Source: Asterochloris sp. CNOR1
Taxonomy: Eukaryota > Chlorophyta > Trebouxiophyceae > Trebouxiales > Trebouxiaceae
NCBI GenBank assembly: GCA_963969365.1
Contig: OZ017763.1
Span: 1,054,001 to 1,118,000, forward strand
DNA length: 64,000 nt
Reading direction: 5' to 3'
Shown: positions 1 through 64,000 of the stretch, in pieces
Numbering within the stretch: the stretch's first letter is position 1
Layout of the letters: each line of letters opens with the position of its first letter
The notes under the pieces: model-generated
What the model was told of the DNA's origin: nothing
The model's database searches: none
Seen by the model: the letters and a program-made list of their open reading frames with translations, nothing else
Program-made: the position numbers and the translations under genes

Positions 1-814
1 CGCTGCACTGCATGCCTTGCGCCTAACGGCAATGTGGTGTGGCCATGGTGCAGCCTGTCATGCCAGGCACGTTGTCAAGTCATGCAGTCACCTGCCCCAC
101 CTGGCTGGTGTGCATCTCCATAGTTGCACCGACCCGGGGTGCAGGGTATCAGAGGGTGAAGCTGTCCCAGTGCACAAAGTCGGGTGCTGCTCCGAGGTCC
201 AAGAGTGGTGGCTCCTGCCTACAGGCGCACAGAAGCCCGACATAGGCCGCACGCTGCCGCCCTGCACCGAGCTGGTAGCTGTTGTTCATCTGAGCCTCAA
301 GTCACGGTGTCTTTTCCAGGCACACCAGAGCCTGCCAACATGACCCCCTGGCTGTCGTTTGACGACCAGTGTCCGGTTGTAGCCTCAGCACAACTGGTTT
401 GACCCAAAGTGCAGGGCCTCCAGGGGCCTGAGAGGATGGGGCCCCCGCTGCTGCCCTGCATTGAGGTGGTGCAACTATATGTGTGAGACCTGACTCACAA
501 TGCAGGCGCACTGGGGCCTGTGCATGTGGACCACACTCCCCGCCCTGCCTGCCATTTCACGCCAGTGTCAACCGCAGTCCCAGCATGTCTCTGCATTGAC
601 CAGGTGTGCAGGCAGGCCTTCAGAAGGGTTTAAAAGAGGGCAACATGCTGCGCACCAGCCTTGCACCAGGCTGGTTGCTGTCGTCTGTCTGAGCCCTGAC
701 TCACACTCTTTGGTGTGCAGGCGCCAAGGAGCCTGGGATGGGCTGCGCGCGACCGCTCTACACAGAGCTGCTCGCTTCTGTTTGTCTGAGCCCTCACTCA
801 AACTGCCTGTGCAG
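1..814 (+). repeat. degenerate repeats of an intron-end/exon-start segment
   Basis: No exon is supported here. The stretch holds several decayed copies of one segment whose best copy is the acceptor at 811-850: a 'ctgagcc..cactca' tract, then CAG, then a 'gcgcacaggagcctgcc' block, then 'gccgcacgctgcc'. Related copies lie near 217-260, 290-345, 490-545 and 690-740. This is probably the intron upstream of the exon that begins at 815, enlarged by local duplication. The short ORFs here are by-products of the repeat. Confidence 0.5.
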
Positions 815-3800
815 GCGCACAGGAGCCTGCCAGGATGAGCCGCACGCTGCCCCTGCTGCGCCGCACTGCTACCAGGCACCAGTCTGCCAAGCCCCTGGGA
901 GGCAGACGCTCGTCAGTGACTTTCGCCCCTCAGGACGCTTTTACAGAGGCTCTTGAATCTGAGGTGCCTGGGCCTGTGCTTGTGCCTGCCTCTGCAGCGG
1001 CTCAGCCACAGCAAGGGCAGGCACAGCAGCAGCACCTACCGAACAGCCGGGGCCCCTTTCAGGGGAGCCAGCAGCAAGGGGCAGCCAGTCTTCAGCAGCC
1101 TGCCCAGCAAGTCCTGCAGTGTCCAGAGCCTGGAGGCGTTGCAGGTGCAGCAGGTGGTCAGGGCCAGCAAGCAGCAGCCCTTGGCGCGTGTTCCAGCACT
1201 GAGGCAGCACTTGTGAAGGAGAGCGGTGCCAAAGGCCAGCGGCAGGGCGCTGACGGGGTGCAGGTGGCGGCTGTGCAGGCAGACAGCGCAGCAGCGTTGC
1301 CAATGTCGCTCAGCGAGGAGTCAACGGGTGCACAGCTGCAAGCTGTGCCACCCAGCAGGGCAGAGCCGTCGACGCTGCTCAGCGAGGGGTTTGTGGGGGC
1401 AGAGGCTGGGAAACAGCAGGGGCCACTGGATGCAAGCACCGCTGGCTGCGGGGGCAAGAACCTGCCATTGGTGGCCGGTGTGCCCCCTGCTGCATCTGCG
1501 CCTGAGCAGCAGTCTCAGGCACATGACCAGGGGCCGGGGGAGCAAGCCGCTGGCCCTGAGGAGCCAGCCCTGCAGCAGACCCCTGAGGGGCATCTGGAGC
1601 CAGAGCTGTCAGGTGACGTGGTGTTGTAGGACTTTGGCTGCTTGTGCTGCGCACATGGGCCGTCCCCGGGCGGTTATGCCCTTTAACAAATGTCGGAGTC
1701 AGAGCTGTCAAGTGATCTTGCTGCAGATCGCATGCTGTACGTGCTCTGCATCAGTCATGCTGCAGGCTTGGACTGCTGCTGCGCCTGCACCAGATGTCAA
1801 CACCCTGCCCAGCGTGCCCACTCAACTGGCTGAGGTTCCAGAAGGCTGCATGTGCCGTACACAAGATGTCAGTCAGCTGCTGAATGTCGTCCAGCCTCCA
1901 TCTGCATGACTTTGTTATGCCCCTGTGCTCAAGCTGCTACACAGTACTGCACCAAGCCTCTTGCTGGCTGGCCCACCCCTCTCCAATGTGACCTTGATTG
2001 CATTGGGCTGAGAAAAGGTTCGCACCATTGCAATCAAGCCCAGTCAGCACGACCCCATGTCAGTCACCCAACTTGTCTTCGTGGGCATGCATCATGTTGA
2101 CAGCCACTTGTGACCTCTGTGAGCTGCATTCTGGCGGGTTCTCTTGGCCCTGACTGGCGGGTGCTCACCTTGACAAGACCCATCTCAGGGGCGTGACATA
2201 CTTGGTACCACGGTTCCTCGGAAGTTGCTGGCGCCGTACCAGCAGCTTGTCAGTCTGCTCACCTCACCTGCTTGACATAGAATGCCTTGCAGTGCATCGT
2301 GCTGGCATCTGGCCCATGCTACTGCAGGCAACGACCTGGCAGGCTTCTTGGCTGACTTTGAGACAGCATAGTTTGTGAGCGCCTTGCAGTGGCCTGACCT
2401 GTCGGATTCGGCAGCCATTCTGCGGACGGCTGTTTTGGCTGCTGCAGACCCCACCTGGCAATCCTCTTGAGCCTGACTTGGGGGCGCTGACTCAAGGGTT
2501 CCTGCCAGCGATATGACATTTGGCCTCAGCTTGCGCCATGCCTACTGCTGGTTGTGTATGCTGCAGGCAGCATCCTGGCAGGCTCTCTGAGCCTCACTTT
2601 GGCACAGCGCGTGCAGAGTGCAGGGCTGCCTCAGATGGGCAGCTGCGACTTCAGTGAGGGGGCAGCTTATGGTGGTGCAGCATTCTGCAGGTGGACCGAT
2701 GCCCCTCACAGGCGCAGGTAGGTGCCTTGGAATTGGGCTGGTGGAGCTTGCTGGCAATGCACCGTGAAGCTGCAGCAAGGCGCTTCCTTGACTGCCCAAC
2801 ATTGCATGTGGGTGCTTCGGGTTCCACTGCCGGCAGGGTTTGCATGCCATGCACTAAGCAGCTGCTGGTTCAGTGCACAAATTCACGAGGGGTCCTAATA
2901 CAGGCAGGTGGCTGCTGTGAAGCAGATGCTGGCAGGGCTTGCTGGCCATGAATGGCACTGTGCTGATTGCACCTCTGCTGCCAGTCCTTAGCTCGGCACC
3001 TTGGCGCCTCCTCTCATCTGTTGTAAGGCTGCTCTTCCACGAGCAGTGCACCGCAGACTCCCTCACTGCTGCAGGGGGGCGGCAGAGCAGCACCAGCGTA
3101 CTGCTGACACCTGTCAGTATGTTTAGCCCGGGGGGACCAACAAGCATTACCAGCCTTAGACAGGGCTGACAGTGCACTGCTGAACCCCTCAAACTGCTGC
3201 AGACAGCTACCGGCGTCAGAACGCAATGGCTCTGGCCTCTCACAGGAGGGCTCTGGCAGTCCACGGGTGAGCCCCACCTTGTCCACCCAGCACTCCACCC
3301 TGGCTCGCCACGGGTCCACCCTGGCTTCGGAGCAGTCCAGTCACTCCACCCTGGCTCGCCATAAGTCCACTCTGGCTTCGGAGCAGTCCCTCCTGGCGCG
3401 GCATGGCTCTACTGTGATCCGTGAGCAATCTGGCCTGGCTCGACATGGCTCTACGTTGATCCCTGAGCAGTCTGGCCTGGCTCGTCTCGGCAGTGTGGCA
3501 GCTGAGGGCTGGGACGGGCGAGCCCATGCAGGCAGGGAGGGCGGTGGTGCCAGGAGGAATTGTCGCGCCAGTACCTCGCTGGAAGACAAGGAGGAGCAGG
3601 GTGACAGGTGGGCACACCCGCTGCAATTCAGTGGAGCATCATGACAGCCTAGGGAAGCTCATGCGCAGGTGCTAGGCGCTGTGAGCACAGGCAGCAGGGC
3701 AGGCAGCCGGTGGGTGGCAGGCCATTCAGCAGCTGCAGGGGCAGCCCCACCAGGGGAGGCCGTGCTTTGTTCCTGGAAGTGCGAGGCACACATCCCTTCC

Positions 3801-4435
3801 GGTGTCGCATTGTATCCACTGGCTGCAGCCCTCCTCTGCTCTCACCTGTGTCGATATTGGAGAGGGTGGGCCCATTCCCCATAATTGCCTGTTTCACCAG
3901 CACACATGCTCGCTGCAGGGTAGGCGCTTGATCCTGCTCTGCGACAGCATGCCCCTGCAGAGTGCACACCAGCATGTGCGGCGGAGTATGATTCGCTGTC
4001 CTCCTTTTGGTGAGATCCCACACACCACAAAGCTCTCATGCTAGGTGCAGGATGGCGTGCGGTCGAGCGCGACCAGGGCTGTGACTCACCCCACAGCCGG
4101 CATGGCCGGCCAAGCTGCACACCACAGCAGCACGGCTGCAGTCCTCAGCTGTGTTGGTGCTGCCTCCACAGCAACTTGCCTACTTGGTGTGCAGGGCTGG
4201 GCGTGGCGGTGATACAGGGGCGCATCCCACATTTGCAGGCGGTGCCCGCCAAATCGCTCGCCAGTCCAGCGTGGCTGCACTGATGGGAGGCCGGCGGGCC
4301 AGCATGGCCAGCCTGCACAAGCGGGCAGAGTATGCACAGGCCATGGACGCTGTGCGGGCGACATGGATGCAGGTCAGCAAAGTTCAGGATGTCCTGCCCT
4401 TTATCCCCCCAGTAGACTTAAAGGGTGTCATGTAG
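815..4435 (+). CDS. unrecognised Ser/Gln/Ala-rich protein, probably 5'-partial
   Basis: I do not recognise this gene. Three exons are supported. Exon 815-1612 starts in phase 1 after a CAG acceptor and ends at AG|GTGACG; it encodes about 266 residues rich in Gln, Ala and Pro. Its first Met is at 835, so it could also be a first exon. Exon 3246-3600 encodes Ser-rich tandem repeats built on 'LARHGSTLxxEQS'. Exon 4239-4372 is joined in phase and has basic Ser motifs (RQSSVAAL, GRRASMASLHKRAEY). Reading on past 4372 reaches a stop at 4433-4435. However, decayed copies of the 4372 junction lie downstream near 4485, 4680 and 4840, so 4372 may be a donor and the gene may run further. At least one exon between 1613 and 3245 is missing, because the phases do not join. 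The RxxS motifs could be kinase sites, but that is a guess. Confidence 0.4.
2130..2610 (+). repeat. four decayed copies of a 'ctggcaggctctttgagcctgactt' type unit
   Basis: Within the presumed intron of the first gene, related segments occur near 2130, 2335, 2455 and 2575. Each reads roughly 'ctggc.ggctctcttgagcctgacttgg'. Spacing is about 120-200 bp and the copies differ at many positions. No exon can be anchored to them. Confidence 0.4.
3285..3490 (+). repeat. coding tandem repeat, about 14-16 codons per unit
   Basis: Five in-frame units of the pattern 'LARHGSTLxxEQS' follow each other: ARHGSTLASEQS, ARHKSTLASEQS, ARHGSTVIREQS, ARHGSTLIPEQS and a shortened LARLGS. At DNA level the units share 'ctggctcgccacgg.tc'. 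The repeat is inside the second supported exon of the first gene and keeps its frame. Confidence 0.75.
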
Positions 4436-5100
4436 CGGCCATCTGAGGGAGGTTTGACAGACCAAATTGCAGACCAAGGATGGCCGGCAGAGTAATGCAA
4501 GGGCCCTGGGTGCTGTGTGCACGACCTGGTGGCGACCTGGTCGCAGGTCACTGTCCTGCGCTCTGCTCATCTGAAAGGCATCTTGAGGTTGCTCTGCACC
4601 GAGCGGCAGGTGGCGACCCTTGACGGCATAGCAGTCCAGCCGCTGCAAGCCCAAGGTGCCCTTGTCTGCATCGATGAGCAGAGAATGTGCAAGGGTCCTG
4701 AATGCTATACGGGCAATGCAGGTAAGGGCAGCCATCTGTCCAGGCCGCATTGCATGGGTGCTACATCAAGAACCTGGCTGCTGATCAGGCTGTCTGGATG
4801 CACATGAGGGGTCCTGGTGCTGCCCTGAAGACATGTCAGCAGCCTTCAGTGGCATGCAGGTAAGGAGGGGGCGCCCTTCCAGGGTTTCATGGCCATTGCA
4901 AGGTACTAAAGGCGTGCAGCGCTGCTGATCAGCGCTGCCGCACAGGCATGAGCACAGCAGCTGCATCAGGGCTTGCTGCAATTCAGTCCCAAGCAAGACC
5001 AATGCATCTGGTGACTCTTGACGGCTAGCCTGCAAGCAAGCCCTCTTGGGGCTGGCAGTCACTGGCATGTGCCCGCATGATCTGAATAAATGCAGGATCA
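4436..5100 (+). other. non-coding or unresolved stretch after the first gene
   Basis: No exon can be supported. The stretch holds decayed copies of the 'tatgcac.ggcc.tggacgctgtgcgg..catggatgcaggtcag' junction of the preceding exon, near 4485-4560, 4680-4730 and 4800-4865. Either it is an intron of the first gene, or it is the 3' flank. Confidence 0.4.
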
Positions 5101-5356
5101 GCTGGCGCGAACTATAGCCTCTGTGGGCAAGGATGATGAGCCAGCAGAGGGACCTTCTTACACATGAGACAATCCAAATTGAGATTTTCGCTGGGCCCTT
5201 TCGATGACAAACCAGGAGTCCCTCTAGAAGTTCCCTCTAGAAGTTCGTGCATAATCTCTGCCACACATTCTGGGCAATTGACCTTGGCACGAGACCTTTG
5301 TGCCAAGTTGATTTTACATAAACGGCAAAGCTGAGAAAGATCACCCTGAACAGCAC
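5101..5356 (+). promoter_or_regulatory. 5' flank of bZIP A
   Basis: The 250 bp upstream of the bZIP A start codon are visibly richer in A and T than the intron sequence around them, as expected for a promoter or 5' UTR. A perfect 13-bp tandem duplication (ccctctagaagtt) lies at 5220-5245. No clear TATA box is seen. Inference from position and composition. Confidence 0.4.
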
Positions 5357-8300
5357 ATGGCAGATGAAGAGGACCCCTGGGACCAGCTGAGTGACATCTG
5401 CCAGCTCTCAGACTCTGACCTTCGTGGTGGGGCGCACGTTGAGGAGGCAGCTGCCAGCACTGCTCAGTCCGGCGTCTCAACCGCTGGGCACGCGGAGTGG
5501 GAGAGCAGGCTAGGCTCGGGGCCGGCCTCCAGCCTTGCGGACGGAGAGGGCAGTCAGCTTGACGCGGACGGCACCTCAGATGACCAGCCCTCAGCACAGG
5601 ACAAAAAGCCTAGGTGAGGGGCTGCTGCACACAAGGTCTGACAGGTAATGCACAGCGCAGGCTCAGGCAGGGCGCAAGTCCAGGCTGTTGGAGCCAGTGG
5701 CGCTCATGCAGCACCATGCCAGGAGCCTGCCTGCAGCAAAGGTGGCCGCAGCACGTGCGGGAGCACAGGCAAACTCTTTTGTCGTGACAGTGTCTGGCTG
5801 CGCAGTGAGAGGCAGGAGCAGCAGAGATGCTGTATCTCAGAACACGCAGAAGGGACGGCATCGCAGCAATTTAGGCCAGCTAGGCACCAGCAGCTGGTCA
5901 AAGCAGTACGGAATCGTGTGGGAAGCTCTGCTTCCCAGCGGGATCCTATGCATCCTGCTGCTGTCTTCTTGGGTGGCTCTAGTGTGTGCCTTTAAAGCAC
6001 AGCTTGGCAGTAGTCATAAAGTGTGACACCATGTCAGGGTGCCATGACGTGACACAGGGAACATTGCCATTGCTGACAAACTCTGGCCTACCCTCAGGGT
6101 AGGTGCCAGCAATTCAAGCATTCAGGACTCTCCCCTTGGTTTCTCCTGCTTTGAAGCTGCTGCTGTGTGCAGGGCTTACACTGTGTTAAGAGCAGAGAAT
6201 CACTGCAACCCTTCCCCCTGTGTAGGGGCCTCCTGTTCACTGAAAAGCGGTGTGCTGGCACAGTCAGCATGACCCAGGGGATAGATATGTCGCATGTGTG
6301 CATAACCTGGCAGGACCCTCTACTGCCGCTTCGCAGCACGCCCAGAGACCAATCCATCCTTGCCCTACCGTCAGCAGCTGCCTGCTGCAGAGCAAAGGAC
6401 TCCAAATGGTTGCTCATGTGATGGCGCCGCAAAGTCAACAGCACGCTGCCTGCCGCCCCCCACTCTTGTCTACGTTTTGCTGCAGCCCGTAAACTTGCAT
6501 GTGGCATTACCTCCATTAGCAGCTTGGTCACACCAACATCATCCACTCATGCTGCTGCAGATCGAAGGACTCCAAAAGGTTGCGCATGTCACGGCGCCGC
6601 GAAATCAATAACAATGCCCAGCGCCGCTTCCGGCAGCGTCAGAGGGACCGGCTGCAAACTCTGGAAGACAAGCTGGCGGATGCAAACAGGCGGATGGAGG
6701 GCATGAAGCTGGAGAAGGAACACTTAGAGACCCACCTTCAGAGACTCGGCGAGACTCAGGTGGGTGTTGAAGGGACTCACGGTTTTGCGAACACTACGGC
6801 CTGGGCGGTGGTTACTGGCAGCCTGCAAGATTACTTGCCCGCGGATGGTGGACGCAGAGCTGCAGCTGGCCACTTCAGCCACCCACAGGTACCCACTCTC
6901 AGAGACCCAGGTGGGCTGTCAAGGAGCTGCTGACCTATGAGCTGCAGGACTGCAGTGTGCCTACATCATACTGTATAGTCGGTCACAGCGTGGCCTGGGT
7001 GTAGGACATCGGCAGGCTGCAAGCATACGGCCGGCTGTGTTGCTCTAGCTTGGCTCCTGTGAGTTGCTGCGGCTGGCTGTAGCAAACTGCATGCCTGAAC
7101 GACCAAGCAAGTTCTGGGCAGCTGGTGGGCAGGCAGCTGTTCCAGCTCCAGAGAGTCGCACTCCTGGTGCTTTGCAAAGGATCATTGCCCAAGCGCTGCT
7201 GTCCCCTGCTGACAGACCCCTGTCATGCATCCTGGCCAACATACTGCTGTGTCCTGCTGACATCATGCTTCCCGCCGTGCCCTGCAGAAGTCAGCGGATA
7301 CCCTGCTGGCTGGCCCTTCAGACCCTGCGCTCAGCCTTGCAGGGGACATTCAGATGACCTTCAACCTGGACCAGCCCAGAATGATGACCGTGAACGACAT
7401 GAAATTTCTGACAGTACCAACCTGGGCAAAAGTTTGGAAGGTGAGCTGTATGGGGCTGCATGCTGTTGCTGCACATTTTACCAAAGGGGCTGTGAGGGCC
7501 TTCAGCATCACTGGCAGGTTGCATGAATTCTGGTTTTCATTCCTGTGCAGCAGGCCTGCCATGCTGCCCCGCTTGCAGCGTGGGCTGTGCAGAGCTTCTG
7601 CAGAGGCGCTTGCCTGCTGCACAGGAGGCTCCATATCTCAGCTGCACATCATGAGCCTTCAGAGACCTCGCGCAGCGGCGTGCCTGTTGCACATGAGCCT
7701 GCCCCATATCCCAGCTGCACATCATGAGCCTTTGCAGTCCTTGCTGACAGCCCTGACCGTCACAGCTGCCTCGTGAATGGCCTGACAGGTGCCTGGCAGA
7801 GCTGTGCCCATGCAGAGCAACCATGCCCTGCGTTGACTGCTTATGTGCTGTCCTTCTGCCCCTGCAGGAATATGTAAACGCCTTAGCGGGGTGCATGGCA
7901 GAAATGCCCCCGGGCGTGCAGACCACCCCCCGCATGGAGCAGCTGCTGAAGGAGGCCAACAGCCTCATTGCAGGGCTGGTGCATGTGAACCCCCGCACGC
8001 TGCGGGAGTGGCACGTGTTGACAAACATGGAAAGCCAGGAGGAAGGCTTTGATGGGCCAAGCAAGGAGACACTGGAGGCTGTTGTGGTAAGGGCTGGGCT
8101 TGCTGCCCTGCCAGCAGGTCCTGGCCAGCAGCAGGGACATATGTTGTTCAGAGGGGCTGCAAACGATGTCCCATGAAACGACTGTCTGAGAAAAGAAGGA
8201 TGCAGTGCCGTTCTGGCCTCGGAGCCAGAGTGCAGAGCAACTTCTGGACGGCATGTCAGCCGCATTCTGATGGCTTGGTGGGTACCCACATTTCCTGAGT

Positions 8301-10475
8301 TGAACCCTGACAAGGCCCCTCACTTGCAACAGGGCTCTGGATGGCTGGCTTGGGGCACCTAGCAGGTTTGGTAGCGCAGATCAGGAGCCTCTGAATTTTC
8401 TCCTGTGAGTCTGGCAAGCCACACGGGCAGCAAACAGCTTTGGTGACTGGTGCGTTTCTGGTGCTGAAGCCTGCTGTGAACAGGTCTCGCGGTTTTCGGC
8501 GTCGTCGTCATTCCAGCCCTGTGCTGCTGCAGAAGGCCGTGAACTGCACGAGGGCTCAAGTAGAGGACGGCCTGGCGCTGCGGAAGGCCTATCTGCTGCG
8601 CTCTCAGCAGATTGCCCGACGGCGACAGGAGCTCAGCTCGCAGCTGCAGCACGCAGACACGCAGCCAGGGATCACCACTTCGCAGTCAGGTGAGGTCTGC
8701 ACAAACAGAGCGGTGGCACCGTTCAGGCTGCCTCATCTGCCCCAGGCCCCAGCCAGGAAGGGCTGAGTCAGCATACAATGCTGAGCCAATGGCACAGGCA
8801 GGTCAGGAGGTGTCCCCCCCCCAGTCAGGAAAGGTGTGGGTCAGGCAATGCAGGCAGCAAGGCAAGCTGAGGAGCTGGCAAAGCCTGCCATGGGCAGGCA
8901 TCCACAGGACCTTTGCTGCAGCCCAAGCAGGCAGACATGACAGGTTCGATAAGCAAATGATTCTTTCTGGCAGATTGCGGACCTGGATGCTGCTGTGTCA
9001 GAGGCACATTCAGCCTCAAAATTGTGAGGCAGATTTGGGAATCTGTTGTTGGAGCAGTTAAGGGAGGCTGAGCTGCTGTGCAAGCAGCTTGAAGCAAGAT
9101 GGAGCTGTGAAGGTAGCCCGCAGGAGAGGCTGTTGGTGCTTGGGCTCTGAACTTTTGCAGCTTGGGTACAGCACACCCCTGGGCAGGGGCCACAGGACGC
9201 TGCTGCACTCCCTGCGGCAGCCTGCTGCCTCTTTTGCACAGTTCTGAAGTCTGCTGGAGCAGCCTGTGCCTGCAGCTGCCCTTGGCCTCTTACATTGCCT
9301 GTCCTCTGCGCATGTCACTGGGAGCACGTCGGGCACAGTGAGCATGTTGGTGTGGGCCAGAAGTTTTAAAATCATGCATCATACAATCTAGAAGTATTGC
9401 GACTGGAACTGTCTGGCCTTCATTTGTCTCCTCACTGCTGACTTTTGCAGCCTCAAGTGGCCTGCAGCACACTGCTGGAGGCCCTGTCCTCAACTGCCTT
9501 CAGGACTGACGCCTGCTGCATGCAATACCCTGCTGACATCTCTGTGCTGGGTCCACTTGCTCTGGCCTTCTGCAGGGCTTTCTGCAGCAACCCTGGAGGG
9601 TGCAGCTCGTTGACATGCTCTTGTGCATGTGCAGGAAAAGTATTCATAGTGGCTTCAGAGCTGATTCGGCAGTTGCGGCACCTCATAGAGGAGGAGCACA
9701 AGTGCTTTGCCACCTTTATGGCATGCATCAGTCATGGCGTAAGCTTCATATGCTGCTGCCTGATCCTGTTGCATCAGTAGCCCGTGTCTGAGTCTGGTGC
9801 ACAAGCTGCATGTTTTCATAGCTTGCACTCGCCACGGGATGTGTGCAGGGTCCCAGTGCACCTGACCTGTCTCCTGAGCATGGGTGCTCACCAGGTTGCA
9901 TAAATGCGCATGTCTGGGCTTCAGATGTGCATGCATCTGTCCTGAGCAATGCATGCTGACAGTGCCTCCTGCTGCCGCAGATGCTGACAAGCATTCAAAA
10001 TGTGGAGGGCATTGTTCAAACCTACCCTGCTGCCCCAGGTGGGTTGACCTGATGATCAGCCCTTCTTCAGGGGTGGCCTGCTTCCAGCGCCAAGGCGGTC
10101 CCTGCACCTGGCTGCTCAGCCACCCTGGCCACTCTGGGAGTGCAGACAGCTGATTCTTTGCCCCACCCGCCTGCCTGAGACTAGGATGAGGCCCATGACA
10201 TACCTTGCATGGAGCTGCCCAGCCACACTGTCTCAGGCCTCACGCTCATCCCTAAACCCTGATGCTCACGGCTTGCCTGCCTGCCTGCAGACACCATGTC
10301 ATACTTGGCGTTTCAAGCAGAGCAAATACAGGCCCCAACTGCAGAGCAGATCCTGGCATCCAACGCGACCGATGAATCAGTGGATGAGCAGTGGCAGAGG
10401 CTGGTTGCATATGCCCACAGTCTGAGGCCTGAGGATGCTCATCGCCATGTCCCATACCTGGATCAGTGCCAATAG
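5357..10475 (+). CDS. bZIP transcription factor A, Yap1/Pap1-type basic region
   Basis: Eight exons join in phase: 5357-5613, 6561-6759, 7288-7440, 7868-8086, 8533-8689, 9635-9738, 9981-10038, 10291-10475 (443 residues). Residues 1-85 are acidic (MADEEDPWDQLSD). The basic region holds NNNAQRRFRQRQR (about 102-114). Asn102 and Arg110 have the N-x7-R spacing, and the zipper heptads are L120, A127, M134, L141, L148. The NxxAQxxFR signature is the one known from fungal Yap1/Pap1 bZIPs. After the zipper come blocks shared with genes B and C (TFNLDQPRMMTVND, the 73-residue exon 4, ALRKAYLLRS, DTMSYLAFQAEQ). They probably form a dimerisation or regulatory domain that I cannot name. A nuclear DNA-binding regulator is likely; its targets are unknown. 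Compared with B and C it lacks two introns and has one extra. Confidence 0.85.
6381..6450 (+). repeat. decayed copy of the bZIP A exon 2 acceptor and exon start
   Basis: This intron segment matches the functional junction 6551-6620 at about 50 of the first 60 positions, including the CTGCAG acceptor and the start of the basic-region exon. It lies 170 bp upstream of the real acceptor. The real site is chosen because only it keeps the phase (AG|A) and continues into the basic region. Confidence 0.8.
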
Positions 10476-11142
10476 AGGCAGCACACACTGCCTGGCCCCT
10501 GCTCCGCACACTGCTGTACAGTTATTAGGGCGCACAGGGCAGGGGAACGGTGCTCCCATGCCAGCTGCCTGCCTGTGCTGCTTGCTGGGTCTAGGCCTGG
10601 TCAGGGCGTGGCGCAGGCTTGCTTTACTGATTGCTCTCACACCTCCCTAGTGAATGACAGCTTTTTCCAACAGCCAGCCTCCCTTCCCTCCCCAAAGGTA
10701 GTAGCACAGAACGGCTTCATATTGCTTGAGGATATTATTACTCTGGACTGCTATGTGCTGACATGGGGATGTCAGCCCGCATTAAAGGCATGCTCGTCCC
10801 TGTCTGAAGGCCAGACATTCATGAATTGTTTTCCCACCTGACAAGCATCCTGCTAGCGGTGAAGTGGCCATTGCTGACTGTACTTCTCAGGGCCTCAGCT
10901 GGCCTGTCACCGATTGGCGGCAGGATCTCGATGTTGAGCTTGTTTTGGAAATTTTAGGTTTCGAGATCACTGCTCCCTCATCCTCAAGCAACGCGATCTG
11001 GGTCCAGGCCAGTGAGCAGGGCCTGAGATCTGTTGTTCCTGTTTTCAATGTGGGGAACAGACAGTGATCTGGATCCGATTGTGGTAGTGCCCTAGCAAAG
11101 TGGCTGGTCAATCAAAAGCCTGGTGCCCTGATATAGCCTGCA
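10476..11142 (+). promoter_or_regulatory. intergenic region bZIP A / P450
   Basis: No gene is seen. The stretch presumably holds the bZIP A 3' UTR and the P450 promoter. An AT-richer patch lies near 10720-10760 and an element 'gatatag' at 11130-11136, just before the P450 start codon. No polyadenylation signal of the algal TGTAA type was found close to the bZIP A stop. Confidence 0.35.
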
Positions 11143-14100
11143 ATGGCAGTAGTGCTGCAGCTGGTGTTGGCTGGGCTTGCTCTTCTGGCAGGCCGCATCT
11201 TGTTCAAGAGGCTCAAGGCCAGAAGCAGCTTTGACCTTCATCGCATCCCTGGTCCTCCTGGTCTACCAATTGTTGGCAACATGTTCCAAGTCCTGGGCCA
11301 GAAAGTCCTCAGCTGGCACACCGTAAGATTGACTCAGCTGTGCTCCAAGATGTGCACATCCGCCTGTGAGCTGCAGTTGCAAACTTGTGCCGCATCTTTT
11401 GAGCCTAGCACTCAGCCAAGGCTTACAACAGCTGTTACACGTGCATGAGCACCTCCTCAGCGTAGGAACTACAAAGCACCATCAATAGTAATATTGCAGC
11501 ACGTCCTAATCTAACTCTGCGCTGCTGACTGCAGCTCTACGTTGCCTGGATGGAAAAGTATGGGCCAGTCTTTGTGTGGTACCTTGGACCCAAAGCTGTG
11601 GTGGTCCTCACAGATCCTGAAGAGTGGCACGCGCTGCTCAGCGGCAGCAACACCAGCCCCTTGCCCAAGTGGGCCAAGCTGTATGCAGTCAGCGAGTCGG
11701 TGAGCACTTGGGGCAAGAAAGGTGCTGCGTCTGTGTCGACATGGCTTCTCCTTTTGCCAACACCAGCCCATCACGCAAGTCTGCTAAGCTATGCACAGTC
11801 AGGGTGAGCACGCTAGTAGTGCGTGATTGTTTGACAAGTAGCCCCTTTTGCCACCACCAGGCCCTGCTGTGAGCAGTCAGCAAGTGGGTGAGCTGCACTG
11901 CTGTCAAAGACCCTGGACACCCTGCAATTATGCTCCAGGTTGCAGGGCAGGTGTGCCGGTTGGGTCTCCCCATATCTGTGAGTGCCTACTGGTGCAGCCA
12001 CCTGCGATGCTGCAAGTGCACACCCAGGCAGCCTCAGGTGAACGCCTGCAGCGCAGTGCACACCTGGCACACTTTCCTGGCGGCCTGCAGCCGCAGCTGC
12101 AGAAGCCTGCCTGTTGAGGCGGCATCCACATGGCTGCTGCAGAGAGCTCCCAAGCACTACAGCATCCTGACGACACCTGACCCTGAGGAGTGGCGTCGCG
12201 TCAGGAAGACCATCAGTGAGGCCTTCAGCCCAGCAGCCATCCGCAAGGTAAGGGGGCGTAGGTGAGGAGTCTTCAAGTGATATCACAGCCATAAATACAG
12301 CAGACAGACCCTGAGTGCACTTTCCAACAGTGTAGAGAAGGAGGCAGCAGCCATCAGGGCAGTAGCCAACTGCAGGACGAGGGCCTGCTTCCACTGGCAG
12401 TGCAAAGGCTCCATGCAGGACAGCAACAGAATATCGCAAGGTGCGAGGCTGCTGGTCATGGCGGTGTGGATGTTCCTTGTGGGACTGATCCTTGCAAGCA
12501 GGCCGATCTTGACAGGGGATCAGGGTTTAGGGTTTGACAGCCCTGCAGCCTTACATGAGGTGGCGACCGGCCAGTTGGCGTGTCTTTGAGCTGCCCACGG
12601 TCCCTGCATGAGGTGGCTGTGCTTCACTGTAGTTGGCACCCTGTGCTGCGCCTCCACAGTCAGCCCCTTGTGCTGCATGGCTGCCCCTGCTTCACAGGGG
12701 CGTGGCTGCTCTGCGCGAGGCGTCAGCGGCACTGCTGCTGTGGCGTACTGGCCGCAGGGAACACCCAGCACTTGCTTGCATGCTGCATCAGAGTGCACAC
12801 ATCCCCTGTGGCAAGATAGAGCTGTTGCATGAACACTTCGTATTCAGGTGTGCTGCAGTTTGAGCGAAGCAGATGACACAGTGCAAGGGTCCTGATATAT
12901 TTACTGCAGACTCCACTTGATTAATGTCTTGGTGGGTCACAGTAAGGCCTGCTGGAAAAGATCTGCATACTTCAGACATACACATGCTGCGCCTGCAGGC
13001 GTGGCCCATTGTTCTGGCCAAGGCACAAAAGGCGGCGGCCGCCGTGCACAAGGTCTCAGCCGGGACAGGCGTTGTTGATGTGGACACAACTGCTGCACGC
13101 CTGACTGCGGGTGAGCATTGCCTCTGGGTCAGCCTCTGCTACCTGCAATTTAGCCAACCACGGCAGTGCTTTGGGCTGTCCCTCGCACCTGAGAACTGCC
13201 TGCAGGAGATATGCTCAGAATGGCCCCTATTGTGTGAGAGCTGGTATGCTGCATGGGGTTGGTGTTGACTGAGACTGCCTTCTAGAGACATCCTCACTAG
13301 TTGGACATGTCCTGTGTGAGCTGAAACATTGCATGAGGGTGGCAGCGACCCGCAGCAGGTGTTGCTCACCTGCAGCTTGGCAGCCTTTGTTCTGAGCTGG
13401 AGCCTTGTACAAGATCAACATCAACATTCCCTGCTGGGAGGTTCTGAGGTTGGCAGCCACACCTTCATTCTGAACATGACAAGATTGACCTCAACATTGC
13501 CTGCTGCAGATGTTCTCAGCCTGGCAGCCTTTGACTTTGAGCTGGGCGCCCTGGACCTGGAGGAGAGTCCTGATGGCAGCTGTGCCTTCAAGCCCAATGC
13601 CTACCTGAGGGTGCGTTGACTGATTGCTGAGACGTCTGGGGGCCCCACCTGCAGGAGGATGCTGTGCCATGCTTACTGCGTGCCTGGTGGATTTGTCCAA
13701 TCTACCACCTCTGATCTAGCAGACGGCACATTCCAAGTTTTGCGTCCGAGCTCTGTTCACGGCCAGTGCCTGGCTGGTCCATTTGCTGTATACTTTGGAA
13801 ACGTCTGACCGCCTCTTGCCAACTTGTCGGGATGCTGTGCCAGATTGGTACGGGGGAAAGTAGGTCCTGCGCTATGCCCTGGTTTGAAACACTTCAGTCA
13901 GTCTAGTGCACGCAAGGCAAGCTTGCCGTAGGTGTTTAATGTGACTGGCCATGGCAGCACTTGACTCAAGCTCGGATTCTTCACAACTGCATGTACCGCA
14001 GGTGCTGTGGGCCGCACTGTCAACATCAGAGCGGGCAAGTGGGCTTGAACAGGTGGTCATCAGACTGATGGACCATGTGAAGTGCCGTCCGTAGAGTCTG

Positions 14101-17100
14101 CAGGCTGCACCGGAGGATACGATCCAGATGTTTGGGGAAACTGTGAAACTGTCCTTTGCATAGACTGCAGGCTGTGCCTGCACGGAATAGCCAACAAACT
14201 AATGAAACGAAGCACATCCTGCGTGCAGGGGTTGCGGGCCGCCCTGGAGCAGGCGGTCAAGATGGTGACCAACCCAGTGAGCTCCACCATCAGCTTGTGG
14301 CGCTATGGGCAGTACGGCAAGGACCGCCTTGCAGCAGATGCTGCCGAGGTCAGTGAGGACATAGCCCCGTTCTCTCCTCAGTGGCCAGGCCCTCTTCTGC
14401 TGATGAACACCAGCATGGACTGAGAGCAGAAGGCCAGGACCGCTCTGCAGCATGATGCTGCCAAGGCCAGCAGGCTCAGACCAAATCAGATGCCCTGGGG
14501 TCTCCAGCGGGGCCAGGTCCTTACTCTGCTGCTTGGCACTGCCCAGTCCCTGAGAGCATCCTGGCAAGGACTACCTTGCAACATGCTGCCAAGAGCAGTG
14601 GGCGCAGACAAAAGACTGCTCTTTTGCATGTCGAGGGGCCAGGCCCTGACTCTGCTGCAGATGAGCCAAGGTCAGCAAAAGCAGCCACTAAGAGCTCAGC
14701 GTGCAGCTCCTTGCTTGTTTCTCCTACTTAGGGACAGTAGTTACAGGCATGAGTGCTGTGCAAAAGATGCTGCCAGATTTGGTTAAGGGGCTTGGAACTT
14801 TCAGCAGAGGGTTACCCTGGCAACAGCACCACACTGCAGCTTTTGTGTGCCTGCAGCACGAGGAGGCCATCATGAAGATGATTCAGAAGCGAGGACCCCA
14901 GCCGCCTGAGGAGACTGACCTCTGGGCCTGTGTCTCGCGCTTGAAGGACAAATCAGGTGGGACGGGAGTGATGTCCAGGAACAGCGATGTGCTGGGCTGC
15001 CGGGAATGACCTGTTAAAAGCTGATCTGACAGGATGCCTGGGACCCTAGCTGTCACAGTGCTGCGTTGGGCAGGCTGTTGCCTTCTGCTGAAGGGTGGTT
15101 CGAGCTTGGCAGGCGCAGTCTGAGTTGCTGCCATGCTGCTGCTTGCTGTCTGCCATGATGAAGCGTGCAGAGGGTTGGTGACATGCCCTGCCAACCCTTG
15201 CAGGTGCCCCCATGAATGACGGCGACCTGGCGGCCAACATCTCCCTCCTCTTTGCTGCGGGTGGGCCACATGGCCTCTGATCTGCAGCTGAGGTGCCTTC
15301 TGAGCAGCCCCCATGCTGTAAGGTCATATGCACTGCCACCTGTTGCTGACTGCACAATGTGCTGATCGCTTTGGCAAGGTGCAGTGTGAGTTGCTGTGCC
15401 TGCATGTGCCCTGCAGGCTTTGAGACGACTGCCCACACCATCAGCTTCCTGCTGTTCGAGCTTGCCCACCATCCAAAAGCTCAGGTCAGCTGTGCACTTG
15501 GTGACAGAGGCTCCATCTGCCTCGTGCCCACCAGTCCCCCCTCAAAAGTCATGCCAGCATGGCAAGCTGTGGCCACTGATGACTCAGAGCTGCCAAGGCC
15601 TGAAGGGCTTCCAGTGCGTCATTTGACCTGCATGCTCCTTCTTTGGTTCTGGTACGCTGCACCTGCATTTACTCACACCCCTGGGGCCTGCCTGGCTGCC
15701 TCCTCTGCACATGTGCCTTGTGCACAGGCCACTCAGCTGTCGTTTCGGTGCTGCCTGCCTCCTGCAGAACCCAACACCCTGGCCCCCATTGCTGGACTGG
15801 CTGCATCCTCTGCACAGGTGCTTGATGTGCAGGCCGCGGGTTCCTCGCTTCTGAGTCGCCTGGTTGTCACATAAGCTGGTGTCTTGCCCCCTGCGGCCTG
15901 ACCTGCTGCCTGTGGCTGCAGGCTGCCCTGGCTGCAGAGCTTGAGGCTGCAGGGCTGCTGGCCACACCTGCCTGCCCACAGCCCCGGGCGCCAGAGTACA
16001 ATGACCTGTCCAAGCTGACCTACATGAACGCCTGCATCAAGGAAGCGATGAGGCTGCACCCCACAGGTGCTCTGGGCACCAACAGGTGGGCACCTCTGGC
16101 AGGTCAATAACACACAGTGCTTGCAAGGGCCACAGCACAGCCGCACGAAGCAGTCATCAGTCAACTGGCATGGAGTTGCGTACTGCATGTGCATCACCGA
16201 AGCTTTGATGCTGCACCCCACAGACACTCTGAGCATTGACAGGCTTCATGCTGCACTTCAGCTGTCTGCTGTGCCCTGGCATCATGTGCAGTATGCCCCA
16301 GATGCTTTGGGCATGCACAAGTGTGACGCAGCACACAGCCTGCCTTCTGAGCCCTGGCACCTTAAGCAGCCTGCACGAGTGGGCACTGGGCCCGCACCTG
16401 GCTTACCCAGGTAAAGTGGAGGGCAGCTCAGCAGGCTTTGCCCAGGCTGCTGCTATTTTGGCAATTCACAGCAGGTTCTTGGAGGGCCACATCCAGGCAA
16501 GTACACGAAGAGATGGCCTTTGCTGACTGCTGTGCTGACACTATGCAGAACCATCTTGCTTCCTGCTGCTGTCTTGAGCCCAGTGCATGCATCCTTGCTG
16601 CAGGGAGCTAGACAGAGACATGACTATTGCCGGCTACCGGCTGCCCAAGGGAACAGCCGTCATATTCCCGCCCATCGCGCTGCACCGCAGCCCCCGCAAC
16701 TGGGTCCTGCCCAACACCTTCCTGCCAGAGAGGTTCACTGAAAATGCGCCCCAGCAGGAGCCTGATCCCCGTGAGTCTGTCAGCAGGAGCTGATGGGCTT
16801 GGAGGTGCATGCTGGTCTTGGTGCCTGCCTGGATGCCCCACCAGACAGGCGCCTCTGCAGGAGAGCCTGGACCTTGTGGGCAAAGAGTGTCAAGGAGCTG
16901 GATGCTTGAGGTGCGCATTGTCAAGTACATGAGCTCTGCCGTTGAGCGCGAAGTGGCGGCCGAAGCGTAGCCTGGGGCCCGTGCACAATGTGTCCGGCGG
17001 CATGAGCAACTGCGTGGCTTGATCCTGCCTCTTCTGTGTTTGCTGGCCCCAGCAATGAGTCTAGCAGGATTGGGGATGGGGCTTGATGCCTTTGGGTGTC

Positions 17101-18079
17101 GGCCAGCTTGCCTTGCTGTTTGCCTGCCTGCCTGTCGCAGTGTTGCATCATCTGGTGGCATGGTTTACAGGTGCAGGGGCACATAGTACATAGCTGGAGC
17201 ATCATCTAGGGGAAAGTATCTTGAGTCGGTGCCAGAAACTGGTACTGGTGACAGCCTTATGGTGGCATGCTGGATGCACACTCGATGAGCAAGCTGCCAC
17301 CTGCATGGATCTTGGCAAGGCTGAATTGCAGAGGCTAGCTTAGGTTTACCAACTATGTGCGCCTGGCCTTGCAGGATATCCTGATGCAACGCTGGCTGGC
17401 AACAGGAGGGATCTCAGTAACAGCTGGGGCACCTTCTCGCTGGGCCCCAGGTGGGCAACTCATGACGGAGGCCTTCTCATCGTCCATTCCCTCTGTGACA
17501 TGCTGCTCACCGCATGCTTGGGGCACATGTTGACCATACAAAGCCGGTTTGGGGACAGCCGTCCTCAAGAAGGGTGGCAAAACAATGTGTTGCATTGCAC
17601 AAATCAGCATGTCTGGCCTTGCGCTTGTGTCTGCAGTACAGGAGCCCAGTGGGCGACATCCCCTGTGCTGGCAGCATGCACCTACTCCAGCAGGCTGCCC
17701 TGCCCCACCAACGTTCTGCTGATGTGGAGCTGTTGCTGGCGCTGTAATGGTCGCCTGTGTGGCCCTTCCTGGCAGAGCAGGCGCTGGCCTCTCCTGGAAT
17801 GTTGTCACGCTTTTCCAGACAGCGGGCGTCAGTCTCTCCTGCGGGATAGTCATGCTGTGTTCAGGGTGCAGCGTGCAACAATCGACCCACCATTGTTGTT
17901 GCAGAAATTGTCTGGGACAGGCACTGGCAACTCTGGAGGTCCGCTGTGCAGTGGTTGCCCTCCTGTCGCAGTTTGAATTCAGCCCAGATGCCAGCATGTC
18001 CAGTGGGCGTGAGAAGTGGCTGGGAGATGAAGTCGCCTTCAGAGTGAGCAGCTCTGTGCATGAGGTGCTTGCGCGGTGA
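11143..18079 (+). CDS. cytochrome P450 monooxygenase
   Basis: Thirteen exons join in phase: 11143-11322, 11535-11699, 12143-12247, 12999-13110, 13510-13610, 14229-14348, 14857-14956, 15204-15260, 15417-15484, 15922-16085, 16604-16770, 17375-17450, 17905-18079 (529 residues, a normal P450 length). Seen: an N-terminal hydrophobic anchor (about 3-21), the proline hinge IPGPPGLP (35-42), the I-helix oxygen-binding motif AGFETT (313-318), the K-helix EAMR (377-380), a LPERF motif, and the haem-binding loop FSLGPRNCLG with Cys474 as thiolate ligand. Together these indicate a membrane-anchored, ER-type P450 that takes electrons from a reductase. The substrate and CYP family cannot be told from sequence alone. 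A short extra exon between exons 5 and 6 cannot be excluded. It sits between two bZIP paralogues; no functional link is shown. Confidence 0.93.
11758..11895 (+). repeat. two decayed copies of the P450 exon 2 end and donor
   Basis: The functional exon end at 11647-11706 (caacaccagcccc...gcagtcagcgagtcggtgagc) is followed by two decayed copies at about 11758-11810 and 11851-11895. Both keep 'accag.cc', 'agtcag' and the GTGAGC donor. The first is chosen as functional because it keeps the phase and P450 similarity. Confidence 0.75.
12522..12535 (+). repeat. short telomere-like motif (two TTTAGGG units)
   Basis: The string agggtttagggttt lies in intron 3 of the P450 gene and amounts to two units of the plant/algal telomere repeat. 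It is short enough that chance is possible. Confidence 0.4.
13355..13475 (+). repeat. two decayed copies of the P450 exon 5 acceptor and exon start
   Basis: Segments near 13355-13405 (ending ggcagcctttgttctgagctgg) and 13413-13470 (catcaacattccctgctggga...) resemble the functional junction 13488-13545, with 'ctcaacattgcctgctgcag' followed by 'ggcagcctttgactttgagctgg'. They precede the real acceptor, as in other introns of this window. Confidence 0.7.
14431..14675 (+). repeat. decayed copies of the P450 exon 6 end and donor
   Basis: The exon end at 14317-14353 (ggcaaggaccgccttgcagc...gaggtcag) recurs in decayed form at about 14431-14470 and 14562-14598, with a partial copy at 14637-14675. A second shared block 'ggccaggccct..ctctgctg' lies between them, showing that a unit of about 110-130 bp was duplicated in tandem. 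Confidence 0.75.
16183..16260 (+). repeat. decayed copy of the P450 K-helix exon end
   Basis: The segment 'gcatcaccgaagctttgatgctgcaccccacag' repeats the end of exon 10 (gcatcaaggaagcgatgaggctgcaccccacag, 16033-16065) about 160 bp downstream, inside the following intron. It lacks the continuation into ALGTNR. Confidence 0.75.
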
Positions 18080-19843
18080 CAAGAGGCTTCCATCGGCACC
18101 TGCAGCCTTGCTTACACACTGCAGAGGGGCATAGCACGAGGCCGTCTCTGTCTCGAGACAAGGGCATTCCTGACTTATGCCACACAGCCAGGCTGTTGCC
18201 AGATCAGCGCGACTGAGTCCAGCATGTGGCTGCAGATCACTCTCTCGCCCAACCATGGGCTCCCTCTGCATGTAAAGCCGCGCGTTCAGACCAATGAAAA
18301 GTCTCTCTAGGAAGCTGCGCTGAGCCTGACATGGCGGTCGCAGGACTTCTTCGAGCGTTTCTGCAAGACATTTTGTCGGGCGAAGCACCGACAGCATTGC
18401 CAATTTTGTTGAGCGCAGCCATTGGCCAAAGGACTTGCAGGAAAGCTTTCAAGCTACTGTATACTCCTGTGAACAAGTCCAGCACTGGTGGCTTAATTCT
18501 AGGCAGCAGCGTCGAACAATAATTGAGCCCTGCTGCTGTGATGATATTCTCTACAACTCTGCCATGTGCACCAGGTACGCCAGTCCTTTTGGTTGATCTC
18601 CATCATCCTACGAGCTACAGAGGCACAGGCCTCTGCAACTTTCTTGATTTGCATTCGTTGCAGAGACTGCTGTAAGGGCTCACTCAGGGAACAGACACAT
18701 CTCTCAGTATACCTTGCAAAGCCTTTTAAGGCAAATCTCGACATGCTTGTTGGGATCCTGGATCACTATGTGAATGTCAATGATGTCCAAATTTGAAACC
18801 ATGAGGCACCGCAGAGAGAAACTGAAGAAATTTAGAGAACAGTCATTGAGGGGCCTGCAGATGCGGGTGGCTGCCTGCGGTGGCTGGCATATATATGCAC
18901 TTCGAGATGGTTGGCAACAGCAAGTGCGACTTGGCACCGCCTGAACTGCTGGCAGCAGGTTGTCATCAGAGCACTGCTGGCCCAGATGGCCAATACTGTA
19001 CGCATTCCGCGCGCAAGATGTACCACAAGTGGTACATGTAGCTTGTGCGCACTAGAGTGCTCTGGGTGAGCCCTGATGAGGCACTGCTCTCTAGAGCCTG
19101 AACTCTGCAGGCAACCATGCCTTGCGCCTCCCTGGCCGGCATGACTCTCCTGCCCACTTCCTCCTCTGACACTCCTCCTCTTCATTGTGCAATTGCTGCA
19201 ACAGGTGACCCCTGATTCTGGCAGCTGTCAAGCTCTGGTGCCGCTGCAATGGGCCGCATGCAGAGTCTGTTGAGGCCTGCAGCATGATAGAACTGCATGC
19301 TGCTTGTGGATTCGGCCCAAATTGGCCTCATCTATGCTGGCAGCCACTGAGTGGTGGCACTCATGCAGCGAGTCCAGAAGGGGCCATGCTGTGTACATAT
19401 CATGTGCAGCTGTGCTGCTTTTGGAGGACACAGCACACCCAGCAACTGTCTGTCTGTCAAACCCTCCTCACAAGCCCCAGCAGCTCTCTGCCCTGCAGAT
19501 GTAAATTTTGACATGGAGCTGCTCTCTTTCGAGTAGCCCCTTTTGTTACTGCATGCATGAGTGCACAGGCTGCAAAATTGAAGCAAAGGCCCTGTACATA
19601 TGCTGCCACCCTGTCACCTGATGTTTAGTCACTAGCCACACCAGTCTGCCCTCGGGCCACCTTTAGGTTGTGCTCACTTGCATTTTTGTTGATGCCCAGC
19701 AGAACACAGATGGAGGCAGAGAGGATCAAATGACACACTAAACTTCAGGATACTAAACTTCAGGAGTTGGATGCGAAGTTGGAGCAGATGCAATCGTCAA
19801 CAGGCGACATTGACCAATCTCTTAGATCTCTCACAATTTCTAG
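18080..19843 (+). other. intergenic region P450 / bZIP B, partly low-GC and unassigned
   Basis: A TGTAA motif at 18271-18275 may be the P450 polyadenylation signal (about 190 nt past the stop). From about 18330 to 18850 the DNA is visibly less GC-rich and lacks the CTGCAG texture of the introns. Both strands have short ORFs there, including a 48-codon basic ORF at 18801 beginning MRHRREKLKKFREQ, but none is recognised. At 19737-19765 a 14-bp unit (actaaacttcagga) is tandemly repeated, just inside a short coil-like reading frame. The last 150 bp are probably the bZIP B promoter or 5' UTR. Confidence 0.35.
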
Positions 19844-22800
19844 ATGCCACACCTCTCCCTGCAAAGATGTCCCCCGTCATTTAACGCAATGAAGCTCGAT
19901 TCAGCATCGGCATTCGGGAGTTACAGTAGCAGCTGGGACCACGCAACATTCCCGACCATGCAGGACATGCCTGACTCGCCCTTCGCAGCACTGCACTCAT
20001 CTCTCCTTGACGAGGACTTGATGGATGCATTCCCTCTCTTCGCAAAGAGCAGCACAGAACATCTTGGACAGTCTGGCAGCGCCCCACCAGCAACAGCAGC
20101 AGCACAGGCAGCAGGCTCCGGCAGTCAACCCCTGTCACGCCTGGCCTCGCATGGATCCAGCGCGCAGGGCAGCCACTACACTTCAACCAGCAGCGGCAGT
20201 CTGGAGGAGCACAGCACCAGAGGTGCTGCTGCCAAGGGGCAAAAGGGCTCCAAGAAACGCCCGACCAGTGCCAAGAGCCGCACTCTGCGGCGCAGGTGAG
20301 AGGAGCTGCACACTGCTGCATATGGTGGCAGGCCCCTCACCATTGCTTGGCAGCATGTGGCATCTCAGCACATTCATGCTCCACCAGGGATCGAAACTCA
20401 AGTCAGGCTTGGTAATGCCATGAAGATTGCCCTGCCCCTGGCCATAGCCTCCTCTCTCAACCAGTGCACCACACTACTTGCTCTTCCTGTGATCAACACG
20501 CTGAGCCAGGCTCAGGTGGATGATACTGCTGGCCATGAAAAGGTCACTGTTCACATTACCACATGATGTGCCCCTTGATGGTGTAATGGGCCACTTCGCA
20601 CAGTCATGTGGGATCTTCCTTTCACGCAGAGCTTTCATTGGCTTGATGAGCTCTTGGGCTTGGGGATGCAATGCGTGAACTGACTCTTGAGTTTGGCCTG
20701 CAGGGAAACCAACTCCTCTGCCCAGCGCCGCTTCAGAGAACGGCAAAAGGTGGGCATTCTTGTTATGGGCTGGTGCCTGCCTGGGCTGTGCTGCGTGTGC
20801 ATGTAGGCCAAGGGCCTGATTGCAAATGCTGGGCAGATGCTGAGGCTACAAGCAGAATGCCAGAATGTCAAGGTCCATCACCAGCAGCTGCGCCCTCTCT
20901 TCTTGGCAATGTGCCATGAGCCCGGCGTGCCTCCTTTGTTGCACTTGTGGTATGCAGTCTAGGTACATTCAAGCCAGTCAGCACAGGCTGGCCCCAGGCC
21001 TGTTGCACCAAGCCGCATGAAGCAACTGGTCTGCCAGACCAGATCTTTTTCTGCCCCGTTGGCCCCTCGTCAGGCCTGTGCCTACAAGAGGCAGGGTCTT
21101 CCAGGTGCACCACTGTTAGGGCGCATGCCTGGGGACAGGCCTCATAGTGCTGGCTGAGAGCCATGTGTCCTTGACATGGTGCCCGCCAAGCGCGGGCCCC
21201 TACCTTCTTGCCCCTGCTTCAGCCCTGTGCCCGCCTTCTGTGGTGCAGGAGAGGCAGGCCAAGATGGTGGATGACTTGGCAGATGCTCAGAAGCTGGTGA
21301 TAGAACTGCAGGCAGCCAATGCTGCCCTGACGGCCAAGGTTGAGCGCCTGCAGAGCGCAGGCCAGATGGAGCAGGCCCAAGGCAGCCGCTCAGGCCTGGG
21401 GGTTGCACCAGGGGTGTGGCAGGTGGGGACGGGGGCTGCAGGATGGCAAGACATGCATGACTCTGGGATGCACCTGCCATGCAGATGGAGCCGACTGACT
21501 CAGTGTACTGCCTGTCATCAAACCCAGAGGGGGTCGGGCTTGTTCCAACAATGAGTTAGTCTGGGGAGCACTGGATCTCACCCACAGGCAGCAGCATCTG
21601 TTGCCGTGTCACGTCTTGCCTGCTGCAGGAGCCAGACTGCAGGCAGCAACAGCCTGCAGAAGCCTTGAGTCTGCAGTGCATGCTGACCTTTGCATGCCTT
21701 GTCTACTGCAGGAGCCATGGAATGGGTCAGCAGGCAGCAGCGAGAGCCTGCAGGAGCCGGTGACGATCACACTTGACGAGCACAACCCCCGGGTGCTGTC
21801 AGGCAGGGAGGTGCACATGCTGTCTGGGGCGGAGTGCAGCAGCCTGTGGAGGGTGAGTGGCCTTGTGCGGGGCTGAAGAGCTGTTGCTTATCAGTGCTGT
21901 CAGGCAGGGATATGGCTGTCAGAGAGGGTGGTGGCCATGCTGTCTGGGCTGCATGCAGCAGCCTCTGTGGGAGGATCGGCCAGTGGCAGCCTGTACATAT
22001 CAGCACTGTACAGTTGCGGCTGTCCTGCTGTCGCGCAGGGAGGCGCTCATGCAGCACCCTCTGGAGGGGACTGGCAGCTGCTGTTGAGAAGCATGTCTGT
22101 CCTGGACCACAGCAGCCCTGCTGTCAGACCAGGTTGCCGTCTGCTGGGTTCTTGCCTCCCCTGTCCCAAGTGTGCCAGTGCAGCCTGCATTACAGACTGC
22201 TGCATGCAGCTGTGTGGCATAGACCCAGGCAGCCACAGCAATGGCTCGACACCCGATTGGTGGCCCATGCCCGAGACCCTGTGGCGCTTGTGCTCTGCAG
22301 GAGATTGTGGTGCAGCTGCAGTCAGGGCTTGCAGCGCTGACCCACTCCCCCCACGCGCTGGACCGCGTGACCAAGCTGGTGCAGGTGAGCCTGCATGACA
22401 TCGGCACACCTGCATGGGCTTCAGCCCAATAAAACAAAAGCTTGCACTGTGTCCTGGAAGGCACACCAGGCATGTTCTTGAGGTGGACCCCACTGTGGTA
22501 CCGCTTCCTGCATGGCTCCACAGCCTATGGTCTCCCCGAGAGTAAGCCTCACAGGCTCATTCCTGCCTGATTGCCAAGTGCTCTCTAAGTGCAAACAGCA
22601 GCTGCTGAGCACAGGTGCCAGTTGTGTCACAAATGTGAGGCACAGGCCATGAACTACCATTGCAGGTGTTTTAACCTTTCTTCACTGAAAAGCACTACAG
22701 GTCTCTGAGCGTGTTCATGCCCTCGTCACTCAGCAAGCACATAATTTGTCTTTGCTTCCTGCTGCAGGGCCTTGCCCTTGCTTCTCCCTGCAGATGCCTA

Positions 22801-24521
22801 TCCACCTGTTCATGTCATGATGCCCCTTGCTGACAGGCCCCTACTGCTGCAGGCTGCAGGCCATCACTGTGGACAGGAGCAGCCATTGCACAGATCATTG
22901 CAAGCATTGCGTGGTTGCAAGGCTAAATGGGAGTGGAAAGAAAATCATTGGACTCCTGGCGTGCCCCTGCCAGCAACTGCAGGCATCAAATGCTACATCT
23001 GACCTGTGTTGCTGGCTTCTGCCTGCAGGAGGCTCAGCAGGTGCTGACGGCGTTCAGCGTCCGCAATCCCCTCTGCCTGCAACACCTCAACGCGCACTTC
23101 CCAGAGACAATGTTTCAGCCTGAGGCTGGGCGGCCAGACCGGGCTGCAGCTCAGGCCGCTCTGGTGAGGCCAGGCCTGCTCAGTGCCTTCTGTTGTGTCG
23201 AGCAGATGCCAAACCTAACGTGAGGCCTGTTGCATTGCATCCACCTCCTGCGGCATGACGACTGTGCGACCTCCCCATTCCATATGTGCTGCTTCAGTTG
23301 CTTGATCGGTCTGGAACATCTGCAACTTGAGGTGTTACTCACCGCAGTCCTGCCTGATTGGCACTCGTTTCTGCAGGTCATTGCATTGCTCCAGTGCCTC
23401 AGTTGCTCCCTCGTCTGCCTGACTCAGCACATGCACACACCCTGCAGGCGGCCTGCCAGCTGACCCAGGCACAGCAGCAGGATCTGGCAGCCCTGCGGAG
23501 GGCCTACCTGGTGTGTTGGGGCCACCTGCAGCAGCAGCAGCTGCTGTGGGAGACCCTGAGGCCCCTGCAGGACCCTAGCGCCGCCAATGCAGGTGCCGAC
23601 CAAGGTGTGCTTGCTTGCACACAGCTGTTGGCCTTGGCACAACCCTGCATCACTGCAGATGATGCAGTGACGGTACCTGCTGCCTTCTGACTCGCACAGC
23701 CTCCATGCGCACTTCACCAAGCATGTGCCCGCCTGCCAAGAGCAAGACTGCCTGCCAGATTGCCCTGCTGCACCAGGCAGCAACAGGCCACCATGCTGCA
23801 TTGGGTTCACGTGGCACAGATAGCCAGGACTACAACTGCAGGCAGACATGTCCCCTGCAGGCCAACTGCACAAGGTTATGATAGAGAAGAGGCGCCTGCA
23901 CGCTGCACTGATGAAAGCTGTGATGAATGGGGTGAGCGCTTGTCTTGGGAAGCGCTGCCACCTGCTGTTGATTGAGCTCCACCATTTGTCTGTCACATTA
24001 GCTACCTCATGCATGCTGCTTTCTGACAGTGCGCTGTTGGGAATCCTGAGGCTGCAAGCTGACAGGGCAATTGAGCTAGCTGGGTAAGCCTTGCTTAAAC
24101 CCTGCTTCAACCATCAATCTTTGGCAGTTTCTAACCTACCACAAGCCTTGAGAGCCAAGTTTCTCTTGAGGCCCTGCAGCTGATGCAGGGTGTTGTGCGC
24201 TGCTGGCCTCTGACACTGGGGACTTCTGCCTCTGCTGGCGCTGACCACCTGGCCTGTGCCATGCAGGTGCTGACCACCACGCAGCTGGCGCAGCACATCG
24301 TCCGGTGCTGGCCCTTCACCCCGGACCCGATGGCCCTGCTCGAGCTTGCAGCCCAGCAGGGCAGCCTGCACCGCAGCAACAGCCTGCCCACAGAGGTTGT
24401 GGCGGACAGTGTGGCCCTGGACCAGGGCCTGCAGCTGATTCGCTATGCTGAGGACCTCCACCTGCCCCACGAGATGGGCAGGCACATCCCCTTCGTGCAG
24501 CTGCACCTCGAGCTGGCCTGA
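19844..24521 (+). CDS. bZIP transcription factor B, Yap1/Pap1-type basic region
   Basis: Nine exons join in phase: 19844-20295, 20704-20749, 21249-21422, 21712-21852, 22301-22384, 23029-23163, 23448-23592, 23846-23931, 24267-24521 (505 residues). The start could also be the Met at 19889 or 19958; the last aligns best with gene C, where MEDQPDSPFAGL matches MQDMPDSPFAAL. An acidic/hydrophobic N-terminal block (LDEDLMDAFPLF) is followed by basic KKRPTSAKSRTLRRR, then ETNSSAQRRFRERQK. Asn154 and Arg162 have the bZIP spacing, with zipper positions M172, A179, L186, L193, L200. Conserved blocks follow: TITLDEHNPRVLS, VRNPLCLQHL, QQDLAALRRAYLV, RLHAALMKAVMNG, and the C-terminal QLAQHIVRCWPFTPDPMALL. 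A nuclear regulator is likely; the function of the C-terminal region is unknown to me. Confidence 0.88.
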
Positions 24522-25891
24522 GGGGCAGCAGCAGGCTGTGCCCTGAGCCTGTCCAGCTTTCACTTTGGTGGTTTGAGGCATCTGTCCAAGATGCATGACC
24601 CGTACACTCTTGATGGCCTCTGCTGGCATCAGAGTTCTGCAGGTTGTGCCACCCTATCCACTAGTGTCACCCTTGGTCCCGCAAGCGCCCTTCATCTAGC
24701 ACCCCAAATGGCCTGTGGGTGGCCACACAATGCCCTTGGTGCGTCATCCCATGATGGCAGCTCACCTCGACATGTGAATCATGAACGCTCTCCCCTCTAC
24801 CTCCGACACCTGTCTTGTGCCTGCCAATGCATATATTGTGTGCCCCTAGGGCCTCCGGCTCACCCTCAGAGTGCTTCTTGCCAGCCTGGTGAGTGCACCT
24901 ACTGTCCGTCTGTCGGACACTACACCCTTGTTGAACTGGGCCACTTGCCACATCATATGCTCTCCCTGGGCTCCCTGCATACTCCATTGTTTGCTGCATT
25001 GTATCACTCTGCATCAGGTTTCATTTTCTGGTGACTTTGCTGTCTGCCATTGCGCTTCCCCCTGCTCGCTCTCTATTTCAGAGATGATGATGCTGCTGGA
25101 ACAGAACTGTTTTGTAAAGGAATTACAAAGGTGGTGTCTGCTGGAGGACAGACATGCAGTCTTCAAGAACAACCTTTCAGCCATCAGGGACATGACCGTC
25201 ACCAGGCTGCTGTGCAGCTGCAGTCGAGGGCAGCTGGGCTGTGTTACCATCAGCAGTTCCCCAGATGGCTGCAATGCCCCTTGCGTTCCAGGTAGCCTCC
25301 CACAATGCTGTGTGGAGAGCATCAGCAGTCCGCTGCCCATTCATTGCAACAGGTCAGATCCTAAGGCAGAAATGCATCAGGCATCTTTAACCACCATGAG
25401 GCTCCCTGTGCATGTTGTGAAGCACTCATCTGCGGCTTGAAATAAGCCAGCACAATGTGCTTTAGCTTGAGTATCAGCAGTGCACATAGTTGGACGGCTT
25501 TGGCCAAGCAGGGTCTGGTCTGGGTAGGCTCGCTGCCACTGGTCACCCCTAATCTGGCACTAGCAGGTTGCCTGCGTGCTCAAAGCCGCATGCACAGGCA
25601 GTAGTGCCTGCTGCAGAGGTGCAGCAGCCCTGCCCTGCTGGTCAGTGCCGTCCTTACCTGATTGCTTCGCCCTAGGGCGGCATTAATGGCTTGCAATGCT
25701 TCAATTCATGCATGCCATACTCCCTTGCCCGAATCTCAGCTGCCAATTGCGCCTGTGCAAGGGAAGCAATCCTGCAGCCTGTCAGGCAGCCATGCCTGAC
25801 CAGCCTTGACTTTGGTTTGAGCATGTGGCCGCTGCACCCACAATGTGGGCTGCTGGCAGCCCCTCACAGCAGTCCATCTCTTCATGGCAGG

Positions 25892-25970
25892 GAGAGACAG
25901 GTTCACGTGACCTCAGAACTGGAGGCAGCACAGCAGATTGTGGCACAACTGCAGGCCACTCATGAGATGA
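25892..25970 (+). pseudogene. relic of a fourth bZIP paralogue (zipper exon)
   Basis: After an AG this segment reads ERQVHVTSELEAAQQIVAQL and onward. It aligns without gaps to the zipper exons of B (ERQAKMVDDLADAQKLVIEL) and C (EKQTKMVSDLEVAQKMVADL). Unlike those exons it has one extra G after the acceptor, which breaks the phase, and no donor follows in frame before a stop near 26010. No basic-region exon is found upstream. It is best read as debris of a tandem duplicate lying between B and C. Confidence 0.6.
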
Positions 25971-26883
25971 GACAGGCCAGCCCTGCTCAGAAGTGCGGCA
26001 GCATGGGCTGACATGTTTGCTGCGGATGATGAAACCTGCGCCAGGGCAGGCCCTAGCTGCTGTCCAGCAAACCTGTGCCCATAAAATGGGCAGTCAAGTG
26101 CGCCACCCTGTGGAGCATCGACATCACCCAAGAGAGAGAGCCACGCCGCATCCTGTATGCTGCTTCATTTTGTTGAGTGGCTCGTCCTCAGTGCAGGGTC
26201 CCCCGGCATGCCCAGCTGGTCTCATGACCTTGCATCCATGCTGCATGGAAACGACTTATGCAACTCCATGGACCAGGTGCAACCTTGCCGCGCGTACATG
26301 TCCCAATCATCTGAACTGTAAAACAGCACAAGATGCATGCAAAGCAGCGCCAGGCCCACATGTGGCAGGCGGACATGCTGTTCCACAGCAACTGCAGATG
26401 CAAACATCAAGGCAGGCAGTGACGGCCCTGCCGAGCATGCTGCGACAGACTGCCACCAGACTGCATCAATTACTTGGGATGTGTGCAGGCCCTCACTGTT
26501 ACGGGGCATGAACCACTTGAAAGAGGCAGCACGCTGTCAAAGCCTGGCAGGGCCACCAAGTTGGGCGAACAGTCTGGGCAGGTTCCATGTCCTCTAATGC
26601 TGTGTTCCTGTCCCTTGTTGCCAGTCCATGCAATGCTTCAATGCCAGTCCAGGGCCCTGTGGGATGAATTTGACTGTCAGAGGGGCTGCTGAAGGCACGG
26701 AAGCGTCCCTTGAGTTAGATTGATGATGAGGTCATGCAACAACATTGATATGTTTACAGTGACCATTTGCATGTTGTTTGACATAATAATAATAAGGGCT
26801 GCTCCCAAGTGGTGCGCATTGGCAAGACTCCAGCTTAGGTTGAGCATCAAATCATTTCAAGCCCCGTGGAGCATGGCATCCCT

Positions 26884-26891
26884 TATAAGGC
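26884..26891 (+). promoter_or_regulatory. TATA-like element upstream of bZIP C
   Basis: The string ttataagg lies about 85 bp before the bZIP C start codon, in the most AT-rich part of the upstream region. Position fits a core promoter. This is a motif reading only. Confidence 0.35.
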
Positions 26892-26973
26892 CCATGGCAC
26901 TTCACCACATTCACCAAGGGCATCACGAAGCGATCCATCCGCTCCCCTGCCAAAGCCATAGCCTCTCCTGCCC

Positions 26974-29900
26974 ATGGAGGACCAACCTGACAGTCCCTTT
27001 GCGGGTCTGGGCCCCCTGCACTACCTGGATGAGGACTTTGGGTTCCTACCACTGTTTCCTGATCAACCCGAGCAGGAGATGCTGGAGCCCAAGCCTAGCA
27101 GTGCACCTGGAGCCCTGGAGTTCCCCATCAACAGGGGCCTGCCCCTGCAGCATGCAGCCTCAGCTGCTGCCCTGACAGAAGGCATGGGCCTAGGCCTGGG
27201 CCTGGACCCTGGGCCGGCTGGCAGCAGCAGCTCCCCTCAGGGCAGTGACCTTGCAGAGAGCCCCACGGCAGCTGAGGCCAGGGCTGAGGTGACCAGCGGC
27301 AGCCCACCCTCGCAGGCTGGCAGGGTGCGCGGTCGCAGGGGGGGCCAGAGAGGGGCCAGGTCGCGGCCTGCCAGTGCCAAGGGCCGGGCGCTGCGCCGCA
27401 GGTGTGCACAGCACGGAGTGGGGGCGCCTGGCTGATCTGCAGATGCGCTGCACGCCTATTCGAGCATCAGAGCGCTGCCTGCACAGCATGCTTGTGCAGC
27501 TTCTGCCTCCCCAGTCTGGTTCAGGCTCAGCCCTGCATGCCTGCACAGGCAGCAGAGCAATGCCTGGCCAGCAGTATTGAGCCGCATCTGCCTTTTGTAT
27601 CAGGTGTAGCAGCAGCTGCCCTTCTTGTCCACTGCCTGTAGATGTTTGAGCAGCAGGTGCCGTGTGTCTGCCTTGTGGGCGGTCATGGCCTCACATCACA
27701 TCACATCACTGCATCCTCATGATCACATTGCCCTCTCACTGTACCCGTGCTCACACCATAGTTATTGTTGCAGTGCAGTACTTCATGACGTGGACTGCTC
27801 CAGGTCTAACCTCATGCCTTAGCTCTCAGCTGTGTTCCCTCCTCTTGTGCAGGGAGACCAACTCCACAGCCCAGCGCCGGTTCCGGGAGAGGCAAAAGGT
27901 GCTGCTGTGTTTGGCTGTGTGTTTCCTCTGCAAGCACAGCTCAGCAACCTGCCCTTCTTGCTTGTGCCGTGCACTGCCTTGCACTTTGCACATGTCCCAA
28001 GGGTAAGTGCGTGTGCACCCGCACCTGATACGCTTTATTGTCTGCTGCAGTACCTGCCACCGGTGCACTGTCACTGTCGCAACACAGTGCCTGCAGAGCA
28101 TGGGTCTGCCACCGGCAAGCTTTGCAGTGCCAGTTGCAGAGTGCCTGACTGCTGCAGTGCCTCAGATATGCCTTGGCTCTTAGTGTACAGTTATGGTTGT
28201 CAACGTTGGCACCTGACTGCTTCAATGCCTCCAACTGCCGCAGGAGAGGCAGCGCGAGATGGTGTCAGATCTAACCACAGCTCAGATGCCCCCTTGGTCA
28301 TCTATGCCTGGCTGCTGTGTTGCAGGAGAAACAAACGAAGATGGTCTCAGATCTGGAGGTGGCTCAGAAGATGGTGGCAGATCTTCAGGCTGCCAACCAG
28401 ATCCTGGAAGCCAGGATCACGCAGATGGAGGAGCCTTATGGAGCAGTAATGGGTCAGGTGGGCTGCTGGCTTGTGCCAGGCCAACACGTACGCCTTGCGT
28501 CACAACCTCGTGAGACTGCCTCATGGAGCAGTGATGAGTCAGGAGAGCATGCACTGCGGCTGGCTGGAGCCTCTCTTGGTGGCTGCCGTAATGCCCTGAA
28601 AGCATCAGCAGACCATGCTGGACCTCATCAGCAGCGGTGCCAGACAGGACGAGATGACGTCCACCATGCATCTGTAAGAGTGGTTCCCCAGCTTTGTGGC
28701 CACAGGCGCTGGACAGGTCTCGCTCCATGCCTGCAGGGGGCGCCCCTGACAACGCCGGCTGGGTCCAGCAGCGCAGCAGGTCAGCTGGGGGGCGCATTCA
28801 TCACCACCACGCTGGATGAGCTGAATCCCCAGCTGCTCTCCATACAAGCTGTGAGGGATATGAGCGCTGCTGAGTGCGGCAGCATCTGGAAGGTGAGGGT
28901 CTTGGGGAACATGGAAGGCCTGAGACTCCACCAGGGCCTGGGCTGATACTCAGGGGGATCAGTAAGGCATGACACATGCAGTAGCTGAGATGGCATCTGA
29001 GCAACTGAGCTGGCCCCTGAGCAAAGACAGGCCTGACCTTCCGTCCGTCATATGTGTGGGTGCTTTTGGTGTGATGCGGCAGCTTGCCGGCAAGTTATGT
29101 GAACATTGCCACAGCACGCTGGGCGTCCCCATATCAAAAGCTGCCTGGGGTCTCACCCACGTGGTGGCTCACGCTGCTCCTTTATCTGCTGCAGCGCTAC
29201 GTGCAGCAGGTGCAGGAGTGCCTGGCGGCGGTGCCAGAAACATCAGCCACAGTGGAACGGATGGGACAGCTGCTCCAGGTCAGGCTCGTGTGCTGCAGCT
29301 GGCACACAACGAATGGCCGCTGCTGCTGCTGCTGGCTGTGAATGCCTCAGGCCAGCAGTGATGGTCACCTTGGGGTCTTGCGCACTCCTTATGCAGGCTC
29401 TACACACCAACAAAGGACAGCTAGTCACACAAGGGCTTCAGCACTGTTGCAGGTGTTGGGCTTTGGGCATGGTGGCAGGTGTGATTGCTGGCTTGCACTC
29501 TGCCAAAGGCACCACCGTGATGTCTTCAGACCTGCACAGGACATGCGAGCATGCGTGCATGCTCCGCGTTCGATGGCAGCCTGCATCTGGAGTACCATCA
29601 GCACCTTTTCGTTGTTGGCTGCTGCACCCCACAGAGCTGGCCTGTTGCTATCAATCACAGAGCAGACCCCATCCCGCAGCAAGCAGGGAGAGATGTATTT
29701 GGATGGTTTTGCTAAACTGAAGACTGCTGGCAGGCAGGCACTTATGCCGCAAGCAGTCAGCTTGCATATCCAAGTCTGCTTGGGTCAACAACTTGCAGGA
29801 GGCCTGCAGCTGCTGGCGGCCTCCCATTGCGCAGCGCATTCTGTCGTAGCACTCAGACTATACCAGTCCATGACAATCTGTGATCTTCTGCCATGCCCTG

Positions 29901-31611
29901 TGCAGGTGACACGGCAATTGTTGATGACACTGCACATTTGCCTGCTGCACTTGAGCTGGCGGCCCAACGCCTTCCTTTGTCTGCTTCTGCAGGAGCTTCA
30001 GCAGCTGCTGGCGGCGTTCAATACACGCAACCCGCTCTGCCTGCAGCATCTACTCAGGAACCTGCCGGCCACGCTGTACCAGCCAGAGGCCTACAGGCCC
30101 AACAGGATGACCATTCAAGCCACAGTGGTAAGCCTGCAGTCCTTTGTCTAGTTTGTTGCACATGTCCAAAGGTGGTGGGGTGATGGGAGGGCACCTCTTG
30201 GTTAGCAGCCATTGGGCCACTCCTCTGCGCGCACATCAGCTGGCAGCCCAGAGATGAAGCAGGCAGTGCCTGGTCAGAGCTTGCACATGATGTTCCCCTT
30301 GTTTGATGCTGCAGGCAGGGTGCCAACTGACCCCCGAGCAGAGGCGGGACCTGCTGGCGCTGCGGAGCACCTACATGGTGCGCTGGGCTCACCTGGAGCA
30401 GCAGCGGCAGCAGGCTCCCCTGCGGGCGCTACTCCCACAGGCCTCCAGCAGCAGCGACACCTCCGCCAGCAGCAACTCAGGTGACTGTTGCATGGTATGC
30501 AGCAATAGCTGGATGGGTTGCACTGCGCCAGCAGCAATGCAGGTCAGCACTGCAAAACAACATATTGCTTGATCTGTGCCGCTGAGTCTGTTTGTCTCCG
30601 ACTGATGCCAATGATACCGCCTTGGTCGCGCTACAGCTGTGTTACAGCGGCGCAGGAGTGACGCTGATGCTGCCTGCTGCTGCTGTGTCTGGCCTGACAC
30701 CCATGCATCCCAGGGGCACATGCCGCCGGCAAACAGAGCCTACAGCTGTTGGAGACCATGGACATAGTGGCTGGCCCTTTGGCCTGTTGCTTGCTGCCTG
30801 CCGCTGCCTCAGCACAGACACCTTCACACGTCCCGGGCATGCTGACAGACACCAGGAGCCCCCAGTATCTGCACACATCTCCAGCCATGTGCCACTGCTG
30901 CCTGTGCAGACATGCCCGAGACTGTGCACAAGGTGGCTACGGAGATGAAGCGTCTGCATGCTGCACTGATGAAGGCCGTCCTGATAGGGGTGAGTGCCCC
31001 CTGCACAGCATGATGCACCTGGCTGCGCTAGCACAGGCCGTGTGGCAGGTGCTTCATAGCCCAGCTGCTTCTGCCTGAGCCTGTTCATAGCGACTTGCTT
31101 CCATACACCCTGCCCCCAGCCGCAGCACACCTGCCCCTGCATTGTCTGTGCGTCTCCGGCCACCCTGGCGCAAGCTGTAACCGCTTCACAGCCCCCTGCT
31201 TTGGAAGCAAGCCAGCGGCTCAGCCTTAATCAGGGCACTGAGCCGCCACTGCTCGGGCCATGTCAACAGTGCAAGGCTTGCACTCCGTCACTGTGCCATC
31301 CCTGTCATACACTGTGCTACTCTGCATGCGCGGCTGAGCGGTGTGTTCTCCTGCGCTTGCAGATCTTGACCATCCCCCAGCTGGCACAGGCTGTTGTTCG
31401 GAGCTGGCCCTGCTCCCCTGACCCCATGGCCATGCTGGAGCTGATGGCTGAGCAGGAGGGCATCCAGGGGCCCCTGGCAGAGCCAGTACAGGACTCAGTT
31501 GCCATTGAGCAGGGCATCAGGCTGACCCGCTATGCTGAGGAGCTTGATGCAGCTCGCGACATGGGGCACCATGTGCCGTTCCTGCAGCCAGAAGCCATGC
31601 AGCAGGACTGA
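26974..31611 (+). CDS. bZIP transcription factor C, Yap1/Pap1-type basic region
   Basis: Nine exons join in phase: 26974-27401, 27853-27898, 28326-28457, 28737-28892, 29195-29278, 29993-30127, 30315-30480, 30910-30989, 31363-31611 (491 residues). Every intron position matches gene B. N-terminal MEDQPDSPFAGL...YLDED is followed by a Gly/Pro/Ser linker and basic SRPASAKGRALRRR. Then comes ETNSTAQRRFRERQK (Asn146, Arg154) and zipper positions M164, A171, L178, L185, M192. Shared C-terminal blocks: TTTLDELNPQLLS, TRNPLCLQHL, QRRDLLALRSTYMVRW, MKRLHAALMKAVLIG, QLAQAVVRSWPCSPDPMAML. The 46-nt exon carrying the basic region is separated from the zipper by an intron whose end holds a second, decayed zipper-exon start (28241). 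A recent tandem duplicate of B is likely. Confidence 0.9.
28241..28290 (+). repeat. duplicate start of bZIP C zipper exon inside intron 2
   Basis: Following a CCGCAG acceptor, this segment would read ERQREMVSDLTTAQM, matching the functional exon EKQTKMVSDLEVAQKM that starts 85 bp downstream at 28326. Its first 45 bases are phase-compatible, but no donor or continuing homology follows. It may be a decayed copy or an alternative acceptor. Confidence 0.75.
28521..28545 (+). repeat. decayed copy of the bZIP C zipper exon end
   Basis: The segment tcatggagcagtgatgagtc repeats the exon end at 28436-28455 (ttatggagcagtaatgggtc) 85 bp downstream. The GT donor is replaced by GA, so it is not a usable splice site. 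Confidence 0.75.
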
Positions 31612-31980
31612 CTGATGACATCGAAACAAATTCTTTCAGGGCTGGCCCCTTCGCGCACCGGGATGTCTTGTCGCTTACTTTTTCGCAGAGAGAGCTGCAT
31701 GTTGCTAGCAGTCAATGGGTGGGCTGAATGGTACATGGGTTGTTGCCAGCTAGACCCTGGGGGTGTGTCACAATGCACACATGAGTTTTTGAGACACGCT
31801 GCCCATCTACAAAGCCAACCTGCCGCCTGATCTGTTTGAGAAAAACCTGTTCAGCCTGTTGTTGCGGGGACGTGACCATTCTTTTTTTGTTTACAATTGA
31901 ATTTGCTCCATACTTGAAGTATCCTCTCATGCATTCAATACAATGTCCTGACACGCGAAGACAACTGCAAGCCCTCAGTC
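31612..31980. other. convergent 3' flanks of bZIP C and superoxide dismutase
   Basis: No gene is seen. The block from about 31865 to 31950 is AT-rich with a run of T. It separates the ends of two convergent genes. Confidence 0.5.
31891..31895 (-). terminator. TGTAA polyadenylation signal of the superoxide dismutase gene
   Basis: On the minus strand TGTAA lies about 86 nt past the superoxide dismutase stop codon, in AT-rich sequence. TGTAA is the us​ual poly(A) signal in chlorophyte algae. Confidence 0.5.
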
Positions 31981-34900
31981 TCAAGCACTAGCTGCGGCCT
32001 GCCCCTGCTTGGCAGCAGCATAGTTTTTGGAGACCTGCTCCCAGTTCACCACATTCCACCTGTAGCGCAGTTCACTTTCAGAAGCAATATTCAGCTCCTG
32101 AGTAGAATCTGAGCTGCCAATGCGTTGCCTCAAGCAGACACAACTGCCTTCACATCGTGCTAGGCACAATGTCATTTTCTTGGGCAAGGCAGACCCTCAC
32201 TCCAGTCCACGCAGGCTCACCAAATGTTGATGTACTCAGGCCTGGCATTCTTGTACCTGCATGCCATACAGCAGAGGCATTAGCTCTGCTTGTGAGGGGC
32301 ACAATGCTTGCTTGGCTAGCAGTCAACAGATAGCAGCTTAAGCCTGAAGAACCACAGGTGCCACAAGCTCTACAGTAGCAAGTGCTCAAGGGAAGCTCAG
32401 CCTCAAGGGATAGCCCAGCGGGACGGCCAGCCTCACTTCAAGTAGTACCTGCAGACAGCCACGATAGGAGATGAGATCCACAGGAGCACTGTAATAGGTG
32501 GAAGCTTCCTGTGTGCTTGCAAAAGCCCAGCATCAAGCTTTCTCTGGGAAGATACAAGACATCACCGCCATGGAGGCAGGCAAACACAGAGAGCAGACCA
32601 GGCTGACGCATTTCAAGTGCGCAAGGAGCAGCTTGGAGGTGCCCACAGACACTTACGCATGCTCCCAGACATCCAGCCCCAGGACTGGGTAGCCCTGGGA
32701 CTTGACCACTTTCATCAAGGGGTTGTCCTGGTTGCCTGCAGCACAAACAGCATGTGGTAAACAATGCAGTGCCTGCTTCACGAGAGATGCTCTTGCTGAG
32801 CCACAGCAGTAGGTCACATGGGTGATCTGCCCTGAGGCTGGCAGCTGCTCAAGCAGCTCAAAGACAACAGGGCCTCTGCATTGTCAGTTACACTCTCAGG
32901 ACATGGGGAATCGCAGGCTGGGCAGCTGCGAGCAGTCAAAGTGCTGCAGCTGAGCTGTGTGTCCAGTTTGGCAGCATCTGAGCTCACTTGTGGTACTGAT
33001 TGCTAAGTCCTTGCTGCTGGGGTCCACCTGCAGCCACGCCCAGCCAGAGCCAAAGACGCCAGCCGCAGCGTCGCCAAACCTGCAGGAGTCACACTCATGC
33101 ATGACCCAACCGCAGCCAGCAGCACCCCTGCACAAGGACAGCCCCATCAAGTAAAGAGGAAGCTGCAGCGGGGAGGCACACAATGGCGCTGCATCTGCAT
33201 GGACAGCTCAAGACTGTACAAGGCTGCCTCATTGGTGACCTCCCTCCTTTGATGCCCACAGAGTCAGCAGGGGCCATGCTAGCTGACACCCTGCTGGCGA
33301 CCACAGTTGACCACTACCCTGATAGTAGCAGCATATAACCACAGACAGAGCTTATACTCACTTCGACATCTTTGAAGCTTGGTTCATGTAAAGGCAGAAT
33401 GGCGTGCAGGACGACGCAGGAGTAGTGGCTTGAGGAGGGGCTCACTTCTTTTTGAAGGCGCCCACATCCCCAAAATCCTTCTTGATGGCTGCCTTGAGCT
33501 CCAGCGAGGCAGCCTTGTCAAAGTTGGTAGCCTCATCTGAGTGGGGCGCCATGACCTGCAGGGCAGTGCGCTGCTCTTGAAGCTGTCCATGCATGCCTGC
33601 TTTGCATCAAGACAACTCTGCAGTTGAGCTGACTCAGTGCATGGCTGATGAGAAGTCCCATAGGGGGGCCTGTTGGGTCATGGACTGTTTCCGGCACAGA
33701 CATCCTTTTCCAGTGCTACTATATGGGACAGAGTCCACCTTCCAAAACATGGAGTGGTTCCAGTGGCCTCCACCTGCAGCCACAGTGCGCTGCCTGAATC
33801 CTGCGCATCGCGACCTTCAATCCTGAACATCGCCAGCAATGCTGCTGTGCCACAGCTCGAAGGCAGCAAGCGGAGCCCTGTTGGGTTGGGGGCAGGTGCA
33901 GCCCACGGCACCTGGCGGCACTGTTTGTTGAGCTGTCCGGACAGCGCTCCAGGCTGGCAATGCTTCCACAAGACGTCGCGCAGGGTGCAGGTGAGACAGC
34001 ACCAAGCCTGTTGGGCCGCACAGACCAAGTAACACTGGTAGCAGGGCTGCCCATGCAGCCCTGGCAGGTAGTTGCAGCTCACCCTGGTTCCTGACGGCCC
34101 CCTGGATGTCTTCGGGAATGCCCCTGGTCCCTACAGCCTGCACCAGGCGATGCAAGGGCGTGATCTTACTTACAGTTCATCCTGCATGTCCTCTATGCTC
34201 ACAGGAAGCATGCATCGCTTGCTTCGGGTGCATGCTTAGCGTGCATCACTCTGTATACTTGCCTCAGGAACATGCTGGGCACCGACACCAGCACGCATGC
34301 CATGAGCACATGTTGTGGACGCTGTGCGCTGCACCAATGCTGTCACACTTGCCAAGGGACCCAGCTTTCAAAGCAGCTGTCTAGGTAGCTGCACCTGTAC
34401 CAGCTCCACCAGGTTCTTGTTCTGCAGGTCAGGCGCCTTCTCCAGGGCAGCTGCAGGCAGTGTACTGCACCGTCACACCACTCGCATGCCGTGCAGCCGT
34501 CAGATGCAGACAGGACAGCGGGTCACACGACATTCTGGCATGCACCCAGAGGACTGCTGCAGGCAAGGCCAGTTGTGGTGCAGCACCTTGCTGCTGTGTG
34601 GAGACATGTCAACACATGCTGCTGGAGATGTAAGCGGTACAGCTGCAGGCATGGCCCAGCAGGACTTAGGCATCCCGGTGTGCTAGCTGCACAGGCCTTG
34701 CAGCGGAGAAGCAACAGGCTGCAATGTGGCCTGTCAGCAGGCTCCAGCAGAGTGCAGCTTCTCACCCTGCAAATGCATGCCTCTACAAGTGCTTGTGGCA
34801 CCTTTAGGATCAGTTGAGCATACGGTGCAGTCCTCATACCGGCCAGGCTGCACAGTGTCCCAGAGTGATATACTGCACTGGTCAAGCAAGTTCCCAGCTC

Positions 34901-35703
34901 AGCTGGAAGCCTCACCATTTAGTTTGGATACATACGCCTGATGGTGTTTACTGTAGTGGGTCTGCAGCAGTGACCACATCACAAGCTCTTCTTGTGCCAA
35001 GCATCTTGGCAGATGACTTTGTAGGAGCCAAGCATCTCCGCCGTGCAGCAGTCAAGCTGGGGCGTGAGCTGTAGCTGCCATGTATGGCCTTCTACTCAAT
35101 CTGGGGCATGGCGGCAGGCAAGCAGCCAAGCATGGCCAGGCAGGCTTACTTTCATGGTTGTCTCATCGATCTGCAAGCAACACAGAGCCCTGTCAGGCTT
35201 GACCCATTTGCATGACCAGAGCATCTGGGCTTCAACTGGGCCAACTCGTCAAAGGAAACTTACATACGGCTCAAGTGCGTCGAACTCATAGATTAGCTTG
35301 GGCAGCGCTTTGGTGTCCACCACTCCTGCGCTGGCAGTCTGCAACATGCAGGCCATTGTGCGCATGTGCATGACATCGCTTCTGGATGCCAGCTCAAGCC
35401 AAGTGTAAGGCGAAGACATCACAACAGCAGCACAGGCAGCCCAGGCTGCAATGATCGATGCCTGCCTGGGAAGGCTGCTGGCTGGCTGCGGAGGCGGCAT
35501 GGGCAGTCAAGGGCAGGCCATGAGGCGATCCCTGTAGAGCATAATCATGGATGATAAGCGAACATGCACATGCATCAAGATTGCAACTGCAGGTCAGCAC
35601 CACACACAGCTGCTCTCACCAGTGCCAACACTGTTCCCGCGGCTCCAGCAACGATAGCTGCGCCAATCTGCCTGATCAGCGGATGCACGCTCTGCTGCCC
35701 CAT
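31981..35703 (-). CDS. MSD: manganese superoxide dismutase with N-terminal hydrophobic extension
   Basis: Detoxifies superoxide to peroxide and oxygen. Thirteen exons join in phase on the minus strand: 35703-35620, 35485-35264, 35170-35150, 34961-34916, 34450-34395, 34137-34083, 33773-33739, 33555-33446, 33079-32988, 32735-32657, 32448-32437, 32256-32221, 32059-31981 (308 residues). Seen in order: ALPKLIYEFDALEPY, IDETTMK, THYSKHHQAYVSKLN, GGGHWNHSMFW, FGSGWAWLQVD, NQDNPLM, DVWEHAYYLKYKN, IWWNVVNWEQV. The metal ligands (two His, then Asp and His of DVWEH) are all present. The Gly in GGGHWNH and the Gln in NQDNPLM are marks of the Mn type, not Fe. The core is of normal length. About 90 residues precede it, with two hydrophobic stretches (AAIVAGAAGTVLAL, ASIIAAWAACAAVVM). 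The first two exons are less certain; a start at 35500 is an alternative. Confidence 0.93.
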
Positions 35704-36304
35704 TGTTCTGGGCCTTTCGGCAGGCTGCACAGCCATGCAACGGCAAGGTTGCATGGTTCTCAGCAGAGGCCTGCATGCAAGTCCTGAGAGTTGCCGTGAT
35801 GCATGCATGCTTGATCTGATCATTGCAGGTTGGTAGCTCATTCGGAAATCTATGTCGGAAGTGTCGCCACCGCCAGGCCAACCTTGGCCACCCACGGCCA
35901 GCATATGAGTTATAATTCACATCAAAAAATTTGCACAATCGAAAACAATTGGCTTTGTAAACAAAACAAGCTTAGAGTGAGAGGGTCAAAGGAGCACAAA
36001 ACCTGGTTGATACTTTGCGCGGAAAGACTTCTTCTGGGTATGAGACGATTGGGAGAAACTGTACTTTTCCATTGCCCGGCTAAGCTCTGAAGGATGTCTG
36101 AAGGGGCTGTGGCAGTCTGAGGAAGAGGCAGGGCAAGGTTGCCTGAGCTGCTGTCCAATTTGATGCATATCAAAGCCCCACCATGGCAGGCAGTATGATG
36201 GTGGTCGTGGGGCTGACAGCAGCTGAGTCCCTTGCCATCTGCAAAGCTGCTGTTTTATAGGTGGTAGGCAAGCAGACGGCCTGCTGGCGGATTGTGTGCT
36301 GTAA
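35704..36304 (-). promoter_or_regulatory. upstream region of superoxide dismutase / 3' flank of the B3 gene
   Basis: No gene is seen. The stretch 35905-36000 is strongly AT-rich and contains a TATA-like string (tataatt near 35911 on the plus strand, attata on the minus strand), about 205 bp before the proposed superoxide dismutase start. Both flanking genes are on the minus strand, so the promoter of one and the 3' UTR of the other share this region. Confidence 0.4.
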
Positions 36305-39300
36305 TCAGGCCTGGCTGCTGCTCTTTTTGTTGGTAGCTGCCCGCGACTGCTTCCTGGGGGCAGGCCTGGCTGCTGCCTGCGAGGAGCCCTGAGCAGCGCC
36401 GTCACCAGCGGGAGAGGGTGGGGTGGCACCCTTGCTGACGTGAATGTGCAGCTGAGTCCTGTCATTGGTCCAGCGCTCCAGGACAACAGTGTCACCTACA
36501 GGAAGGCAGGCAGGTGCAGACTCAGCCTCCTTGTGCAACATAAGATGTGGTTTCATGCGAGCAATGAGGAAGCGTGAGGCTGTCAAGGCTAACAGGCCCC
36601 AAGCCTGAGGCTCATCAGGCGCCAGTATTCAGGCCGTGTGCAAAAAGGTGCAGGTTTGCAAGCAAGCTGGCAGCGATGAGCTGGGAAGCAGCTGCAACAG
36701 CCGGCAGGTCTGCCTCAAGGAGTGAGAAAAGGAACAGACCTAACAAGAGTACAAGGGCAGCATTGCCACCGCAGCAGTGAGGCGCATGACGAAGGCAATT
36801 GGATGCAGCAGCCATTGTTGATCCCCCTGACCTTGCAGGCAGGTCTTTTCAGTTTGCCTGCCCTTATGCTGGTAGCGCAGACACGTGCCAGTCGAGCTCA
36901 CCAACTTTGATTCCCTTGTTCTTCACCAGGGCAGTCCACCCCGTGGTGAACCTGAAGTGGCGTTGCCCTGAGCTGATGAACCCCTCGTACTGCACGGTCC
37001 AGCCCTCCCTCATGTCATCCACAACCTCGATCTTGTGCTTGAACAGCGGCTGGAAGGAGGTGGACAGGGGCGGCTGCAGAGCGGACAGAAAGTGTTCTGT
37101 CAAGCAAGCACCGTCAATTATCCTTGCAGCCCGTGCAATGAGTCAGCCTGCTGCAAGGACCAGGGACATGCAGCCTCTCTAGGGTGGAGGCTGAATAGAC
37201 CTGGGGCTGCCAGCTGCAGACCAGGAATGTGCAATGCAGTGAGCTGCATGCAGCACCAGTATGCGGCCCTGTGTAAGTCTTTTTCTGCTTGAACAGAGGT
37301 TGCAAGGTGGTGTGCAGGCGCCGCTGCAACACAGATGCATAAGGTGAGTGCACTTGAAGAGGGTCACAAGGTCGTCGCTGGAGACCCTGCGCAACCTTTG
37401 CAGGCTTTCCAAAACACAGACATAACCCAGGGGGGAAGACCTGTACAGACAAAGTGTGGCAGACGCCTGTCAGCCCACTGCAGCAGGGTGGAGCATTGGC
37501 TGGGCAGCCAATGGTGCAGCAAGGCAGCAGGTGCGGAGCACAACTCACACACCTTAGCAGCTTTCGTGCAGCATCGCCCAGCCAAGCAAAACGCATCATG
37601 GGTGTCGAGCCTCCAGTGTAGCAGGGCAGGGTGCAGCAAGACAGCGTGCTTTCTTGGATGTGGAGCCTCAAGACCGACGGTGCAGGGTGCAGCCAGGCAG
37701 GGCGCACCTTGGTTGTGGAGCCTTCAGTGTAGCGGGGCAGCAGATGCTCTGCCATGTCCTGCGTGACATGCAGGCGGCTGCAGTAGGTGGGGCACGTGAT
37801 CTTGCGGCGCACCGAGACCACCGGCTGCTTCTGCTGCCCCTGTGGCCCATCAAGTCCTGCATGCAGGGACAGGGCATGTGATGTGCCCTAAACCCTAAAC
37901 CCTAACCCCCATGTGATGTGGTACCCCACCCACACACTCAGACCAGTGGCTGCTTCTGGTGCCCCCCTGTGTCTCTCCAAGACCTGCAGAGAGCCGCAGA
38001 CCTGTGATCCTGCAACGCACAGAGACCACTGGCTGCTTCTGCTGCGCCTGGCAGGCATGAAGAGAAGTAGAGCATTTGAGCCGACTGCAACCATTGGCGG
38101 CTTCTGGTGGCCATGTGAGCCTCCAAGTTCTGCAAAGGGCACGTGAACTGGCCCTGCAGAGAGACAGAGCATGTGAGCTGGTCAGCTCATGCCACTGGCT
38201 GCCTCTGTTGCTGCCTGAGCGCCCCTGCTGACTACTGACCGGCCCGGGGGGAACTTCTAAACAGGGCGCTGGACCTGGGCAACACCCAGGGAGGGCAGCC
38301 TGCTGTTCATTCAACATGCAGCAGCCAGCATGGCATCGTCACCTCAGAATGTTCTGGACGAGCTCAGAATGGTCTGGACGCCGAGGGCACATGCCACAAG
38401 GCGCCGCACAGGAAGACAAGCAGGAACCCCTGTATTGACTACATGCTGAAACGTGTTGTTGACTGCAGCATTGTTGCTTTGCTGGTACGCCAAGACAGAA
38501 ATGGTATCCTGGCAGGTTGGCGGCCGCACCCGGTGGTACAGTCTCGCCAGGCTCCTCATTTCTGAACAACTCTGGCTGCTGTGGCAGCCCCAGCGCATTG
38601 TCAAAGCCTGGGGGCGCTTCATAGGTGTCCAGCTTGCTGCGCTTGGCAGCTGGCTGGGGCATGTCCAGCTGAGCTGCAAGCTGCGCAATGGGGTCTGCAG
38701 CACATGTCAGCCAGATGAGTGCAGTTCAGCTGCTGACGGGAGGATGTGCAGCGGTGTGGCCAGGTGCACGGTTGGGTCTGCAAAGCGCCGTGACATGCCA
38801 TGACCACTCTGAGGCCGGCGGGGACAAGGTGGCGAGTTACCAGCGACTGCACTCTGATGGGGTGCCCTTGTGGCCTTGGGGAGGTGTCAAGACTTGTGCA
38901 GACAAGCGCGTCACCTCACTGCAATCGACCTGCCTGCACATGACAGCACTCTATGCCACGATGGGCTGACAAGCTTGTGTCTGCCAGCAACAGCCAATGG
39001 AGCCTGAGGGCACAGCACCTCAAAACCCCTCAAATGCCTGCCTGCCTGGGGTGGGTGCCTGCCTGGCCTGCGGTCCATTGCAGAGCTCACAAAATCAGGG
39101 GTCTTAGTCTGATAGCCATTCCTGAAAGCTCACCGACACTGCTCCCTGCCCCACGCTTGACTGCCACGTCCAGCCAGATAGCAGCGTCCCCGCTTCCTTC
39201 AGGAGAAGCCCGCCGCTGCAAGTGAAGCTCCTCTCCACTGTACAGGCTCCAGTGATCTGCAAACTGGCGCCACCCCTCATCAAACTGGAATCGCCCCTGC

Positions 39301-42280
39301 AGCCTGTAGGACAAGGCAGCGGAAGCTTGTGAGAGGCAGATTACTTGCATCCTGGTTGACAAATGCACATGTGTCTGTCAAACGTTCAGCATGCAGGTCG
39401 CAAGCCCAGGTCCTTGCCTGCCAATGCACAGCATCACTATATGACCATTGCTGGCAGTGCACGGAGCGCTGGAGGCATTGCTGCAACATTCAGCACCATA
39501 GTCACCACAGCCCAGCACGCACCTGTCAAACGTGCAGCGCGCAAAACAGTGCCACACGTTGTCCATCAGGGTAGCCCCATACCTGGGCAGAAGCAGCTGT
39601 GCATGCACTAACAGCACCTTTGCATCAGGCTCATGGCCCCATGCATGGACAGCAGCCCACCTGTCAAAGGTGCAGCGCATGGGCCAGCTGCGTTGATTGC
39701 AGTCCACCAGAACCACCAGCGTGGCTTCCCCACCCCGACCCAGTTGGGGGCTATCCTGCAGCCGCTGCGCCTGCACCGGTAGCAGCTGCTGGGCCGTGCC
39801 GAAGGGAATGGCCAGCAGGTCGCGGGTCAGGGCTGGCACCACACTAGCAGTTGTGGTCTGCACTCCAGCCCTGGTCAGGTGCAGCCTGCAGGGGCGCAGA
39901 GGGCAGCGGGTCAGCTGGTTGTCTCCATCTCACGACAAGTGGCATGACTGCCACCACGCTGGCAGCTGCTGTTGGCATCTGCATGTGCAATCAGGGATTG
40001 GTAGTTCGTCAGGGCTAGGCATTAGGGTTCCTGTGGTCAGCACACCTACCCCAGTGAGGGCACAGCGGGGCAGTGTTTCAGCAGCTGTCCCTGCTTGTCT
40101 GGCTCTGCCAGCCCGGCAGACTGCCAGCAAAATTGCTTCTCCTGACAATCAGAGTCTGTCCCAGCAACTTAATCAGCACTTTGGCATACATGTACAAGTG
40201 GGCCACCTGCATCAGCTGGGGCAGGCACTTGACGAGAGTGACATCTGACACATGGCAGAGATGAGATGCATTGCTCGCTCCTCTTCAAGATGAGCTGCCT
40301 GCTTATGCATTTGGTGGTGCAACGATATGTCTGCGCCGTGGCCTCCGATGTTGTATACTGAAAAGCCATCAGAGCACAGGAACAAGCAGATCTCCAGCAG
40401 CAGGCAGTGGGACCGAAAACCAGTCGGCCAGGCTGCCACAACAGCTGGCCTCTCTGGGACGCCAAGCTATCCTTGCGGCAGCACATCAGCAGAGCCGTGA
40501 CACTGCAGCCAACCTGTCTGCAATGCTGCTGAAGGCCCCTGGCATGGAGCTGCAGCGGTAGGACAGCTCGGCAGCCGCATCCTGGAAGCTGCCCAGGCTC
40601 CCGCTCAGGCTGGTGCTGCGAGCTGTGTGGGAGTCCAGCTCAGCCGCCAAGTGGGACGGCAGGCCCAGCTCTGCCACGTGCCCCATCCCAAAGGTGGAGG
40701 ACATGGCTGGCAGGGAGCCCAAGCGCCGGGAGGGGTGCAGCTCCTGAGGGATGGCAAGGCCACTTTGCCCGGGGAGGCTTCCTGCAGCAGAGGTGCATTG
40801 TTGTCGCACTACACAGCTCGCATCACCCTGTCGCTAGACTGTGATTCTGGCAGGGAGCCAGGCCGGCATGCCCAGAAGGGCTGCCTGCAGCAGTGGGTGC
40901 ACGTTTAGAGACCTGCTGCTGCTAGGTGAAGAGGAGGGCTGCAACTCCTGACGGACAGCAGGCCATCCTGGCCAAAGGGGGCTGTCTGCGGTAGTGCGGC
41001 GCAGCTGTGACCGACTGTGATAGCGGAGGGCAATTGGCCGCAGCTCCTGGGGGGGAGCCAGACTTTCCTTCCAGGGGAGGCTGCCTGCAGCTACCCGCCA
41101 GATGGCAGCAGGCAGTCGCTACGCGAGCTGTGAGCTGCATGCCACAGTCATGAAGACAATGCTGGCAGGGTCAACCTGCCAGATCCTCAAAGCGGCCTGA
41201 GCTGGCTCCTTGAACTGACCTGACATCGGGCCGGCCCATGCCTCTAGGCCCGGCTGCTGCCAGGCCGGCGCCTGCTGGGGGTGCTGAGGGCCCTGCTGCA
41301 GCAGCGCAAGCAGCGCAGACCTGTTCAGCCCTGTCGAGGCTGGCAGCTGCGCCCCCAGGGGAGCACCCATCACCTGCACGGGCACTACATTTCCTGCGGG
41401 CAGGATGCTGGAGCTGGGGGGCCGGGGGGGGGGGGGCTTCCTGGGAGAGGAGCATGGCATGAGGTCCATTGCAGCAGCGTGTGGGCCATGCAGATACTGC
41501 TGCTACCTGCAAGGGACAGTGCTGCTGTCTGCATGGAGCAGCTCTGCCTTACTTTGGAGCATTGCTGGGTGCTGCAGTGAGTTCCTGTGCTCATGCTCTC
41601 TGGTTGCAGACACGCCTCAATCAGAGAGGCGGAGTGCTTGTGCTGCAAGGGGTGTCAAGGCATGTTGAGCTGTTGGGTGCGTCACAGCCGTGCACGACAT
41701 GGCTTGTCAGCTGGGCAGTGCGCCGCTATGCGGGATGCAGGTCATGCTGGGAAAGCATGTCAGGGTGCGGGAGCATGCAGACAGGCAACCTGCAGGTCCT
41801 CACCTGACGTGTGACCTGCCCCTGACCTAACATTGACACTGTGCCATTGCGCTGTGGGGCAAGCTGCTGCTGCTGTGGCGGTGCGGAAGGCACCTGCTGC
41901 GGGGCACACAGCATGTCCCCAGCAGCCTGAGCCTGTGGGGCCTGTGGCATGAAGAGCGCGCCACTGGATACCTCGGCATTCAGAGGCGCAGGCTGCTGAG
42001 TTGCCCCAGGCATGGCCATGCCCTGCTGCTGCTGCATGAGGGCCAGCAGCAGCAGCTGCTGCTGCCACTGGAACTGCTGGTGCTGGTGCTGCTGGTGCAC
42101 GGCCAGCATCTGAGCAAGGGCAGCGGAATTGAGGCCCTGCTGCGACTCAGGTCCTGGTTGGTCATTTGCAGTGGCATCGCTGGAGAAGGCCTGAAGCCCT
42201 GACATATCACAGTGCGTTGCTGGGCTGCTGCCTGGTTGCATCTTACACACTGCTCCAAGCCCTGGCAGGGCATGCTTCAA
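36305..42280 (-). CDS. transcription factor with two B3 DNA-binding domains
   Basis: Nine exons join in phase on the minus strand: 42280-41804, 41373-41220, 40781-40514, 39885-39661, 39303-39134, 38694-38530, 37856-37708, 37073-36902, 36495-36305 (656 residues). The N-terminus is Gln/Ala/Ser-rich (HQQHQHQQFQWQQQLLLLAL), as in activation domains. The first B3 fold spans exons 4-5: LHLTRA...ALTRDLLAIPFGTAQQLL, ATLVVLVDCNQRSWPMRC, EGWRQFADHWSLYSGEEL. A linker with a likely nuclear signal (AAKRSKLD) follows. The second B3 fold spans exons 7-9: ITCPTYCSRLHVTQDMAEHL, HKIEVVDDMREGWTVQYEG, FTTGWTALVKNKGIKVGDTV, LERWTNDRTQLHIHV. The tail is basic and Ser-rich. The start could be a later Met, e.g. MSGLQAF. 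The donor after exon 3 (GTTGGC) is weak and an extra exon between 40514 and 39885 is possible. B3 subfamily not assigned. Confidence 0.82.
37875..37920. repeat. interstitial telomeric repeat flanked by an 11-bp direct repeat
   Basis: Positions 37886-37909 read as three CCCTAAA-type units (ccctaaaccctaaaccctaa then cccc). The tract is bounded exactly by two copies of catgtgatgtg (37875-37885 and 37910-37920). It lies in the intron upstream of the second B3 domain exon. The direct repeats look like a target-site duplication. Confidence 0.85.
37937..38220 (-). repeat. decayed copies of the B3 exon 7 acceptor and exon start
   Basis: On the plus strand the functional junction reads gagaccaccggctgcttctgctgcccc...tcctgcatgcagg (37813-37867). 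Related segments occur near 37940-37995, 38023-38065, 38090-38140 and 38185-38215, each built on 'acca.tggctgcttctg.tg'. In the gene's own direction they lie in the intron before the acceptor. Confidence 0.75.
39380..39545 (-). repeat. decayed copies of the B3 exon 4 end and donor
   Basis: The functional exon end, CTGCACCTTTGACAG|GTGGGC on the minus strand (39661), has a copy at about 39526-39545 (CTGCACGTTTGACAGGTGCG) and a weaker one near 39382-39402 (CTGAACGTTTGACAGACA). Both are in the following intron. Confidence 0.7.
39995..40085 (-). repeat. decayed copy of the B3 exon 4 acceptor and exon start
   Basis: On the minus strand this segment (CACTGGGGTAGGTGTGCTGACCACAGG...CCTAGCCCTGACGAAC) resembles the functional exon start (CAGGGCTGGAGTGCAGACCAC...CCAGCCCTGACCCGC). 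It lies in the intron just before the real acceptor at 39886. Confidence 0.6.
40840..41100 (-). repeat. three decayed copies of the B3 exon 3 acceptor and exon start
   Basis: The functional start (minus strand, GCAG|GAAGCCTCCCCGGGCAAAGTGG...CAGGAGCTGCACCC, from 40781) has three tandem relatives: near 40840-40890, 40935-40990 and 41040-41095. Each begins GCAGGCAGCC or GCAGACAGCC, and two keep CAGGAG(C/T)TGC. All lie in the preceding intron. Confidence 0.75.
41424..41436. repeat. 13-nt poly-G run
   Basis: A run of 13 G lies in an intron of the B3 gene, just upstream (in gene direction) of exon 2. Confidence 0.9.
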
Positions 42281-42634
42281 ACCTCACATAGTGTGCTGCT
42301 GGATGGGTGGCTGAATGTGTCAGAGTACAAGAGGTCAAAGCCCACCTTGGAAAATCTCAGCCTAAACGCCCTAAAAGCTAGAGCTGTGCTGCTACAGTAC
42401 TATTGTTGGGGCCGGTCACAGGGCCCTCACGATCCACAGGCTCCCCTCAAGGGCTGGAGCTCAATCGCATTAAGTGCATGAGTGGGCATGAGACACGTTT
42501 TTGATGATGAGTGCATGGCTGCAGAAGAAAATGGTTCTTGCCAGATCAGGTGACACTAAATTCAGGTTTCACCTCAGCAGACATCATGGGGCCTGCAAGG
42601 GCATTGCAGCTGCCAGACCAGCCGATGGTGAGTA
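42281..42634. promoter_or_regulatory. divergent promoter region of the B3 and WDR55 genes
   Basis: The two genes are head to head, about 350 bp apart. No coding exon is supported here, although an ATG at 42587 followed by a good donor (GATG|GTGAGT, 42629) could be a short upstream exon or a uORF. No TATA box is evident. Confidence 0.45.
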
Positions 42635-45600
42635 ATGGAGCCCACCTTTTCCGTGCTGCATGAGCTGCTTGGAGATCAGGTGTCACACCTTGTGCAGGAC
42701 TGTTGCTTCCATCCCACAGAGCCAGTGGTGGCAGTTGGCATCATCAACGGGAGGCTCCAGACCTGGTCCTGCAGCGCTGCCACCCCCAGCAAACGCATTT
42801 GCCTCCAGGCGCACAGCGAGTCCTGCCGTGCTGTGCACTTCATGCCCCAAGGTGAAGATTGCTGCCTATCTTGTGAGAGTCACAGCTTCCACTGCACTGC
42901 AGCTGCAATCAGACCAGCCAGCTGCCACTGTGTGCAGTGCACTTGGCTGCAGTAGGGCCATGAACCAGAGTGATGCAGGGACTCTGCTGCTCAGCTCCTC
43001 TACAGACAGACGTGTCATGGCAGTGACAAAAACCCCTCCTGCGTCAAACCTCCTCCCTGATCTGCTACAGGCAGGCTGCTTTTGAGCTTGCGAAGCAAGT
43101 CAAATGCTTGAAGCAGTGACGCAGTTTGTTCTGAGCAGATGAGCCAACATAAGCAGCGGCTTGCCCCTTTGTGCATGTGGGCCTGCAAGGCAATCAGCCC
43201 CTCTAAACTTCACCCACACTTGCTGCAGGCAGCCTGCTCCTGAGCGCCTCTGCAAACAAGTCTATCTTGGCTGTGGACACTGCTACAGGCAAGGCCTCTG
43301 CACGGAGAGAGGCAGCCCATGCCTCAGGTATCAACCGGCTCCTACCTGTTTCAGATGACACCTTTGCAACAGGCAAGGCGAGTCGCACTCTCCCATAGTT
43401 TGCTGTGCTTTGGCAACTGCTGTGCTTGAGGGGGCAGAGTGGTGCATCAGCTCCCTGCAACTCGTATAGTTGTGGCTGGCAGCCAGCTCTGCAAGGACGG
43501 ACTGCCTCTGCCTTGCAGGCGACGATGACGGGCTGCTGAAGCTGTGGGACACACGGCAGCCCAACGCCATAGCAGCCCTGCAGGCTCACACAGACTTTGT
43601 GGCCGACCTGGCACTACACCAGCAGGAGCACTGCCTCCTCAGCGTCAGTGGAGCTGGGACTCTGTCAGTGGTGGACCTTAGAACACGCAAGGTGGGCCAG
43701 GCTGCGCACAGCATGGTTGATTGACTGCTGCGTCAGGGGTGCACTGCTGTGCAGTGCCTGCTCAGTGTGCGTGCTGAGACCCTGTCAGCTGCTGACATGC
43801 AAAGGCACAAGGTGCATGGGGCCTGCTGCCTCCTGAGTCACCAGCAGCAGCAGCAGCAGTGCCTGCCGCCCCGTAGGACCTGCCATGCTGCTTCCAGATC
43901 ACCCCGCTGCCCATCACTCCTTGATTGCCTGATCTATACATGCCTGGCCATGCCTGCTGCTGCAGATCAGGGCTCAGTCAGAACAGGATGCTGACGATGA
44001 GCTGCTGTCAGTGGCGGTGGTCAAGGGCGGGCGCAAGGTGGTGGCTGGAGCACAGTCTGGGGTGCTGAACCTGTTCAGCTGGGGCCACTTCCAGGACTGC
44101 AGCGACAGGTTTCCTGGTGAGCCCTGCGCTGCTGTCAATGCGGGAGACTGCCAGGACTGTGCAGCTAGATACCCTCGCTGGCACACCAAGCACCCATGTG
44201 AGCTGAGGCGTTCCAGTAGAAGCAGTTTGTAGGTCCTTCAGGAAAGTCTTCTAGATGCTCAGTGCACCTGCGCTGCTGCTGCTGCAGGCCACCCGGCGTC
44301 GGTGGATGCCCTGGCAGAGTTTGACGCCGACACGCTGCTGACAGGATCATCAGATGGGGTCATCCGCATCGTGTCCATCCTGCCCAACAGGATGCTGGGC
44401 GTGGTAGGGGAGCACGATGCCTATCCAGTGGAGCGCTTGAGCCTGTCACACGACAGGTAGGCTCCCTGCTCTTACGCACGGCAAGCTGTCAAAGGCTTAG
44501 AGCGAAGTGCCCACACTGTGGAGTGCTTGAGCAGGTCACATGATGGGTGGGGCCACCAAAGCTCAAGACGGCCAGGTCAGTGCCAGGCACCTGAGAAGGC
44601 GAGGTGGCATGAGGATCACCCTGTGCACTGCTAGAGCTTACCTGGGCATACAGTCAAACCTTCGCAGTCTCTGACAGGCAGGGCCTGGTTGCGCCCCATG
44701 CAAAGAGCATCCCCTGCACTGACGCACCCGAATATTGCGTACCAAGAAAGGCTCAGGGGAGCCCGTGCACCAACAAGCGAAGGACCTTGCTGTCCCTGAG
44801 GGGTTACACCAACAGGTTAAGGTGTGACAGCTGCTGTACTGCGCTGGAGCACCTACGCGGCCAAAAACTCTTGGAGTTGTGGGCAGTCACTCTGATCATC
44901 TGGCGGGAATCAACTGGCGGGGAGAGCTGCTCTCAGTACTCCAGGTGCCCTCTGTGCATCTCAATCGTTGAAGCGACTTCTGCTTTCAGGGGCAGTACGC
45001 TCGCTCACCTGTGGATGCGCTGTGGTTGCTCAGTGTTCCAGTTGCGCTGCGGCCTTTCGTGTGAGAGTCAGCCCGGGCGCGGAGTCAGAAGGGCAGACAT
45101 GCTGTCTGCTCAGACCTCCCATGATTCTGTCGGGCGGCCGCTGGTCAGCGCCTGTTAGGCCAGGGTTCAGGAGGCCGCTGCTCAGCATCGCCTCAGCCTG
45201 TCCCTGTGTCTCTGCAAGCAGCGGCTGGACGGTGGCCCTCAAGTTAGTCATCTGAGGGGCGACTCAATGGCTGCATAGAGGTTGCATCAGCATATCAATG
45301 TTTGTTTTGCAGGCGGCAGCTGGTCAGCGGCGCCCTAAGGCAGAGGTCAGAAAGGCTAACATGATATGCACAAAGAGTCATCTCTGCAGCAATCGGCAGC
45401 TGGTCGGCGCGTCCCATGCTGAGCAGAAGGGCAAGCAAGGGTTGCTTGGAATTTCTCAGAATATGTTCCAGTCCTCTGCAGGCGGCAGCTGGTCAGCGCC
45501 TCCCACGACAACACTCTGATGCTCTGGGACCTGGGCTTTCTTTTGGATGCAGAGGATGACGAAGAGGAAGCGGCAGAAGCAGAAGAAGCAACAGAGGCTG

Positions 45601-46507
45601 TGGTCAGTGCTCATTGCTCGTCATATCCATGAGCAGCTTGCTGTGAGGAGGGGCTCTTGGGGAGTGCCTGCAAAAGCCTGTAGCTACTTGCCTGGCAGCC
45701 AGTTTGGATGGAGGGTGAAGCAAAGATGGGTCCCCAGTCCAGGTGGGGTCCTGTGCCGAAGACACCATCCCTGGCAGGGGGAAAGCTTTTGTAGGCTGCG
45801 ACACCCATGTGAGGCTGCAGAGCAGTGTCTGAGTCCTGGGTGTGACAATGCAGCAGCACAGTGACAGCGCGCTGCTGCTGGTGCCCGAGGCTCAGCATGT
45901 GCCCCTGGCGCTGCCTGCCTGCTTCAAAGTGTGGTGTTGCATCTTGGGCAGTGTCTGCATGCCTGTTGTGAGGCTGCAATTGCGCTGTCTGTCAAGTGTG
46001 GCAGCTGTCTGTCAGACCTGAGACAGTGTGATTTGGTGGAGCAGACCTGGCAGGGCCACCTGCGCGCCTGCTGATGGTCGCGCGAGTCGGTCTGTAACAG
46101 GGGCGCCTGGGTATTTTTCAACTCCCGGTTGATACTGCTGCATCCTACGAGGGGGAGTCTGCAATGTGAGCACCTGAGGTTGCCAATGGCAGAATCAGCA
46201 GCACCTGTTTCCATACTCTTCCACCCTGAGACCTGCGAGCCAGCTCCTCTGGTGTGAGATATATGCGGCCGCAACACACGCCTCATAAAGCATCGCACTG
46301 CTGCAGGGCGGCAAGCAGCAGCTTGGTGCATCTCAGCAGGAGCAGTCCAGCTTGAATGAGGACAGCAGCAATAGTGAACATGAGAGAGAGCCGAAAGCGT
46401 CCAGCAGCCGCCGCAGGCGCAAGAGGGAGCTGCAGCAGGAAAGCCAACAGGCAAAGAAGTCCAGAAAGGCCAGTGCCAACTCTAACTTCTTCAGGGACTT
46501 GCTATGA
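42635..46507 (+). CDS. WDR55: WDR55/Jip5-like WD40 repeat protein
   Basis: Seven exons join in phase: 42635-42851, 43229-43372, 43519-43691, 43966-44116, 44288-44456, 45482-45602, 46307-46507 (391 residues, close to the usual family length). The WD40 blades are readable: FHPTEPVVAVGIINGRLQTW, LLLSASANKSILAVDTATG, GDDDGLLKLWDTRQPNA, KVVAGAQSGVLNLFSWG, LLTGSSDGVIRIVSILPNR, LVSASHDNTLMLWDL. Then follow an acidic patch (DDEEEAAEAEEATEA), a basic tail (SSSRRRRKREL) and the terminal NSNFFRDL. 'DDDG.LKLWDTRQ', the acidic/basic tail and an FF-type end are marks of WDR55/Jip5, a nucleolar family linked to rRNA processing and, in plants, to DDB1-CUL4 ligases. Intron 2 uses a GC donor (43373). An adjacent GT (43328) would drop a conserved part of a blade. 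Confidence 0.92.
45131..45420 (+). repeat. five decayed copies of the WDR55 exon 6 acceptor and exon start
   Basis: The functional junction at 45475-45510 reads tctgcag|gcggcagctggtcagcgcctccc. Related copies occur at about 45133-45152 (ggccgctggtcagcgcct), 45170-45190, 45211-45235, 45305-45332 (ttgcaggcggcagctggtcagcgg) and 45383-45415 (ctgcagcaatcggcagctggtcggcgcgtccc). Spacing is 40-95 bp. Only the last site continues into the WD40 blade. Confidence 0.85.
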
Positions 46508-46508
46508 T

Positions 46509-46513
46509 TGTAA
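46509..46513 (+). terminator. TGTAA motif directly after the WDR55 stop
   Basis: A TGTAA string starts two bases after the stop codon. If used as the poly(A) signal it would give an unusually short 3' UTR; a later signal is possible. Confidence 0.3.
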
Positions 46514-47680
46514 CCTGTTGCAGCATGGTCAAAACAGACTACGACGCGCACCTGAAGCATGAATGAACCAGTGTCTGTGCTGAAGTGCTGAGGGGGCAGG
46601 AATGTGACAGATCAGGTCTTCATGTCGTTTGCCACCTTCCTGAATCGTGGCCTGATAGTCTGGAAACAGGTCGAAGACAAACTCTGCCTGCCTCAACAGG
46701 TGTCTGCCCTTCCAACAGGCCCAGCGCAGAGACCTTATTACCATGTTGAAAACTGCAGCCAGGTGTGCCTGCCTGATCGATCAGGCTCCCAGCTGGGAGG
46801 CTAACCTCCTGCCACCAGGATATCCTGCAGGCACTGTCTTAGCAGTGAACTTCAAGCCTGTCTTCGACACCTCAACACAACACCACAATGGCAGTGGCTG
46901 GTCATGTGGCAGTAACGCTGTGCCTTCCATGCACCTTTCAATGCTGCAGCTGTCCAGACAGGCTTTGATTTGCATCACATCACTTGACTGCATTGATCAG
47001 CTGCATGCATCGCATGCCCCTCACTGCACAATGCTTACATCCCATAAGCCTAGTGCATACAATGAGCTTTGCCCTTCAACCCTTTTGTCCAACATTGTGA
47101 AACACGTGTACCATCAAAGCAGGCAAATTGATCATGGCTTACCCGCCACAAGAGTGCTTGCACCATGAGTCTGAATACAACACAGCTCGGCCTTGCAAAA
47201 ACCCAGTGTCGAGATAACTGAACTACATGTCTGAAAAAGGAGGTTAGTAGCAGGGAGCTCTCTGCACATGAGGGACCTGGCAGACCTGCACCGCGTGCTG
47301 AAGTGCTGGCAACACCGCCCACGGAGTGCCTATCTCTATGCAGTGATTTCTCAGTAGTGAGGCAAAATCACTCCCTCGCTGCACCCATGTGCATGCAGTC
47401 GCACCATGTCAGCTTCTTAGACTAGGCCTGGGCTTCAGCAGGTGATCTGCTGCAAAGCCATGCCTGCCAGCATTGATCCTGGGGCCTTGCACTCTGCACA
47501 GGATGAGCTCAAGAACAATCACAGCACTTGTGCTTGGTTGCACTTTACTCTGAAACTCCTGTTAACTTGGATGCTAGCAGGCTCCAGGAAGTCCCCTGTT
47601 TGAGCTTACTTTGTGTAGTACAGAGCAGAGGGGGGAAAGGTCAGCAAGGTAGGCACTTATGAAATGGGTCGATTAGCATA
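46514..47680. other. convergent 3' region of WDR55 and the coiled-coil gene
   Basis: I see no gene in this 1.2-kb stretch. Short ORFs on both strands have no motif and no splice-site support. It is less repetitive than the introns and moderately AT-rich. Confidence 0.45.
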
Positions 47681-50600
47681 TCATACGAGCTCTTGGTCAC
47701 CAGCACTGGGTGCTGCTTCCTGGCTGCCTTGCCTGCCTGCCTGCCACTTCTCCAGCAGCATTTCCAAGCTGACAGCCTTGCTGAGCTGCTTCCGCATGAT
47801 GACCCTGCATGAGAAGCACAGCCACCAGATGAGGGACGAAGCAACGTCACTTCATGCTGCACTGTTCACAAATACTCACCTGCCGGCAGCCGCAACGTCT
47901 AGCTCAGCTTGGCACTCTGCCAGCAGAGCCTTATGTGCTGGGCTGCTTGGCCAGTTGCTGGCATCTTGTAGAGGGCTGTCACTGAAACCTGCAGCGCAAG
48001 GCAGCCCTTGAGGGGCTTGCGCCTTTGGCACCCAGCTCACTCTGAGCACAGAATGGACGGCAGGCTGCTGGCAATGTTGCACTAGGCGTCGGTGGCAGCA
48101 GGCCAATATCTCTCACGTGGCTGTCTGAATGAGGCGGGCGGGGCAGTCTGAGACAACTTTGAGGACCAGGCGGTGCCATTCTCGTCCCGCCAGTCCCTGC
48201 TGTGGCTTACAGCTGTGGTCCAGGGCTGCTGCTGCTGTGGCACATGTGCTGCTCCGGCAGAGGTGTGGCTGGGTCCAAAACGAGAGCGTCTAGCAGTGAA
48301 GCCTGGGCGAGAAAATCGCCTGAAGTGTGAGGGGCAACAGAGTTTTCTCAACAGGGGAAGGCTTGGAACTGGCTTCCATCCCTTGCAGCTGGCCTTTGCA
48401 CCAGGGAGGTCATGCAGTGATTCGGCACCAGGAGCACCAGAGGGCCAGACTTGCTACTCTCAGACAGCTTTGCCCCGTCATGCACAGGGGCAACGTGCAG
48501 CAGCTTTCGCCATATCCCAAAATTTCAATCCTTCAAAACCCTGTAACAGCCATTCAGGGAACGTCGGCTGCTTGCTGCAGTGGATGCGGATTGTCAGCCC
48601 TTCAAAGATCACAGCAGCAAGCCCTACTCACTGGGACAACCACGCAGGGCTCAAGGGCTGCTCATCAGGAGCAGGCCGCCCCAGAGTGTGCGACCGGCCA
48701 CCAGCAGCAGCGGAACCCGTGTGCGTTCGCTGATGCTGGTGGGGGTGGTGGCCGCCACCCCTAACTGCTGGTGCGGTGGGCGGCACCACCCAATAGCTAA
48801 GGGGCAGTCCATCCAGCCTGAGGTCGTGAGCTGCAGGTGCCTGTGTGCTGGGAGCTGCTGCTGCTTCGCCCATGGTCCGCACAGCTGCAAGTGCCTGTGT
48901 GCTGGGAGCTGCTGCTGCTTTGCCCACAGTCCGAGCAGCAGCAGCTGCCTGCAGCATGTGAGCGTATTTGCTTCAGTATGCCAGAGCCTGCAGGTGCCTC
49001 TGCGGTGAGAGTTTCTGCTGCCACTGTGCCACAGAGGCCCACCCCCCGCCACCCCAAGGTTGTGGAGTTCAGAGGGGCAGCCGAACTCAATGCAGGTGTG
49101 GGGTCAAACAAACATCAGTGCACTTGTAGAAGTCGCATACCCACTGCTGCACACATTGTTGCTGCACAGGGAGGCTTTTGGCTGCACTGCATTGCATGTG
49201 GTGGCAGACTCAAGCTTGCAGCAGGCTTCTCATTGCAGCCAGGCACATGTCTTCATCAGGTCGCTCTGGTGTGGGCTCATGCAAGCAGGTGTGTGGGGAC
49301 GAGCTGCGGGGACGAGCTGCAGCGCACGCAGGGACAGCGTGCACCCAGACTGCAGAGCAGAGCTCCGACAAACAGCCAGAACAAAGCCCCTGAGTGAGAG
49401 AGGGCATGGCCATCACTTGCAGTCAGAGGATGACAATGCTTTGCCCCTGTGCAGCAGCCAGCCACACTGCTGCCCAGAAGGCCACTATGAATGAAGAGCA
49501 GCCTTGCCATGGCGATAGGAGCAGGCTCATGCTGGCGCAGGCCCCTCACCGCGCGTGCAGCCTGCTTGGCGTCTTGTGACCTCCGCATCTGCGCCTCAAC
49601 CTTCTGCAAGCTGTGCTCCAGTCGGGCCAGCTGCTGACCCAGCAAGATCTGGACGCCAGCAGACATCTGACCGCTGCCTGCACAATAGGGGCAGTCCTGC
49701 TTGATGGCTACCCTGGCAAGCAGGCAAACTCATGCTTGGAAAGGCTGCCGACTTGCTACGTCACGGTGTCTCATTGACCCCTGGTGGTCCCACAGGCATC
49801 TCAATAGCAGACGACAAGTGCACACGCAAGGTACCTGACCACCTCCCACTGGTGAGACCTGCCCTCCATGCAGCAGCCACAGCTGCTTGGTGGCTGGCCA
49901 AGGCACTGACTGCCTTGAGCGCTTTGCTGTCGAACATGGCAGACGCACGACGTCAGATCACTGCAACTCACCTTCCACCGGTGCCGTCTGGCCACTGCCA
50001 AGGGGACCCACAGCTGCCTGAGGGCTGGCCCAGGCAGCAACTGACTGCAGTCCCTTGCCATCAGACAGTGCAGTGCCCTGCATATCACCATGCTTGCGGC
50101 CCCGGGCCATCAGCAGCTTCATTGTCTGCTGCATGGAGTCCGACAAGCTGGTCACCAATTGCAGCTGGCTGGGCACAGCTGGCACGTTCACTGAGCTAAG
50201 GTTGGGTGGAGTGTCTGGCAGGCCCTGGGTTGCAGCCTGCACAGCCTGTGGCCCGGGTGGTCTGCCAGCCTCTGCAAAGGCAATGGCTGCCAGCTGCTGA
50301 GCCTCTACTGCCTCCTTGGCGGCAGCAGCGGCAGCCTCATGTAGCTGGGCTGCCTGTGCAGAGTCGCCCTGGGCCGCTGCCCTGGCTGCCTGCTCCTGCA
50401 GCTGGGCAGCCTGGGCAGTGGCAGCAGAAGCCTCTGCATCCTTGGCCTGCAGAGGGTTCAAGTGACAGCCTCAGCAGGCAAAGGACTTGAACAGATCCCG
50501 ATGTGCCACAGCTCAAGTGCTGGGGGGGACGTCAACGTTGCTTGCTGGATGCGATGTGTGGAGGGTGGGTAGTAGCTGTCCAGCAATCTCAATCAGTTTG

Positions 50601-53600
50601 CTAAGGTGCCACCCATCTGGCTGCCGTCCTTGCCTCAAGACAGCATTGCGCTGACATTACAGGCGTGTGCCAGCGCTCAGCTGCTATAATGAAGGACAAA
50701 GGTGGCAGGCTAGGGAAGCATCAACGCTGCTATCAGACCTGAAGACACATGCCAGAATGCGTGGCCCAACACTGGCAACAATGCCAAAACATACAGGCAT
50801 GCTCGGCACAGCCGATGAACCAAAGCTGGAACAGACACCATCGAGCACCCACCTGTCTATCATCCTGCCTGACAGCAGAGTGCCTCAGTCACTGACCATC
50901 TCACCTCTGCAAGGAGCAGCAGGCGCTCCTGATCTGTCTCTGCAGCAGCCAGCCGCGCCAGCAGGGATGCCTCGCCCTGGTCTGCTTCGGCCTGGCCTGC
51001 TGCAGCCGCGGGCGCTCCAGGTGGGGCTGCGCCCTGCTGCACAAGACGCAGCCCCTCTGCTGCGGTCTCCGCTTGTGCTGCCTGGGCCGTGAGCACCTTG
51101 ACCTGATGCAGCTGCACGCACAGGGGTGGACATGCGAGTTCAGGCAGTGCGTGACTCCTGGACCAGACACTGAGGACAGCGTGGGCAGCATGAACAAGAC
51201 TGTGTGGCCTAGATGCCGTCTGTCGTGGCCTGTCATCCAGCACTGCAGGACACATCCTCTCAGCAGCAGCCCCTCTGACTCTGCTGCTGTCCAGCCAGTT
51301 TCATCCAGCCCACCTTCTCGTCAGCGCTGGCGCTGGCCACCTCAGCTGCCCCTACTGCATGGTACAGCTGCAGCTGCAGGCTGGAGGTGGCCGCCTCAGT
51401 GACATTGCTGGGAGCCCCATGGCTGAGGAGGTCCTCTGTGGAGCGGCGCATCTGCCACGCCAGCTGCTCAGCCTGCAGGGCAGTGCGAATGAGGTTTTGG
51501 CCTTGGGGTCTGCTTAGTTCAAAAATAGCTTATGCTGTCAGGCCATGCCAGCTGCTCAGCCTGCAGGGCGGTGCCCATGAGCCTTAAGGACGTTGCTCGG
51601 CGCAGGACGAGACCAGCTTGAGGTGAAGTGTGCACAGCCAGCTGTGAGCCTGCAGGGCAGTACAGGTGAAGTTTGAAGTTCAGCTGTTGCGCTCTGCTGA
51701 CCCTTCATGCTAAAGGCAGCTTGAAAAGCTGCACAGCTTGTTGTTACTGGGCTGCGCCACCTAGTGAACCTGCAAGGCAGGGCATGGGAAAAGGGAGGGC
51801 CGCTGAGTCGCAGGCCCATTTGCAAGGCAAGCTGATGCAACCTGAGCAGGCCCAACAAGCACTGCCTTTGATTGCTGTTGCTGACGCACATCATGGCAAA
51901 GAGCACATCCTGCTGGCGACACCTGCTGTTTGAGTTAACCAAGGGGGCCATGTAGCTCAGTGAAAGCATGGTCCCATCGCTATGCATGTCGTGCAGGCAT
52001 GCAGGTGTTACAATAGGCCCAAAGTGGGCTGCGCCAAGAGCATCTTGTTCATGTGCAGCACTATCTGCAGGGTGGTCTTTAGGCATAGCCTTGTCTGGGC
52101 AGCTGATGGTTGGGGCCTGGCTGCGAGGTGCACATTTCAACTCAATCTGCAGTGCCAAAAGCTTCCCTGCAGATGCAAGAGGCCTGACTTGCCTGCAGAG
52201 CCTGGGTTTCAGCTGTGGCCAGGGCCTCCTGTGCCTCCTCCCCTGTCGTGCCAGCACGGGAGCGCAGAGTCGATGCCAGGGTGGTCATAGCCTCAGTCTG
52301 TGTGGCAGCAGATGGGCAGCATGTAGCTTGACATGATGAAAATAAGCAGGTGTCACGAGATGCAAAGAGACCATAATTCATGTAGCCACATGCACATCCT
52401 TTGTTGCTCAGCTTGCTGCGCTGGTCACTGAGCTGTGTACACAGCCTGTATGCAAGGGGATGCCTGTACCATGCCTTTCATGCTCAGCTTGCATTTCATG
52501 TGTCCAGAAAGGTTGCTTACCTGCTGAGCATGGCTCTCATGCTGCAGCTGCAGAACTTTGGCCTCTACATGAGTCAGCTGGGTCTGCAGCTCAGCTGCAT
52601 GTTCGGCGCAGGAAGCAGCTTGAGCTTGCGCATTCTCAGCCTGCTCAGCCACCTGCAGAGTGCATAGAGGCGCAGTCATGGAAGAGGTAGCACGTGCCTG
52701 AGCACTCAAGCAAGACATTCCTGCATGCTTCAGTAAGCTATGGCGCACACCACTCACATCAAGACAGGGAAGCATGCAGGCTGGCAGGAAGTGCATGGCC
52801 TCTGCTGAGTACCTGGGAGGTGCTAATGCTATTCTTCTTGGAAGAATTTCAAAATTTTAACAAGCTGGTAGAGTGGCAACTGATCTCTGACACTCCGCAA
52901 GAAAAGGACTGAAAGTCATGCCTTGCTCACCTGTGCCTGCCAAGACTGCCACAAGGTGGCAGTGGCCTGCAGCTCTTGAGCATCCTGACCAGCAGCTGCC
53001 ACCTCCTCTGCGCGTGCTCTGGCAGCATGGGCTTTGGCCAGCACCTCAGATGCCTCCTCAGCCAGCACAACAGCAGCCTGCTGGGCAATCTCTGTCCGCA
53101 TGGCTGCCTCTGCTGCCTGCTGGCGCAGCACAGCTGCCTGGGACTGAGCAGCCACAAGGGCAGCTGCCTGGGGCTCGATCTTTACCTGCTGCAGCACCTC
53201 TGCTTGCATCTGCAGGGCACAGAGGGGCAGCAGAATTGCCATAGGAGGCTGAGGCATGCACAGTGCAGGGTGCCACTGCAGGCAGAGTGTCTCCAGTCAC
53301 AACATGGAAGACCTGATGCTGCGCTGTACGCTTCGTGGAAGCAGCTGCCCCTCCACGACATCTCAGTGGCAGTGCTGTCAGGTGACTGCCATGTGCACAC
53401 CTCTGGATCACTGCTGCCACACAGGCTGCAGTTAAAAACTGGGTGCCCAGCTCATGCTGCTGGCAAGCACATGCACACAAACCTCGCTGAATGAGTCTGG
53501 GGCTCACACCTGATTGGCAGCACTGCCTGCAGCTCTTGCTGCCCCAGCTGCAGCGTCGGCTGCTTGCCTGGCGGCCTTGGCTTGCGAGACCAGCTGCAGG

Positions 53601-56600
53601 TGGTGCTGGTGGGCAGCTGTTACGGCCCTTTCCAGCTCCTGCTGCTGCTCACTGGTGTACATCTGCAGCAAACCAGCACATGTGTCATAATAGTGTAGTA
53701 GACAGGCCATCCGGGAAGTGGGCAGTTGTGGCAGCCTCTGCTGGCTACCTCTGCTGCTCACTAGTATACATCTGCAGCTGCCAACATGTCAATGCCTTGC
53801 ATTAATTAAGGCAATTTATGGTGAGCGGCAGGCTCTGCAGGCTGCCTCTGCTGCTCACTCGTTGATATCTGCAACACTTCAGCACTTCTCCCATTGCTCA
53901 GTCTCACATATCGCTTCTAGCGGTGAACCTGAGGTAAGGTCCAAGTCTCTGGAGCGCAATACCCATGTTGCAGCAGCCACTAAAGGGACTGACAGAGCAG
54001 GTAGTAGTGCACACTGCAGCCCCCACCTCCACATTCTCCACAGCTGCTGCAGCAGCAGCTGCTGCCTGTGCCGCAGCCTCCTTGGCTGCAGCCTCTGTGG
54101 CAGCAGCCTCTGCCTCGTCAGCCTGCTCGATGGCAATGCCGGCTGCCACAGCAGCTGCTGAGCTGCGCAGGCGCCAGGGGGCGCTGAGCTGCTTCAAACT
54201 GGTGAATGGCTGCAGAGGGAACATGCCGCCGCTGACCTGCATCGTCAGCAACTTTGGGTTGACTCTAGCCATTGCAGCGGAGATGTCACAGGCCAATGTC
54301 CTCTGGCAGGAGGAACATGAATGCATGGTGCACAAGCTGATCACCCCTCCTCACCACACACGGGCAACGTGCAACTTGGGCTCCAGGATGCAGCAATGTT
54401 GTGCAGCAGCCAGCCGGGTGTCACATGAAAGTCATTTGGCTCTCAAGGACACGTGCAGCTGATGTGCCAGATGTCTGCAGCTAGGCTTGCCTTTCCAGCG
54501 CGCCTCTCTGCCAGGGTGGCCTGCAGGGTGGCATCCTCTGCGTCCTTGAGTGCTGTCAGGGCATCCCCCTGAGCTGCCTCAGCAGCAGCCTCGGCACGCT
54601 GCAGCTGTCTCTCCCAGCAAGCCATGGCTGCCAGCATGCGCTCCCTGTGAAGTGGACCACTGCCCTGCTGTGCCTGCAGCAGAAGCCCTGGGAATTCACC
54701 TCTGCAACTCCTGGTACCGGCAGGCTGTGGCTGATAGCAAGTACTCTGGGTGAAGCAGTCCATTGTTTGCAGCTCCCAGAGAGCAGAATGCAAGAGTCCA
54801 TGTGTCAGCAGCAGCTGCCAGCTTTGCAGCCCTAGGGATGTGCATACGCATGGGCACAGGCAGACCTGCTGATCAATGCAGCCATTTGCTTTTCGCAGCA
54901 TGTGCATGCATGCCTGTCCCTCTCCTTGCAGGCAGCATTTTCCTTCATGCAAGCAGTGTTTCCCTTGTGGGGCCAAAGCAGGGGCAGCTTGACTGCATAT
55001 AAGGGGAAAGCCTCACCCCCTGTGCAGCACGTTCATTGTGCAGATTGGCCTGCCGCCTTGCCTCCTCCGCAGCCGCCGTCTTGGCATGTGCTGCAGCCTG
55101 AGCTGCCAGGGCCTTTCTGGTGGCATCTGCTGCCTTCCGCCGCCGCTGAGTGGCTGCGGCAATTGCCAGCACTGACTTGCGCAGCTGCTGTTTTTCACCA
55201 TCAGGATCCTCCGTCTGACGCGTCACAATCACTGCAGACACAGTGGGCACTTATTTGACAGAGTGTATGTGCAGTGTCAGATGAGTGACGATCCACTGAG
55301 GCTTGACTCAATTTCCCAGAATGCTTGAGCACCTTGCTCAACAACAGCACTCGTCTATGACACTCTGCCTGCATTGATCGGGAGGGCTGAAAGGATCTGC
55401 AAAGCTGCTGTGGCATGTGTGCTAGGTCACGTGTCATTTAACCTATCAGCAGCTCACCTGGAGGAGTGAATTTCTTCTGACACAGGACCTGCAGACCCGC
55501 TGTGATGCGCGCAGCTCGTTCTGAAGCATGCTTTGCCTCAAACTCCAGCTTGGCAGACAAGCTGAGCAGCCTGCATGAAGATGAAGATCCTCATGTGCTG
55601 GAAATGCCTGGATGCATGCTGCGAGCAAAGCACTCCCAGCAGCCACATGCGGGTAATGCTGCTTCTATCTGCTGACTTTACGCACTGAACTGCACTTGTC
55701 TGGCAAGCCAGGGGTGCCGCTTGGTGGGCAATGTCAACACCTTGCATTTGCAAAGAGCAAAATCAAGCACGTCAGCTCAATTGGCTGGAACTTGCAGCTG
55801 AGCTTGGTGTGCAGCCAAAGCAGCCATTCAGTGTCTGAACAGATCTCCAGTGATGCAGACTGGTAATCTCCAATGTGCGCTGTGACCTGTGGACATGACT
55901 TTTGCCTTGACCCAGAGTGGTACCTTTTCCTCAGCAGCAAAAGCATTAGCAGGCTGCCCTTGCAGGGTCTTGACTCCATGCACAAGGCTGTGGAAGCCAG
56001 ATCTGGAAGGCAGTGCTCGCCTTTCTGCCTCATTGCTGGCCTCCCGTGCCGCCCTGTGAGCCTGCTTGGCCTCAAATCCAGTGGCGCGTGCCCTTACTTG
56101 CTGGCCCTCCTGCAGAAGCAGTTGATTGCATGCGCTGATTCCACGCCCGCATGGCAAAAGCCCAAATCTCTGGTAATGCATTCAGCGGGCACCTCACTGA
56201 TGCTTAAGTGCAGCTGGCATCAATGATCGGGAAAAAAAACATTGCCGACGCTGCACAGGCAGCTGCATCCTCTAAAGCAGCCTGTGCGCAGCTGGAAGCC
56301 AACACCAGATACCAGCACAAAGCCAGACACAAAACACACTTACCGATGCAGCAGAGGTAGCCGCGTCCTCTGCCGCTGCAGCCTTCAGCAACAGGCTGGC
56401 AGCCTCAGTCTCCTTTGCCTGGCCCTGCTTAGCAGCATCAGCAGCCTGCAGCACAGCAGAGCCATGGCTTGTGGTGACAGCATGGAGTTGCTTTGGTGGC
56501 AGGTGCCTGGCTGTAGCAGCCAGCAGCCAGTGCATGACCTGCATGCATGGCGGCCATGTCTGAGACTGGAAGCACAATCTTGCAGCTGCTGACTGCTGCT

Positions 56601-59600
56601 ATTTGAGTCATAAACCTTGGCTTCATTTCCATATGAGCCACAAAGCGTGCCGTGCCAGGCTTGTATGTTGGCTGGCTGCTTGACTTGTTGCACATTGCTG
56701 GCAAGCCTCAACATCTTTACAAGGCAAGGGGACCTGCCACGCAGAGCTTGTGCCTCAAGTAAGCTGCACATTTCTGCTGCGCCAGCAACCCTGTCTTGCG
56801 CCACACAAGCATTGCTGCACAATTGACCAATGTTTGACAAGAAAGATATTTCAACATATTCCACCTGCTGCATGAGCAGCTCAGCCCTGCGGCGCCAGCG
56901 AGCGCAAGCCATCTCCCCAGCAGCCTGCTCATGGTCCACTGCCTTCTTGAATTGCTCAGTGGCCAGAGCCAGGGTTTCATTGGCCTGCAGTGATGCAGCA
57001 GCACATCCTGTCTGAGCAGCTCATTGGCCAAGCTGTTGGCATGCGGAGCAGCCATTTAGCGCTTTCAGTGGCCACGCACTGCCAGGCATGTACTGGCCTG
57101 CAGAGTGACAAAGCCAGACTTCCTGGCGGTCAGTACACCATTCATGACCGGTGGTGAGCAATTGAGCTCATCACTTGTCATACATACCACTGACCACATA
57201 CAGGAACGCAGCAGGCACAATGCAGTGCGTAGGGGGAGACTGGACACTGGCAAAGTGTGCAATGCCTGACCTTTCTGGCATCAGCAGCCTGTTGCTGCTC
57301 GCTGCTTGTGCAGCGCTCCTGTGCAGCCAGCCCCAGCCTGGCTGCCCTCGTCTTGCGCTCCACCCATCTGTCCACTGAAGCAGCATTGGCTGCAGCCTGA
57401 GCTGCCGGGCCCGATGCAGAGGCCTTGGCTGCCTCTTCCGCTTGAGCCAGCTGCGGTCATGCCACACGCACAAGTGTCAGCCAGAAGAGGGTGAAGCATA
57501 CAGGACTCACGCGATGCTTCACACTGCCTGAACACGATACAAGTTGCCCAGGTGCGCATGGTGTGTACGCAGGGGAAGCTGAAGGCCTCCTTTTGCTGCC
57601 TGCACATCAGTGAGTTTGACCAGACATGGCTGGATTTTGTTTCATGTCCCTGGCAGGGCATACACCAAGCCTGCGCCTACCTGCAACACAGGAAACTGGA
57701 GGACCTCTGATGCAATATGCTGCCGTCAATGAGGCTGGAATGTGGACCCCTGGGCGCGTTCAAGCTCCTCTGCCCCAGCATGCATCTGCAAAAAGTATGC
57801 TGTCCCAGCACAACAAAGCGCAGACACAGTCATAGAAACTCACCTGTTCCTGAATGTGCTCCATTTCCTCAGCAGCTGCATCAGCCTCAGCTTTGCCAGC
57901 CTGAGCCTCCCTGCCAGCTTGTGCCGCAGACTTTTGTAGCATCACACTGTGCGCCAGGCTCATCTCAGACTCCTTGTGTTGCAATGAGGCCATCAGCCTG
58001 CATAGGGAAGTTATAATAAGCACGGCACAAGACAAAGTGCATCCAGCACCATTCACACCATGGTGTTGTGGGCCATGATTCCGCCATCAGCCAGATTGTC
58101 ATTGACAATGTCAGCTTGGCTGCAAGGGCCACAGCGCCAAGCTATTACTGAGTTTAGCTGCTGCCATCAGCTGTAAGGGCCATTGCCAGTCTCTCTTCCA
58201 ACACCATGGGGCGCAGCAAGCCCAGTAGGCCAAATGCTAGCAGCGCCACTGCCATGCATACTGTGAGACATACAGATGGAGCTGGGGCACCCGCCACGAT
58301 GACGTTGGCAGGCAGCCCTGCTGTGCCCCTTCGTCAACTGGCAGTCTGCACAGCCAGACAGTGCAAGATAGGCAGCAGGTGTTCCAATCCAGTCCAGGCA
58401 GGCCTCAAAAGCCACTCCATCTATCTCCGCTCCCAGCACTGAAGACCAGCTCAGAACGACACATCCACCACCCCTGTTTCAACCCAGCAGCAGGGCTGCA
58501 CTATCAGGCCCCGGTGTGTGCAGGCTGGTCTAGATCCCTCAAGCTTGGCCGTGCACAGGTTCCATTGGCCCTGGCTTGATTGTGCGGCAGCTGTGGAGCT
58601 GGGCATCCACTATCAATTACTGATATCACCTGTGATACTCCTCATCCAGCTGTGCTGCCTCGTCTGCATGGGCCTCAGCCTCTGGAGTGTCAGCAGGTGT
58701 CCTGCTGGCACTGGCCCGCAACCTGGTTGCTGCTGACGACAGGACTTCACTCTGGGCCCGGAATGCCTGCAGCTGCACCAGGCTAGCTGCATCCTCTGCT
58801 TCCTGGGCTTCCTCTTCCATCTGGGCTGAGGTCATCTCCTGCAGCAGCAGCCTCTTTGAGGATAGGATCTGAGGAGAACAGGAGGGGTCCGAAAAGAAGT
58901 ACCAGGTGTCAAAACCGTCCACGGGCAACAAGGCTGCAGGGGGCTGCCCTCATCTGCCACCATCATCTGCAATGGAGTCAACTCAAAGTAGCCCCCCCCC
59001 CCCCCCCCCCCCCCTCCCAGAAGGACTTTATTGCAGTCTGCTTCATTGGCCTTCAACTTGCAGTCCAGCCTGGTATGTCTCCCACCCACCTGAATCTCAG
59101 CCATCATTCTGGCCTCATCTGCAGCCTTCTGCATCTCCACAGCTGTGGCCTGCAGAGCCGCCGCGCGGTTGGCCTGCTCTGCAGCAGCATGCAGGGCTCC
59201 AGAGGCTGCCTGCACCAACCGCAGCTCATCATCGGCTGCATCAGCTGCCACCTGAGCTGCCTCTGCCTCCGCTTGGACACTGTGAGCTGCGATGCGGGCC
59301 TGCAGGGTGAGTGCCCAAGTCTCAGCCCAGCAGTGATGCGTTGCTGTAACATGCGTACTGTGCGGCCGAGCTTGGGGTCTGGCACATGCTTTTGCTGGCA
59401 GCAGCCCTGTGCACTGGAAGCAGGGGGGCAAAGAGGAGCTTCCTGCAGCCTGTTGCTGAATTGGAGTGTCTCGAGGATAGCTACGTCCAGCACCTGGAGG
59501 TATGCTTATGCAAGTCAGTGTTTGCAATGATCAAGCCGCTGCAGAACAACAAGACAGGCCTGCACCTCCTGTGCCTGTTTGGCTGCCAACTCAGCCTCCT

Positions 59601-62600
59601 GGCGGGCCTCCCCAGCTGCCTCCATCAGGGGCAGCAGCTCCTCAAACATTTCCTCCACAGTCTGCAGGAGCTCCACCTCCCTGTCGGCGGCTGCAGCCTC
59701 CATGTTGAGCTGGGCAGCCAGCATCTCCTCCTCCACAGCCCTGCACAGCAGCACGGCGAGTGCTGATCAGTGGCTTGACTTGCACCATAAATTGGCTAAG
59801 GTAGTAGGCCAGCTATGTGTTCTGGTGGGCTGCCTTTCCTGAGCTTTGAGGTATGGGGGTGGTGATGATCGAGGGTCCAAAATGCTGGAGCGACTGCAAA
59901 CAGGTGCTAGAGGCAGACACCCAGCAGGGCTCCCTCCAGCAGCAGCCCATCAGAAGAGCTTTCATAGGCACTTGATATTGGAGTGATGTCATCTGTGGCT
60001 TCCCATGTGTTTGCAAGACCTCTACAGCCTGACTGCCTGAGCCCACCGTTTCTTGGCAGCTTCAATGTTGGCCTGTGTGGCTGTGCACTTGCGCTGCCAC
60101 TCCTCAGCAGCCGTCTTGCACTCTGCAGCCCTCTGTGCGGTCTGGGGGCCAGGCAAGCGAGCCTCATTCTCATATGCATACACCTGCTGCTGGGCCTGCA
60201 GGCAGCGTGATGGCAAATCTTTGCTACGGCTGCGATGCTCCTGTTTGTATGCATGCACATGCTGCTGGGCCTGCCCACAGCATCAGCAAGAGCCAGATTG
60301 GCACTGAATGCTGCCCTCTCGCAGGCCCTCTTCTAGAGACCTGCAGCTTCAAAAAGCATCAGCCAGGCCTGTGGAAGCTGCCCTGCTTGGTGGCCTACTG
60401 TGGGGCTGGCAAGCGGCGTGATGCACTTGACTGCTGGCGCCACACAAGCTTGCACACATCGTGGCAGAAGAGTCTGTTGGTGATCCCGTTGCACATCCAA
60501 ACGGAGATAGGCCAGATAGCAGGGCCACAACCCTGTGCAGCTCAAGGGGGCCTTCCGCCTTGAAGGCACACACCAAGAGCTTTGCCGCAGCATACCTGCC
60601 TAGCAGCCCATCATGAGCATTTCTACAGCAGACTGGCCCATCAGTTGGGCCAAGATGCACCGGCGCAACACTGTGCAAGCAGCGTCGGGATGCATGTTGA
60701 GGGGACATACCTCTTCAGCCTGCAGGATCTGACTCTCCGCCACTACCTGAGCTTTTGCAGCAGCATTGGTAGCCCTGGCAGCAGCTGCCCTCAACTCCAT
60801 GGCTGCCTTGTCGGCTGCATCCCGCAGCTGCACTGTACGCCCTCTGCAGCAGGAGAGGCAACTCATGCTTTGCAGTCCTGGATGCTCGCAAAGTTCAAAC
60901 ACATCTTCTGAGCACAGGCAACAGCGGCCGCATATGCAGCCACCTGCAGCACCATTGGGAGTATGATCCCTCATATTGGCCACCCCAACATGCCAGTTTG
61001 TGCCCCTCAGATGGCAGCACTTGCAGCTTGTAAGCATCACAGTAGCTGACATCAGCTCTGTGGCGAGTGGTTGTGCGCACTTGCATTCAGGCAGGGTTGC
61101 AGAATCGGCTGCCTTGTTCAGACTCAGGCACAGCATGCACCTGGACACAGGAGCTCTGGAGGAGGCCACATCTGAGAGAAACATATCACTGCAGCTGCAT
61201 GGGCCTATAAATGGCTTGGTGTCCAGTCCTCACCGAGGGGGTCATGGCCAGAACCCCACAGCAGATGTTGAGCAGCCTGTGCACATATACAGGATTGCAA
61301 AGTTAGCTCTATGGCCTGACTTGGGAGTGATGGTCCCTCACAAATTACTTCGCTGGCATGCAACGCCTTCTGGCATTGCAGGAGCTCCATGCACTGACCT
61401 GGGGGTGGTGGCCTTGAAGGAGCCCATGACTGAGTTGGAGCGCTGCAGGCGTGAAGATGGTTCCAGATAGCCTGCTATGCTGCTGCTGTGAGTCAGGGAG
61501 TGACCATGGCTGAGTCCCACAGTCACACTGCCAGAGGGGCGGTCTTCATATGACGGCACCTTGGCCCGGCCTTCCTCTGTCGCCCCTAAGCATGGGACAC
61601 ATGGCACAGTCAGGCTTGCACCACGCTTGCAAGCACACCTCTCCCCTTCTATATGGCAGAGATGGGAGCCCCATGTACTGACTGATAACCACCTGTGCAT
61701 ATATCATGTGCAAGATAGATTGATCACAGTTGAGCAGCTGCAACGCATCATCAGCGACTGTGCAACAGCAGCCAAAAGCTGCAAAAGCTGGACAGACTGC
61801 CTGCACCTGGCTTTGAAGCCGTGCAGCGTTCACTAAGCTGTGCGTCAGATTCCTCTGGGTGCCCTGCTCACAGCAGCTGATCAGTTTGGCTCCCATCCAG
61901 CAGACGCCAGGCACCTGGCTGCTGTGCAGCGCTCCTGGCTGGCCAGGAATGCCCCCTGGGCAGATCGCTGAGCCTCCTGGACATCTTGACTGCCCAACGC
62001 TGCGCATGGGCAGCAGCAGCAATCATCACAGATGATGGCTGGGGCCTTGCATCATGCAAGATGTCGTTGTGGCTGCTCCTGATGGCTGATGGCAGCTTGG
62101 CAGGGTCCACCCACCTGGCTCCTGCTGCGGTGCAGACCCGGTTGGCGGCGGGCGGCCCTCCTGGGCAGCCCTTTCGGCCTCCTGAACCTCGGCCTCTTTC
62201 GCCTCAGCCTCAGTGATGGCGCGCTGGTATGCGCGCGACACCTTGCCCACCCTGCACAACACTGATGCCGATCTGCCCCAACTTGTCTCAGGTCTCCTGG
62301 GTCACACCACTTGCATCGGCTGTTGTCACCAGACTAGACAGCAAGCTCCCTGCCAAGCCGAAAGGTGGGCCTGAGTTTCCTGCAACTTCTGACAGCAACA
62401 CCTCTCTGGATGGCCACGTCACCTCTTAGTCCACTTGGCAGCAGCAATCCTGGCGTCCTCCGCACCGGCAATGTCCCCGCGCTGCTCGCACTGATCTGCC
62501 TCGCGGGCTGCCTTGTTGGCCTGCTGGTTGGCCAGCTTAGCCTCCTCCAGCCGCTTAGCAGCAGCCTCCCGTGCTCGCCTGCAGTTGTCAGCAGCCACCT

Positions 62601-63763
62601 CCACGAGAGCTGCTGCAGAAACGAGCTAGCTGCAACGACGTACAAAAGTTGCAAAGTGCAGTCCAGCTTGGGGTCACCTTGGCGGTTGTCATACCTGAAC
62701 CCCTGTCAAGTACCAAACCTGAGTAAATGCTGCAGCCCGTTTCATTAGACAGTGAGGCATCGGTGCATCAGCCCCTGCTATGTCAATGTGACAATATTAT
62801 GCATATGACATGCTGCAGGCAGCATTTGGAAAGTACTTAGCTGCCCACCTTGCCACCCTGGAAGCCTTACTAGCCTTCTGATGCCATCTGGCGGCCGTGG
62901 CGCTCTTTGAAGCAGCTCCTGCCTCTTGTTGCACTGGCGGTGGTTGCTGGTCGGCTGATTCATCATAGGGCTCCACCTGCAGCGGTTGCACAAATGGAGT
63001 CCAGCACTACCACCATTGCCAGTGGCAGCCACAATTCTGTGGCCTTCCTCAGCCCATTTGCCCACTGTTGTGACAGCTGCACAGGTGCTGTCACCCTCGC
63101 ATAACAGTTGTCACATGTCAAGTTTTGCAAAACCCTTTGCCTGCAAGGGACAAGTGTCCTCCAACCCTGACTGCCCATGTGCTTTTCACCTGGAAGTCAT
63201 CCTCTGCAGTCTGATGAGTGGCAGATGCCCCGCTGGTGGCCCCACTGGTGGCTGCCGAGGTGGCCCCTGCTGGCTTGTTCATCCTGCTAGGCCCAGCATG
63301 GCTGTGATAACCCATAGCCAGCCTTCCCGCAGGCGACATCACCTATACCGCACAGCAGACATCAGCCAGCAACAGTTGCCTGGTCAAGAGTGCGCCTTAG
63401 TCGCTGAAAGCATGACTGTGTCAAGGACGCATTGTTGCTTGTCCTAGGCAGCTTGAGAACAGGCAGGCAGCCCTGCAGGAAGCAGCAGGGGTGCAGTGTA
63501 CTGGGTCCTTGACTCAGCGAGCAAAGTCAGGACAAGCAGGGCAAAGTGTAGCAGCAGCTGACAAGCTAGGCTGCGTCTCACCTCAACAGCAAAGTGCGCT
63601 CGGGGGCTGCCAGGCACAGCTACCCTAAGGTCACCCCTACCACTTCGGCTGGGTGCTAGTGTAGCTTGGGAGCCATCAGTGCCTGTCCGTGCCCCTGCTG
63701 CGTCTGTGCTGGCTGTCCCACGTGGGCTGAGCCACTCTGGGACTGTGTATGGCCCCTTGCTGC
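47681..63763 (-). CDS. very large Ala-rich coiled-coil protein, 5' end probably outside window
   Basis: I do not recognise the family. At least 33 exons (about 1,890 residues) can be joined on the minus strand: 63763-63582, 63342-63190, 62976-62871, 62612-62423, 62251-62115, 61999-61915, 61585-61399, 60843-60711, 60195-60047, 59740-59566, 59299-59090, 58868-58630, 57997-57844, 57450-57271, 56984-56865, 56445-56344, 56109-56021, 55570-55458, 55231-55017, 54673-54491, 54209-54027, 53662-53510, 53209-52931, 52652-52521, 52297-52193, 51472-51314, 51111-50905, 50446-49972, 49677-49550, 48948-48632, 48319-48117, 47988-47880, 47804-47681. All junctions keep phase except 61915/61585, where an exon is missing. 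The N-terminus is Ser/Pro-rich; the middle is Ala/Glu/Gln heptad coil (e.g. REAAAKRLEEAKLANQQANK); the C-terminus has Ala repeats, an Arg-rich patch and a final coil (KAVSLEMLLEKW). A cytoskeletal or scaffold role is only a guess. The first exon begins in phase 1, so more lies upstream. Confidence 0.75.
48831..48938 (-). repeat. 54-bp tandem duplication inside an exon (18 codons)
   Basis: Two adjacent 54-bp units (48831-48884 and 48885-48938 in plus coordinates) differ at only a few bases. On the minus strand they encode the 18-residue unit AARTVGKAAAAPSTQAL / AAVRTMGEAAAAPSTQAP in the C-terminal part of the coiled-coil protein. The frame is preserved. Confidence 0.85.
51545..51795 (-). repeat. 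three decayed copies of a coiled-coil-gene acceptor/exon start
   Basis: The functional junction (plus strand 51460-51493, gccagctgctcagcctgcagggcagtgc) recurs at about 51547-51583 (nearly perfect over 30 bp), 51637-51670 and 51752-51790. Spacing is about 90-120 bp. They lie in the intron preceding the exon that starts at 51472. Confidence 0.8.
53746..53877 (-). repeat. two decayed copies of a coiled-coil-gene acceptor/exon start
   Basis: The functional junction (plus strand 53638-53668, ctcctgctgctgctcactggtgtacatctgcag) recurs at about 53748-53776 (ctgctgctcactagtatacatctgcag) and 53846-53874 (ctgctgctcactcgttgatatctgca), about 105 bp apart. They lie in the preceding intron. Confidence 0.85.
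58992..59014. repeat. 23-nt poly-C run
   Basis: An uninterrupted run of 23 C in an intron of the coiled-coil gene, followed by tccc. On the transcribed strand this is poly-G. Confidence 0.9.
60240..60290 (-). repeat. decayed copy of an acceptor/exon start in the coiled-coil gene
   Basis: The segment 'tgtatgcatgcacatgctgctgggcctgcccacag' repeats the functional junction at 60170-60202 (catatgcatacacctgctgctgggcctgcagg) about 70 bp away, in the preceding intron. Confidence 0.75.
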
Positions 63764-64000
63764 CTGCAGCAGGGCAGCTGGAATTATCCTGGGCCTGGAT
63801 GGCCCACATCTTGGTCATGCAAAAGTACCCTTCTGCAGAGCAATAGCTGCGCCACATGAGCTCTGATGCCCCCTGTCACACATGGGTCATGCGCAAGGTG
63901 CGCTTGATCAGAGAACATTGTATAGCAGACAATGTCAGCATTTTTGTCAGCATCAAGTATGGCCCAACACCTGGGCTGCTGGTTACTCGGGGGCTGCCTG
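63764..64000. other. window end, unresolved
   Basis: The phase-1 start of the exon at 63763 requires an upstream exon. An in-frame Met exists at 63857, but no supported exon is visible in the last 237 bases, so the 5' end most likely lies beyond the window. Confidence 0.35.

Follow-up and report, generated by a model that had tools for sequence, protein, structure and literature searches.

Introner elements are a known route to abundant intron sequence in algae and are common to unrelated introns. Internal gene duplication was reportedly examined by Gao and Lynch in 2009. Internal gene and tandem exon duplication are also the subject of PMC9013439 and PMC6071210. According to a section of a 2016 study (PMC4974935), a tandem duplication crossing an intron–exon boundary brings the splice signals along. 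Direct repeats near intron borders, pairing the 5' border with the 3' border, measure 4–30 bp with a mean of 11.4 in the part of Rogers and Bendich 2025 (PMC11782384) that deals with them. For relatives of Chlamydomonas, a passage of PMC8226300 describes the selective advantage of long introns as unknown and the driving mechanism as probably ancient.

The findings bear on the question of what gave certain compact algal genomes their long introns. We surveyed a window of 64,000 nt, which is the whole stretch presented above, and five other 40-kb blocks of the same Asterochloris sp. CNOR1 genome. In about one in four to one in three of the introns examined, decayed copies of the adjoining exon's edge survive. 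We believe, with a probability of about 0.7, that these are the remains of blind short tandem duplication in gene bodies, mostly in one past period, in which the inner junction copies decayed. No such edge-copy pattern was found in the titles and abstract openings among the open-access matches listed, and the Coccomyxa genome paper has nothing alike where it treats introns and repeats.

Copies of exon edges in adjacent introns

Exon–intron structures are predictions of a self-trained HMM and not transcript-based. The HMM was trained from 27/28 exon segments picked by eye, as training started on long ORFs had too few exons. It places some exon edges wrongly, and some edge copies are called tiny exons. 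The region is rich in CTG/CAG, as judged by eye. From 502 predicted introns, the edge-match count took the 286 flanked by confident exons (at least 60 bp, score >5) lying 150–1500 bp apart and left out the others; predicted exons <60 bp, present in 84/286 introns, were counted as intron. Comparing the window with itself by blastn lacked sensitivity. The query was the 50 exonic bases at each of 572 exon edges, at score thresholds of at least 32 and at least 28.

At a score of at least 32, 76/572 edges in the window and five blocks matched their own adjacent intron. The corresponding counts were 117/28,028 in trials with other introns, 2/572 with the reverse complement and 6/442 with the far (distal) exon edge. 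Lowering the threshold to at least 28 gave 110/572 edges (102/286 introns) against 661/28,028, 18/572 and 20/442, respectively. Introns with an edge match at the higher threshold numbered 20/69 in the window and 8/39, 16/52, 10/42, 11/42 and 7/42 in the other blocks, and the signal is present in 6/6 blocks. The excess over chance, whose absence the initial annotation had named as refuting its proposal, is therefore real.

A junction-spanning search located 153 copies in 88/286 introns, 1 to 5 per edge; some chance matches are among them, since this search had no control of its own and second and later copies were accepted at a score of at least 30. When a comparable query across the junction was run with controls, matches numbered 39/235 and 39/235, and 10/1140 and 7/1140 in the controls. 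The window holds 42 of the copies (junction-spanning search rows only) at 24 edges in 22/69 introns, on both strands and in six HMM gene models, or seven genes by reading, one model fusing two. The spread over at least six genes first noted thus holds, and the claim of 'nearly every intron' is too strong.

Of the edges that have copies (96), a single copy is present at 59, two at 22, three at 11, four at 3 and five at 1, in line with the two to six that had been proposed counting the real site. Successive copies are spaced by a median of 108 bp (quartiles 88–149; 5–95% range 56–261); 50–130 bp had been given first. All copies found sit within existing introns, and the order noticed originally, in which acceptor copies precede the real acceptor and donor copies come behind the real donor, follows from the intron-internal search. 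The junction is spanned by the copy in 69/79 cases. The homologous block around one edge has a median of ~60 bp, within a search span of 60 intronic to 90 exonic bases that cuts longer blocks.

On the forward strand, a bZIP-like gene has a copy of the acceptor and start of exon 6561 at 6382–6438 (offset 170, score 82, 86% identity, AG kept). In the P450 gene, the donor-edge copy at 11758–11790 (offset 110, GT kept) belongs to an exon ending at 11668 according to the HMM, with the donor at 11700 by eye. The same gene contains acceptor-edge copies of exon 13510 at 13425–13458, 13349–13410 and 13197–13244 (offsets 71, 151 and 301), three aligned donor-edge copies of exon end 14348 at 14426–14470 (86%, offset 117), 14563–14600 (84%, offset 245) and 14637–14675 (84%, offset 322), and a donor-edge copy of exon end 16085 at 16193–16243 (offset 157). 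A second bZIP-like gene has an acceptor-edge copy of exon 21712 at 21615–21664 (90%, offset 83), and donor-edge copies of exon end 21852 lie at 21925–21981 (offset 119) and 22035–22088 (offset 237). Exon 28326 of a third bZIP-like gene has an acceptor-edge copy at 28240–28272 (offset 82), followed by a donor-edge copy of exon end 28457 at 28518–28552 (offset 85) and an acceptor-edge copy of exon 29993 at 29794–29843 (offset 194). The WDR55-like gene shows donor-edge copies of exon ends 43691 and 44456 at 43762–43814 (offset 120) and 44508–44551 (offset 90), both with GT kept. Exon 45482 has acceptor-edge copies at 45376–45416 (92%, offset 89), 45308–45335 (93%, offset 169; tiny exon per the HMM) and 45126–45153 (93%, offset 348).

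On the reverse strand, the B3-domain gene has acceptor-edge copies of exon start 37073 at 37283–37328 (offset 250) and of exon start 37856 at 37935–37988 (offset 127), 38016–38050 (91%, offset 208), 38090–38134 (offset 273) and 38192–38224 (offset 376). Donor-edge copies of exon end 37708 lie at 37639–37685, 37582–37629 and 37483–37534 (offsets 56, 111 and 214), and that of exon end 39661 at 39513–39540 (93%, offset 138, GT kept). Exon start 38694 has one acceptor-edge copy at 38729–38782 (offset 83), and exon start 40781 has three, all with AG kept, at 40852–40900, 40936–40994 and 41040–41091 (offsets 103, 204 and 303). Further along, a donor-edge copy of exon end 49972 is found at 49840–49889 (offset 129). 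Exon start 51472 has three aligned acceptor-edge copies at 51542–51574 (94%, offset 88), 51633–51661 (96%, offset 177) and 51755–51783 (offset 297) and a fourth at 51794–51850 (offset 369); exon start 53662 has two, both aligned, at 53722–53778 (offset 109) and 53833–53883 (offset 206). The remaining copies are a donor-edge copy of exon end 56344 at 56234–56273 (offset 98) and an acceptor-edge copy of exon start 60195 at 60232–60281 (offset 75).

Short repeats in gene bodies and their age

Repeats of this kind are found in exons and introns as well. Near-range direct repeats exceed both the far control and the inverted control (downstream side only) in 6/6 blocks, and ungapped segments scoring at least 20 number 207 at offsets 20–819 and 0 at offsets 9000–9799. 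Merging gave 296 repeat pairs, from which 38 low-complexity ones were taken out. Inside single exons, 12/12 repeat offsets are multiples of 3, not all of them independent as they come from only 8 exons; pairs other than exon–exon have offsets spread 90/73/69 across the three residues. The period is frame-keeping in 20/27 exonic TRF rows. Two in-frame tandem duplications within exons of the window lie at 3287–3389 on the forward strand (period 51; repeat analysis and TRF) and at 48829–48951 on the reverse strand (period 54; TRF). Head-to-tail arrays mixing exon and intron make up 9/82 TRF rows, six of which (5 loci) have periods of 52–149. Block C15 contains a perfect intronic duplication of 78 bp at 37157–37317, with a terminal repeat of 5 bp.

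Not every copy is visibly tandem. Tandem extent is visible in a minority of repeat pairs: in 43/200 the alignment covers 0.8 or more of the offset, as it does in 7/36 at an identity of at least 85%. A dispersed-looking case in block C3 pairs 26272–26331 with 26413–26474 (60 bp, 92%, offset 141), with no homology seen by eye in between. In predicted intergenic DNA, a weak label, repeats cover 1.9% of bases compared with 8.5% in introns, and 6 repeat pairs were observed against 18.8 expected. Such scarcity does not look like the work of a process blind to position, a point limited by that weak label.

We propose that gene bodies were struck, mostly in one past period, by head-to-tail duplications of ~50–250 bp, commonly 80–120, which could fall anywhere in gene bodies. 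Within exons, chiefly those of multiple-of-3 length would have survived, and within introns all would have been tolerated. Where a duplication crossed a junction, the spliceosome may keep the outermost donor or acceptor, which is probably the site in use now. As that site stays usable, the inner copy, exon part included, would turn into intron and decay, and introns would be lengthened with proteins unchanged. Since the copy in the exon hardly changes, exon–intron pairs would stay recognisable longer than intron–intron pairs, and the record would therefore now appear as decayed edges beside real edges. Most events were presumably strictly tandem, and replication or repair slippage is a plausible mutational mechanism, for which the fresh 78-bp example is suggestive.

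Coverage by copies is ~5–6 times higher at exon edges than in the intron interior (ratio read off the profile). Simulated uniform placement brackets this value, giving edge/interior ratios of 2.1 (t=.25), 11.7 (t=.35) and 1.1 (ages uniform 0–.6). Only 3/76 edge matches score at least 60 against 39% expected at a constant rate, and the scores reject such a rate (KS p 6e-12) and fit t=.35–.40. 'Recurrent' duplication, if meant as a steady ongoing rate, is accordingly rejected, and the data point to a single old wave of ~0.3 substitutions per site. Identity fits t=.25–.30, and no one age suits both score and identity. On the intron side of the copies, homology per 10 bp beyond the first is 0.60, 0.59, 0.59, 0.59 and 0.60 (n=87), compared with 0.61, 0.60, 0.59, 0.59 and 0.59 in the tandem simulation at t=.30, 0.58, 0.57, 0.56, 0.55 and 0.57 in the dispersed model, and a null of 0.56–0.59. 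The subset of at least 85% identity (n=19) also agrees with the tandem simulation. An earlier anchored test had found almost no intron-side homology, including in the 5 and 7 copies of at least 85% identity; faint homology is what is expected for tandem events 0.3 old.

The most serious alternative, which we still consider unlikely, is a junction-targeted process that would place copies of short stretches (~60 bp) surrounding splice junctions in the neighbouring intron, possibly with errors from the start. The edge peak, the few high-scoring copies and the sharply bounded, non-tandem outline of some copies would all suit it. The fourfold sites of exons would suit it too, as they show only about one-fourth of the change seen in the copies (observed 0.241; simulated 0.238 at f=.25, 0.262 at f=.5 and 0.318 at f=1), which reflects either strong constraint on synonymous sites or faster-aged copies. 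Dispersed copying also performs about as well as tandem duplication on block length and score: acceptor blocks measure 45/59.5/83 (tandem t=.35, 50/74/99; dispersed t=.30, 39/52/68), with scores of 47/51/61 (48/59/78 and 43/50/63, respectively), the observed values falling between the two models. However, the edge peak also emerges when tandem events of one old age are placed uniformly, the faint homology on the intron side agrees better with tandem t=.30 than with dispersed copying, and tandem arrays are present in introns and exons. Templated insertions are expected to include inverted copies, which show no excess here. The stronger form, in which splice junctions are hotspots and an edge-directed, error-prone copier, rather than blind tandem duplication, made ~60-bp junction pieces that were born diverged, seems to us somewhat more doubtful still; if it were true, intron length and the exon-edge decoys of the lineage would be the products of that copier.

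With simulated gene-body-wide tandem duplications of ~0.3 substitutions per site, the scores, the edge peak and the weak homology on the intron side are all recovered. Targeting of edges is unnecessary because the exon keeps one copy readable while intron–intron pairs fade, and exon-edge duplication need not be a special event. Tandem duplication followed by decay, as first suggested, gains support from the exon–intron TRF arrays, the simulation at t~0.3 and the noncoding decay described below.

Decay of the copies and their splice sites

The exonic parts of the copies mismatch at rates of 0.218/0.221/0.267 over codon positions 1/2/3, which is nearly even, and 75/79 exonic indels are not multiples of 3. 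The copies are thus dead and decay as noncoding DNA.

It is quite improbable that the copies are retained as alternative or decoy splice sites regulating splicing. AG is kept in 55/83 acceptor copies and GT or GC in 48/70 donor copies, and 35/83 and 31/70 score at or above the 10th percentile of real sites, compared with 8% of random intronic AG and 9% of random intronic GT. After realignment the acceptor AG of the copies is matched in 55/63 cells, above the ~0.75 of positions -24 to -7. It is, however, no better kept than the common consensus at positions -6 to -3 (about 0.85), and the donor GT (52/71) does not stand above its neighbours. Local alignment itself favours matching splice sites. 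The even decay over codon positions and the frameshifting indels also speak against such retention. A supply of alternative splice sites, which the initial annotation had raised, is possible: 66/153 copies keep a site no weaker than the lowest-scoring tenth of real sites.

Errors in exon calling, or old duplications of whole exons (mutually exclusive exons), are a very unlikely source, for which the tiny exons and misplaced edges of the HMM might speak. The homology covers a median of ~60 bp around one edge, as far as the cut blocks can tell, and mutually exclusive or duplicated exons were rejected since an open frame is not kept. The alignment of the P450 to CYP3A4 continues over the junction whose copy is 16193–16243. 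Finally, low complexity or common intron motifs, such as CTG runs and the TGCAG acceptors common to introns, can hardly cause the matches, as queries of exon sequence alone, compared between the own intron, other introns, the reverse complement and the distal edge, refute them.

Implications and comparison with known systems

The edge copies are datable units with a built-in clock, the exon part nearly frozen and the copy free, and intron growth can therefore be measured one event at a time. Estimated roughly by hand from simulated detection rates, there would be two to three events per intron, making up a large share of intron length. As dated, inherited decoy splice sites, the copies could also serve as a test population for how the spliceosome chooses between near-identical sites.

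Introners match many unrelated introns, whereas the Asterochloris edge queries match other introns in only 117/28,028 trials; an introner origin was rejected on these trials, which covered exon-edge queries only. Internal gene and tandem exon duplications are likewise short duplications within genes, but there whole exons or coding repeats stay in use, while the copies here are partial and show noncoding decay. The repeats described in PMC11782384 are also direct repeats at exon–intron borders. In Asterochloris, unlike the cases in that passage, one border is repeated inside its own intron, in up to 5 copies with homologous blocks of ~60 bp. The case presented in PMC4974935 yielded a new intron and extra exon sequence at one locus, whereas here the duplicate is taken up by introns already present, with remains in about one in four to one in three of those tested. 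The two share the crossing of the boundary itself, seen here in the exon–intron TRF arrays at 5 loci (period at least 52) and in the 69/79 copies that span the junction.

Gene models and edge matches

The window (G000:C18:1054001–1118000; ~58% GC) belongs to an assembly of 56.4 Mb in 21 contigs, two small contigs measuring 110,056 bp and 215,390 bp. Published values for Asterochloris glomerata are a 56-Mb genome with a GC content of 56–62% across 98% of it, 9 introns per gene, a plastid of 217.5 kb and a mitochondrion of ~110.9 kb (PMC6652019). The small contig G000:C19 (43,319 bp) carries a 713-aa open frame containing the nearly full-length protein kinase hit that ranked first in the genome-wide search.

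In place of annotation, exon–intron structure was taken from a gene HMM trained on the 264 kb itself, that is, the window and five other 40-kb blocks of the same genome. The trained HMM converged (coding 25.6%; donors CAG/GTGAGC, acceptors TGCAG/G) and predicted 502 introns once start and stop terms were included. Pfam searches of four of the seven window gene models recovered P450, Fe superoxide dismutase, B3 and WDR55 across three models; for a fifth the single hit, to bZIP, fell below threshold. The CYP3A4 alignment of the P450 continues over the exon junction 16085/16604. The HMM fused adjoining genes, labelled some decayed copies as tiny exons and misplaced some edges; it places a P450 donor at 11668, which by eye lies at 11700. 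GC donors occur in 49/502 predicted introns, several in CAG/GCAAG-type contexts, and HMM error may explain part of them.

The edge test used 286 introns flanked by confident exons, with the 50 exonic bases adjoining the intron as query. At a score of at least 32, own-intron matches were found at 40/286 acceptor and 36/286 donor edges (72 introns), compared with 58/14,014 and 59/14,014 in other introns, 1/286 each in reverse complement and 6/442 when the opposite edge of those exons was queried. An earlier intron set queried with 45 exonic bases gave 27/235 acceptor and 23/235 donor matches versus 0/1,140 and 2/1,140 in controls, and none of its 321 far exon edges matched. The match fraction grows with intron length, from 0.03 (n = 33, 150–225 bp) to 0.34 (n = 76, 600–1500 bp). 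A junction-spanning query, run without a separate control, returned 153 copies at 96/572 edges in 88 introns. Own-intron edge matches thus stand far above all controls, other introns included, which goes against the low-complexity reading by which the initial annotation would have been refuted, and they appear in all six sampled blocks. The pattern exists, but the initial annotation overstated it in assigning decayed tandem copies of the adjacent splice junction to nearly every intron; copies occur in 88 of the 286 tested.

Direct repeats and the state of the copies

Each 60-bp tile was aligned with the 400 bp flanking it on both sides, with four distant stretches and, for the downstream side, with the reverse complement as well. 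Across the blocks, 1.4–4.1% of tiles scored at least 42 against near sequence versus 0–0.15% against far sequence, the difference holding in each; on the inverted downstream strand no tile reached 42 in any of the six blocks. Ungapped diagonals scoring at least 20 yielded 207 segments at offsets 20–819 and none at 9000–9799. Offsets of 60–180 bp were most frequent, and longer-range direct repeats (offsets ~300–500) lie at the window start (197–1829). Among 258 repeat pairs, intron–junction (71 vs 38.9 expected under random placement) and exon–exon pairs (26 vs 17.6) were in excess, intron–intron (75 vs 100.9) and intergenic pairs (6 vs 18.8) were in deficit, and the remainder fell in other classes. 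All 12 single-exon pairs (8 exons) have offsets that are multiples of 3. TRF reported 82 rows (34 intronic, 27 exonic, 12 intergenic and 9 mixed exon/intron), the period being divisible by 3 in 20 of the 27 exonic rows. One perfect 78-bp intronic duplication has a 5-bp terminal repeat, TGACG.

The copies are decaying like noncoding DNA. In realigned copies (76/79), mismatches at codon positions 1, 2 and 3 were 219/1006, 224/1014 and 269/1008, and 4/79 exonic indels were divisible by 3. The substitution spectrum is unremarkable (314 transitions, 305 transversions). AG is retained in 55/83 acceptor copies, similar to its consensus neighbours and above the intron further out; GT or GC is retained in 48/70 donor copies, with GT retention not above that of neighbouring positions. 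In 66/153 copies the splice site that remains scores at or above the 10th percentile of real sites.

Interstitial telomere-type repeats, AGGGTTTAGGGTTT, lie in introns at 12522–12535 (+) and 37890–37903 (−), two observed versus 0 expected from shuffling; they are possible scars of break repair. An intronic poly-C tract of 23 bases occupies 58992–59014.

Origin, age and mechanism

Only 43/200 repeat pairs align over at least 0.8 of their offset. This is still compatible with a tandem origin, because simulated tandem events of age 0.30 (substitutions per site), sent through the same pipeline, are equally faint. The 87 observed edges have a median identity of 0.79 and intron-side matches per 10 bp of 0.71, 0.60, 0.59, 0.59, 0.59 and 0.60; the simulated tandems gave 0.79 and 0.71, 0.61, 0.60, 0.59, 0.59 and 0.59, and simulated dispersed copies of the same age gave 0.73, 0.58, 0.57, 0.56, 0.55 and 0.57. 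An earlier simulation placed observed block length and score between the two models. A tandem origin is favoured, not proven copy by copy, and a few copies are non-tandem and sharply bounded.

Copy coverage at exon edges is ~5–6 times that of intron interiors (187 introns). This peak resembles targeting, yet uniform tandem placement also yields it at old age, since old intron–intron pairs have faded while the exon has held one copy still. The simulated edge/interior ratio was 2.1 if all events were 0.25 old, 11.7 if 0.35 old and 1.1 if ages were uniform between 0 and 0.6. Edge-match scores reject evenly spread ages (3/76 at 60 or above vs 39% expected; KS p 6e-12), with a best-fit age of 0.35–0.40 by scores and 0.25–0.30 by identities. 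Young or slow copies are rare but still present, since 10/76 edge matches have identities of at least 90%. Taken together, the edge peak, the match scores and the homology on the intron side point to one old wave of age near 0.3.

Three related bZIP-like genes (within model 5357–17744; 19958–24518; 26974–31608) show by eye an RRRE-N-AQRRFR-RQ motif and match Pfam bZIP_1 at E 0.036 only. The latter two have 9 exons each with edge copies at differing edges, and these copies may therefore have arisen independently.

Blind, short tandem duplications offer the best reading of the mechanism: they would strike without being directed at exon edges, splicing and reading frame would filter which survive, and most would stem from the one old wave. 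Three observations fit this reading poorly: the non-tandem copies, the scarcity of repeats in predicted intergenic DNA and the fourfold sites, which suggest an exon change rate ~1/4 that of copies. They allow for a copier that is directed to junctions or error-prone, although we consider it improbable. GC is 0.71 at third codon positions versus 0.57 in introns, which may mean that codon selection contributes to the slow fourfold change. Intron growth through junction-spanning tandem duplication is an abundant variant of tandem-duplication models that are already known, and does not amount to a novel type of system.
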